Source: Acanthacorydalis orientalis
Taxonomy: Eukaryota; Arthropoda; Insecta; Megaloptera; Corydalidae
Assembly (NCBI GenBank): GCA_034766995.1
Contig: JAWJWD010000021.1
Location: 1 to 64,000 of the forward strand
Direction: 5' to 3'
Length of the DNA: 64,000 nucleotides
This document shows, in pieces, positions 1 through 64,000 of the stretch (positions are counted from its first letter, which is position 1; each line of letters opens with the position of its first letter). Under the pieces are notes generated by a model that saw only the letters and a program-made list of their open reading frames with translations, had not been told where the DNA came from and did not search any database. The position numbers and the translations under genes are program-made.

Positions 1-3000
1 CCAAAATAAATATAAAACTTGTAACACTGAACATAACGAGATAAGTTAATTCAAATCATTAACCAAAATAAAAACTTGTTTTTGTTCTGAAAGTAACATT
101 TTTAATAACAAAATTACAATGAAAATTATTATTTACAAAATTTTAGTGGTAAAGTCAACAATTTTAAAATGTATTTAAAACAACAATGTATAAAATTATC
201 TTTATGATCTATGTGGAGTAGATAAGATTTACTTTTCAGTGTAGTCATATTTTAAAACATTTTAGTATTTCATATTTATATGGAAAGTAACGTTTGAGAA
301 AAATTTTCATTTTACATGAATTGCTCTCTAATTTAATTAAATCTTGAATGAATTTTAGTTAATGAGAATACTAAATTACATTTTATTAAAATTTATATGA
401 ATTGAGTCAGATTTAGTTTGTTTTCATACATTTGCATTTGAAAACATTTAATTTTCACTTGAGTATTTCTTTTGAAGTCTCTTCATGTTGAATTATTGTT
501 TATTAATATTAATAAAATTGCATTAGAAAATGTCATTTGCAAAACAGTAATGAAATAGTAATACAATATAAATGCAAATTAAATAATGAACTTTGAAATG
601 AAGTTAACAGAGTAACATTTGTAACATAACAGTAAACATTATTGCACACTGTCGATTAAAACTATTCGATTTAATAGATTATATTTATAAAAAGACACTA
701 TTCATATACAGATAAAATAAATTGTAATTTTTATTAAACATTCTTTGAATATACATTTCTTTTGAAATCATTTAATCTTGAATTAGTTAAAGCAGTCAGT
801 TTTAAAAATGATACCAGTCTCATTTTAGAGACAAATTAATTTCAATTAATAAAAAAACAAATTACATTTTACTAAGTTTATATGAAGTCAAGTTTGTTTT
901 TTTTTAATACAAATGGATTTTATTTTTCTCTTGCATCTTTTAATGTCAAATCGTTTTTATTTCTATTAAGTAAAATTAATTCAAAAATGTCATTTACAAA
1001 GCAGTAATGAAAAAGTATTAGTATATAAATACATATTAAATACTAAATGTTAATTTTTAAGTAAATAACAGTAAACTTTATTGAAAAGATTCTTTTAAAA
1101 CTTTTCAATTTAGTAGTAATTATATATATAAAAACAAACTCTTCATCTAAATATTTAATAAAATGAATGTAGATCTCTCTTTTGGAAATTGGTTTTGTTC
1201 TAAATTAAGTGGAACTCTCTGAAATGAAACCAGACTAGTCTAATGACTATATCTCAGAATGATATGAATTACTAAGAAATTAAAATTACATTATTATTAC
1301 GTTTATATGAATGAAGTTGGAAGGTTCTTCTTTAAGCAGAATGCATTTGAGGAGAATTTTATGTTCACTCCAAATAAGTTTGCTTCATTTTAAAAAAATA
1401 TTTAATATTAATCAAATTACATTTGAAAATGTTATTTGCAAAACAAGTAATGAAAAAAGCAATAATATATAACAGAAATTAGATACAAAAATCTGATTAT
1501 TCATATAAATTTTTAATGAATGTAATATTTATAAAAATGTTGAAGAGACAGTATGTTTCTTTTCAGATTATTTTATCTTAACAGGGAAACACTAAATTCC
1601 AGAATTAATACTAGTCTATTATAACTTTATATGAATGAAATTCGAGTTCTTTTTAAACAAATGTATTTGAGAGCATTTTATTTTCATTCAAATAACTATT
1701 TCTTTATTTTCCAAATTCAATCATTTTGAAAAAAAAAATGTTTAATATTTTAATAATATTTTGCATTTGAAATGTCATTTTACAAAGCAGTAATAGAAAT
1801 TATTAGTATATAAATTCATATTGGATGCTGAATGTTACAATGTAAAGTAACATTACTAATATTACCATTTGATAAAATGTAATATTTATGAATGATTTCA
1901 AGAGCATATCTCTCGTTTGTTTCCAAATTTCTGAAATGAAACTAGTCTAATAATTAAGTCTAGAATGATATGAATTAACGCTAAACACCCATAGTCACTT
2001 TCATTTTTCGATAATATTTTTTATTAATATTAATAAAAAGTACATTTGAAAATATCACTTATAAAACAATAATGAAAAACAAATTAATACATAAATACAT
2101 ATTGAACAGACTTATAGAAAAAATTGAGAATATATATTTCTTTCGTGAATCATTTCATCTTAAATTAACTTTGAAATAAAAACATCTTGAATGAATTTAT
2201 ATGAATTAATGCAATTTCAATAAAATTTATATTTTATTAAAATTAATATAAAATCAATAGAGTTCTTACCAATACAAAAGCATTTGAAAGTATTTCTATT
2301 TTCATTAGATTATTTCTCTGTGATGTCCAATCGTGTCCGATTACTTTTTATTAATATCATAATAAAACTATGTTTTACAAATATCGTTTGCTTGAAGCGA
2401 TAATGAAAATATATAAATTTATATCGAATAATGAATATTCAAATTAAAAGTAATGAAATGACTTATCGTCATATGTGTTGGACAGAATCAATTTAAACTA
2501 TTAGATTCGATAGATCACATTTGTAAAAGAATTCGCTATTCCTATAAATATATAATGAATTGTAATGTTTATGAAACACTCTTCGAACATGTATTTGTTT
2601 TGAAATGATTTTATCTTTTAAGTCAGTTGTGAAATGATACTATTCTAATAACTTAATGAATTTTTAATTAATACATTTTATTGAGATTTGTGTAGAATGC
2701 AATCAAGTTGAGTTCTTTTGATACAAAAATGCATTTGAAAATATACTATTTTCACTAAAGTACCTCTTTTAAAATCCATTCATTTTGAATTATTTTTTAT
2801 AATATTAATAAAACTCCATTCAAAAATCTCATTTACAAATTATTAATGAGAAAGTACATACCGAAGACAAATATTCAAGCGAGCGTAATATTATTTATAC
2901 GAGTTGACTTTGCATATACAAAACCAGAACTATTTGATTGAATAGAAATTATATAAAAGAACTCACCATTCACATAAATGTATAATAAATTGTAATGTTT

Positions 3001-4197
3001 ATCTAACATTCTTCAAATATAGTTCTTCTGAAAGATGATTTAATATTAAAATTGTTGAAACTTAGCGCAGTTCTGAAACAATACAAGTTTAGAAATTAAA
3101 ACCATGAAATCTTTTTAATAAAAATTTCTCAGTGTGATGTAGTCTAGTAAAATATTTTTTTAATAATTACAATATTAAAATAATTACAAGTTTGAAAACA
3201 TGTCCAATAAGTGTGTACAATGAAATTTAGAATATTGATCTCTTAACTAGATAAATTATTTGTATGTACAAAATACTTTCCATATCAAATAATAAGGACT
3301 TGTGATGTTTTAAGAACCGGACGAGATTCCGTTTTAATCAATGTTATTTAAATCATCTAAGTATAATTATATGTAAATCAGTAACTTGATATAGTAGAGT
3401 TACAACGTTCCTAAAATTTGCTGTCAAATAGGAATAAAGACAAGCTTGATATTCATAGTGGAATTTTCATACGGCTTAAAGAATTTCATAAATAAAATTA
3501 AACGAACCTCTTTTTAACGTAAATGCTTTTAAAACAATTTGATTAATTATTTCATTTACACAAAATATATTTCTCAGTGTAATGTTAATGAAACATGTTT
3601 ACATGTAGAACAAATGTCCAAAACGCATATAACAAATTACTGAATATTACATTTTGCTACATTACGATATTAACGAATAACATTAAACAGAGTTTATAAT
3701 ATATTTCTACTATATATACGTTTACATTTTTATTATTAATTTAAATATTTTAAATCATAACTTATGATACTGTAATTTCGACAAGAAATACGACTAAGTG
3801 AAACACTCACAAGGATAATAATATACAAAATAATATGCACAAAATTCTCAACAGCAACAAACATTTAAATTGTAATCCACGCATATGTATAAACAAATCC
3901 TGTATATTGAACACTTATGTATATGGATGTATAAAAAAAAATAATTCAACAGGTCTTCGAGAAACGTCAACAAGCAGAAACATCACCGATAATCTGTGCC
4001 GGTATATATAATGTATTACTCGTACGTATCAATAAATATTCACTTTACATATTTTATATTAATTAAATATGCCGTAGATAAGGCATTTGCTCTAGTATAT
4101 AAGTAAGTTGCATGAAATAATAAATGTCTATCAAATATATTAAAAGTCTAGCACTTAATGTTTAACTTATATTTGTTGACATGTCAAATAATAGTAA
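1..4197 (+). repeat. Palindrome 1, left arm of diverged tandem repeats
   Basis: AT-rich, non-coding. A recurring block (AATATTAATAAAA, then a CATTTGAAAATGTCATTT-like stretch, then ACAGTAATGAAA) appears near 490-560, 960-1,030, 1,400-1,460, 1,740-1,800, 2,030-2,080, 2,340-2,410 and 2,790-2,860, so the arm is itself a degenerate tandem array with spacing of about 285-465 bp. Between these blocks comes a second recurrent stretch containing TTTATATGAAT and GTTCTTTTT. The innermost 700 bp is less obviously repeated. No open frame of note. Confidence 0.8.
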
Positions 4198-4208
4198 TAG
4201 GACAATTT

Positions 4209-4589
4209 ACCACCAAGTATATCTGTAACCAATTTCAAACCAGGTCACATATGTTTTGGTGATAATGCAATACCACCAAATGTATCTGCGACCGATTTGA
4301 AAATTTGGTCGCAGATATGTTTGGTGGATCGACAACCACCAAACATATCTGCGACCGATTTGAAAATTCGGTCGCAGATATGTTTGGTGGAACAACAACT
4401 ACCACCAAATATATCTGCGACCGATGTGAAAATTTGGTCGCAGATATGTTTGGTGGAACAGCTATCTACCACCAAACATATCTGCGACCAAATTTTCAAA
4501 TCGGTCGCAGATATGTTTGGTGGTATAGCCATTCCATCAAACATATCTGCGACCAAATTTTCAAATCGGTCGCAGATATATTTGGTGAT
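4209..4589. repeat. Central hairpin array of palindrome 1 (6 units)
   Basis: Six units start at 4,209, 4,272, 4,335, 4,401, 4,468 and 4,534 (period 63-67 bp). Each is an imperfect inverted repeat of about 56 bp: an arm like ACCACCAAACATATCTGCG, a 12-13 base interior, and the reverse-complement arm. The first unit is the most degenerate. The asymmetric interior reads GATTTGAAAATT in units 2-4 (unit 1 is a degenerate version) and its reverse complement AAATTTTCAAATC in units 5-6, so the array switches strand between 4,456 and 4,468. Overlapping open frames of about 100 codons here on both strands only reflect the repeat and are not genes. Confidence 0.92.
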
Positions 4590-4600
4590 ATTGCCCTACC

Positions 4601-7600
4601 ACTATTATTTGACATGTCAGCAAATATAAGTTAAACATTAAGTGTTAAACTTAATATATTTGATAGACATTATTATTTCATGCAACTTACCTATATACTA
4701 AGAGCAAATGCCTTATCCGGCATATTTAGTTAATATAAAATATGTAAAGTGAGTATTTATTGCGTACAAGTAATACATTACATATACTGGCACAGATTAT
4801 CTGGTGTTTCTGCTGTTGACGTTTCTCAGACTCCTTTTATACATATACATAAGTGTTCAATATACAGATTTTTTATACATATGGAATTACAATATTATGT
4901 TGGTTGCTGGTATCATAAGTTATATTTAAAATATTTATATTAATAATAAAAATGTAAGCAATATATATAGTAGAAATATATTATAAACTCTGTAATGTCA
5001 TTCGTTAATATCGTAATGTAGCAAATGTAATATTCAATAATTTGTTATACACATTTTGACATTTATTTTACATATAAACATGTTTCATTAACATTACACA
5101 GAAATATATTTGTGTAAAATGAAATAATCAAATTGTTTTAAAAGCATTTACGTTAAAAAGAGGTTCATTGAATTTTATTTATGTAATTCTTTAACCCGAT
5201 GAAAATTCCACTATGAATACGTTTGCCTTTTATTGAAAGCAAATTTTAGAGCGTTTTAACTCTACATCGTTACTGATTTACATATAATTATACTTAGATG
5301 ATTTAAATAACATTGATTAAAAGCAGGAATTGATCGGTCCTAAAACATCACAAGTCCTTATTTTGAGAATGAAAGTATTTGTACATACAAATAATTTATC
5401 TGAATTAAGAGATCAATATTCAAAATGTCATTGTATACACGACAGTTTTCAAACTTGTAATTATTTTAATATTGTAATTATTAAAAAAATATTTTACTAG
5501 ACTACATCACACACTGAGAAATTTTTATTAAAAAAGATTTCATGGTTTTAATTTCTAAACTTGTATTGTTTCAGAACTGCCAGTTTCAACAATTTTAATA
5601 TTAAATCATCTTCAGAAGAACCATATTTGAAGAATGTTAGATAAATATTACAATTTATTATACATTTATGTGAATGGTGAGTTCTTTTGTATAATTTCTA
5701 TTCAATCAAATAGTTCTGGTTTTGTATAGCAAAGTCAACTCATAAATAATATTACTTTCGTTTGAATATTTGTTTTTGGTATGTACTTTCTCATTACCAA
5801 TTTGTAAATGATGTTTTTGAATGGAGTTTTATTAATATAAAAGAATAATTCAAAATGAATGGATTTTAAAGAGGTACTTTAGTGAAAATAGTTTATTTTG
5901 AAATGCATTTTTGTATCAAAAAGAACTCAACTTGATTGCATTCACACAAATCTCAATAAAATGTATTAATTAAAATTCATTAAGTTATTAGAATAGTATC
6001 ATTTCACAACTGACTTAAAAGATAAAATCATTTCAAAATAAATATATGTTAGAAAGAGTGTTTCATAAACATTACAATTCATTATATATTTATAGGAATA
6101 GCTGAGTTCTTTTACAAATGTAATCTACTCCGAATCGAATAGTTTAAATCGATTCTGTGAAACACATATAAGAATGTCATTTCATTGATTTTAATTTGAA
6201 TATTCATTATTCGATACAGATTTATATATTTTCATTATCTCTTTGAAAACGTATTTGTAAACATAGTTTTATTAATATTAATAAAAATGTCGGACACAAT
6301 TGACATCAAGAGAAATAATCAAATGAAAATAGAATACTTTCAAATCGTTTGTATTGGAAAGAACTCTATTGATTTTTATATTAATTTTAATAAAATATAA
6401 TTTTATTAAAATTACACTAATTCATATAAATTCATTCAAGATGTTTTTATTTCAAAGTTAATTTAAGATAAAACACATTCATGAAAAAAATATATATTCT
6501 CAAATTTTTCATAAATCTGTTCAGTATATATTTATGTATTAATAGTTTTCATTACTGTTTTATAAATGACATTTTCAAATGTACTTTTATTAATATTAAT
6601 AAAAATATTATCCAAAATGAAAGGACTATGGTGTTTATTAATTCTTATCATTGTAGACTTAATTATTAGACTAGTTTCATTACAGAAATTTGGAACAAAC
6701 AAGAGGTATGCTTTTGAAATTATCAAATGTTTATGTGAATAGTTTGTTTTTTCATATTTAATCTCTGTTAAATCAAATAGTTTTAAAAGAATCTCTGCAA
6801 CAAAGTTTACTGTAATATAAGTAATGTTATTTTACATTGTAACATTCAGCATCCAATATGAATTTATATACTATCAATGTTTCATTACTACTTTGTAAAT
6901 GACATTTTCAAATGCAATCTTATTAAAATATTAAACATTTTTTTTTTCAAAATGATTGAATTTGAAAATAAAGAAAAGTTATTTGAATGAAAATAAAATG
7001 CTCTCAAATACATTTGTTTAAAAAAGAACTCGACTTCATTCATATAAAGTTATAATTAGACTAGTATTAATTCTGAATTTAGTGTTTCTGTTACGATAAA
7101 ATATTCTGAAAAGAAACATACTGTCAACATTTTTTATAAATATTACATTCATTAAAAATTTATATGAATAATCAGATTTTTGTATCTAATTTCTGTTATA
7201 TATTAATGCTTTTTCATTACTGTTTTGCAAATGACATTTTCAAATGTAATTTGATTAATATTAAATATTTTTAAAAAAATGACATAATACTTATTTGAGT
7301 GAACATAAAATTCTCTCAAATGCATTTGCTAAAGAAGAACTCAACTTCATTCATATAAACTTAATAGTAATGTAATTTAATTTTAGTAATTCATATCATT
7401 GAGATATGGTCATTAGACTAATCTGGTTTTCATTTCAGAGAGTTCCAATTAATTTAGAACAAAACCATCTCAAAGAGATCTGTTTTTGAAATCATTCATA
7501 AATATTCATTTTATTAACTATTTATATGAAGAGTTTGTTTTTATATATATAATTACTGCTAAATTGTTTTTTCAATAAAGTTTACTGTTATTTACTTAAA

Positions 7601-8673
7601 AATTTAACATTTAGTATTTGATATGTATTTATATACTAATACTTTTCAGTACTACTTTGTGACATTTTTTGAATTCATTTTAATTAATAGTAATAAAAAT
7701 GATTTAAAATTAAAAAGATGCAAGAGAAAATAAAATCATTTGTATTAAAAAAACAAACGACTTCATATAAACTTATTAAAATGTAATTTATTGTTTTTAT
7801 TAATTAAAATTAATTTATCTCTAAAGTGAGACTGGTATCCTTTTAAAACTGACTGCTTTAACTAATTCAAGATTAAATGATTTCAAAAGAAATGTATGTT
7901 CAAGAATGTTTCATAAAAATTACAATTTATTATATCTGTATATGAATAGTGTCTTTTTTTATAAATGTAATCTATTCAATCTAATAGTTTTTAATCGATT
8001 GTGTGCAATAATGTTTACTGTTATGTTACATATGTTACTTTAACATCATTTCAAAGTTCATTATTTAATTTGCATTTTATATAGTATTACTATTTCATTA
8101 CTGTTTGCAAATGACATTTTCTAATGCAATTTTTTAATATTAATAAACAATAATTCAACATGAAGAGACTTCAAAAGAAATACTCAAGTGAAAATTAAAT
8201 GTTTTCAAATGCAAATGTATAAAACAAACTAAATCTGACTCAGGTCATATAAATTTTAATAAAATGTAATTTAGTATTCTCATTAACTAAAATTCATTCC
8301 AAGATTTAATTAAATTAGAGAGCAATTCATGTAAAATGAAAATTGAAGCGTTAAGCGTTAAGCGTTACTACTTACTCAAAGCGTTACTTTCCATATAAAT
8401 ATGAAATACCAAAATGTTTTAAAATATGATTACACTGAGAAGTAAATTTTATCTACTCCACATAGATCGTAATGATAATTTTATATATTGTTGTTTTAAA
8501 TACATTTTAAAATTGTTGACTTTACCACTAACATTTTGTAAATAATAATTTTCATTGTAATTTTGTTATTAAAAATGTTACTTTCAGAACAAAAACAAGT
8601 TTTTATTTTGGTTAATGATTTGAATGAACTTATCTTGCTATATTCAATGTTACAAGTTTTATATTTATTTTGG
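4601..8673 (-). repeat. Palindrome 1, right arm
   Basis: Reverse complement of 1-4,197, with the same degenerate repeat blocks (for example around 6,560-6,600, 6,890-6,930, 7,210-7,260 and 8,095-8,150). It is about 120 bp shorter than the left arm because of scattered indels. Open frames at 4,749-4,943, 6,481-6,669 and 6,532-6,726 have no recognisable protein features and are not conserved as frames in the left arm. Confidence 0.9.
8345..8372. repeat. GCGTTAA minisatellite private to the right arm
   Basis: Three copies of a GCGTTAA-like heptamer followed by a fourth GCGTTAC about 16 bp later. The mirror position in the left arm (around 290-310) has only a plain GTTTGAGAAA-type sequence, so this is a local expansion after the arms separated. 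Confidence 0.7.
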
Positions 8674-8937
8674 AAATCCTTATAAGAAAAAATATTAAAA
8701 TTACCATTTCGCATTTGTGTAGTTTTGATAACAAGGTCACGTACAAAGAAAATATTGTGATTACCATATTTCATTACTTATAGAAATACAAAAAATGTGT
8801 TTTAACCATATTTATATTGAAATTAATATTTGATGTTACTTGTGCAAATATATTTATAAAATTAATGAAACTTAAAATATTTTTTGCTATTTATTACTAT
8901 AAATTTATTATTTACTCTCTCTCTTTCTCTCTCTATG

Positions 8938-8975
<38 letters not shown>

Positions 8976-9167
8976 CTAATATTGTCAATATACATTAATT
9001 AAAATTGAAATAATTACACTGAAAAACTCACAGATTTATGTTCTGATACAAAGAGACAATGTGTCATCAGATTGTTATTACAAAAGTTCAAAATAGTTGA
9101 TTTAATCTGTGAGATTAACAAATTTATAACTTCAATTTGTAATTAATTACAAAAAAGCATATATGTA

Positions 9168-9208
<41 letters not shown>

Positions 9209-9361
9209 ATATTTTTAAATGCATTTACATTGAGAAGAATTTGTTCATTTTAATTGCGTAGGACATAATGAAAAGAATGTGGTATATATATATATATATA
9301 TAATTCTACTTTGTTTCGATATCTAATAATTTATAAATGCATTTACAAACTGTCACCGATC
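8674..9361. other. AT-rich spacer with (TA)n tracts
   Basis: No gene seen. Contains TA/TATG microsatellites at about 8,937-8,971, 9,166-9,204 and 9,283-9,302 and a CT-rich run at about 8,914-8,935. The open frame at 8,817-9,002 is largely translated TA repeat. Confidence 0.8.
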
Positions 9362-9730
9362 TTAACATTCAATAATCACAATTCTCTGACTGATGTGAGG
9401 ATCAAATTGTTCGTAGTTGACTAGTCGGTCTTCTTTGTAGAGTTCATGTAGACAGCAGACGATTCCAGGTGTATTTCAAATGATCGGTGAGCTGCCTCCT
9501 TTGCAAGTTGTTCATGATGGGTAAGATTCATTTGTTTGTAACCTAGCTACTAACAGACAGTTACTTTTACATTCATCTTTATTAATTTTATACATTGTAT
9601 ATAATTCACTTATTAACTTACACATTTGAAGCAGTGCCTTGAATCTCATTCCGATGTTATACTGAAACATGTTGCATCGTTCAAAGTGGTGAAAATGATG
9701 TCTTTTTGCCAGCTGAGAATTATCAACCAC
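9362..9730 (-). pseudogene. Possible frameshifted gene remnant, unknown family
   Basis: On the minus strand three open segments follow one another in different frames: 9,730 to 9,512 (72 codons from an ATG, with a basic, His- and Met-rich beginning), 9,515 to 9,444 (starting MNNLQRRQLTDHLKYTW) and about 9,445 to 9,362 (containing ELYKEDRLVNYEQFD, ending in TAA). Base composition here is less AT-rich than the surroundings. This could be a decayed coding exon or retrocopy with two frameshifts, but I recognise no domain and three adjacent short frames can arise by chance. There is no second copy in the window to test conservation. Confidence 0.2.
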
Positions 9731-10339
9731 AGTGCATACTACAGTACATTGTTTCGATAAAGTGTATTTTTTTATTGCTTTTGTCGATTTGCATTTTTAT
9801 TTGATACTGAAAAAGTAAATAAACATGTAAATACAAGCTTTATTTTACTTCTGCATAATTGTTTTACAACCAAAATGAACAGTGTTATAGAACTACGCAC
9901 AAATTTGTAAAAATAGTATTTCAATTTCTAACGTACTTTTAGTATTGAATTTATTATGAACTGTTAACAATTCAAGACTTAAAAATCAGTTATTGAAAGT
10001 GTTTCTTATGATTTGTACTGTATTTGAATGCAATCATATTACACATTCATTATTAACTATATTAAAATCATACATTAATCAAAAGATAATTTACTACCGA
10101 AATCTTATATTAAATAATATGTAATATAATCAACAATGTTTGAAAATGAAATCTATTATAGTAGCGTCCATTTAACATTGAAATACTGCCTGTATTTAAA
10201 TAATCTTTCAAAGTAGAAAAATTGTTTATATCAGTTTCCTTAACTATAACTTGCTTCAATATATAATATTATTTATTGATGATATATTTCTTTTATATGA
10301 AACAGTTATTTTCAAATAAACAATGAATAATTCAACAAT

Positions 10340-10450
10340 TGCACTACGACACTACCCCGCACCACAGATAAAGTAGGTCCACTTTCACCATCTCTACAAT
10401 TCCTTCGCCGCGCATTGTGGGATGACATTTCTTCGGCGGAATATAAATTT
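10340..10450. promoter_or_regulatory. GC-richer patch, possible regulatory sequence
   Basis: About 110 bp that stands out from its AT-rich flanks, with CGCCGCGC, ATTGTGGGA and TTCGGCGGAA elements; the CGCCG and CGGCG parts could pair. It might be a small promoter or an exon edge, but no TATA box, start codon or coding frame is convincingly attached to it. Confidence 0.2.
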
Positions 10451-10877
10451 GAACAGAAATACCTTCGTAATTGAATATTAAAGTAAAACGTTACAATAAC
10501 ATTTACGTTAATCTAATTTTTCTACTTGAATATAGAAATCGCGCAAAGATCACCAAAATTTAAATAAATATCTTTTTGTGAAAGTTAATTTCCCATACAA
10601 TAGAAATTCAATGAGTACTATGATACAACTACACTTGGTAGTGTTTACTATATCTATCTGTGTGCTTACTCCATAGCATCTATTATTCGTTTACACTCTA
10701 ATTGTGAACTGTATTCATTTATAATTATGAAAAAATAACAGTTCTCAAGGAGTTGAAATTTGATTGTAAATAATTTTAAATTATATTTACGAAAAATATT
10801 TCTATTCCTCAATAACTCACGTATGATCATAATAATGCAACCGAATTAAAAAAAGTCTTAATATATATGTGTATATT

Positions 10878-10878
<1 letters not shown>

Positions 10879-10928
<50 letters not shown>

Positions 10929-10930
10929 GA

Positions 10931-10969
<39 letters not shown>
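10879..10969. repeat. Two (TA)n microsatellites
   Basis: Two long TA tracts separated by a short AATTGAAAAA interruption at about 10,925-10,934. Confidence 0.95.
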
Positions 10970-10971
<2 letters not shown>

Positions 10972-11104
10972 CCACCAAAAAATATATACAGATTCATTCG
11001 TTTTCATACATATTATTGTAGAGTATTTATCATATTTTAAAAAGAAAATGAATAATAACATGAACTGATTGTTGTTTATAGTAAATGATTGTAAATTATT
11101 GTCA

Positions 11105-11565
11105 ATTCAATGAAATTATGAAAATATCCAAATTGTTTAAAATCTGGCAACTAATTCATACTGATCGATGCGTATTTTAATGTTTTTATATCATATCTGA
11201 CCCAAAATTTAACACCGGTCCATAGTAAATACCAGAAAATATCAAAATCCGCATAAAAATACTCAAAAAAACAAGTTTCTCCTTCTTAAAATATCCAAAT
11301 TGATATAAAAATGGCAACTATTTCATACCAGTCGATGCGTATTTTAGTGTTCTATATATCTTACACAAAATTAACATCGGTCTTTAATAAATATCGAAAA
11401 TATCAAAAAGGCAATAAAACCGCAAAAAACAAGTTGTTCATGCTTAAAATATTCAAATTGTTATAAAAATGGCAATTAATTCATACTAGTAGATGCGTAT
11501 TTTAGTGTTATATATCATGTCTTACACAAAATTAATATCGGTCCATAATAAATACCGAAAAATAT
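11105..11565 (+). repeat. Tandem repeat of about 160 bp, nearly three copies
   Basis: The landmark GATGCGTATTTTA occurs at 11,167, 11,334 and 11,492 (periods 167 and 158 bp). Each copy also carries AATATCCAAATTG-like and ATGGCAACTA-like stretches upstream and an ACACCGGTCC/ACATCGGTC-like stretch downstream. Copies are about 80-85% alike. No coding potential. It abuts the stray satellite component that precedes palindrome 2. Confidence 0.85.
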
Positions 11566-11639
11566 TTTTTGGTTCGAAAGGTGCGAACCATTGTCAATTC
11601 TTCTATCTCACGTTAATTACTGTAATAATGGCCCCGTCA

Positions 11640-12030
11640 ACTTATCAAAGGCTGGCTCCAGCCACCTTTGACTTCTAATGATGTATCTTTAGGGGCTCAC
11701 ATCAAGTTTATTCGCAAGAACGAGAGTCAACGTATCGTTCTGAATCCGATGCGGTGACAAATCTGCTGAAGATATTCACAAACAAGCAGACAGTATAACA
11801 GTATGAATCTTATGTATTGTACACAAACAAAATAATAAACATATTTTATTGTTTTTACATCAGTAGACCATTCATAGTCGTTGAATTAATGTTTAACGGG
11901 CCATTTGGCGAAAACAATGTCAAGAAAAAACTCCAATCGATTGATAATGACTTGCGTGATTTTCAGACAGATGGTGTGTAGGCACCTCGCTACATTATAG
12001 AAACGATGGTGGACGGTTGGACTCGCATTC
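11640..12030 (-). repeat. Satellite component A, copy 1 (just outside palindrome 2)
   Basis: Begins with the near-palindrome GGCTGGCTCCAGCC and includes a polyadenylation-like AATAAACATATTTTATTG stretch and CGATGGTGGACGGTTGG. Related copies lie at 15,300-15,670, 17,870-18,200 and 63,480-63,715 in the opposite orientation and at 57,060-57,420 in this orientation. Compared with the others this copy has about 100 bp of extra sequence after GATGTA (about 11,685-11,790). A minus-strand peptide (RKNILYL followed by HSP-SLI) is partly shared between copies but is broken by frameshifts, so it could be an old coding scrap or chance. Confidence 0.75.
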
Positions 12031-13850
12031 ATACATACACACGTACACGCACAATACAGATGTTTTTGCATTTTTTTGCGGATCCTAAGTGAAGGCCTCG
12101 GACAATTATAATTACGCGATAAAAGTTAACGCCGACGCTCATAAACGTCTAGAAATGGCGAATGATATTCCCGTCTTTGATTGGTTTTAGGGCCTCTGTG
12201 CCCGGCCCTGTACATGTGAGCGAGGAAGCGACGTCGGTTCGAAGGTCCGACGGATGTGCAATATCACATCGCGTCGAAAAAATTTTCGATTTGTAATTTT
12301 TCTATTTCCAAATTTTCTCTCGGGCCTGGTACACCGGGCCTGTGCGAACCGCACACCGGCACTAGTATACAGTCCGTGTAGACGTCTAGAATCATGTGTC
12401 ACCGTCGAAATAAGCGATTTCCAAAGGAAAACGCCCGCCGAGCACGTTAATACCTTATGCGCCTCCACCATCATATCGTTGCGCCTCCACCATCATCTCC
12501 ATAAACAAGCATCGAAAAATGCTCTGATTTGCGAAATTGCAAATTTTGAACTTCGACTTTTCGATGTTTTTCAGCGGATCAGGAGCGGACGGATCCGGCG
12601 CACCTAGTTTCCGCATTTGGAAGCAAATTTAACGGTGGGAAGTGTGCGAAAAATGCGAAAATAGGCGAATTTTCGGACCCGCAAACTCTTTCAGGCGCCA
12701 TTACTCCGGTGTTAGGCGTGCTATCGAGAAACCGAAAGCTATTCGTGCTTCAGACGGACGTCTAGTTTCCATCCGCGTGGAAAAATTGCAGATTTGCGAA
12801 AAAATTTCGCGTTCGAAAATCGTGATCAAAGGTAGGGGTACGTGAATTTGAGAAATTTTTCGAGTTTTTGGCGCATCGCAAGCGGGGCGATCCGTAGATA
12901 TACGTCCTGGTGTTTAAAAGTGAAATCGGAACCTAGAAGGTATTTAAATCGGCCCGCGAAGTGGTCGGGTCACAAATTTTCGGAGCATATTGCTCCGACC
13001 CTGTACCTTAATTGACATACCGACACCGATCCAGTGTTCAAATGGGCGTGTAGTATCGCATCGCACAACAAAAATTGCCGATTTGCGAAATTACCGCATT
13101 TTCAATGACGTCAGAGCGAAATTGCAGGCGCAATTATTCGGAACTATGCATGCTACCAATGAACTGGAACGAGTTCGGATATTCAACGGACATCTAGTAT
13201 CGCTTTGCAGCACAAAAACTATCATTTTGCAAAAAAAATTTGCAAATAATTTTTTCACTTTCTTCGCAATTTTTCATCGCATCAGAAGCGGGTCGGTTTG
13301 TAGATACACGTACTAGTGTTTAAAGTGACACCGGCCTCTAAAATTTATTAGAACCGGCCTGCAAAGTGGGCCAATCTGATAATTCGGGCCCTATTTCTCC
13401 GACCCTGTACGCTAAATTGACAAAGTGACACCGGTTCAGTATTCAAATAGACGTCTAGTATCGCATCGCACAACAAAAATGGTCGATTTACGAAAATTTC
13501 ACATTTCCAATGACGTCAGTGCGAAATTGCAAACGCGATTGTTCCGGCACCGCACGCGATACCGATGTACTGAAACCGATTCAGAGTATGGGTGTCTAGT
13601 ATCGCTTCGCAATGCAAAAACTGTCCATAGATATCCGTTTCGTCTATTAAGTTTATTGCCGATACTTAAATGTGTTAGAAACGGTGTCAGAAGCGATCAG
13701 CGACCGCCTGTAATACAGGCGTGGGCCCGTTTGCCGGCCCTGAACGCGCAGATAGATAACCAACGCCAGTTCGCAGTTCCACTAGGCCCGTACATTCGCT
13801 TTGTACCGCCAGATTCATCGATTTGCAAGACTCAAACAATTTGAAAAAAA
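12030..13850 (+). repeat. Outer left arm, higher-order unit 1
   Basis: Starts with an ATACAGATGTTTTTGCA stretch and GAAGGCCTCGGAC, then blocks recurring in every unit: ACATGTGAGCGAGGAAGCG, GTAGACGTCTAGAATC, CGCCTCCACCAT, GGAAGCAAATTTAACGGTGG, GGGGCGATCCGTAGATA and others. Within the unit a shorter theme (GACGTCTAGTATCGCATCGC plus CAAAAA and a CGATTTGCGAAA-like tail) repeats every 140-370 bp. Small open frames at 12,254-12,607, 12,990-13,316 and 13,425-13,844 are conserved only as DNA repeats, not as proteins. Confidence 0.85.
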
Positions 13851-13854
13851 CATA

Positions 13855-15260
13855 CACCCACACGCATAATACAAATGTTTTTAGCATTTTTTTGGCGGAT
13901 TGGAAGTGAGAAGGCCTCGGACATTTATAATTACGTGATAAAAGTTAACGCCGACGCCCATAAACGTCTAGAAATGACGAATGAAATTCCCGTCTTCGAT
14001 TGGTTTTCGGGCCTCTGTGCCGGCCCTGTACATGTGAGCGATGAAGCGACGTCGGTTCGAAGATCCAACGGACGTCTAATATCGCACCGCATCGAAAAAA
14101 TCACCGATTTACAATTTTACGTTTATTTACAAAATTTCTCGGGCCTGCTGCACCGGGCCTGTGCGGGCCACTCATCGACACTTCCGTACAGTCCGTGTAG
14201 ACGTGTACAATCATGTGACACCGTCGAAACAAGCGATTTCCAAAAGGAAAACACCCGCCGAGCACATTAATACATTATGCGCCTCCACCATCAAATCTAC
14301 GGACAAACATCGAGAAATGCCACGCCTAACTTCTGACTCGCGAAATTGCAAATTTTGCACTTCTACTTTTCGATGTTTTTCAGCGGATCAGGGAGCGGAC
14401 GGATCCGGCGCACTAGGTTCCGCATTTGGAAGCAAATTTAACGGTGGGAAGTGTGCGAAAAATGCGAAAATAGGCGATTTTGCGGACCCGCAAACTCTTT
14501 CAGACGCTATAACTCCGGCGTTACGCGTGCTATCGAGAAACAGAAAACTATTCGTAGTTCAAACGGACGTCTAGTTTGTATCTGCGTCGAAAAAATTGCA
14601 GATTTGCGAAAAAATTTCGCGTTCGAAAATCGTGATCATAGGTAGAATTGACAAGCCGATACCGATTCAGTGTTCAAATGGACGTCTAGTTTCGCATCGC
14701 ACAACAAAAATTGCCGATTTGCGAAAGTACCACATTTTCAGTGACGTCACAGCGAATTTGCAGATGCGATTGCTCGGGAACCACGCATGCTAACGATGAA
14801 CTGGAACGAGTTTGGAGATTCAACGGACGTCTAGTATCGCTTTGCAGCACAAAAACTATCGATTTGCAAAAAAATTTTGCAAAAAATTTTTCGCTTTCTT
14901 AGCAATTTTTTTATCGCATCGGAAGCGGCTCGGTTTGTAGACCCACGTACTAATGTTTAAAAGTGACACCGACCTCTAAAAAGTGTATTTGAATCGGCCT
15001 GCAATGTGAGCCAGTCACAAAATTCGGGCCCTATTTCTCCGACCCTGTACGCTCAATTGACAAAGTGATACCGGTTCAGTATTCAAATAGAGGTCTAGTA
15101 TCACATCGCACAACAAAAATGGTCGATTTACGATAATTTCACATCTCCAGTGACGTCAGTGCGAAATTACAGCGCACGCGTTACCGATTTTCTAAAACCG
15201 ATTCAGAATTTAAATGGATATCTAGTAACGCTTCGCAATGCAAAAACTGTCAATTTAAAA

Positions 15261-15297
<37 letters not shown>

Positions 15298-16200
15298 GAT
15301 GACATTTTGCACTCGTGTATTCATTTATAAACTGTCGCAGTTTAATGAGACTGTGAGGAGAGTGGAGAGCTAGATATAAAATATTTTTGCGACAACACGA
15401 AGCCAACCGTTCCACCATAGTTTCTAAAATGTACCAGGGGTGCCTACACCATCGATCTGAAAATCACGCTGGTCATTAACGATCGATTTAAGTTTTTTCT
15501 TGACATTGCTTTGCCAAATGGACCGTTAAACATTAACTCGACGACTATGAACGGTCTACTAATGTAAAAACAATAAAATATGTTTATTATTTATTTGTGT
15601 ACAATACATAAGATTGATTCATACTGACACATCATTAGACGACAGAGATGGCTGGAGCCAGCCTATGATGTACTAATTGTTTATTGCGATATTTTTGTTG
15701 GAATCGAAAACGTGCCTACTCGTACAATTGCGATTCATCGTTGGAACTCTGCCTAGCGCCTAAAAGTGTCACAAAACTACGATCAAAGCAAACAGCTCTA
15801 ACTGGTTTTCGGGCCGCCGTCCCGGCCCTGTGTGTTGAAGCGCGGGACGCCACTAATCCACTGTAGTGATTGATAGCCGCTATCGTCCTACACAGCCAAA
15901 ATCGTCGTCGCTTTCAAAAAATAATTTTGGCTAAAAAAACAATTTAATAAAAAAATTCTTGTTTTTTTCGCAAATTTTCGGCGCATCGCAAGCGTGATAT
16001 TCCTTAAACATACGTATGTTAAATTTTTGGTTGTTTAAATGTGCTTGAAACGATATTAGAAGCGATCAACGATAACTTGTGCTTCGGGCCGTTGTTCCAG
16101 CCCTGCACGCGCGACCGAATAACCGACACCGGTCCGCAGTTCCACTAGACATATTCATTCGCTCTGTACTGCCAGATTCATCCATTTTCAAGATTCAAAC
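13855..16200 (+). repeat. Outer left arm, higher-order unit 2
   Basis: Second copy of the unit that begins ACACGCATAATACAAATG. It keeps the same order of landmark blocks as unit 1 (about 90% alike at the start), and carries component A (15,300-15,670) with a TA tract at 15,263-15,293. After component A comes a segment (15,670-16,200) with GGAATCGAAAACGTGCC and a second CGGGCCG element that unit 1 lacks. Confidence 0.85.
15300..15670 (+). repeat. Satellite component A, copy 2
   Basis: Reverse complement of 11,640-12,030 and of 57,060-57,420; same strand as 17,870-18,200 and 63,480-63,715. It ends in GGCTGGAGCCAGCC, a near-perfect 14-bp palindrome. Confidence 0.8.
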
Positions 16201-16204
16201 AATT

Positions 16205-18400
16205 TGGAAAAAACATACACACCTACACGTGTAATGCAAATGTTTTTCGCAATTTTTTTGGCGGATTGGAAGTGAGAAGGCCTCGGAAATTTATAATTAC
16301 GTGATAAAAGTTAACACCGATCCCCATAAACGTCTAGAAATGACGAATGAAATTCCCGTCTTCGATTGGTTTTTCGGGCATCTGGGCCGTCCCTGTACAT
16401 ATGAGCGAGGAAGCGACGTCGGTTCGAAGCTCTGACGGATGTCTAATATCGCATCGCGTCGAAAAAGTTTCCGATTTACAATTTTTTCATCTATTTACAA
16501 ATTTTCAATTTCGGGCCTGCTGCACCAGGGCCTGTGCGGGCCGCACACCGACCCTGACATACAGTCCGTGTAGACGTCAAGAATCATATGACACCGTCGA
16601 AACAAGCGATTTCCATAAGGGAAAATCTCGCCGATCACATTAACATTTTATGCAGCCTCCACCATCAAATCTGCAGACAAATGTCGAAAAAATGCCACGC
16701 CCTTGACTTCTGACTTGCAAGAAATTTGCAGAATTTCTGCGCATCGACTTTCGATGTTTTTCAGCGCATCGGGAGCGGACGGGTCCGGCGCACTTTTAGT
16801 TTCCGCGTTTGGAAGCAAATTCAACGGTGGGAAGTGTTGGCGTGCGGCGTCTGATGCTCAGTTGCGGGTTATTTCAGACGCCATTGCTCGATGTTGCGTG
16901 CTATCGAAAACCGCAAACTATTCATAGTTCAGACGGACGTCCAGTTTGCATCTGCGGCGAAAAATAATAGCCGATTTGCGAAAAATGCGAAAAAATGCGA
17001 ATTTTCGGACCCGCGGAACATTTCAGACGCCATTGCTCGATGTTACGCGTGCTATCGAAAAACCGCAAACTATTCATAGTTCAGACGGACGTCAGTTTGC
17101 ATCTGCGGCGAAAAAATAGCCGATTTGCGAAAAATTCGCGTCCGAAAATCGTGATCAAAGGTAGAGGGGTACGTGAATTTGAGGAAAAATTTTTTCGAGT
17201 TTTTCGCGATTCGCAAGCGGGGCGGTCCCGTAGATACGTCCTGGCGTTTAAAAGTGAAATCGGAACGTAGAAGGTATTTGAATCGGCCCTCAGAAGTGGC
17301 CGGGCCACAAATTTTTCCGGACCGTATTGTTCCGGCCCTGTACGCCTAATTGACAAGCTGATGAGCAACGATTCAGGAGTTCAAATGGACGTTCCCTATC
17401 GCATCGCGTAACAAAAGTGTCGATTTGCAGAAATTTCCACATTTTCAAACGACGTCAGAGCAAATTTGCAGGCGCGATTGTTCCGGAACCACACATGCTA
17501 CCAGATGAAATAGAATCGGTTCGGAGTTTCTACGGACTTCTAGTATCGCTTTGCAGTACAAAAACTATCGATTTGCAAAAAATAATTTTTGCAAAATTTT
17601 TCGCGTTTTTGGCGATTTTTTCGCCGCATCGGAAGCGGAAGCCGGTCCACGGCCCATGTACAAGTGATTTTGCCTCAATAGAAATGTTCACTTCATCACA
17701 AATACCGTCTAACGTGCGATTTCGTCGGCCCGGCAGTTCGTTTCACGACCTGCGCGCCGAGCCGGTTCCGTCGATTATCGGACTCGGATATGCTGTTGTA
17801 TTTTTTCAATGACTATCATGTAAACAATAGAAACTGGCTCGTCCCTGTTCGACTGATATACTGGATACATACGATGACAATTTGCAACCGTTTAACCATT
17901 AGTAATAAACTGTGGCAGTTCAATAAGACTGTGAGGAGAAGTGGCGATCTAGATATAAAATATTTTTGCAACAATACCAAACCAACCGTCCACCATCGTT
18001 TCTATAATGCATCGAGGCGCCTACACCATCGGTCTGAAAATCACGCCAGGTCATTCTCGATCGATCTGAGTTTTTTTGACGTTGCTTCGCCAAATGGACC
18101 AGTTAATAATTAATTCAACGACTATGGACGGTCTACTGATGTAAAAATATTAAAATATGTTAAATTATTTATTTGCGTACAATAAATAAGATTTTGATTC
18201 ATGCTATCCGCTCGTCTGCGAATATCTCCAGCGGATTGGTGAACGATAAGTAGACTCTCGTACGGGCGTGGGCCGTTGTGCCGGCCCTGAACGCGGAGAT
18301 GGATGACAGACGCCGGATCGCAATTCCATTACACCCGGTACATTCAAGGCTCTGTACCGCCAGATTTGTCGATTTGTAAGATTCAAACAATTATGAAAAA
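16205..18400 (+). repeat. Outer left arm, higher-order unit 3
   Basis: Third copy, starting near CACGTGTAATGCAAATG. It contains a short internal duplication: the GACCCGCGGAACATTTCAGACGC-type block and the following GTTCAGACGGACGTC block occur at about 16,840-16,960 and again at about 16,990-17,115. Component A lies at 17,870-18,200. The part from about 17,266 to 18,758 has no partner in the right arm. Confidence 0.82.
17870..18200 (+). repeat. Satellite component A, copy 3
   Basis: Same orientation as copy 2. The shared minus-strand peptide seen in other copies (RKNxLYL) is broken here by an extra base around 17,940. It lies inside the segment missing from the right arm. Confidence 0.8.
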
Positions 18401-18404
18401 ACAT

Positions 18405-19856
<1,452 letters not shown>

Positions 19857-20022
19857 TTATATTTTATTGTCTAGAAGTATTTATTATTTAGAACATCATT
19901 ATAGTTTCTTCCATTTCTATTTATACATGTAATGTTTCAGGGAACTCATAATATTGAATGCTTTATATTTTTAACTTTGACTGCAAATGAAATATGCTTT
20001 GGTTGTAACAATATTAATATAT

Positions 20023-20025
<3 letters not shown>

Positions 20026-20072
<47 letters not shown>
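20026..20072. repeat. (TA)n microsatellite
   Basis: Pure TA tract, mirrored at about 52,939-52,981. Another short tract follows at about 20,202-20,221 (mirror about 52,797-52,811). Confidence 0.95.
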
Positions 20073-20074
<2 letters not shown>

Positions 20075-20336
20075 CTTATTGTCATTTTTAAAAATATTTA
20101 TAAATGAAACAAGAGGTATTTGATGGTTCAGTTTGAAATAATTTCAAATAAAAGCGGTGGATCGTCCAAACTAATAAATAATATTAATATACATGTTTGT
20201 GTATATATATATATATATATACATCTTTTTTACAAGCTAAATGCTAACAAAGTAGTATTCCTTATATATTAAATATTTGTATATTAAATCTGCCTGCGTT
20301 TTCATTTATACATTTTAAATTCAAAATCGAGCTAGT

Positions 20337-20351
20337 TACGCCATCTGTTGC
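20337..20351 (-). promoter_or_regulatory. CTCF-like motif
   Basis: Minus strand reads GCAACAGATGGCG, matching the conserved AGATGGCG part of the insulator protein CTCF's motif, with mismatches in the CCAC part. A single weak match in AT-rich DNA may be chance; it is notable only because the mirror copy is at 52,668-52,680. Confidence 0.2.
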
Positions 20352-20713
20352 TATTTATGTAATTTCTAAACTAAATACTTAAAGAAAAAAAATTTATTTA
20401 CCATCTGACTAAGAGAAAGTACTAATTTTTTTTTAGTTTATATTCCAACTTATACGAAAACTAATTTCATACTGACGTTTCAAACACAGGAAAAAATATA
20501 TTTCAGTTTTTCATAGAGATGGCCGTACGCATCTATCTTAGATTTAAGAAAATACTCTATGTATAGTTAATAATAAAGTATATAAAGAATGGACATTATT
20601 ATTTTATTGCTATATTACGAGATTAAAAATCAATACATTGTTAGGAAAAACATTTAATCAATAAAAAATAGAAATTAATGTATTTTAAAGAAAATACTGA
20701 GTACTCACAATTG

Positions 20714-20819
20714 CAGCAGTAGCATACATCGTTCCCTTGGTAATTTGGAACCGAGCTCCTTTTGGTCGTCTTGTATGACAAGCAAGAATACTGGTGGCAG
20801 GATCATACACAGTTTATTT
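20714..20819 (-). other. Exon-like block, left copy
   Basis: Mirror of 52,206-52,311. Minus strand has an open stretch of about 35 codons ending ATAAI followed by GTGAGTACT, which fits a splice donor. The peptide includes RRPKGARFQITKG. No clear AG acceptor with a pyrimidine tract precedes it, so this is only a candidate exon. Family not recognised. Confidence 0.18.
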
Positions 20820-21164
20820 ATTGATTTTTAGTAATGTAATTTTTTATTTGTTTCTGAAAATTAATAATATCAAATTAGAATCATTCGACAGAAAATTATT
20901 ATAAATAAATATTTATACATAAGACTAAGAATATAAAATGATACTGCTGTACCTTAAAAGTTATAAAATATTCACAATTTTTTTAAAAATCCCACTAGCT
21001 TGTATTCCACAATCTAATTCGAAATTTCGTCCACTTTTTTAGAACATTTTCAATTTTTTACTATTAATTTAGCCATGGTAATATTGATTTTAACAAGGAG
21101 GATTTGACTGTTTTGTTGCAGATAATAATGGCCATTTTTAACAATCGACAATCGCAAACGTCAC

Positions 21165-21300
<136 letters not shown>

Positions 21301-21428
21301 AGAGAGAGAGAGGCATTAATTATGAGAGATATAATTTTAAAATTAATATTTGGTGTATTTTTTTTGTACAAATATCCAGTTTTCATTATATTGGACAATG
21401 GATAAATCATGAAAACATAAAATCGTTA

Positions 21429-21599
21429 TTATTTTAAATATATTTTTTCCATTAAATAAATCGGTTTCATTTGATCTAGTTTTGAAAATCTTATGGAAGC
21501 ATTGTAACAGCACCGTGTCAGCATTTTATATAATTCACTCGTAGCTGCGTCACGAATCGACTGGCCTTCACTGACCATTGCACGGCTTGCGCGACTCAT
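21429..21599 (-). CDS. Short conserved-in-both-arms frame, hypothetical (56 codons)
   Basis: Minus-strand ATG at 21,599 to a TAA at 21,429-21,431, beginning MSRASRAMVSEGQSIRD and containing two adjacent Cys (RCCYN). The block is GC-richer than its surroundings. The frame stays open further upstream (about 95 codons in total between stops). The opposite strand is also open over the same DNA and ends at a donor-like ATTGTAAGTAATT at about 21,660, so the direction of any gene is ambiguous. I recognise no family. The identical mirror copy at 51,426-51,596 shows only that the arms are alike, not selection on protein. Confidence 0.2.
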   Translation of the reverse strand: MSRASRAMVSEGQSIRDAATSELYKMLTRCCYNASIRFSKLDQMKPIYLMEKIYLK

Positions 21600-22249
21600 T
21601 TCTGTATCGAACGCCGTCCGTCCAATACACTGTTCAAGAATTTTCCTACAGTCGTATTTAATTGTAAGTAATTGTAGTTTTTCGATTGAAATTTTTAAAT
21701 ATATGTTTAAATCTAACTAAATTAAAAACATTTAACTATTTTTTAACAAATTTTCAAAATAATTTTACATTTTTCAATATTAACAATTTTTAGAGTTATT
21801 GTACATTGTTTATTTTTTTCTTAGAATTTTTACTATCATGGATGAATATTTAAGTATAGAGTAGTTTTGTTTAATTTACATAAAATTAAATTTGATAAAT
21901 TGTTTTTTTCATTATTTTAAAATACATTTTTTTAAAATTTTAATTTGTTATATATGTTCTTCTGATTACTGAAGTCGATTTGAAGATTCGTCGTATAACG
22001 ATATATATATTTCTAACATAACACGTTAGAAGCACTGAAGCAACGTTAAAACATCGTGATCGAGAAAGATCATAAAATTAGTTTTCAGTATTGTAAATGT
22101 AAGTGCCTCGGGGTTTTGTATCGTGATCGCCCGATCACTTTAACTGTAAATTCATAAAAATCTTTTAGTGAATTCTTCAAATTCATTTTAAGATTGTCCG
22201 TGAGTACGAACCAGATGTCTAATAAACGTTAAACTGGGACTGCGTTAAG

Positions 22250-22730
22250 GGTACAGGATATTTTGGTTTCACCTCTAGGTAGTACTTAAGCGATCGCACC
22301 CTTTGCTAACTATAACCGTCTACGTTTTCGCCATCGAGAAGTCTTCAAACCTGGAGGTGCGAGGCAGTCTGTTTGTTTTGTCCTTTTTTTCAGGGTTTTT
22401 GTGTTGTTTTCCCTGACCTTTATTTTATGAGACTTTGTCTCGCTTCTCACTTGTGCTTTAGATTAGACTTTAGAGTAGGGTTTTTATGAGAGATCTCTCG
22501 TTTTTTTTTTATAGCTTAGGTTTTTGACTAGGGTTTCAGGTTTCTTCGAGAACCGCATCCACATTCTTCGATGACATCACGAAAACGTACATTCGGTTGA
22601 GAAGTGCAGAGCGCTGGTCGAGAGTGGCTGGGGTATCCCCGGGCCTGTAATCCTACACGGGTGTTACTCGGATGCTTCGTACTTTGCTTTGCTTGTAGTT
22701 TTAAATTCATTTTTTTAACATTTTGTTACT
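22250..22730. other. GC-richer block with splice-acceptor-like tract
   Basis: Less AT-rich than the neighbours. On the plus strand a classic pyrimidine tract and AG (TTTTGTCCTTTTTTTCAG) lies near 22,376-22,393. On the minus strand a 60-codon open frame runs 22,710 to 22,528, with a basic, Ser/Pro-rich peptide ending ECGCGSRRNLKP. The same frame exists unchanged at 50,315-50,497. Either strand could be part of a transcript; no domain recognised. Confidence 0.25.
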
Positions 22731-23391
22731 GGGGTAGGGTTTATTCTGAAAATGTTTCACCAAACAGCAAACATTGTGGTTGACTCAACATGAACCACAC
22801 TACCACTGAACCACACTATTTGAACCATGGTTCTAGTTATTGATTACACTGCACGTCGTATGTGTAATCAGAGGATACTGTTATAACAATATATTTTGTA
22901 AAATGATAAATGTTTAACATTCTGCATCGGATATTTAACACGAACATAATATTAAAAGTTCGTACGATTCATTAAATCTTAAAATCATTTTATTACACTA
23001 CTCTTTACTTTAAAACGAATTTGGAAGATCGCCAGACCGATGTGGATATTAAATATTATGTAATAATGACATAAAAAAGTAAGAAAAAATATACTCGATT
23101 CATTAATTACAGTGTGGTTAAAAAAATCATAAAGTTTCAGATGCTTTTGATACCAAATGGATCCGGTTTCTCATAAAGATCGTGAATACATAGCACTGAA
23201 ATGTATATCTTTACTACGGATTATGTATGACGGGAAGTTAAAAATGTTAAGGAAAAAAGTTAAAATATAAAATACTATTTTTGAATATACATATATAAAC
23301 TTTTGTAGTAAAAATATTCTGTTCTAGGTACTAAATTATTAGTTTTAGCATCGTATGAAGAGTATGTTAGATCAAATTTCGGATGCTGAAC

Positions 23392-23467
23392 ATGGGGATT
23401 ACTAAATTATGTTGTTTTGGTGCTTGTATAGAACAAGGCAATCTTCTATCCAGTCTTCATTTTAAAA
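23392..23467 (+). other. Exon-like block with ATG and splice donor
   Basis: ATG in a favourable context (AACATGG) opens a frame MGITKLCCFGACIEQGNLL that reaches a good splice donor GTAAGC at 23,468, and otherwise stops at 23,482. The CC-x-G-x-C start and the SSLHF that follows faintly recall the beginning of a THAP zinc finger (where C-x(2-4)-C precedes a SFHxFP-like stretch), but the downstream C-x2-H half is not seen. Mirror copy on the minus strand at 49,558-49,633. Confidence 0.18.
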
Positions 23468-23955
23468 GTAAGCATTTCATTTAAAAATCTAATTAATACA
23501 AAATAAATATGTAGCATAAAATTGAAATATAAATATACTTTTAATAATTATAAAGTAATAATTAAAAAACTTAAGAATATTAACTAATAAATTTTTATGT
23601 TTTATGTATTTTTCTTTGATTTTTTTCTTAAACATTTTGCCTGTTAATAGTTGAATCTATTTGCATAAATTATTTAAGCACCAAATGATTTGATAAGAAA
23701 AAGAACCGTTTAGTTATTTTTCATTAATTAATTATGCATATTTGTTTAACTTTACAATTATTTTTTTTAAATTGTAATTGTTTACTTTCTTTAATATTGT
23801 TTTACCAGTTTTTATTCTTTTTGCATTTAATTAATATTCGATGAATTTTAATTTGAAATAGATTTTCATGATAATCTTAAATTAATTTACTGATTTTGGT
23901 GCTTAATTTGTAATTTTTTATTTTATTCAGTTTCTTTTTCAATATTTGATCATAT

Positions 23956-23958
<3 letters not shown>

Positions 23959-24001
<43 letters not shown>
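23959..24001. repeat. (TA)n microsatellite
   Basis: Pure TA tract mirrored at 49,025-49,066. A short one occurs at 24,363-24,376 (mirror 48,648-48,663). Confidence 0.95.
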
Positions 24002-24002
<1 letters not shown>

Positions 24003-24590
24003 CAAGTCATATATAATTAAATTTTAAATGTTTCGTTTTTGTTTATTTTAAAATTAAAATTGTGATTCCATCATTCTATTCTTCATTATATAAAAATATT
24101 GTAAGTTCTACTTTTAAATGCTCTTTTTATAATAAACTTAAGTTTCCTTTTTATACGTTAGTAATGAAATTTATTAAGGGTGTAAATGATTGAAATCAGT
24201 TTTTCACCAATTCTATCAATTTTTTAAGTTGAAATTATCTTTTCTCTTACTAAACATACCTAATTATTAGATTGAAAATAGTTTTTTAAAATGTTTCATT
24301 CATATCCATTGTTATATTTTGTATCAATATATCAGTCTTTTGCTGTTTATTTGTTTTTGTAATATATATATATATTTAAAGTTAAATTTTCATACAACCA
24401 AATACTTATAAATTTTTGCAGTAAAAACACATCCCATTCATATTTTCTTTTCTTTTTTGGTAATTTTTTTATAGTTGAAAGTGAGTGACTGAAATAGGTT
24501 GTATGCATGAAATATTGCAAATTGTATTTATATATTTTGTTTTAAAGTATTAATGAATGTGTTATATAAAGAATATAAAAATGTTTTCAG

Positions 24591-24626
24591 GTGTCAGAAG
24601 ATGAAGAATTTCTAGAAATTAAATAG
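24591..24626 (+). other. Possible terminal exon end
   Basis: Preceded by ATGTTTTCAG, a usable acceptor. The frame VSEDEEFLEIK then a TAG is short, acidic and exon-like. It does not join in phase with the block at 23,392-23,467, so if real it needs other exons I cannot see. Mirror at 48,399-48,434 (minus). Confidence 0.15.
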
Positions 24627-24639
24627 GACTATAAAGATT

Positions 24640-27600
24640 TGCCAACATGAGAGGGTGATAGCTGTTCAGTTTGTTTCCAGTGCGGACGACAGGAGTTACA
24701 ACCAGAAACCAGAACAAAGAAACTTATTTATAGTTTTAGTTATTAATTATAATAATTTATTATTGTTAACCCAAATATTTCTATATATTTGGTTAAAAAG
24801 TGCTATATTCGAATAATAAGGTATTGATTGCAACATCACTTTTTCTATAAGAGCAAAAATTTAATAGCATTGACAATGAATCATCTATTTAAATGATTCT
24901 ATTTTAACGATTCATTAAAACTAAAAGTAAATTGCAAATTTTTAGATTCTCTTAAGTTCATAAGTAAAAGAAAACTGCATATTATTTAAATGATAAATTA
25001 ATCGAAATGATACATTTTATAATAATCTAAACGAAAAAGTAAATTCGGATATAAAAGAAAATTGCAAATTATTTAAAGATAAATTAATAGGAGTAGTATA
25101 TTTAATTCTTCTTAAAGAAGAATTAAGTTCATAAGAAATAAAAAAGATTAATCGGTTCCATTATGCATTAATTAAATTTAAATACTTAAAAAGTTTTTTT
25201 TACATTCACAGTTTGTAAACAAAGTAAAACAAATTGAAGTTCATAAATAATAATTAATATGATTGGTAAAATTTAGAATATTTTTTTTATTTAATAAGTA
25301 GTTAATATTTTTATATTAATTTATTTCTAAAATTCACATTTATTAAAATAGAAATTTACTTTCATAAACAGATCAAATGTAAAAGTAATTACTTTATACT
25401 TTCTTTAAATAGAACTTAAATTTATTTCTAATAACTCATTTCAAAAATCTACAAATAGAACATTGTTTTTTTAAAAAAAGTAATTAATGAGAATCAATAA
25501 TGTTTAATTTTTGTTTATTAAATATGAACTCAATTTCTTACTTTTGTACTGATTGAATGTTTTTCATAAATAATAGTACAAATTTTAATCAAATGTTCAT
25601 AGTTGAATTATTAATGGCATTGGTAACATTTAAATACTTTTTCTTTCAATTTTACAATCTTGTTCAATTTCATATTTCTATATAAAGTTGTTCTAAATTT
25701 CATAAATAGTTGAAAGTTAATAATGTTGTTCATAAAGTGAAATAATTGGTAATATTTAATTACTCTTCTAATTAAATGTTAATTTTTATCATTAGATTAA
25801 TTATATTTTTTAATGATTATAATGAAGTAATCTTTATAAGCAAAAAACTTTCGAAATACTTCTCAACTTTCAACAATCCAACTTTGAATGAAATCAATGT
25901 TATTAAGACCGGTAAATGATTGAACATTATAAATTAGTAGTTTGTTTCAAAAGGCTAAAATAATGTTCAATTATGATTGCATGCTCTTTTTTGATTGAAT
26001 ATGAACTATTTTTTTTATTGCTTCTGCATTAATTAAAAAGTTTACAAATTGTAATAAAAAATTCTCATTTAATAAGCAAATTGATGACATTAACATATTT
26101 TTAATATCATTTTTTTTGATTTATTAGCTTTTTAAATTTCTTATTTCTGTATAAAATGTTGTTGATGCTCGTTAACTGATGAAAAATTACAAATGAATTA
26201 TTTTTTTCATGATCGTATGACAGTTCATAATATTTAAATGTTTTTTTTTTTTTATTAAACGTGATTTAAATTTCGTATAAATACATTAATTAGAATCATT
26301 TCTACTGATTATTAGAAATTTAAAAGTAATTTTTATAGATACATTAATGATTTCTATATGTTGTTTAAATACTTTTTCTTTTAACTATGAACTTTCAATG
26401 CAAATTTTTGTTAATGCTCATAAGACTGTTTCAAATGAATTATTGTTTAAAGTTTAAATAACACTATAATATTGCAATGCTCTTTTTCTATTAAACATGA
26501 CTAAATTTAAGTCATGAACTTTTTATGAACTTTTTCAATTTCTTATTTCGATGAACAAATTAATTATTATTAATGATTTACTTATTATTGATAAAATAAT
26601 AGTTGATAATAAATGAACGTTATTTTTTATTAAATATGAATTAAATTTCATATCTGTAGAATAATTATAATGCTTTTCAATGGTATTTAAATAGTTTGAA
26701 ATAATTTTTACATGTGAATTAAATAATACTCGGTACTTTTAACATTTTAGTTAATGATGAAATTATTAAATTTTCTTATTTCTATATGAAGTATTGGTAA
26801 AGTTCATAAATGTTAGAAAATTGGAAATGAATTTTCTCAAAGGTGGTGAAATAATCGTTGTTAAAATGTAAATGCTCTTTAATTGTTAAATAAGAATTCG
26901 GCTTCTTATCAGTACACATTAAGTACAAATTTTTCTAATGATTATAAATAGTAGATTGTTAAAATTTATCGTTAACGATACGTTAGTAATTCTATTAAAG
27001 GTTATACGTACCTTTTTTACATTTAAATGCTGTTTTTCTTTAAATACGAACTAAATTTCAATCGGTATATATTAAATTTTAAACTGTCATAAGTAACACA
27101 AAAATTTAGATTTTATTTAACTAAATCAGTGAATATAATTAGTAAACATCTTTGAATGAATCGTAAAGTAAATGAATTAATTGCTATCGTATTAATTATG
27201 AAATCGTATTCTTATTCGAATACTAATTTTTTTTCAAACCATCAGGAAAGTATTTTTTTAACGATAATGAAATTGATGTTATTTAAATAGTCGTGTTTTA
27301 ACGAAATGAATTTATTTTCATGTCTTGGTTAATAATGAAGATTTTTTTTTGAAATTTATAAGCAGTGATTTTTCAATTTAATTTCTTTATGGAAAATGTT
27401 TTATTCTTATTTACTGTAATGTTTTTCTTTTAAACATTAATTCAGTTTATCATTTCGATGGAAAATATTTGTTTCTAAGTAAACAGGTATTATCAGATAA
27501 TGTTTTACGTGACTAAATTAACTAATCATATTATTTTAATTATTTTTTGCTTTGAATAATTCCGTTTCTTTATCTTTGCTTAAATGAAAACATTTCAGGA

Positions 27601-27850
27601 ATAATGTTTTTTTTATAAGTAAATTAAAATTATTTAGCTGCACGTTTTAAATATACTCAATTTCATTTTGTAACATTAAATACTTTTTATTGGAAGTCGA
27701 TTTATAGAATCGATATTAATCAGATGCTTTTTTCATTTAAACATTAAATCGTATTCTTATTTCAAAATTAAATAAAAAAAAAACAAAGTTCATATTTAAT
27801 GGAAAATTCCGTATTGAAATTGTTTTTCGTTATATATATTCAAATTTTTA
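24640..27850 (+). repeat. AT-rich degenerate tandem tract, inner left arm
   Basis: No gene. Recurrent themes are TTTAAATACTTTTTCTTT or TAAATGCTCTTTTT, then ATGAACTAAATTTC and TATTTCTATATAAA, then GTTCATAAATG, at irregular spacing of about 125-160 bp (for example 25,628, 25,755, 26,234, 26,362 and 27,023). This suggests a very old, decayed satellite. Mirrored at 45,170-48,380. Confidence 0.65.
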
Positions 27851-28129
27851 CATACCTGTAAGAGTATGTACAATGTAAATGATTATTTCATAAACTTTTA
27901 TTACTTGATATATGTATCAAATATAGAAAAGTGATGTTCAACAATACGGGTAACTTTCAATGTGCGATATACAATACATATAATTGAAAAATAATTCGCC
28001 TTTAAGTTATATGAATCGCTGAAAGCGATCTTTCATCGGACGAATATTTAACGATATTTCCTTTTTTCGTTTTATAATGTAATCGCAAAAGTTTTCAGAA
28101 AGTCTACATGTTTGAACACCGAGATACGT

Positions 28130-28560
28130 GTGTTTTGAACAAGTGTTTGTGTCGTTAGCTCGCTTAGCTCGTATCCGACATTTAATTATATCGGTTCAGG
28201 CCGTTTAGATTCGAATCATCTCGGGTAGGAGTAGATAGTTTAGTTCTGTGATATCAGGCAGGTTTTAAATAGATCGTTTAAATACAGACTCGGGTAGGCT
28301 TATCGTTAGCCACGCGTCGGGTAGGATAGGGCGGCAGTCGGAACGCCGGTGTGTCGTATGAATGTCGTGTATGTACGAATGTTACGTATGCTCGATTAAC
28401 ATCCGAGAAGTGGTAGTGCGAAGTTTTGGGATGTCATCTCGTCGGTGTTTAATAGATTTTCTGAAAACTTTAATTCACGGTTGTTTTTATCATTACGGTA
28501 ATATTAAAATAATCAATTTAAACCGCATATTTGTTTGTAATAAACATTAATCGTTATAGA
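28130..28560. other. GC-richer block with CGGGTAGG repeats
   Basis: CGGGTAGG occurs at about 28,222, 28,291 and 28,318 along with GGATAGGGCGGC. A 62-codon frame (28,362-28,550, plus strand) is identical in the mirror copy (44,451-44,639, minus) but has no recognisable features. It could be a promoter-proximal or untranslated region. Confidence 0.3.
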
Positions 28561-28744
28561 TATGTATTTTTTCGCACATTGTTGTTACCTCTAGCTATGT
28601 ACTACTGTTATTTTTGTATCGGATCATGGTAATCGTTATATATTAATTTAATGATTATTTTAAAGTTTTTTAATCGGTGATAAATATTGTACACCGTAAT
28701 ATATCTTTTGCAGCGTACATCCTTTGTCATCGAACAGTGTATAT

Positions 28745-28893
28745 CGTAAGTAACCGAAACTGAGCATATGTCGTAACTTAAACTGAGCATATGTCGTAAG
28801 TAACTTAAACTGACCGTGTGGTTATCGTAAGTAAATGAAACTATGCGAGTGACGAAAACGGACGGTGCGGTGCCGTAAGTAACCGAAACGGTG
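28745..28893 (+). repeat. Minisatellite built on CGTAAGTAACCGAAAC
   Basis: Copies begin at about 28,745, 28,772 (variant), 28,794, 28,826 and 28,874, periods 22-32 bp with one poorly conserved copy. Each good copy contains GTAAGT, identical to a consensus 5' splice site. The mirror array (44,132-44,258) lacks one copy, which shifts the overlapping minus-strand reading frame (28,608-28,937), so that frame is unlikely to be a gene. Confidence 0.8.
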
Positions 28894-29014
28894 TAGATAT
28901 TTTTGTACGAAACGCGATTACCTGAGACCGATCGCAAAGTTTTTCACTTATAATTTATACTGTATCGTTAGGCTTTATACATTCCTGATCACAATAAATT
29001 AATAAGAAAATTTT

Positions 29015-29090
29015 CAGGGTGGTGGGGGCGGAACTCGGGCCAAATTTCCAGGTCACGTGACCGGCGCACTGCGCAGGCGCGTGAACTTGT
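29015..29090. promoter_or_regulatory. CpG-rich promoter-like element, left copy
   Basis: Contains GGTGGGGGCGG, the perfect palindrome GGTCACGTGACC (29,051-29,062; the extended E-box bound by USF/TFE/MITF-type factors) and TGCGCAGGCGCG (29,070-29,081), one mismatch class away from the NRF1 motif YGCGCAYGCGCR. This combination is typical of housekeeping promoters in animals. Mirror at 43,930-44,010. No TATA box or start site is identifiable. Confidence 0.4.
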
Positions 29091-29183
29091 GTTTTGTTAT
29101 ATGTTATTTTAGAATACGACTATACATGAACTTGCAGTAAATACTTATAAATAACATGGATAAGATTACTAGATAGATACGAA

Positions 29184-29213
29184 GGTAGAGCGGTTAGGTA
29201 TAAACGCTCTACC
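29184..29213. repeat. GTAGAGCG hairpin, copy 1 (left)
   Basis: Nine-base stem GGTAGAGCG/CGCTCTACC around the loop GTTAGGTATAAA. Copies 2 and 3 in this arm are at 29,366-29,394 and 29,481-29,510; three more are in the right arm. Flanking TAAGATTACTAGATAGATAC is shared by copies 1 and 2. Confidence 0.85.
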
Positions 29214-29365
29214 GTTGTCGATACGACGGAGACGTCGGACGGACCTAGTTATCGGAAGCTCCGGTGGTAACGGAAGCTGAATTAAACAGAACGAAAGGAA
29301 GTTCCGATTTTATACTGTATTAGAACGACGTGGTGCAGGTTATAAGATTACTAGATAGATACGAA

Positions 29366-29394
29366 GGTAGAGCGGTTAGGTATAAACGCTCTAC
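29366..29394. repeat. GTAGAGCG hairpin, copy 2 (left)
   Basis: Same 12-base loop and eight-base stem; the outermost pair of copy 1 is a G/T mismatch here. Confidence 0.85.
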
Positions 29395-29420
29395 TGCTGT
29401 CGAAGAGCAGCGTCGGTACT

Positions 29421-29448
29421 GTCGGTTCGACGTCTCCGTCGAACAGAC
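29421..29448. repeat. Inverted repeat with TCTC loop (left)
   Basis: GTCGGTTCGACG, four-base loop TCTC, then the complementary arm with one mismatch (CGTCGAACAGAC). The right-arm counterpart at 43,466-43,493 pairs perfectly over 12 bp around GAGA. Confidence 0.8.
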
Positions 29449-29480
29449 ATAGTTATCGGAAGCTCTTGCTGTAACGTGTA

Positions 29481-29510
29481 CGTAGAGCGGTTAGGTATAA
29501 ACGCTCTACG
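29481..29510. repeat. GTAGAGCG hairpin, copy 3 (left)
   Basis: Stem CGTAGAGCG/CGCTCTACG: relative to copy 1 both partners of the outermost pair have changed (G-C to C-G), so pairing is kept. Followed by a GT run leading into the core. Confidence 0.85.
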
Positions 29511-29548
29511 TGTGTGTGTGTGTCGGTGCCCTAGCGGTGCCCATGCGG

Positions 29549-29663
29549 TACACGTCCGAGTACACGTCCATGTGCTATGTGTACTCGTCCGAGTACACGT
29601 GCACTCGGACGAGTACACATAGCACATGGACGTGTACTCGGACGTGTACACGTCCGAGTACAC
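29549..29663. repeat. Nested-palindrome cassette 1 (left end of core)
   Basis: Short version of the cassette: TACACGTCCGAGTACACGTCC motifs around a central GCACTCGGACGAGTAC-type inverted repeat, directly joined to the first 46-bp repeat. Mirrors cassette 14. Confidence 0.9.
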
Positions 29664-30052
29664 GACGCCCCGCCCACCGCACGCACCGTTTTTCTCGCGA
29701 TTTAATCACGACGCCCCGCCCACCGCACGCACCGTTTTTCTCTCGATTTAATCACGACGCCCCGCCCACCGCACGCACCGTTTTTCTCTCGATTTAATCA
29801 CGACGCCCCGCCCACCGCACGCACCGTTTTTCTCTCGATTTAATCACGAAGCCCCGCCCACCGCACGCACCGTTTTTCTCTCGATTTAATCACGACGCCC
29901 CGCCCACCGCACGCACCGTTTTTCTCTCGATTTAATCACGAAGCCCCGCCCACCGCACGCACCGTTTTTCTCTCGATTTAATCACGACGCCCCGCCCACC
30001 GCACGCACCGTTTGTCTCTCGATTTAATCACGACGCCCCGCCCACCGCACGC

Positions 30053-30253
30053 CGTGTACTATGTGTACTCGTCCGAGTGCACGTGTACTCGGACGAGTGC
30101 ACATAGCACATGGACGTGTACTCGGACGTGAATTCAGACGTGTATTCAGACGTGTACACGTCCGAATACACGTCCGAATTCACGTCCGAGTACACGTCCA
30201 TGTGCTATGTGCACTCGTCCGAGTACACGTGCACTCGGACGAGTACACATAGT
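30053..30253. repeat. Nested-palindrome cassette 2
   Basis: About 201 bp. A left hairpin of 48 bp centred on CACGTG, a middle palindrome built of GGACGTG and ACGTCCGA repeats around GTGTACAC, and a right hairpin that is the exact reverse complement of the left one. Joined at a fixed point of the 46-bp unit (GCACGC before, TATCACGACG after). Confidence 0.93.
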
Positions 30254-30877
30254 ATCACGACGCCCCGCCCACCGCACGCACCGTTTTTCTCCCGATTTAA
30301 TCACGACGCCCCGCCCACCGCACGCACCGTTTTTCTCTCGATATAATCACGACGCCCCGCCCACCGCACGCACCGTTTCTCTCTCGATTTAATCACGACG
30401 CCCCGCCCACCGCACGCACCGTTTTTCTCTCGATTTAATCACGACGCCCCGCCCACCGCACGCACCGTTTTTCTCTCGATTTAATCACGACGCCCCGCCC
30501 ACCGCACGCACCGTTTTTCTCTCGATTTAATCACGACGCCCCGCCCACCGCACGCACCGTTTCTCTCTCGATTTAATCACGACGCCCCGCCCACCGCACG
30601 CACCGTTTTTCTCTCGATTTAATCACGACGCCCCGCCCACCGCACGCACCGTTTTTCTCTCGATTTAATCACGACGCCCCGCCCACCGCACGCACCGTTT
30701 TTCTCTCGATTTAATCACGACGCCCCGCCCACCGCACGCACCGTTTTTCTCTCGATTTAATCACGAAGCCCCGCCCACCGCACGCACCGTTTTTCTCTCG
30801 ATTTAATCACGACGCCCCGCCCACCGCACGCACCGTTTTTCTCTCGATTTAATCACGACGCCCCGCCCACCGCACGC

Positions 30878-31078
30878 CGTGTACTATGTGTACTCGTCCG
30901 AGTGCACGTGTACTCGGACGAGTGCACATAGCACATGGACGTGTACTCGGACGTGAATTCAGACGTGTATTCAGACGTGTACACGTCCGAATACACGTCC
31001 GAATTCACGTCCGAGTACACGTCCATGTGCTATGTGCACTCGTCCGAGTACACGTGCACTCGGACGAGTACACATAGT
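30878..31078. repeat. Nested-palindrome cassette 3
   Basis: Same as cassette 2 in the middle segment, with the GAATTCAGACG variants on the left half. Confidence 0.93.
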
Positions 31079-31793
31079 ATCACGACGCCCCGCCCACCGC
31101 ACGCACCGTTTTTCTCTCGATTTAATCACGACGCCCCGCCCACCGCACGCACCGTTTTTCTGTCGATTTAATCACGACGCCCCGCCCACCGCACGCACCG
31201 TTTTTCTCTCGATTTTAACACGACGCCCCGCCCACCGCACGCTCGTTTTTCTCTCGATTTAATCACGACGCCCCGCCCACCGCACGCACCGTTTTTCTCT
31301 CGATTTAATCACGACGCCCCGCCCACCGCACGCACCGTTTTTCTCTCGATTTAATCACGACGCCCCGCCCACCGCACGCACCGTTTCTCTCTCGATTTAA
31401 TCACGACGCCCCGCCCCCCGCACGCACCGTTTTTCTCTCGATTTAATCACGACGCCCCGCCCACCGCACGCACCGTTTTTCTCTCGATTTAATCACGACG
31501 CCCCGCCCACCGCACGCACCGTTTTTCTCTCGATTTAATCACGACGCCCCGCCCACCGCACGCACCGTTTCTCTCTCGATTTAATCACGACGCCCCGCCC
31601 ACCGCACGCACCGTTTTTCTCTTGTTTTAATCACGACGCCCCGCCCACCGCACGCACCGTTTTTCTCTCGATTTAATCACGACGCCCCGCCCACCGCACG
31701 CACCGTTTTTCTCTCGATTTAATCACGACGCCCCGCCCACCGCACGCACCGTATTTCTCCCGATTTAATCACGACGCCCCGCCCACCGCACGC

Positions 31794-32007
31794 CGTGTAC
31801 TATGTGTACTCGTCCGAGTGCACGTGTACTCAGACGAGTGCACATAGCACATGGACGTGTACTCGGACGTGAATTCAGACGTGTATTCGGACGTGTACAC
31901 GTCCGAATACACGTCCGAATACACGTCCGAATTCACGTCCGAGTACACGTCCATGTGCTATGTGCACTCGTCCGAGTACACGTGCACTCGGACGAGTACA
32001 CATAGTA
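31794..32007. repeat. Nested-palindrome cassette 4
   Basis: About 214 bp: the middle palindrome has one more 12-bp ATACACGTCCGA repeat than cassettes 2 and 3. Left hairpin carries ACTCAGACGAG, a variant also found in cassettes 6, 7 and 9. Confidence 0.93.
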
Positions 32008-33136
32008 TCACGACGCCCCGCCCACCGCACGCACCGTTTTTCTCTCGATTTAATCACGACGCCCCGCCCACCGCACGCACCGTTTTTCTCTCGAATTAAT
32101 CACGACGCCCCGCCCACCGCACGCACCGTTTCTCTCTCGATTTAATCACGACGCCCCGCCCACCGCACGCACCGTTTTTCTCTCGATTTAATCACGACGC
32201 CCCGCCCACCGCACGCACCGTTTTTCTCTCGATTTAATCACGACGCCCCGCCCACCGCACGCACCGTTTTTCTCACGATTTAATCACGACGCCCCGCCCA
32301 CCGCACGCACCGTTTCTCTCTCGATTTAATCACGACGCCCCGCCCACCGCACGCACCGTTTTTCTCTCGTTTTAATCACGACGCCCCGCCCACCGCACGC
32401 ACCGTTTTTCTCTCGATTTAATCACGACGCCCCGCCCACCGCACGCACCGTTTTTCTCTCGATTTAATCACGAAGCCCCGCCCACCGCACGCACCGTTTT
32501 TCTCTCGATTTAATCACGACGCCCCGCCCACCGCACGCACCGTTTTTCTCACGATTTAATCACGACGCCCCGCCCACCGCACGCACCGTTTCTCTCTCGA
32601 TTTAATCACGACGCCCCGCCCACCGCACGCACCGTTTTTCTCTCGTTTTAATCACGACGCCCCGCCCACCGCACGCACCGTTTTTCTCTCGATTTAATCA
32701 CGACGCCCCGCCCACCGCACGCACCGTTTTTCTCTCGATTTAATCACGAAGCCCCGCCCACCGCACGCACCGTTTTTCTCTCGATTTAATCACGACGCCC
32801 CGCCCACCGCACGCACCGTTTTTCTCTCGATTTAATCACGACGCCCCGCCCACCGCACGCACCGTTTTTCTCTCGATTTAATCACGACGCCCCGCCCACC
32901 GCACGCACCGTTTCTCTCTCGATTTAATCACGACGCCCCGCCCACCGCACGCACCGTTTTTCTCTTGTTTTAATCACGACGCCCCGCCCACCGCACGCAC
33001 CGTTTTTCTCTCGATTTAATCACGACGCCCCGCCCACCGCACGCACCGTTTTTCTCTCGATTTAATCACGACGCCCCGCCCACCGCACGCACCGTTTTTC
33101 TCCCGATTTAATCACGACGCCCCGCCCACCGCACGC

Positions 33137-33350
33137 CGTGTACTATGTGTACTCGTCCGAGTGCACGTGTACTCGGACGAGTGCACATAGCACATGGACG
33201 TGTACTCGGACGTGAATTCAGACGTGTATTCGGACGTGTACACGTCCGAATACACGTCCGAATACACGTCCGAATTCACGTCCGAGTACACGTCCATGTG
33301 CTATGTGCACTCGTCCGAGTACACGTGCACTCGAACGAGTACACATAGTA
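33137..33350. repeat. Nested-palindrome cassette 5
   Basis: 214-bp form; right hairpin has the ACTCGAACGAG mismatch shared only with cassette 8. Confidence 0.93.
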
Positions 33351-34019
33351 TCACGACGCCCCGCCCACCGCACGCACCGTTTTTCTCTCGATTTAATCAC
33401 GACGCCCCGCCCACCGCACGCACCGTTTTTCTCTCGAATTAATCACGACGCCCCGCCCACCGCACGCACCGTTTCTCTCTCGATTTAATCACGACGCCCC
33501 GCCCACCGCACGCACCGTTTTTCTCTCGATTTAATCACGACGCCCCGCCCACCGCACGCACCGTTTCTCTCTCGATTTAATCACGACGCCCCGCCCACCG
33601 CACGCACCGTTTTTCTCTCGTTTTAATCACGACGCCCCGCCCACCGCACGCACCGTTTTTCTCTCGATTTAATCACGAAGCCCCGCCCACCGCACGCACC
33701 GTTTTTCTCTCGATTTAATCACGACGCCCCGCCCACCGCACGCACCGTTTTTCTGTCGATTTAATCACGACGCCCCGCCCACCGCACGCACCGTTTTTCT
33801 CTCGAATTAATCACGACGCCCCGCCCACCGCACGCACCGTTTTTCTCTCGAATTAATCACGACGCCCCGCCCACCGCACGCACCGTTTTTCTCTCGATTT
33901 AATCACGACGCCCCGCCCACCGCACGCACCGTTTTTCTCTCGATTTAATCACGACGCCCCGCCCACCGCACGCACCGTTTTTCTCCCGATTTAATCACGA
34001 CGCCCCGCCCACCGCACGC

Positions 34020-34233
34020 CGTGTACTATGTGTACTCGTCCGAGTGCACGTGTACTCAGACGAGTGCACATAGCACATGGACGTGTACTCGGACGTGAAT
34101 TCAGACGTGTATTCGGACGTGTACACGTCCGAATACACGTCCGAATACACGTCCGAATTCACGTCCGAGTACACGTCCATGTGCTATGTGCACTCGTCCG
34201 AGTACACGTGCACTCGGACGAGTACACATAGTA
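34020..34233. repeat. Nested-palindrome cassette 6
   Basis: 214-bp form followed by the variant junction GTATAACGACG, shared only with cassette 9. Confidence 0.93.
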
Positions 34234-34902
34234 TAACGACGCCCCGCCCACCGCACGCACCGTTTTTCTCTCGTTTTAATCACGACGCCCCGCCCACCGC
34301 ACGCACCGTTTTTCTCTCGATTTAATCACGACGCCCCGCCCACCGCACGCACCGTTTTTCTCTCGATTTAATCACGACGCCCCGCCCACCGCACGCACCG
34401 TTTTTCTCTCGATTTAATCACGACGCCCCGCCCACCGCACATACCGTTTCTCTCTCGATTTAATCACGACGCCCCGCCCACCGCACGCACCGTTTTTCTC
34501 TCGTTTTAATCACGACGCCCCGCCCACCGCACGCACCGTTTCTCTCTCGATTTAATCACGACGCCCCGCCCACCGCACGCACCGTTTTTCTCTCGAATTA
34601 ATCACGACGCCCCGCCCACCGCACGCACCGTTTCTCTCTCGATTTAATCACGACGCCCCGCCCACCGCACGCACCGTTTTTCTCTCGATTTAATCACGAC
34701 GCCCCGCCCACCGCACGCACCGTTTTTCTCTCGATTTAATCACGACGCCCCGCCCACCGCACGCACCATTTTTCTCTCGATTTAATCACGACGCCCCGCC
34801 CACCGCACGCACAGTTTCTCTCTCGATTTAATCACGACGCCCCGCCCACCGCACGCACCGTTTTTCTCCCGATTTAATCACGACGCCCCGCCCACCGCAC
34901 GC

Positions 34903-35116
34903 CGTGTACTATGTGTACTCGTCCGAGTGCACGTGTACTCAGACGAGTGCACATAGCACATGGACGTGTACTCGGACGTGAATTCAGACGTGTATTCGGA
35001 CGTGTACACGTCCGAATACACGTCCGAATACACGTCCGAATTCACGTCCGAGTACACGTCCATGTGCTATGTGCACTCGTCCGAGTACACGTGCACTCGG
35101 ACGAGTACACATAGTA
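34903..35116. repeat. Nested-palindrome cassette 7
   Basis: 214-bp form, same as cassette 4. Confidence 0.93.
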
Positions 35117-36245
35117 TCACGACGCCCCGCCCACCGCACGCACCGTTTTTCTCTCGATTTAATCACGACGCCCCGCCCACCGCACGCACCGTTTTTCTCT
35201 CGAATTAATCACGACGCCCCGCCCACCGCACGCACCGTTTCTCTCTCGATTTAATCACGACGCCCCGCCCACCGCACGCACCGTTTTTCTCTCGATTTAA
35301 TCACGACGCCCCGCCCACCGCACGCACCGTTTTTCTCTCGATTTAATCACGACGCCCCGCCCACCGCACGCACCGTTTTTCTCACGATTTAATCACGACG
35401 CCCCGCCCACCGCACGCACCGTTTCTCTCTCGATTTAATCACGACGCCCCGCCCACCGCACGCACCGTTTTTCTCTCGTTTTAATCACGACGCCCCGCCC
35501 ACCGCACGCACCGTTTTTCTCTCGATTTAATCACGACGCCCCGCCCACCGCACGCACCGTTTTTCTCTCGATTTAATCACGAAGCCCCGCCCACCGCACG
35601 CACCGTTTTTCTCTCGATTTAATCACGACGCCCCGCCCACCGCACGCACCGTTTTTCTCACGATTTAATCACGACGCCCCGCCCACCGCACGCACCGTTT
35701 CTCTCTCGATTTAATCACGACGCCCCGCCCACCGCACGCACCGTTTTTCTCTCGTTTTAATCACGACGCCCCGCCCACCGCACGCACCGTTTTTCTCTCG
35801 ATTTAATCACGACGCCCCGCCCACCGCACGCACCGTTTTTCTCTCGATTTAATCACGAAGCCCCGCCCACCGCACGCACCGTTTTTCTCTCGATTTAATC
35901 ACGACGCCCCGCCCACCGCACGCACCGTTTTTCTCTCGATTTAATCACGACGCCCCGCCCACCGCACGCACCGTTTTTCTCTCGATTTAATCACGACGCC
36001 CCGCCCACCGCACGCACCGTTTCTCTCTCGATTTAATCACGACGCCCCGCCCACCGCACGCACCGTTTTTCTCATGTTTTAATCACGACGCCCCGCCCAC
36101 CGCACGCACCGTTTTTCTCTCGATTTAATCACGACGCCCCGCCCACCGCACGCACCGTTTTTCTCTCGATTTAATCACGACGCCCCGCCCACCGCACGCA
36201 CCGTTTTTCTCCCGATTTAATCACGACGCCCCGCCCACCGCACGC

Positions 36246-36459
36246 CGTGTACTATGTGTACTCGTCCGAGTGCACGTGTACTCGGACGAGTGCACATAGC
36301 ACATGGACGTGTACTCGGACGTGAATTCAGACGTGTATTCGGACGTGTACACGTCCGAATACACGTCCGAATACACGTCCGAATTCACGTCCGAGTACAC
36401 GTCCATGTGCTATGTGCACTCGTCCGAGTACACGTGCACTCGAACGAGTACACATAGTA
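36246..36459. repeat. Nested-palindrome cassette 8
   Basis: 214-bp form, same as cassette 5. Confidence 0.93.
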
Positions 36460-37128
36460 TCACGACGCCCCGCCCACCGCACGCACCGTTTTTCTCTCGA
36501 TTTAATCACGACGCCCCGCCCACCGCACGCACCGTTTTTCTCTCGAATTAATCACGACGCCCCGCCCACCGCACGCACCGTTTCTCTCTCGATTTAATCA
36601 CGACGCCCCGCCCACCGCACGCACCGTTTTTCTCTCGATTTAATCACGACGCCCCGCCCACCGCACGCACCGTTTCTCTCTCGATTTAATCACGACGCCC
36701 CGCCCACCGCACGCACCGTTTTTCTCTCGTTTTAATCACGACGCCCCGCCCACCGCACGCACCGTTTTTCTCTCGATTTAATCACGAAGCCCCGCCCACC
36801 GCACGCACCGTTTTTCTCTCGATTTAATCACGACGCCCCGCCCACCGCACGCACCGTTTTTCTGTCGATTTAATCACGACGCCCCGCCCACCGCACGCAC
36901 CGTTTTTCTCTCGAATTAATCACGACGCCCCGCCCACCGCACGCACCGTTTTTCTCTCGAATTAATCACGACGCCCCGCCCACCGCACGCACCGTTTTTC
37001 TCTCGATTTAATCACGACGCCCCGCCCACCGCACGCACCGTTTTTCTCTCGATTTAATCACGACGCCCCGCCCACCGCACGCACCGTTTTTCTCCCGATT
37101 TAATCACGACGCCCCGCCCACCGCACGC

Positions 37129-37342
37129 CGTGTACTATGTGTACTCGTCCGAGTGCACGTGTACTCAGACGAGTGCACATAGCACATGGACGTGTACTCG
37201 GACGTGAATTCAGACGTGTATTCGGACGTGTACACGTCCGAATACACGTCCGAATACACGTCCGAATTCACGTCCGAGTACACGTCCATGTGCTATGTGC
37301 ACTCGTCCGAGTACACGTGCACTCGGACGAGTACACATAGTA
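37129..37342. repeat. Nested-palindrome cassette 9
   Basis: 214-bp form, same as cassette 6. Confidence 0.93.
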
Positions 37343-38425
37343 TAACGACGCCCCGCCCACCGCACGCACCGTTTTTCTCTCGTTTTAATCACGACGCCCC
37401 GCCCACCGCACGCACCGTTTTTCTCTCGATTTAATCACGACGCCCCGCCCACCGCACGCACCGTTTTTCTCTCGATTTAATCACGACGCCCCGCCCACCG
37501 CACGCACCGTTTTTCTCTCGATTTAATCACGACGCCCCGCCCACCGCACATACCGTTTCTCTCTCGATTTAATCACGACGCCCCGCCCACCGCACGCACC
37601 GTTTTTCTCTCGTTTTAATCACGACGCCCCGCCCACCGCACGCACCGTTTTTCTCTCGATTTAATCACGACGCCCCGCCCACCGCACGCACCGTTTTTCT
37701 CTCGAATTAATCACGACGCCCCGCCCACCGCACGCACCGTTTCTCTCTCGATTTAATCACGACGCCCCGCCCACCGCACGCACCGTTTTTCTCTCGATTT
37801 AATCACGACGCCCCGCCCACCGCACGCACCGTTTTTCTCTCGATTTAATCACGACGCCCCGCCCACCGCACGCACCATTTTTCTCTCGATTTAATCACGA
37901 CGCCCCGCCCACCGCACGCACAGTTTCTCTCTCGATTTAATCACGACGCCCCGCCCACCGCACGCACCGTTTTTCTCTCGTTTTAATCACGACGCCCCGC
38001 CCACCGCACGCACCGTTTTTCTCTCGATTTAATCACGACGCCCCGCCCACCGCACGCACCGTTTTTCTCTCGATTTAATCACGAAGCCCCGCCCACCGCA
38101 CGCACCGTTTTGCTCTCGATTTAATCACGACGCCCCGCCCACCGCACGCACCGTTTTTCTCTCGATTTAATCACGACGCCCCGCCCACCGCACGCACCGT
38201 TTTTCTCTCGATTTAATCACGACGCCCCGCCCACCGCACGCACCGTTTTTCTCTCGATTTAATCACGACGCCCCGCCCACCGCACGCACCGTTTCTCTCT
38301 CGATTTAATCACGACGCCCCGCCCACCGCACGCACCGTTTTTCTCTCGATTTAATCACGACGCCCCGCCCACCGCACGCACCGTTTTTCTCCCGATTTAA
38401 TCACGACGCCCCGCCCACCGCACGC

Positions 38426-38651
38426 CGTGTACTATGTGTACTCGTCCGAGTGCACGTGTACTCGGACGAGTGCACATAGCACATGGACGTGTACTCGGAC
38501 GTGAATTCAGACGTGTATTCGGACGTGTACACGTCCGAATACACGTCCGAATTCACGTCCGAATTCACGTCCGAATTCACGTCCGAGTACATGTCCATGT
38601 GCTATGTGCACTCGTCCGAGTACACGTGCACTCGGACGAGTACACATAGTA
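38426..38651. repeat. Nested-palindrome cassette 10 (longest)
   Basis: About 226 bp: the right half of the middle palindrome has three successive TTCACGTCCGAA-type repeats, so the stem arms are unequal. One GTACATGTCC variant. Confidence 0.92.
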
Positions 38652-39919
38652 TCACGACGCCCCGCCCACCGCACGCACCGTTTTTCTCACGATTTAATCA
38701 CGACGCCCCGCCCACCGCACGCACCGTTTTTCTCTCGAATTAATCACGACGCCCCGCCCACCGCACGCACCGTTTCTCTCTCGATTTAATCACGACGCCC
38801 CGCCCACCGTACGCACCGTTTTTCTCTCGATTTAATCACGACGCCCCGCCCACCGCACGCACCGTTTTTCTCTCGATTTAATCACGACGCCCCGCCCACC
38901 GCACGCACCGTATTTCTCTCGATTTAATCACGACGCCCCGCCCACCGCACGCACCGTTTCTCTCTCGATTTAATCACGACGCCCCGCCCACCGCACGCAC
39001 CGTTTCTCTCTCGATTTAATCACGACGCCCCGCCCACCGCACGCACCGTTTTTCTCTCGATTTAATCACGACGCCCCGCCCACCGCACGCACCGTTTCTC
39101 TCTCGATTTAATCACGACGCCCCGCCCACCGCACGCACCGTTTTTCTCTCGTTTTAATCACGACGCCCCGCCCACCGCACGCACCGTTTTTCTCTCGATT
39201 TAATCACGACGCCCCGCCCACCGCACGCACCGTTTCTCTCTCGATTTAATCACGACGCCCCGCCCACCGCACGCACCGTTTTTCTCTCGATTTAATCACG
39301 ACGCCCCGCCCACCGCACGCACCGTTTCTCTCTCGATTTAATCACGAAGCCCCGCCCACCGCACGCACCGTATTTCTCCCGATTTAATCACGACGCCCCG
39401 CCCACCGCACGCACCGTTTTTCTCTCGATTTAATCACGACGCCCCGCCCACCGCACGCACCGTTTTTCTCTCGATTTAATCACGACGCCCCGCCCACCGC
39501 ACGCACCGTTTTTCTCTCGATTTAATCACGACGCTCCGCCCACCGCACGCACCGTTTTTCTCTCGATTTAATCACGACGCCCCGCCCACTGCACGCACCG
39601 TTTTTCTCTCGGCTTTAATCACGACGCCCCGCCCACCGCACGCACCGTTTTTCTCTCGATTTAATCACGACGCCCCGCCCACCGCACGCACCGTTTTTCT
39701 CTCGATTTAATCACGACGCCCCGCCCACCGCACGCACCGTTTTTCTCTCGATTTAATCACGACGCCCCGCCCACCGCACGCACCGTTTTTCTCTCGATTT
39801 AATCACGACGCCCCGCCCACCGCACGCACCGTTTTTCTCTCGATTTAATTACGACGCCCCGCCCACCGCACGCACCGTTTTTCTCTCGATCTAATCACGA
39901 CGCCCCGCCCACCGCACGC

Positions 39920-40137
39920 CGTGTACTATGTGTACTCGTCCGAGTGCACGTGTACTCGGACGAGTGCACATAGCACATGGACGTGTACTCGGACGTGAAT
40001 TCGGACGTGTATTCGGACGTGTATTCGGACGTGTACACGTCCGAATACACGTCTGAATTCACGTCCGAGTACACGTCCATGTGCTATGTGCACTCGTCCG
40101 AGTACACGTGCACTCGGACGAGTACACATAGTACACG
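39920..40137. repeat. Axis cassette 11: strand switch of the core array
   Basis: Both outer junctions are of the same kind (GCACGCCGTGTAC on the left and its reverse complement on the right), unlike every internal cassette, which has one such junction and one GTATCACGACG junction. The 46-bp repeat is on the plus strand to its left and on the minus strand to its right, so the true axis of the palindrome core lies here, near 40,030. The middle palindrome has one extra GTGTATTCGGAC on the left half. Confidence 0.95.
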
Positions 40138-41495
40138 GCGTGCGGTGGGCGGGGCGTCGTGATTAAATCGGGAGAAAAACGGTGCGTGCGGTGGGCGGGG
40201 CGTCGTGATTAAATCGAGAGAAAAACGGGCGTGCGGTGGGCGGGGCGTCGTGATTAAATCGAGAGAAAAACGGTGCGTGCAGTGGGCGGGGCGTCGTGAT
40301 TAAATCGAGAGAAAAACGGTGCGTGCGGTGGGCGGGGCGTCGTGATTAAATTGAGAGAAAAACGGTGCGTGCGGTGGGCGGGGCGTCGTGATTAAATCGA
40401 GAGAAAAACGGTGCGTGCGGTGGGCGGGGCGTCGTGATTAAATCGAGAGAAAAACGGTGCGTGCGGTGGGCGGGGCGTCGTGATTAAATCGAGAGAGAAA
40501 CGGTGCGTGCGGTGGGCGGGGCGTCGTGATTAAATCGAGAGAGAAACGGTGCGTGCGGTGGGCGGGGCGTCGTGATTAAATCGAGAGAAAAAGGGTGCGT
40601 GCGGTGGGCGGGGCGTCGTGATTAAATCGAGAGAAAAACGGTGCGTGCGGTGGGCGGGGCGTCGTGATTAAATCGAGAGAAAAACGGTGCGTGCGGTGGG
40701 CGGGGCGTCGTGATTAAATCGAGAGAAAAACGGTGCGTGCGGTGGGCGGGGCGTCGTGATTAAATCGAGAGAAAAACGATGCGTGCGGTGGGCGGGGCGT
40801 CGTGATTAAATCGAGAGAAAAACGGTGCGTGCGGTGGGCGGGGCGTCGTGATTAAATCGAGAGAAAAACGGTGCGTGCGGTGGGCGTGGCGTCGTGATTA
40901 AATCGAGAGAAAAACGGTGCGTGCGGTAGGCGGGGCGTCGTGATTAAATCGGGAGAAAAACGGTGCGTGCGGTGGGCGGGGCTTCGTGATTAAATCGAGA
41001 GAAAAACGGTGCGTGCGGTGGGCGGAGCGTCGTGATTAAATCGAGAGAAAAAAGTTGCGTGCGGTGGGCGGGGCGTCGTGATTAAATCGAGAGAAAAACG
41101 GTGCGTGCGGTGGGCGGGGCTTCGCGATTAAATCGAGAGAAAAACGGTGCGTGCGGTGGGCGGAGCGTCGTGATTAAATCGAGAGAAAAACGGTGCGTGC
41201 GGTGGGCGGGGCGTCGTGATTAAATCGAGAGAAAAACGGTGCGTGCGGTGGGCGGGGCTTCGTGATTAAATCGAGAGAAAAACGGTGCGTGCGGTGGGCG
41301 GGGCGTCGTGATTAAATCGAGAGAAAAACGGTGCGTGCGGTGGGCGGGGCGTCGTGATTAAATCGAGAGAAAAACGATGCGTGCGGTGGGCGGGGCGTCG
41401 TGATTAAATCGAGAGAAAAACGGTGCGTGCGGTGGGCGGGGCGTCGTGATTAAATCGAGAGAAAAACGGTGCGTGCGGTGGGCGGGGCGTCGTGA

Positions 41496-41697
41496 TACTA
41501 TGTGTACTCGTCCGAGTGCACGTGTACTCGGACGAGTGCACATAGCACATGGACGTGTACTCGGACGTGAATTCGGACGTGTACTCGGACGTGTACACGT
41601 CCGAATACACGTCCGAATTCACGTCCGAGTACACGTCCATGTGCTATGTGCACTCGTCCGAGTACACGTGCACTCGGACGAGTACACATAGTACACG
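41496..41697. repeat. Nested-palindrome cassette 12
   Basis: About 202 bp, inverted relative to cassettes 2-10 as judged by the junctions (CGTGATACTATG before, CATAGTACACGG after). Confidence 0.93.
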
Positions 41698-42411
41698 GCG
41701 TGCGGTGGGCGGGGCGTCGTGATTAAATCGAGAGAAAAACGGTGCGTGCGGTGGGCGGGGCGTCGTGATTAAATCGAGAGAAAAACGGTGCGTGCGGTGG
41801 GCGGGGCGTCGTAATTAAATCGAGAGAAAAACGGTGCGTACGGTGGGCGGGGCGTCGTGATTAAATCGAGAGAAAACGGTGCGTGCGGTGGGCGGGGCGT
41901 CGTGATTAAATCGAGAGAAAAACGGTGCGTGCGGTGGGCGGGGCGTCGTGATTAAATCGAGAGAAAAACGGTGCGTGCGGTGGGCGGGGCGTCGTGATTA
42001 AATCGAGAGAAAAACGGTGCGTGCGGTGGGCGGGGCGTCGTGATTAAATCGAGAGAAAAACGGTGCGTGCGGTGGGCGGGGCGTCGTGATTAAATCGAGA
42101 GAAAAACGGTGCGTGCGGTGGGCGGGGCGTCGTGATTAAATCGAGAGAAAAACGGTGCGTGCGGTGGGCGGGGCGTCGTGATTAAATCGAGAGAAAAACA
42201 GTGCGTGCGGTGGGCGGGGCTTCGTGATTAAATCGAGAGAAAAACGGTGCGTGCGGTGGGCGGGGCGTCGTGATTAAATCGAGAGAAAAACGGTGCGTGC
42301 AGTGGGCGGGGCGTCGTGATTAAATCGAGAGAAAAACGGTGCGTGCGGTGGGCGGGGCGTCGTGATTAAATCGAGAGAAAAACGGTGCGTGCGGTGGGCG
42401 GGGCGTCGTGA

Positions 42412-42613
42412 TACTATGTGTACTCGTCCGAGTGCACGTGTACTCGGACGAGTGCACATAGCACATGGACGTGTACTCGGACGTGAATTCGGACGTGTAC
42501 TCGGACGTGTACACGTCCGAATACACGTCCGAATTCACGTCCGAGTACACGTCCATGTGCTATGTGCACTCGTCCGAGTACACGTGCACTCGGACGAGTA
42601 CACATAGTACACG
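42412..42613. repeat. Nested-palindrome cassette 13
   Basis: Same as cassette 12, 916 bp further on; the first repeat after it carries a CGATGGGCGG variant. Confidence 0.93.
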
Positions 42614-43151
42614 GCGTGCGATGGGCGGGGCGTCGTGATTAAATCGAGAGAAAAACGGTGCGTGCGGTGGGCGGGGCGTCGTGATTAAATCGAGAGAAAA
42701 ACGGTGCGTGCGGTGGGCGGGGCGTCGTGATTAAATCGAGAGAAAAACGGTGCGTGCGGTGGGCGGGGCCTCGTGATTAAATCGAGAGAAAAACGGTGCG
42801 TGCGGTGGGCGGGGCGTCGTGATTAAATCGAGAGAAAAACGGTGCGTGCGGTGGGCGGGGCGTCGTGATTAAATCGAGAGAAAAACGGTGCGTGCGGTGG
42901 GCGGGGCGTCGTGATTAAATCGAGAGAAAAACGGTGCGTGCGGCGGGCGGGGCGTCGTGATTAAATCGAGAGAAAAACGGTGCGTGCGGTGGGCGGGGCG
43001 TCGTGATTAAATCGAGAGAAAAACGGTGCGTGCGGTGGGCGGGGCGTCGTGATTAAATCGAGAGAAAAACGGTGCGTGCGGTGGGCGGGGCGTCGTGATT
43101 AAATCGAGAGAAAAACGGTGCGTGCGGTGGGCGGGGCGTCGTGATTAAATC

Positions 43152-43363
43152 ACACACATAGTACACGTCCGAGTACACGCGTACTCGGACGAGTACACAT
43201 AGCACATGGACGTGTACTCGGACGTGTACTTGGACGTGTACACGTCCGAGTACACGTCCATGTGCTATGTGTACTCGTCCGAGTACACGTGCACTCGGAC
43301 GAGTACACATAGTACACGGACGTGTACTCGGACGTGCACTCGGACGTGCACTCGGACGTGTAC
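43152..43363. repeat. Nested-palindrome cassette 14 (right end of core)
   Basis: Degenerate terminal cassette: CGAGTACACGCGTACTCG replaces the usual CACGTG-centred hairpin, and the block runs into GTACCGCATGGGCACCGC, the mirror of the sequence before cassette 1. It is longer than cassette 1 by about 100 bp. Confidence 0.88.
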
Positions 43364-43403
43364 CGCATGGGCACCGCTAGGGCACCGACACACGACACAC
43401 ACA

Positions 43404-43433
43404 CGTAGAGCGTTTATACCTAACCGCTCTACG
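43404..43433. repeat. GTAGAGCG hairpin, copy 3 mirror (right)
   Basis: Stem CGTAGAGCG/CGCTCTACG, same as its partner at 29,481-29,510. Companion copies at 43,520-43,548 and 43,804-43,833. Confidence 0.85.
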
Positions 43434-43465
43434 TTCACGTTACCGCAAGAGCTTCCGATAACTAT

Positions 43466-43493
43466 GTCGGTTCGACGGAGACGTCGAACCGAC
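43466..43493. repeat. Perfect 12-bp inverted repeat with GAGA loop
   Basis: GTCGGTTCGACG, loop GAGA, then a fully complementary 12-base arm. As RNA from the plus strand this would be a stem capped by a GNRA-type tetraloop. Left-arm counterpart has one mismatch. Confidence 0.85.
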
Positions 43494-43519
43494 AGTACCG
43501 ACGCTGCTCTTCGACAGCA

Positions 43520-43548
43520 GTAGAGCGTTTATACCTAACCGCTCTACC
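43520..43548. repeat. GTAGAGCG hairpin, copy 2 mirror (right)
   Basis: Same loop and eight-base stem as 29,366-29,394. Confidence 0.85.
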
Positions 43549-43609
43549 TTCGTATCTATCTAGTAATCTTATCCATGTTATTTATAAGTATTTACTGCAA
43601 GTTGAAAAA

Positions 43610-43698
43610 TGATCGTTGCGATTTGATCAGAGGGCAGTGACCATGCCAGCAATAGTAATTGGACGTGTGTGCTATCCACTGCACCACGTCGTTCTAAT
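43610..43698 (-). ncRNA. tRNA-like SINE head (relic)
   Basis: On the minus strand TGGTGCAGTGG fits a Pol III A box and forms a tRNA-like D arm (GTGC, loop AGTGGATA, GCAC). About 47 bases later GATCAAATC fits the B box GWTCRANNC, and ATTTTTC after it could terminate Pol III. The anticodon and T stems do not pair properly, so it is not a functional tRNA. The left arm keeps only the beginning (GACGTGGTGCAG, about 29,330-29,341) and has lost the rest together with following sequence. Confidence 0.3.
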
Positions 43699-43803
43699 AC
43701 AGTATAAAATCGGAACTTCCTTTCGTTCTGTTTAATTCAGCTTCCGTTACCACCGGAGCTTCCGATAACTAGGTCCGTCCGACGTCTCCGTCGTATCGAC
43801 AGC

Positions 43804-43833
43804 GGTAGAGCGTTTATACCTAACCGCTCTACC
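43804..43833. repeat. GTAGAGCG hairpin, copy 1 mirror (right)
   Basis: Stem GGTAGAGCG/CGCTCTACC as in 29,184-29,213. Confidence 0.85.
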
Positions 43834-43929
43834 TTCGTATCTATCTAGTAATCTTATCCATGTTATTTATAAGTATTTACTGCAAGTTCATGTATAGTCG
43901 TATTCTAAAATAACATAACATATAACAAA

Positions 43930-44010
43930 ACACAAGTTCACGCGCCTGCGCAGTGCGCCGGTCACGTGACCTGGAAATTTGGCCCGAGTTCCGCCCCCAC
44001 CACCCTGAAA
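43930..44010. promoter_or_regulatory. CpG-rich promoter-like element, right copy
   Basis: Mirror of 29,015-29,090: CGCGCCTGCGCA (43,941-43,952, NRF1-like), GGTCACGTGACC (43,960-43,971, extended E-box) and CCGCCCCCACC. All motif bases are unchanged from the left copy. Confidence 0.4.
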
Positions 44011-44131
44011 ATTTTCTTATTAATTTATTGTGATTAGGAATGTATAAAGCCTAACGATACAGTATAAATTATAAGTGAAAAACTTTGCGATCGGTCTCGG
44101 GTAATCGCGTTTCGTACAAAAATATCTACAC

Positions 44132-44258
44132 CGTTTCGGTTACTTACGGCACCGCACCGTCCGTTTTCGTCACTCGCATAGTTTCATTTACTTACGATAA
44201 CCACACGGTCAGTTTAAGTTACTTACGACATATGCTCAGTTTCGGTTACTTACGATAT
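44132..44258 (-). repeat. CGTAAGTAACCGAAAC minisatellite, right copy
   Basis: One unit fewer than the left array; the rest corresponds unit by unit. Confidence 0.8.
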
Positions 44259-45169
44259 ACACTGTTCGATGACAAAGGATGTACGCTGCAAAAGATATAT
44301 TACGGTGTACAATATTTATCACCGATTAAAAAACTTTAAAATAATCATTAAATTAATATATAACGATTACCATGATCCGATACAAAAATAACAGTAGTAC
44401 ATAGCTAGAGGTAACTTAACAATGTGCGAAAAAATACATATCTATAACGATTAATGTTTATTACAAACAAATATGCGGTTTAAATTGATTATTTTAATAT
44501 TACCGTAATGATAAAAACAACCGTGAATTAAAGTTTTCAGAAAATCTATTAAACACCGACGAGATGACATCCCAAAACTTCGCACTACCACTTCTCGGAT
44601 GTTAATCGAGCATACGTAACATTCGTACATACACGACATTCATACGACACACCGGCGTTCCGACTGCCGCCCTATCCTACCCGACGCGTGGCTAACGATA
44701 AGCCTACCCGAGTCTGTATTTAAACGATCTATTTAAAACCTGCCTGATATCACAGAACTAAACTATCTACTCCTACCCGAGATGATTCGAATCTAAACGG
44801 CCTGAACCGATATAATTAAATGTCGGATACGAGCTAAGCGAGCTAACGACACAAACACTTGTTCAAAACACACGTATCTCGGTGTTCAAACATGTAGACT
44901 TTCTGAAAACTTTTGCGATTACATTATAAAACGAAAAAAGGAAATATCGTTAAATATTCGTCCGATGAAAGATCGCTTTCAGTGATTCATATAACTTAAA
45001 GGCGAATTATTTTTCAATTATATGTATTGTATATCGCACATTGAAAGTTACCCGTATTGTTGAACATCACTTTTCTATATTTGATACATATATCAAGTAA
45101 TAAAAGTTTATGAAATAATCATTTACATTGTACATACTCTTACAGGTATGTAAAAATTTGAATATATAT

Positions 45170-48100
45170 AACGAAAAACAATTTCAATACGGAATTTTCC
45201 ATTAAATATGAACTTTGTTTTTTTTTTATTTAATTTTGAAATAAGAATACGATTTAATGTTTAAATGAAAAAAGCATCTGATTAATATCGATTCTATAAA
45301 TCGACTTCCAATAAAAAGTATTTAATGTTACAAAATGAAATTGAGTATATTTAAAACGTGCAGCTAAATAATTTTAATTTACTTATAAAAAAAACATTAT
45401 TCCTGAAATGTTTTCATTTAAGCAAAGATAAAGAAACGGAATTATTCAAAGCAAAAAATAATTATATTAGTTAATATTATAATATATATATTAGTTATAT
45501 TAGTTAATTTAGTCACGTAAAACATTATCTGATAATACCTGTTTACTTAGAAACAAATATTTTCCATCGAAATGATAAACTGAATTAATGTTTAAAAGAA
45601 AAACATTACAGTAAATAAGAATAAAACATTTTCCATAAAGAAATTAAATTGAAAAATCACTGCTTATAAATTTCAAAAAAAAATCTTCATTATTAACCAA
45701 GACATGAAAATAAATTCATTTCGTTAAAACACGACTATTTAAATAACATCAATTTCATTATCGTTAAAAAAATACTTTCCTGATGGTTTGAAAAAAAATT
45801 AGTATTCGAATAAGAATACGATTTCATAATTAATACGATAGCAATTAATTCATTTACTTTACGATTCATTCAAAGATGTTTACTAATTATATTCACTGAT
45901 TTAGTTAAATAAAATCTAAATTTTTGTGTTACTTATGACAGTTTAAAATTTAATATATACCGATTGAAATTTAGTTCGTATTTAAAGAAAAACAGCATTT
46001 AAATGTAAAAAAGGTACGTATAACCTTTAATAGAATTACTAACGTATCGTTAACGATAAATTTTAACAATCTACTATTTATAATCATTAGAAAAATTTGT
46101 ACTTAATGTGTACTGATAAGAAGCCGAATTCTTATTTAACAATTAAAGAGCATTTACATTTTAACAACGATTATTTCACCACCTTTGAGAAAATTCATTT
46201 CCAATTTTCTAACATTTATGAACTTTACCAATACTTCATATAGAAATAAGAAAATTTAATAATTTCATCATTAACTAAAATGTTAAAAGTACCGAGTATT
46301 ATTTAATTCACATGTAAAAATTATTTCAAACTATTTAAATACCATTGAAAAGCATTATAATTATTCTACAGATATGAAATTTAATTCATATTTAATAAAA
46401 AATAACGTTCATTTATTATCAACTATTATTTTATCAATAATAAGTAAATCATTAATAATAATTAATTTGTTCATCGAAATAAGAAATTGAAAAAGTTCAT
46501 AAAAAGTTCATGACTTAAATTTAGTCATGTTTAATAGAAAAAGAGCATTGCAATATTATAGTGTTATTTAAACTTTAAACAATAATTCATTTGAAACAGT
46601 CTTATGAGCATTAACAAAAATTTGCATTGAAAGTTCATAGTTAAAAGAAAAAGTATTTAAACAACATATAGAAATCATTAATGTATCTATAAAAATTACT
46701 TTTAAATTTCTAATAATCAGTAGAAATGATTCTAATTAATGTATTTATACGAAATTTAAATCACGTTTAATAAAAAAAAAAAAACATTTAAATATTATGA
46801 ACTGTCATACGATCATGAAAAAAATAATTCATTTGTAATTTTTCATCAGTTAACGAGCATCAACAACATTTTATACAGAAATAAGAAATTTAAAAAGCTA
46901 ATAAATCAAAAAAAATGATATTAAAAATATGTTAATGTCATCAATTTGCTTATTAAATGAGAATTTTTTATTACAATTTGTAAACTTTTTAATTAATGCA
47001 GAAGCAATAAAAAAAATAGTTCATATTCAATCAAAAAAGAGCATGCAATCATAATTGAACATTATTTTAGCCTTTTGAAACAAACTACTAATTTATAATG
47101 TTCAATCATTTACCGGTCTTAATAACATTGATTTCATTCAAAGTTGGATTGTTGAAAGTTGAGAAGTATTTCGAAAGTTTTTTGCTTATAAAGATTACTT
47201 CATTATAATCATTAAAAAATATAATTAATCTAATGATAAAAATTAACATTTAATTAGAAGAGTAATTAAATATTACCAATTATTTCACTTTATGAACAAC
47301 ATTATTAACTTTCAACTATTTATGAAATTTAGAACAACTTTATATAGAAATATGAAATTGAACAAGATTGTAAAATTGAAAGAAAAAGTATTTAAATGTT
47401 ACCAATGCCATTAATAATTCAACTATGAACATTTGATTAAAATTTGTACTATTATTTATGAAAAACATTCAATCAGTACAAAAGTAAGAAATTGAGTTCA
47501 TATTTAATAAACAAAAATTAAACATTATTGATTCTCATTAATTACTTTTTTTAAAAAAACAATGTTCTATTTGTAGATTTTTGAAATGAGTTATTAGAAA
47601 TAAATTTAAGTTCTATTTAAAGAAAGTATAAAGTAATTACTTTTACATTTGATCTGTTTATGAAAGTAAATTTCTATTTTAATAAATGTGAATTTTAGAA
47701 ATAAATTAATATAAAAATATTAACTACTTATTAAATAAAAAAAATATTCTAAATTTTACCAATCATATTAATTATTATTTATGAACTTCAATTTGTTTTA
47801 CTTTGTTTACAAACTGTGAATGTAAAAAAAACTTTTTAAGTATTTAAATTTAATTAATGCATAATGGAACCGATTAATCTTTTTTATTTCTTATGAACTT
47901 AATTCTTCTTTAAGAAGAATTAAATATACTACTCCTATTAATTTATCTTTAAATAATTTGCAATTTTCTTTTATATCCGAATTTACTTTTTCGTTTAGAT
48001 TATTATAAAATGTATCATTTCGATTAATTTATCATTTAAATAATATGCAGTTTTCTTTTACTTATGAACTTAAGAGAATCTAAAAATTTGCAATTTACTT

Positions 48101-48380
48101 TTAGTTTTAATGAATCGTTAAAATAGAATCATTTAAATAGATGATTCATTGTCAATGCTATTAAATTTTTGCTCTTATAGAAAAAGTGATGTTGCAATCA
48201 ATACCTTATTATTCGAATATAGCACTTTTTAACCAAATATATAGAAATATTTGGGTTAACAATAATAAATTATTATAATTAATAACTAAAACTATAAATA
48301 AGTTTCTTTGTTCTGGTTTCTGGTTGTAACTCCTGTCGTCCGCACTGGAAACAAACTGAACAGCTATCACCCTCTCATGT
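45170..48380 (-). repeat. AT-rich degenerate tandem tract, inner right arm
   Basis: Mirror of 24,640-27,850, non-coding. Differs mainly by a short TA/TTAGTTA expansion at about 45,465-45,510. Confidence 0.65.
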
Positions 48381-49022
48381 TGGCAAATCTTTATAGTCCT
48401 ATTTAATTTCTAGAAATTCTTCATCTTCTGACACCTGAAAACATTTTTATATTCTTTATATAACACATTCATTAATACTTTAAAACAAAATATATAAATA
48501 CAATTTGCAATATTTCATGCATACAACCTATTTCAGTCACTCACTTTCAACTATAAAAAAATTACCAAAAAAGAAAAGAAAATATGAATGGGATGTGTTT
48601 TTACTGCAAAAATTTATAAGTATTTGGTTGTATGAAAATTTAACTTTAAATATATATATATATTACAAAAACAAATAAACAGCAAAAGACTGATATATTG
48701 ATACAAAATATAACAATGGATATGAATGAAACATTTTAAAAAACTATTTTCAATCTAATAATTAGGTATGTTTAGTAAGAGAAAAGATAATTTCAACTTA
48801 AAAAATTGATAGAATTGGTGAAAAACTGATTTCAATCATTTACACCCTTAATAAATTTCATTACTAACGTATAAAAAGGAAACTTAAGTTTATTATAAAA
48901 AGAGCATTTAAAAGTAGAACTTACAATATTTTTATATAATGAAGAATAGAATGATGGAATCACAATTTTAATTTTAAAATAAACAAAAACGAAACATTTA
49001 AAATTTAATTATATATGACTTG

Positions 49023-49069
<47 letters not shown>

Positions 49070-49557
49070 ATATGATCAAATATTGAAAAAGAAACTGAAT
49101 AAAATAAAAAATTACAAATTAAGCACCAAAATCAGTAAATTAATTTAAGATTATCATGAAAATCTATTTCAAATTAAAATTCATCGAATATTAATTAAAT
49201 GCAAAAAGAATAAAAACTGGTAAAACAATATTAAAGAAAGTAAACAATTACAATTTAAAAAAAATAATTGTAAAGTTAAACAAATATGCATAATTAATTA
49301 ATGAAAAATAACTAAACGGTTCTTTTTCTTATCAAATCATTTGGTGCTTAAATAATTTATGCAAATAGATTCAACTATTAACAGGCAAAATGTTTAAGAA
49401 AAAAATCAAAGAAAAATACATAAAACATAAAAATTTATTAGTTAATATTCTTAAGTTTTTTAATTATTACTTTATAATTATTAAAAGTATATTTATATTT
49501 CAATTTTATGCTACATATTTATTTTGTATTAATTAGATTTTTAAATGAAATGCTTAC

Positions 49558-49633
49558 TTTTAAAATGAAGACTGGATAGAAGATTGCCTTGTTCTATACA
49601 AGCACCAAAACAACATAATTTAGTAATCCCCAT
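49558..49633 (-). other. Exon-like block with ATG and splice donor, right copy
   Basis: Identical mirror of 23,392-23,467 on the minus strand, with the donor GTAAGC following at 49,557. Confidence 0.18.
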
Positions 49634-50314
49634 GTTCAGCATCCGAAATTTGATCTAACATACTCTTCATACGATGCTAAAACTAATAATTTAGTACCTA
49701 GAACAGAATATTTTTACTACAAAAGTTTATATATGTATATTCAAAAATAGTATTTTATATTTTAACTTTTTTCCTTAACATTTTTAACTTCCCGTCATAC
49801 ATAATCCGTAGTAAAGATATACATTTCAGTGCTATGTATTCACGATCTTTATGAGAAACCGGATCCATTTGGTATCAAAAGCATCTGAAACTTTATGATT
49901 TTTTTAACCACACTGTAATTAATGAATCGAGTATATTTTTTCTTACTTTTTTATGTCATTATTACATAATATTTAATATCCACATCGGTCTGGCGATCTT
50001 CCAAATTCGTTTTAAAGTAAAGAGTAGTGTAATAAAATGATTTTAAGATTTAATGAATCGTACGAACTTTTAATATTATGTTCGTGTTAAATATCCGATG
50101 CAGAATGTTAAACATTTATCATTTTACAAAATATATTGTTATAACAGTATCCTCTGATTACACATACGACGTGCAGTGTAATCAATAACTAGAACCATGG
50201 TTCAAATAGTGTGGTTCAGTGGTAGTGTGGTTCATGTTGAGTCAACCACAATGTTTGCTGTTTGGTGAAACATTTTCAGAATAAACCCTACCCCAGTAAC
50301 AAAATGTTAAAAAA

Positions 50315-50497
50315 ATGAATTTAAAACTACAAGCAAAGCAAAGTACGAAGCATCCGAGTAACACCCGTGTAGGATTACAGGCCCGGGGATACCCCAGCCA
50401 CTCTCGACCAGCGCTCTGCACTTCTCAACCGAATGTACGTTTTCGTGATGTCATCGAAGAATGTGGATGCGGTTCTCGAAGAAACCTGAAACCCTAG
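50315..50497 (+). other. 60-codon open frame, right copy
   Basis: Identical mirror of 22,528-22,710. Begins MNLKLQAKQSTKH, basic, with a Cys-Gly pair near the end; no recognised domain. The surrounding GC-richer block extends from about 50,295 to 50,775. Confidence 0.2.
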
Positions 50498-51425
50498 TCA
50501 AAAACCTAAGCTATAAAAAAAAAACGAGAGATCTCTCATAAAAACCCTACTCTAAAGTCTAATCTAAAGCACAAGTGAGAAGCGAGACAAAGTCTCATAA
50601 AATAAAGGTCAGGGAAAACAACACAAAAACCCTGAAAAAAAGGACAAAACAAACAGACTGCCTCGCACCTCCAGGTTTGAAGACTTCTCGATGGCGAAAA
50701 CGTAGACGGTTATAGTTAGCAAAGGGTGCGATCGCTTAAGTACTACCTAGAGGTGAAACCAAAATATCCTGTACCCTTAACGCAGTCCCAGTTTAACGTT
50801 TATTAGACATCTGGTTCGTACTCACGGACAATCTTAAAATGAATTTGAAGAATTCACTAAAAGATTTTTATGAATTTACAGTTAAAGTGATCGGGCGATC
50901 ACGATACAAAACCCCGAGGCACTTACATTTACAATACTGAAAACTAATTTTATGATCTTTCTCGATCACGATGTTTTAACGTTGCTTCAGTGCTTCTAAC
51001 GTGTTATGTTAGAAATATATATATCGTTATACGACGAATCTTCAAATCGACTTCAGTAATCAGAAGAACATATATAACAAATTAAAATTTTAAAAAAATG
51101 TATTTTAAAATAATGAAAAAAACAATTTATCAAATTTAATTTTATGTAAATTAAACAAAACTACTCTATACTTAAATATTCATCCATGATAGTAAAAATT
51201 CTAAGAAAAAAATAAACAATGTACAATAACTCTAAAAATTGTTAATATTGAAAAATGTAAAATTATTTTGAAAATTTGTTAAAAAATAGTTAAATGTTTT
51301 TAATTTAGTTAGATTTAAACATATATTTAAAAATTTCAATCGAAAAACTACAATTACTTACAATTAAATACGACTGTAGGAAAATTCTTGAACAGTGTAT
51401 TGGACGGACGGCGTTCGATACAGAA

Positions 51426-51596
51426 ATGAGTCGCGCAAGCCGTGCAATGGTCAGTGAAGGCCAGTCGATTCGTGACGCAGCTACGAGTGAATTATATAAA
51501 ATGCTGACACGGTGCTGTTACAATGCTTCCATAAGATTTTCAAAACTAGATCAAATGAAACCGATTTATTTAATGGAAAAAATATATTTAAAATAA
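51426..51596 (+). CDS. Short conserved-in-both-arms frame, right copy, hypothetical
   Basis: Mirror of 21,429-21,599; ATG at 51,426, TAA at 51,594-51,596, 56 codons, within an open frame that starts after a TAG at 51,306. A possible AG acceptor (GACTGTAG) lies at about 51,371-51,378. Downstream at about 52,206-52,310 is another exon-like block on the same strand, so the two could belong to one transcript running outwards from the palindrome centre. No family recognised. Confidence 0.2.
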   Translation: MSRASRAMVSEGQSIRDAATSELYKMLTRCCYNASIRFSKLDQMKPIYLMEKIYLK

Positions 51597-51714
51597 TAAC
51601 GATTTTATGTTTTCATGATTTATCCATTGTCCAATATAATGAAAACTGGATATTTGTACAAAAAAAATACACCAAATATTAATTTTAAAATTATATCTCT
51701 CATAATTAATGCCT

Positions 51715-51733
51715 CTCTCTCTCTCTATCTATC

Positions 51734-51828
<95 letters not shown>

Positions 51829-51855
51829 CATATATATATATATAATATATATATG
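51715..51855. repeat. (TA)n with TCTA/CTCT head, right copy
   Basis: Mirror of 21,165-21,300, slightly shorter. Confidence 0.95.
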
Positions 51856-52205
51856 TGACGTTTGCGATTGTCGATTGTTAAAAATGGCCATTATTATCTG
51901 CAACAAAACAGTCAAATCCTCCTTGTTAAAATCAATATTACCATGGCTAAATTAATAGTAAAAAATTGAAAATGTTCTAAAAAAGTGGACGAAATTTCGA
52001 ATTAGATTGTGGAATACAAGCTAGTGGGATTTTTAAAAAAATTGTGAATATTTTATAACTTTTAAGGTACAGCAGTATCATTTTATATTCTTAGTCTTAT
52101 GTATAAATATTTATTTATAATAATTTTCTGTCGAATGATTCTAATTTGATATTATTAATTTTCAGAAACAAATAAAAAATTACATTACTAAAAATCAATA
52201 AATAA

Positions 52206-52310
52206 ACTGTGTATGATCCTGCCACCAGTATTCTTGCTTGTCATACAAGACGACCAAAAGGAGCTCGGTTCCAAATTACCAAGGGAACGATGTATGCTAC
52301 TGCTGCAATT
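52206..52310 (+). other. Exon-like block with splice donor, right copy
   Basis: Open from a stop at 52,203 to the donor GTGAGTACT at 52,311; encodes TVYDPATSILACHTRRP and then KGARFQITKG. Composition is clearly less AT-rich than the flanks. No pyrimidine tract or AG just upstream, which weakens the exon reading. Mirror at about 20,714-20,819. Confidence 0.18.
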
Positions 52311-52667
52311 GTGAGTACTCAGTATTTTCTTTAAAATACATTAATTTCTATTTTTTATTGATTAAATGTTTTTCCTAACAATGTATTGATTTTTAATCTC
52401 GTAATATAGCAATAAAATAATAATGTCCATTCTTTATATACTTTATTATTAACTATACATAGAGTATTTTCTTAAATCTAAGATAGATGCGTACGGCCAT
52501 CTCTATGAAAAACTGAAATATATTTTTTCCTGTGTTTGAAACGTCAGTATGAAATTAGTTTTCGTATAAGTTGGAATATAAACTAAAAAAAAATTAGTAC
52601 TTTCTCTTAGTCAGATGGTAAATAAATTTTTTTTCTTTAAGTATTTAGTTTAGAAATTACATAAATA

Positions 52668-52680
52668 GCAACAGATGGCG
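52668..52680 (+). promoter_or_regulatory. CTCF-like motif, right copy
   Basis: GCAACAGATGGCG, mirror of 20,337-20,351; partial match to the CTCF consensus. Confidence 0.2.
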
Positions 52681-52937
52681 TAACTAGCTCGATTTTGAAT
52701 TTAAAATGTATAAATGAAAACGCAGGCAGATTTAATATACAAATATTTAATATATAAGGAATACTACTTTGTTAGCATTTAGCTTGTAAAAAAGATGTAT
52801 ATATATATATACACAAACATGTATATTAATATTATTTATTAGTTTTGACGATCCACCGCTTTTATTTGAAATTATTTCAAACTGAACCATCAAATACCTC
52901 TTGTTTTATTTATAAATATTTTTAAAAATGACAATAA

Positions 52938-52982
<45 letters not shown>

Positions 52983-53148
52983 ATATATTAATATTGTTAC
53001 AACCAAAGCATATTTCATTTGCAGTCAAAGTTAAAAATATAAAGCATTCAATATTATGAGTTCCCTGAAACATTACATGTATAAATAGAAATGGAAGAAA
53101 CTATAATGATGTTCTAAATAATAAATACTTCTAGACAATAAAATATAA

Positions 53149-53154
<6 letters not shown>

Positions 53155-53198
<44 letters not shown>

Positions 53199-54622
53199 GT
53201 TGCTATTTAAATGTTGAGTATGTTAAATGCAATTCATTGATTGAATAAATTTTTAGTCATATATAGTGAATTATAAAGTGTATTAATAATCTATTTTTTA
53301 TTTATATATCAGTTTCGAATTTATAATATATTAGTAGTTATCAATATATTTGACTTCCTACATTGGTATAATATTATATATCAGTATTACAATGAAAGAA
53401 ATGCTTACAATGAGCTAAAAACTATAAAAATTAGACGTTATAAAAATTCACACGTTTAAATACAGTCATTTTATGTCTTAAGAACTGTATTTCAGTTATT
53501 ACAAAGACTGATTAATAGAAATGTTAATAAAATATAAATAAACACAAAAGAAATGAGCATTGAGTACATTTATGAAAACATTTGCTGACTAATATTCTTC
53601 AAACTGAATTGAACATTATATTAACTAGAAGTATGAATAAATTTGATTACATTTTCCTGTTTTATACTCTAAACCTTATACTGTTTCCCATTTATCTTTT
53701 AAAACTTCTTGCTTCATAAATTTAATATACGATAGTGTTGTAGACAAATTAACTTTACTTATTTTTCAAATATTTTCCATATACACTCAATTTTCATAGA
53801 ATAAGCAATGAAAACAAATATATGCAGTTATAGTTTGCTTTCATATGCATAAAATTAATAATTCCATGTATGAAAAAACATGCCTTCAAAAAAACATCAT
53901 ATAGATAGTGGTTTAGTTTTGAAATTTATTTCATTTCTATAATATAAATTAATATTACTAGAATTTATGAAGACTTTCGATTTCTGTATATATTTATTGC
54001 TTCCCTAACAGTACTGAATAAGTACGTACAGAAATTATTTTAAAAAGGCTTACAAAATGATAAAAATTGCAGATAATAATTGAAATCATGTATGCTGAAC
54101 AAAAAGGTTGTTGGTAAACTAATAATTATATATGTGTTTTATATCAACTTTAAAAGGCTTAACTAAAAGAATTCCTATTTCAGAATGAATGTTATTGCAT
54201 TTTTTCATGAATTTATTTATGAAAAATAATATTTTAACTAATTTTCTAATTCTTTTTCAAACAATTAGTGAAACTTTGAAAGTAAATACTAGTGTTCCCT
54301 GTAATAGGTTTATTTCTATGCTAAATGTCACTCATCATCACAATGAGTTTATTTTCTTTTCTAAAAGAATGCAGCACATGTACTAAAAATGATTAAAATT
54401 TGTGGTTGTTAGGAAATTTATGCGATTTTTTAGATTTGCATAAAAATCCGTGTGAGATATAATATCATATACTAACATGATATCTGCAGTATTTAAAATA
54501 TGTGTTGGAAAGAACGGAACAAGCCATAATATAATTCTATAACGTCAACTTGATGCAAATTAAATATTAAAGATATTTTGATTATGATGTACATATGTAT
54601 ATGTATATATATGTATATATTG
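53155..54622. other. Right-arm-only AT-rich segment (about 1.4 kb) bracketed by TA tracts
   Basis: Between a TA tract at 53,155-53,195 and a TATG/TA tract at 54,590-54,622 lies DNA with no partner in the left arm, which has a single TA tract there. No terminal inverted repeats or target duplications other than TA are visible. A 65-codon open frame at 54,189-54,386 has no recognisable features. Confidence 0.8.
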
Positions 54623-56510
54623 TGAGAAATGTATAAGAGAAACAGTAATATGCACAATATTAGAAATAAAATGTTGAGTGAAATGATTATCTACAGAGTC
54701 AGTCCGGCGCACGATGATGAAATAAACTGCTGACCGACGAAATTGCACGGTCGTACGTACGCATGCCGTATTTGTGCCAAACGGTACATTTTTATTCAGG
54801 TAAAATTACTTGTACGTGGGCCTACGGACCAGCTCGCTTCCGATACGGGGAGAAAATTGCCAAAAACGTGAAGAAATTATTTTCGCAATAATTTATATTT
54901 TGTAAATTGACAGTTTTTTTCATTGCGAAGCGATACTAGACATCCATTTAAACTCTGAATCAGTTTCGGTACATTGGTAATGCGTGCGGTGCCGGAATAA
55001 TTACGTCTGCAATTACGCACTGACGTCACTGGAAATGTGAAATTTTGCGTAAATCTACCATTTTTGTTGTGCGATGCGATACTAGACGTCTATTTGAATA
55101 CTGAACCGGTGTCGCTTTGTCAATTTAGCGTACAGGGTCGGAGAAATAGGGCCCGAATTTTGTGACTGGCCCAATTTGCAGGCCGATTCAAATACATTTT
55201 AGAGGCCGGTGTCACTTTTAAACACAAGTACGTGGGTCTACAAACCGACTCGCTTCCGATGCAATGAAAAAATGGCAAAGAAAAGGAAAAATTTTTTTTT
55301 GCAAAATTTTATTTTTTGCAAATCGATAGTTTTTGTACTGCAAAGCGATACAAGACGTCCGTCGGAACTCCGAACAGGTTCCAGTTCATCGGTAGCATGT
55401 GTGGTTCCCCAGAAATCGCGTCTGCAAATTCGCTGTGACGTCACTGAAAATGTGGAAATTTCGCAAATCGACAATTTTTGTTGCGCGATGCGATAGGGAA
55501 CGTCCATTTGAACCCTGAATCGTTGTCAGTTTGTCAATTAAGCGTACAGGGCCGGAACAATACGGTCCGAAAATTTGTGGCCCGGCCACTTCGAGGGCCG
55601 ATTCAAATACCTTCTACGTTCCGATTTCACTTTTAAACGCCAGGACGTGTATCTACGGACCGCCCCGCTTGCGAATCGCGAAAAAACTCGAAAAAATTTT
55701 TCTCAAATTCACGTACCCCTACCTTTGATCACGATTTTCGGACGCGAATTTTTTTCGCAAATCGGCTATTTTTTCGCCGCAGATGCAAACTGGACGTCCG
55801 TCTGAACTATGAATAGTTTGCGGTTTTTCGATAGCACGCGTAACATCGGAGCAATGGCGTCTGAAATGTTCCGCGGGTCCGAAAATTCGCATTTTTTCGC
55901 ATTTTTCGCACACTTCCCACCGTTGAATTTGCTTCCAAACGCGGAAACTAGGTGCGCCGGACCCGTCCGCTCCCGATGCGCCGAAAAAAACATCGAAAAG
56001 TCGATGTGCAGAAATTTGCAATTTCGCAAGTCAGAAGTCAGGGCGTGGCATTTTTCGATATTTGTCCGTAGATTTGATGGTGGAGGCGCATAAAGTATTA
56101 ATGTGCCCAGCGGGCATTTTCCTTTCGGAAATCGCTTGTTTCGACGGTGTCATATGATTCTTGACGTCTACACGGACTGTATGTCAGGGTCGGTGTGCGG
56201 CCCGCACAGGCCCGGTGCAGCAGGCCCGAGAAAATTTGTAAATAGATGAAAAAATTGTAAATCGGAAACTTTTTCGACGCGATGCGATATTAGACATCCG
56301 TCAGAGCTTCGAACCGACGTCGCTTCCTCGCTCATATGTACAGGGACGGCGCAGATGCCCGAAAACCAATCGAAGACGGGAATTTCATTCGTCATTTCTA
56401 GACGTTTATGGGGATCGGTGTTAACTTTTATCACGTAATTATAAATTTCCGAGGCCTTCTCACTTCCAATCCGCCAAAAAAATTGCGAAAAACATTTGCA
56501 TTACACGTGT
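54620..56510 (-). repeat. Outer right arm, unit 3 mirror
   Basis: Reverse complement of 16,205-17,265 joined to the equivalent of 18,758-19,755; lacks the left-only 1.5 kb and the short internal duplication of left unit 3. About 90-95% alike to the left arm. TGACGTCA at about 55,023 and 55,438. Confidence 0.85.
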
Positions 56511-57441
56511 AGGTGTGTATGTTTTTTCCAAATTGTTTGAATCTTGAAAATGGATGAATCTGGCAGTACAGAGCGAATGAATATGTCTAGTGGAACTGCG
56601 GACCGGTGTCGGTTATTCGGTCGCGCGTGCAGGGCCGGAACAACGGCCCGAAGCACAAGCTATCGTTGATCGCTTCTAATATCGTTTCAAGCACATTTAA
56701 ACAACCAAAAATTTAACATACGTATGTTTAAGGAATATCACGCTTGCGATGCGCCGAAAAATTTGCGAAAAAAAAAACAAGAATTTTTTTTATTAAATTG
56801 TTTTTTTAGCCAAAATTATTTTTGAAAGCGACGACGATTTTGGCTGTGTAGGACGATAGCGGCTATCAATCACTACAGTGGATTAGTGGCGTCCCGCGCT
56901 TCAACACACAGGGCCGGGACGGCGGCCCGAAAACCAGTTAGGAGCTGTTTGCTTTGATCGTAGTTTTGTGACACTTTTAGGCGCTAGGGCAGAGTTCCAA
57001 CGATGAATCGCAATTGTACGAGTAGGCACGTTTTCGATTCCAACAAAAATATCGCAATAAACAATTAGTACATCATAGGCTGGCTCCAGCCATCTCTGTC
57101 GTCTAATGATGTAGCAGTATGAATCAATCTTATGTATTGTACACAAATAAATAATAAACATATTTTATTGTTTTTACATTAGTAGACCGTTCATAGTCGT
57201 CGAGTTAATGTTTAACGGTCCATTTGGCAAAGCAATGTCAAGAAAAAACTTAAATCGATCGTTAATGACCAGCGTGATTTTCAGACCGCTGCTGTAGGCA
57301 CCCTGGTACATTATAGAAACTATGGTGGACGGTTGGCTTCGTGTTGTCGCAAAAATATTTTATATCTAGCTCTCCACTCTCCTCACAGTCTCATTAAACT
57401 GCGACAGTTTATAAATGAATACACGAGTGCAAAATGTCATC

Positions 57442-57494
<53 letters not shown>

Positions 57495-59105
57495 TTTTAA
57501 ATTGACAGTTTTTGCATTGCGAAGCGTTACTAGATATCCATTTAAATTCTGAATCGGTTTTAGAAAATCGGTAACGCGTGCGGTACAGGAACAATCGGGT
57601 CTGTAATTTCGCACTGACGTCACTGGAGATGTGAAATTATCGTAAATCGACCATTTTTGTTGTGCGATGTGATACTAGACCTCTATTTGAATACTGAACC
57701 GGTATCACTTTGTCAATTGAGCGTACAGGGTCGGAGAAATAGGGCCCGAATTTTGTGACTGGCTCACATTGCAGGCCGATTCAAATACACTTTTTAGAGG
57801 TCGGTGTCACTTTTAAACATTAGTACGTGGGTCTACAAACCGAGCCGCTTCCGATGCGATAAAAAAATTGCTAAGAAAGCGAAAAAAATTTTTTTTTGCA
57901 AAATATTTTTTTTTGCAAATCGATAGTTTTTGTGCTGCAAAGCGATACTAGACGTCCGTTGAATCTCCAAACTCGTTCCAGTTCATCGTTAGCATACGTG
58001 GTTCCCGAGCAATCGCATCTGCAAATTCGCTGTGACGTCACTGAAAATGTGGTACTTTCGCAAATCGGCAATTTTTGTTGTGCGATGCGAAACTAGACGT
58101 CCATTTGAACACTGAATCGGTATCGGTTTGTCAATTAGCCGTACAGGGCCGGAGTAATATGGTCCGAAAATTTGCGACTCGCCCACTTCGGGGGCCGATT
58201 CAAATACCTTCTACGTTCCGATTTCACTTTTAAACGCCAGGACGTATATCTACGGACCGCCCCGCATGCGATGCGCCAAAAAACTCGAAAAAAATTTCCT
58301 CAAATTCACATATCCCTACCTTTGATCACGATTTTGGAACGCGAATTTTTTTTCGCAAATCTAGAATTTTTTCGACGCAGATACAAACTAGACGTCCGTC
58401 TGAACTACGAATAGTTTTCGGTTTCTCGATAGCACGCGTAACGCCGGAGTTACAACGTCTGAAAGAGTTTGCGGGTCCGCAAAATCGTCTTTTTTCGCAT
58501 TTTTCGCACACTTCCCACCGTTAAATTTGCTTCCAAATGCGGAAACTAGGTGCGCCGGATCCGTCCGCTCCCGATCCGCTGAAAAAAACATCGAAAAGTC
58601 GAAGTGCAAAAATTTGCAATTTCGCGAGTCAGAAGTTAGGGCGTGGCATTTCTCGATGTTTGTCCGTAGATTTGATGGTGGAGGCGCATAATGTATTATG
58701 TGCTCGGCGGGTGTTTTCCTTTTGGAAATCGCTTGTTTCGACGGTGTCACATGATTGTACACGTCTACATGGACTGTACGGAAGTGTCGGTGAGTGGCCC
58801 GCACAGGCCCGGTGCAGCAGGCCCGAGAAATTTTGTAAATAAACGTAAAAATTGTAAATCGGTGATTTTTTCGATGCGGTGCGATATTAGACGTCCGTTG
58901 GATCTTCGAACCGACGTCGCTTCATCGCTCACATGTACAGGGCCGGCACAGAGGCCCGAAAACCAATCGAAGACGGGAATTTCATTCGTCATTTCTAGAC
59001 GTTTATGGGCGTCGGCGTTAACTTTTATCACGTAATTATAAATGTACGAGGCCTTCTCACTTCCAATCCGCCAAAAAAATTGCTAAAAACATTTGTATTA
59101 TGCGT
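56510..59105 (-). repeat. Outer right arm, unit 2 mirror
   Basis: Reverse complement of 13,855-16,200, including component A (57,060-57,420), a TA tract (57,445-57,490) longer than its left partner, and TGACGTCA at about 57,615 and 58,032. Confidence 0.85.
57060..57420 (-). repeat. Satellite component A, copy 4
   Basis: Same strand as copy 1 (11,640-12,030), without that copy's 100-bp insertion. Begins with GGCTGGCTCCAGCC. Confidence 0.8.
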
Positions 59106-60985
59106 GTGGGTGTGTATGTGTGTATGTTTTTTTCAAATTGTTTGAGTCTTGCAAATCGATGAATCTGGCGGTACAGAGCGAATGTACGGGCCTAGTGGAA
59201 CTGCGAACTGGCGTTGGTTATCTATCTGCGCGTTCAGGGCCGGCAAAACGGCCCCACGCCTGTATTACAGGCGGTCGCTGATCGCTTCTGACGCCGTTTC
59301 TAACACATTTAAGTATCGGCAATAAACTTAATAGACGAAACGGATATCTATGGACAGTTTTTGCATTGCGAAGCGATACTAGATACCCATTTAAACTCTG
59401 AATCGGTTTCAGTACATCGGTATCGCGTGCGGTGCCGGAACAATCGCGTTTGCAATTTCGCACTGACGTCACTGGAAATGTAAAATTCCGCATAAATCGA
59501 CCATTTTTGTTGTGTGATACGATACTAGACGTCTATTTGAATACTGAACCGGTATCACTTTGTCGTCAATTTAGCGTACAGGGTCGGAGAAATAGGGCCC
59601 GAATTTTCAGATTGGCCCACTTTGCAGGCCGGTTTGAATACATTTTAGAGGCCGGTGTCACTTTTAAACACTAGTACGTCTGTCTACAAACCGACCCGCT
59701 TCCGATGCGATGAAAAAATTGCAAAGAAAGTGAAAAAAAAATATTTGCAAAATATTTCTTTCTGCAAATCGATAGTTTTTGTGATGCAAAGCGATACTAG
59801 ACGTCCGTTGAATATCCGAACTCGTTCCAGTTCATCGGTAGCATGCATAGTTCCGGAATAATCGCGTCTGCAAATTCGCTCTGACGTCACTGAAAATGTG
59901 GTAATTTCGCAATTCGGCAATTTTTGTTGTGCGATGCGACACTAGACGTCCATTTGAACACTGAATCGGTGTCGGTTTGTCAATTAGCCGTACAGGGCCG
60001 GAGTAATATGGTCCGAAAATTTGCGACCCGCCCACTTCGGGGGCCGATTCAAATACCTTCTACGTTCCGATTTCACTTTTAAACGCCAGGACGTGTATCT
60101 ACGGACCGCCCCGCTTGCGATGCGCCAAAAAACTCGAAAAATTTTTTCTCAAATTCACGTATCCCTACCTATGATCATGATTTTGGAACGCGAATTTTTT
60201 TTCGCAAATCTGCAATTTTTTCGACGCGGATGGAAACTAGACGTCCGTCTGAACTACGAATAGTTTTCGGTTTCTCGATAGCACGCGTAACGCCGGAGTT
60301 ACAGCGTCTGAAAGAGTTTGCGGGTCCGCAAAATCGTCTTTTTTCGCATTTTTCGCACACTTCCCACCGTTAAATTTGCTTCCAAATGCGAAAACTAGGT
60401 GCGCCGTATCCGTCCGCTCCCGATCCGCTGAAAAAAACATCGAAAAGTCGAAGTTGAAAAATTTGCAATTTCGCAAATCAGAGCATTTTTCGATGCTTGT
60501 TTATGGAGATGATGGTGGAGGCGCAACGATATGATGGTGGAGGCGCACAATGTATTAACATGCTCGGCGGGCGTTTTCCTTTTGGAAATCGCTTGTTTCG
60601 ACGGTGTCACACGATTCTAGACGTCTACACGGACTGTATACCAGTGCCGGTGTGCGGCCCGCACAGGCCCGGTGTACCAGGCCCGAGAAAATTTGGAAAT
60701 AGAAAAAATTACAAATCGAAAATTTTTTCGACGCGATGCGATATTGCACATCCGTCGGACCTTCGAACCGACGTCGCTTCCTCGCTCACATGTACAGGGC
60801 CGGCACAGAGGCCGTAAAACCAATCGAAGACGGGAATATCATTCGTCATTTCTAGACGTTTATGAGAGTCGGCGTTAACTTTTATCGCGTAATTATAATT
60901 GTCCGAGGCCTTCCCACTTAGGATCCGCAAAAAAAAAATGCAAAAAAACATTTGTATTGTGCGTGTACGTCTGTATGTATGTATG
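59105..60985 (-). repeat. Outer right arm, unit 1 mirror
   Basis: Reverse complement of 12,030-13,850, with a GATGATGGTGGAGGCGCA block repeated twice at 60,508-60,548, as in the left arm (about 12,464-12,495). Homology with the left arm ends at about 60,985. Confidence 0.85.
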
Positions 60986-61229
60986 ATTTTTTCCAAATAC
61001 AGAGTGAATATAGGCGCCTGTTGGATACGCGAACTTGCGTCTGTTCCTATATCGCACACGCAGAGCCGTAGTAACAGCCCGATGTCCGTATCAGAGGCTA
61101 GTTCATCCACCTCTGATCTCGATTGATATACTGTTAGGCGCCGGCGTCAAGTTTAATCAGACGAACGATAGTCTACGAATACTTCACAGTAAAGCAAGTA
61201 GAATCAATGTTGTTTTGTACATATTAATA
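60986..61229. other. Spacer between palindrome 2 and mariner
   Basis: No gene seen. A fragment similar in style to the satellite (AGAGCCGTAGTAACAGCCC, GAGGCTAGTTCATCC) suggests a very diverged satellite piece. Confidence 0.5.
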
Positions 61230-61258
61230 CGAGGTCAGACAATTAAGTAATGCGACAA
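61230..61258 (-). repeat. Mariner terminal inverted repeat (one end)
   Basis: About 29 bp starting CGAGGTCAGACAATTAAG and continuing TAATGCGAC. No matching inverted copy was found nearby on the other side of the fragment. Confidence 0.6.
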
Positions 61259-61285
61259 AATTCAAAAATCGAGTATATTTAAAAA

Positions 61286-61771
61286 TTAAGGTACATCGCT
61301 GCGATCCCCTTCAAAGTAGTCCCCTCCCGCATCTATACACTTATTCCAGCGAGTTTTCCGGTTTTCGTAACAATTCTGGAACACTTCTTGTGGGACCTCT
61401 CCGAGTACCCTCGTCACAGATTCTTGGATATCTTCAACGGAGTCAAAATGTCGACCTTTGACGAATTTTTTCATATGGGGGAATAGGAAAAAGTCGCAGG
61501 GTGACATGTCCGGTGAATAGGGCGGTTGTGGTAACGTTGCGATGCCTTTAGACGCCAAAAACTGAGAGACACTGAACGCACTGTGACAGGGAGCATTGTC
61601 GTGATGCAGAACCCAAGTCTTCGCGATCTCTGGACGCACTCTGAGCACCCTTTTTCGTAATTTTTCGAGCACATTGCGGTAGAATACTTGATTTACGGTT
61701 TGTCCAGGTGGTACGAACTCTTTGTGAACCACCCCTTTGCTGTCGAAGAAGCAAATCAACATGGTTTTCAC
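61286..61771 (-). pseudogene. Mariner-family transposase, C-terminal half
   Basis: Transposase catalyses cut-and-paste movement of the element using a DD34D active site. The frame covers the C-terminal half (161 codons from the first Met against about 340-350 for a whole protein). It starts at the conserved KVKTMLICFFD strand. The second catalytic Asp is in HHDNAPCHS and the third in YSPDMSPCDFFLFP, exactly 34 residues apart, which defines mariner rather than Tc1. The helix-turn-helix domains and the first catalytic Asp are absent, so it cannot be active. The frame is intact to its TAA with no internal stop. The Met at 61,771 is internal to the family alignment and is not a true start. Confidence 0.93.
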
Positions 61772-61780
61772 TTTAAAATC

Positions 61781-62169
61781 GCCTTTTTTAAAATGGCCTT
61801 TTTTAAAATCACATATTAATCACAATTAATTTCACATATTTAATTTCAATCTATTATATTATATAGGGATTGTTAAATATAAAAATTGATTAATTACAAT
61901 TATTAAATTATTTTATGTTTGTGTTTAAAATAAATAAAAAAATCATTTAAAATTTAGTTTAAAAACTTTATTTATATCCTCTTTACATTAAATACACTTT
62001 TATAAAACATAAAATTATAAAAATATAAATTAATATAATTAATAAATATCATTAATATTTAAATATCAATTAATGTTCTGCTTTATGTAGAGTCCGTTTG
62101 GTCGTGGTACTGTAGAGATACCTGTAAATTTAAGTATGCCATTTTTAAGTATGCCATTACATGTAATGC
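61781..62169. other. AT-rich spacer
   Basis: No gene. Begins with two copies of an AAAATGGCC/AAAATCGCC-TTTTTT motif next to the mariner break, then plain AT-rich sequence. Confidence 0.8.
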
Positions 62170-63480
62170 TATTGTATGTAAGCGAGGCTATACACTCGCT
62201 CTATACCACCAGATTCATCGATTTGTAAGACAAACAATTTGAAAAAAATCATACACACACGTACATGCACAATACAACTGTTACACATGCACAATGCATC
62301 TGCGGCGAAAAAAATTCAAACTTGCGAAAAAAAATCGCATCCGAAAATCGTGATCAAAGGTAGGGTACGTGAATTTGAGAAAAATGTTTTCGAGTTTTTT
62401 CGCGCATCGCAAGCGGGGCGGTCCGTAGATATACGTCCTGGCGTTTAAAAGTGAAATCGGGACCTAGAAGGTATTTGAATCGGCCCCCGAAGTGGGCGAG
62501 TAGCAAATTTTCGGACCATATTGCTACGACCCTGTACGCCTAATTGACAAGCCGACACTGATTCAGTGTTCAAATGGGCGTGTAGTATCGCATCGCACAA
62601 CAAAAATCGCCGATTTGCGAAATTACCACATTTTCAGTGACGTCAGAGTGAATTTGCAGACACGATTGCTCGGGAACCACGCATGCTACCGATGAACTGG
62701 AACGAGTTTGGAGATCCGACGGACGTATAGTATCGCTTTGCAGCACAAAAACTATCGATTTGCAAAGAAAAATTTTTGCAAAAAAAATTTTTCGCATTTT
62801 TGGCGATTTTCTTATCGCAACGGAATCGGGTCGGTTTGTAGATCCACGTACTAGTGTTTAAAAGTGACACCGGCCTCTAAAATGTATTCGAACCGGCCTG
62901 CAAAGTGGGCCAATCTGAAAATTCGGGCCCTATTTCTCCGACCCTGTACGCTCAATTGACAAACCGACACCGGTTCGGTATTCAAATAGACGTCTAGTAT
63001 CGCATCGCACAACAAAAATGGTCGATTTACGATAATTTCACATTTCCAGTGACGTCAGTTCGAAATTGCAGACGCGATTGTTCCGACACCGCAGGCGTTA
63101 CCGATGTACTGAAACTGATTCAGAGTTTAAATGGGTGTCTAGTATCGCTTCGCAATGCAAAAACCGTCAATTTGAAAATATAATTATTTGCAAAAAAATA
63201 TTTGTTCGCATTTTTGGTAATTTTTTCGCCGCATCGGAAGTGAGCTGGTCCGTAGATCCACGTATAAGTAATTTTACCTCATTAGAAATGTTCTTTTCGG
63301 CGCAAGTAGATCAATCGTGTGTGCGTAAGACCGCGCGATTTCGTCGGCCGGCAGTTCGTTTCACCGCCGCGCGCCGGACTGATTCCGTCGATTATCGGAC
63401 TCGAATACACTGTAAGTGGAAATGTAACGGTGTTTTATGCGACTAACCGGTAAACAATGAAAGTAATTCGTCCCTGTTCT
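62170..63480 (+). repeat. Outer-arm satellite fragment beyond the palindrome
   Basis: Same strand as the left outer arm. Starts with the CCAGATTCATCGATTTGTAAG block (compare 13,808-13,828), jumps to the GCATCTGCGGCGAAAAA block and continues through CGTGATCAAAGGTAGG, GGGGCGGTCCGTAGATATAC and two TGACGTCA subrepeats (about 62,638 and 63,052) to the GCGCCGGACTGATTCCG block. So it is a unit with an internal deletion of about 1 kb. Small open frames here are repeat-derived. Confidence 0.82.
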
Positions 63481-63715
63481 ATTGATATACTGGATATATA
63501 CGATGACATTTTACGCTCCTATAATCATTTATAAACTGCCACAGTTCAATAAGACTGTACGGAGAGTGGTGATCTAGATATAACATATTTTTGCGAAAAT
63601 ACGAGGCCAACCGTCCATCATCGTTTCTATAATGTACCGAGGTGCCTACACCATCGATCTGAAAATCACGTAGGCCATTATCAATCGATTTGAGTTTTTC
63701 TTGACATTGAGACAA
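63480..63715 (+). repeat. Satellite component A, copy 5 (truncated)
   Basis: Matches 17,870-18,080 and ends abruptly after TTTTTCTTGACATTG. The minus-strand frame 63,715-63,479 gives the least disrupted version of the peptide shared among copies (RKNMLYL, then HHSPYSLIELWQFIND), but no family is recognised. Confidence 0.75.
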
Positions 63716-63778
63716 AATGCTTTAAAGCATACTATACAACGACCTCAATTTTTTCCATTCCATAAGGATAATTATAAT

Positions 63779-63816
<38 letters not shown>

Positions 63817-64000
63817 TTAAATACATTACTAAGATGCTGGCCTTATTATAATTTTGTAAATTATAATTTCGATTGTAATTTCATTTTCTGTTATTATTAT
63901 ATACTCTTAAAACAAATCACAAGTTCATAGTTTTTTCTATGCTTTAAAGAAATGAATTATTGAATTCACATTACTTGTTTTATATACATTCTAAAAATCT
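63716..64000. other. AT-rich sequence with (TA)n
   Basis: No gene. TA tract at about 63,785-63,811. Confidence 0.85.

Follow-up and report, generated by a model that had tools for sequence, protein, structure and literature searches.

The 64,000-nucleotide stretch of DNA analysed here (the window) contains two palindromes that share one layout: inverted arms, a centre formed by a hairpin array, a strand switch at or in a hairpin, and an off-centre axis. Palindrome 1 extends from 1 to 8673; its arms are ~4.3 kb long and flank a centre of six ~56-bp hairpin units. Palindrome 2 extends from 12026 to 60985, with arms of ~17 kb and a 13.5 kb core, which consists of a 46-bp satellite with twelve ~200-bp hairpin units. 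We consider the chances evenly balanced that both palindromes are hairpin-seeded inverted duplications, followed by array turnover and, in palindrome 2, by gene conversion; this proposal rests on two cases and was formed on the same data.

Common layout of the two palindromes

The arms of both palindromes were located by self-BLAST of the window (Table 1). A BLAST comparison of palindrome 1 with palindrome 2 (dust filtering, E at most 1e-3) gave no match, in agreement with the sequence-only reading, which had reported no obvious common sequence. The central hairpin arrays and the strand switch between or inside their units, also described there, are seen in both palindromes. Our hairpin scan (arms of at least 18 bp, at most 2 mismatches, loop of at most 16, overlaps cut to the longest) also required at least 5 G/C in the arm, to leave out TA microsatellites. 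It returned 19 rows, all 19 inside the two palindrome centres, with 3 in palindrome 1 and 16 in palindrome 2; three of these 16 are pieces of one unit, which leaves 14 units including two end hairpins. As a control, two shuffles only, made within 1-kb blocks, gave 0 and 0 rows.

Table 1. Features of the two palindromes (positions in the window)
Feature	Position	Strand	Remarks
Palindrome 1 left arm	1..4207	+	AT-rich, degenerate repeats, lag ~487; runs to window edge
Palindrome 1 centre	4208..4595	.	Six ~56-bp hairpin units, the first one degenerate
Palindrome 1 right arm	4596..8673	-	Located by self-BLAST
Palindrome 2 outer left arm	12026..19791	+	Tandem units of GC-richer dispersed repeat
Palindrome 2 inner left arm	19810..29338	+	AT-rich
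Left core array	29548..39923	+	46-bp monomers, 10 blocks, 9 internal hairpin units, end hairpin
Axis hairpin unit	39924..40133	.	Array changes strand here
Right core array	40134..43301	-	46-bp monomers, 3 blocks, 2 internal hairpin units, end hairpin
Palindrome 2 inner right arm	43679..53195	-	Located by self-BLAST
Right-arm extra, ~1.39 kb, AT-rich	53196..54582	.	Left arm has no equivalent here; bordered by TA-rich stretches
Palindrome 2 outer right arm	54583..60985	-	Located by self-BLAST

The length of 8.7 kb first given for palindrome 1 is its extent inside the window, whose edge cuts off its left end. Its arm pairs 1-1865/6812-8673 and 1895-3770/4910-6720 match at 89.6% and 90.2% in self-BLAST, and the arms have diverged by 7.5% (272/3607). 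The strand switch lies between hairpin units 4 and 5 (about 4457-4468). When the centre was folded, unit 4 paired with unit 5 and unit 2 with unit 6, a result equalled in 0/100 shuffles; the two hairpin units bordering the axis pair with one another. These hairpins could also represent growth at a pre-existing axis, which counts against the hairpin-seeded reading.

The description of the arms as tandem repeats applies weakly to palindrome 1, in which a 2.5-kb stretch matches itself at lag 487 with 61% identity, and holds for the outer arms of palindrome 2, with units of about 1.8-2.6 kb. It does not apply to the inner ~9.5 kb of palindrome 2, where self-BLAST found no direct repeat of at least 150 bp. 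TA microsatellites and short, weak repeats are present in these inner arms.

The core and axis of palindrome 2

All nine hairpin units of the left array are preceded by GCACGCCGTG and followed by T(C/A)ACGACG, and both units of the right array carry these flanks in reverse. At the single axis unit, 20 identical bases stand on either side in mirror image, which places the mirror line inside this unit; an axis at an inverted repeat whose two flanks agree is what the hairpin-seeded reading predicts. A near-perfect palindrome surrounds it (39887-40170, arms of 137 bp, loop of 10 bp). The only unit that was folded, at 30057-30254, folds as single-stranded DNA into one stem of -124 kcal/mol, and 0/200 shuffles were as good.

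The sequence-only reading had noticed that the strand switch is displaced from the arm midpoint. The axis lies at 40028.5, a shift of 3.52 kb from the arm midpoint at 36505. Half of the difference in array length amounts to 3.62 kb, about the same as this shift, and the displacement is explained by the unequal length of the core arrays. Among 14 recurrent non-consensus monomer variants, 3 occur in both arrays, 9 in the left only and 2 in the right only; with 3/14 in common, these counts do not demonstrate that the arrays are homologous across the axis. About 20% of the core consists of hairpins; we counted both points against hairpin seeding. A 29-base piece of the 46-bp repeat had 0 exact matches in viral contigs and 0 in prokaryote genome contigs, a collection from which the window's own genome was possibly left out.

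Alternatively, the core could be a satellite with hairpin spacers that lies within an older inverted repeat and whose array was inverted when hairpin units recombined. Palindrome 1 would then be unrelated, and the symmetry would belong to the satellite and not to a palindrome-making process. The satellite array does switch strand at a hairpin-capable site (judged from the folding of another unit), the core has duplicated higher-order blocks, and its two sides differ in variants. Arrays of Tribolium madens, according to the excerpted account, mostly consist of two opposed subarrays with hairpins predicted at inversion sites (PMC13081366). Against this, the ~17 kb outside the 46-bp satellite is also mirrored on either side, and no such satellite was seen in palindrome 1. 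We regard this alternative as unlikely.

Mosaic divergence of the arms of palindrome 2

The inner arms (19810-29338/43679-53195) match at 99.15% in self-BLAST, and the outer pairs 14646-16985/55751-58136 and 12026-14645/58316-60985 at 94.6% and 93.8%. Between about 21249 and 27525 (~6.3 kb, left-arm coordinates) the inner arms are identical; 20791-26790 contains 0 substitutions in 5994 aligned bases and one 6-bp TA length change, and no single-base indel separates the inner arms from 19850 to 29665. Where they are colinear, the outer arms differ by 0.4% to 15.6% substitutions per bin (177/4935 in 12026-16975; 278/6573, or 4.2%, in all four colinear segments). The identity of these four segments is 91-96%, and that of the non-colinear copies listed by self-BLAST is at most 90%. 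In bins 12526-13525 and 16646-17637, however, the arms are 6-16% diverged, and in some of these bins they are no closer to each other than to other copies of the dispersed repeat, which counts against the hairpin-seeded reading. The arms are thus a mosaic of near-identity tracts amid more diverged sequence, a pattern that suggests that gene conversion between them re-homogenised at least 6 kb of inner arm.

Reads that are palindromic or folded back occur as a known artefact, according to excerpts of the reports (PMC6218980, PMC12870357). The palindromes might stem from such a read or from a head-to-head join of two haplotypes at a hairpin that is self-complementary. The few differences between the inner arms of palindrome 2, together with those in microsatellite and array length, would also suit alleles. 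Nevertheless, a single folded read would give an exact mirror across the axis, but the arrays next to it differ both in length and in variants. The mosaic arms and the largely different core variants speak against a single folded read, and they favour gene conversion. The divergence of the outer arms, the lack of single-base indels between the inner arms over the interval given above and the divergence of the arms of palindrome 1 also argue against an artefact, which we consider improbable. The flanks provide evidence on both sides: they share 111 bp (89%) in mirrored sense, with the right copy 2.6 kb further out, so a continued mirror with an insertion is conceivable. They otherwise show 93 bp that match at 72% in the opposite sense, and AT-rich matches, most at TA repeats. 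No further match was found in the flanks, which differ apart from these (the right flank in the window is only 3.0 kb).

Outer ends, coding content and composition

Both outer ends of palindrome 2 fall in a dispersed repeat that switches strand there. The sequence-only reading had likened the palindromes to FB/Galileo foldback elements and named target-site duplications at the outer boundaries as a check. FB/Galileo elements have a target-site duplication at their outer ends, and their autonomous copies carry a transposase of the P-element superfamily. Like them, the palindromes here have long inverted repeats with internal tandem repeats; they are larger than is usual for such elements. Within 10 bp of 12026 and 60985 we found no target-site duplication of at least 4 bp, the exact ends being blurred by repeat DNA; such a duplication occurs by chance in 225/300 random pairs of places. 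The window contains 15 frames of at least 120 codons; the inner arms and the core of palindrome 2 contain none. In a Pfam scan of all 15, the only one to pass the cut-off is a mariner-type fragment outside both palindromes, so that no transposase match lies inside either of them and no gene is recognised in the arms of palindrome 2. The best PDB relatives of this mariner-type transposase fragment are Mos1, and on the basis of the fragment we take the window to be eukaryotic. Three weak matches below the cut-off, to unrelated families, lie in two frames of the palindrome 1 hairpins. An absent transposase could also fit non-autonomous copies, but together with the missing target-site duplication and the strand-changing repeat at both ends, it makes giant foldback transposons very improbable, and we do not retain the FB/Galileo likeness.

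At each outer end the outer-arm repeat switches strand once more, so a larger mirror may enclose 12-61 kb and might have DNA resembling palindrome 1 on either side. At 63847-63881, 35 bp match a palindrome 1 arm. The segment 63830-64000 scores 50 against palindrome 1, compared with a control maximum of 43, although this lead is 35 bp only and was chosen post hoc. The controls comprised 290 comparisons (145 overlapping segments, each forward and reversed) and left out segments with TA runs or GC outside 12-32%. That hairpin arrays are recurrent seeds for giant palindromes in this genome, possibly nested, is a tentative and rather improbable extension.

The CpG observed/expected ratio is 1.52-1.81 in four segments of palindrome 2 (outer left, inner left, core and outer right), ratios that are reminiscent of Hymenoptera. 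Outside these segments it falls to 0.56 in the right-arm extra and 0.83 in palindrome 1; the DNA between the palindromes has 1.11, and the flank 60986-62290 has 1.31. An Rfam scan of the whole window gave 0 matches at gathering scores, and 0 of five telomere-type repeat patterns were found in the window.

Proposed origin

In the hairpin-seeded reading, resection of a DNA end would reach a self-complementary unit or its vicinity, and the end would fold back on that unit and prime synthesis on its own strand. Replication of the hairpin-capped product would give a mirror image with the hairpin as its axis, and the far ends would be closed in repeated DNA. Later, each side may have gained or lost hairpin or satellite units independently, so that the axis no longer lay at the arm midpoint; the near-identical inner tract of palindrome 2 would be due to gene conversion between its arms. 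A palindrome-generating process, already suggested by the sequence-only reading, is therefore plausible when placed at hairpins, where it fits the junctions.

Large palindromes are normally unstable, and their germ-line origin is mostly inferred from yeast and tumours. If the proposal is correct, a natural pair, unlike in sequence and in arm divergence, whose axes both lie at hairpin arrays, would show hairpin-seeded duplication in evolution, and in palindrome 2 the axis hairpin, array turnover and gene conversion between arms would be readable at one locus. Finding further hairpin arrays at axes elsewhere in the genome would make the idea countable.

Comparison with known systems

Excerpts of the literature on bee palindromes and gene conversion, short inverted repeats in palindrome formation, whole-genome-amplification foldbacks, and Hymenoptera satellites with palindromes do not describe such a structure. 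Mammalian sex-chromosome palindromes, whose arms are kept alike by gene conversion, have arm identity above 99.9% over kilobases, as does part of palindrome 2. The excerpted accounts mention no hairpin-array centre (PMC3723533, PMC8981503), and palindrome 2 differs in its patchy identity and in having no recognised gene in its arms (Pfam, frames of at least 120 codons).

The closest systems in print are yeast foldback inversions and the macro-dyad symmetries of Tribolium satellites. In Saccharomyces cerevisiae, inverted duplications likewise arise via a hairpin intermediate, and secondary events, some of them repeat-mediated, stabilise the inversions, with closure partly by repeats or homology. 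These inversions are experimental, from repair-defective strains or induced breaks, and the abstracts do not mention hairpin arrays or later satellite turnover (PMC10622511, PMC7467729). Palindrome 2 ends in a dispersed repeat, which, given the repeat-mediated closure in yeast, we counted in favour of hairpin seeding. In Tribolium madens, opposed satellite subarrays of varying length extend over kilobases to tens of kb, and hairpin stems of 58 and 98 bp are predicted at the inversion sites of one satellite, according to the excerpted account (PMC13081366). Opposed subarrays are common to both systems, with a hairpin at the strand switch here and hairpins predicted at inversion sites in the beetle; there they occupy multi-megabase regions on all chromosomes that are putatively (peri)centromeric, whereas here there is one 13.5 kb array. 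Unlike in Tribolium madens, the 46-bp array lies inside ~17 kb arms of other DNA, and its hairpin is repeated as a spacer throughout.

Two palindromes with hairpin arrays at their centres

Self-BLAST recovered the two giant palindromes that the sequence-only reading had described, and a BLAST comparison of palindrome 1 with palindrome 2 (dust on) gave no match, in agreement with their reported lack of obvious common sequence. A hairpin scan of the window, omitting arms with fewer than five G/C, returned 19 rows, all of them central: palindrome 1 accounts for 3 and palindrome 2 for 16. This confirms the hairpin-array centres proposed for both; two shuffles gave 0 rows. The placement of the strand switch between or inside hairpin units, and of an axis off the arm midpoint, also held for both palindromes, as detailed below.

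Features of the two palindromes and their surroundings, with positions in the window
Feature	Position	Strand	Basis or remark
Palindrome 1, arm pair	1-1865/6812-8673	inverted	self-BLAST
Palindrome 1, arm pair	1895-3770/4910-6720	inverted	self-BLAST
Palindrome 2, inner arms	19810-29338/43679-53195	inverted	self-BLAST
Palindrome 2, outer arms			GC-richer repeat in tandem; self-BLAST
AT-rich extra in right arm, about 1.39 kb	53196-54582		at TA microsatellite; left arm without counterpart there
Dispersed repeat	11.8-12.0 kb	plus	100-base bins, right-arm query
Dispersed repeat	12.0-19.6 kb, gap 15.7-16.0	minus	100-base bins, right-arm query
Dispersed repeat	54.8-61.0 kb, gap 56.7-57.1	plus	100-base bins, right-arm query
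Dispersed repeat	62.1-63.8 kb	minus	100-base bins, right-arm query
28-bp hairpin	29185, 29367, 29482	plus	left of core array
28-bp hairpin	43405, 43520, 43805	minus	right of core array

Palindrome 1 begins at base 1 of the window, its left end being the window edge and not a mapped boundary. Its arms differ by 272 substitutions in 3607 bases (7.5%), and the alignment worsens towards the centre (87/442 at 3771-4270). On folding of the centre, which comprises six hairpin units, unit 4 paired with unit 5 and unit 2 with unit 6, unit 3 forming an additional hairpin and unit 1 remaining partnerless; the strand switch therefore lies between units 4 and 5. The axis, at 4462.5, is to the right of the self-BLAST arm midpoints (4307 to 4380), and both partnerless units are on the left, which qualitatively moves the axis in the direction observed.

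Axis and core of palindrome 2

Palindrome 2 spans 12026-60985. Counting 46-bp satellite monomers with at most three substitutions, we found 186 anchors on the left side of the axis, grouped in 10 blocks, and 58 on the right, grouped in 3. The 12 hairpin units between blocks measured 198 bp (four units), 210 bp (seven) or 222 bp (one), with 1 to 5 ungapped half-to-half mismatches in 11 of them and 10 in the unit at 38430. The junction pair was uniform in all nine left units and reversed in both right units, and the single axis unit carries an identical junction at both sides, so that the array changes strand within that unit. The axis is displaced 3.52 kb rightward of the arm midpoint, and half of the array-length difference is 3.62 kb. 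The consensus monomer was the commonest on either side (78/176 left, 32/55 right); among 14 recurrent variants, 3 were common to both sides, 9 left only and 2 right only.

Additionally, about two copies of a higher-order block, each roughly 3.1 kb long, are present in the left array (32017-38430), and a small 28-bp hairpin, GTAGAGCGGTTAGGTATAAACGCTCTAC, occurs in three exact copies per side.

Divergence and outer ends of palindrome 2

The inner arms showed 0 substitutions in 5994 aligned bases at 20791-26790, with a single TA-repeat length change. Differences grow coreward (15/875 in the last bin, plus a 106-base gap) and outward (11/986 in the first bin, 8 of them in the TA repeat 19792-19809). 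Four colinear outer-arm segments carried 278/6573 substitutions, from 0.4% to 15.6% per bin, with 177/4935 at 12026-16975 alone. Assuming a constant rate and independent sites, 6.2 kb would be substitution-free with a chance of about 3e-97 at the latter rate and about 4e-33 at that of the least diverged outer stretch (36/2989). A single recent fold-back, or one folded read, is disfavoured as the origin of palindrome 2, since uniform likeness would be expected throughout instead of this mosaic, which suits gene conversion over a portion of the arm.

By our reading, the left outer arm probably has one more repeat unit than the right, and the AT-rich extra is either a right-arm insertion or a left-arm deletion. 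The dispersed repeat, whose tandem units build the outer arms, alternates in strand over the four stretches listed in the table; a strand flip is therefore found at each outer end too. Searching up to 10 bp from 12026 and 60985 revealed no direct repeat of at least 4 bp; in the control, 225 of 300 position pairs drawn at random from the outer arms had one. Together these features argue against a transposon edge, and the ends suggest closure inside repeats, or further layers.

The case against two haplotypes joined head to head is weaker for palindrome 2. Over the sequence compared, which on the right reaches just 3.0 kb to the window edge, its flanks share little: a mirrored 111-bp piece of the dispersed repeat, a 93-bp match (72%) in the opposite sense, and short AT-rich matches, mainly TA repeats.

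The flank also holds a mariner-type transposase fragment (61289-61819, minus; Pfam Transposase_1 and DDE_3; nearest PDB sequences Mos1), outside the palindrome; 14 other frames of at least 120 codons gave no Pfam match above cut-off. Beyond palindrome 2, as seen from palindrome 1, 35 bp at 63847-63881 resemble the outer portion of one arm of palindrome 1, with a score above all 290 control comparisons.

Proposed origin and known systems

We propose that a break near inverted repeats may have led to foldback and primed inverted duplication, with far-end closure, possibly through repeats, and, in palindrome 2, gene conversion between the arms over part of their length. The foldback model predicts a self-complementary axis site, equal flank on both sides and a closure that may use repeats; palindrome 2 shows all three, and palindrome 1 the first, in looser form. 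Two cases cannot prove one common process.

In yeast, foldback-primed inverted duplication has been demonstrated at breaks close to inverted repeats (PMC10622511, PMC7467729), and satellite arrays switching strand at hairpin-capable sites have been described in Tribolium madens (PMC13081366). The present stretch differs from these in joining long arms of other DNA to a satellite core spaced by hairpins, and in holding two cases without common sequence inside 64 kb.
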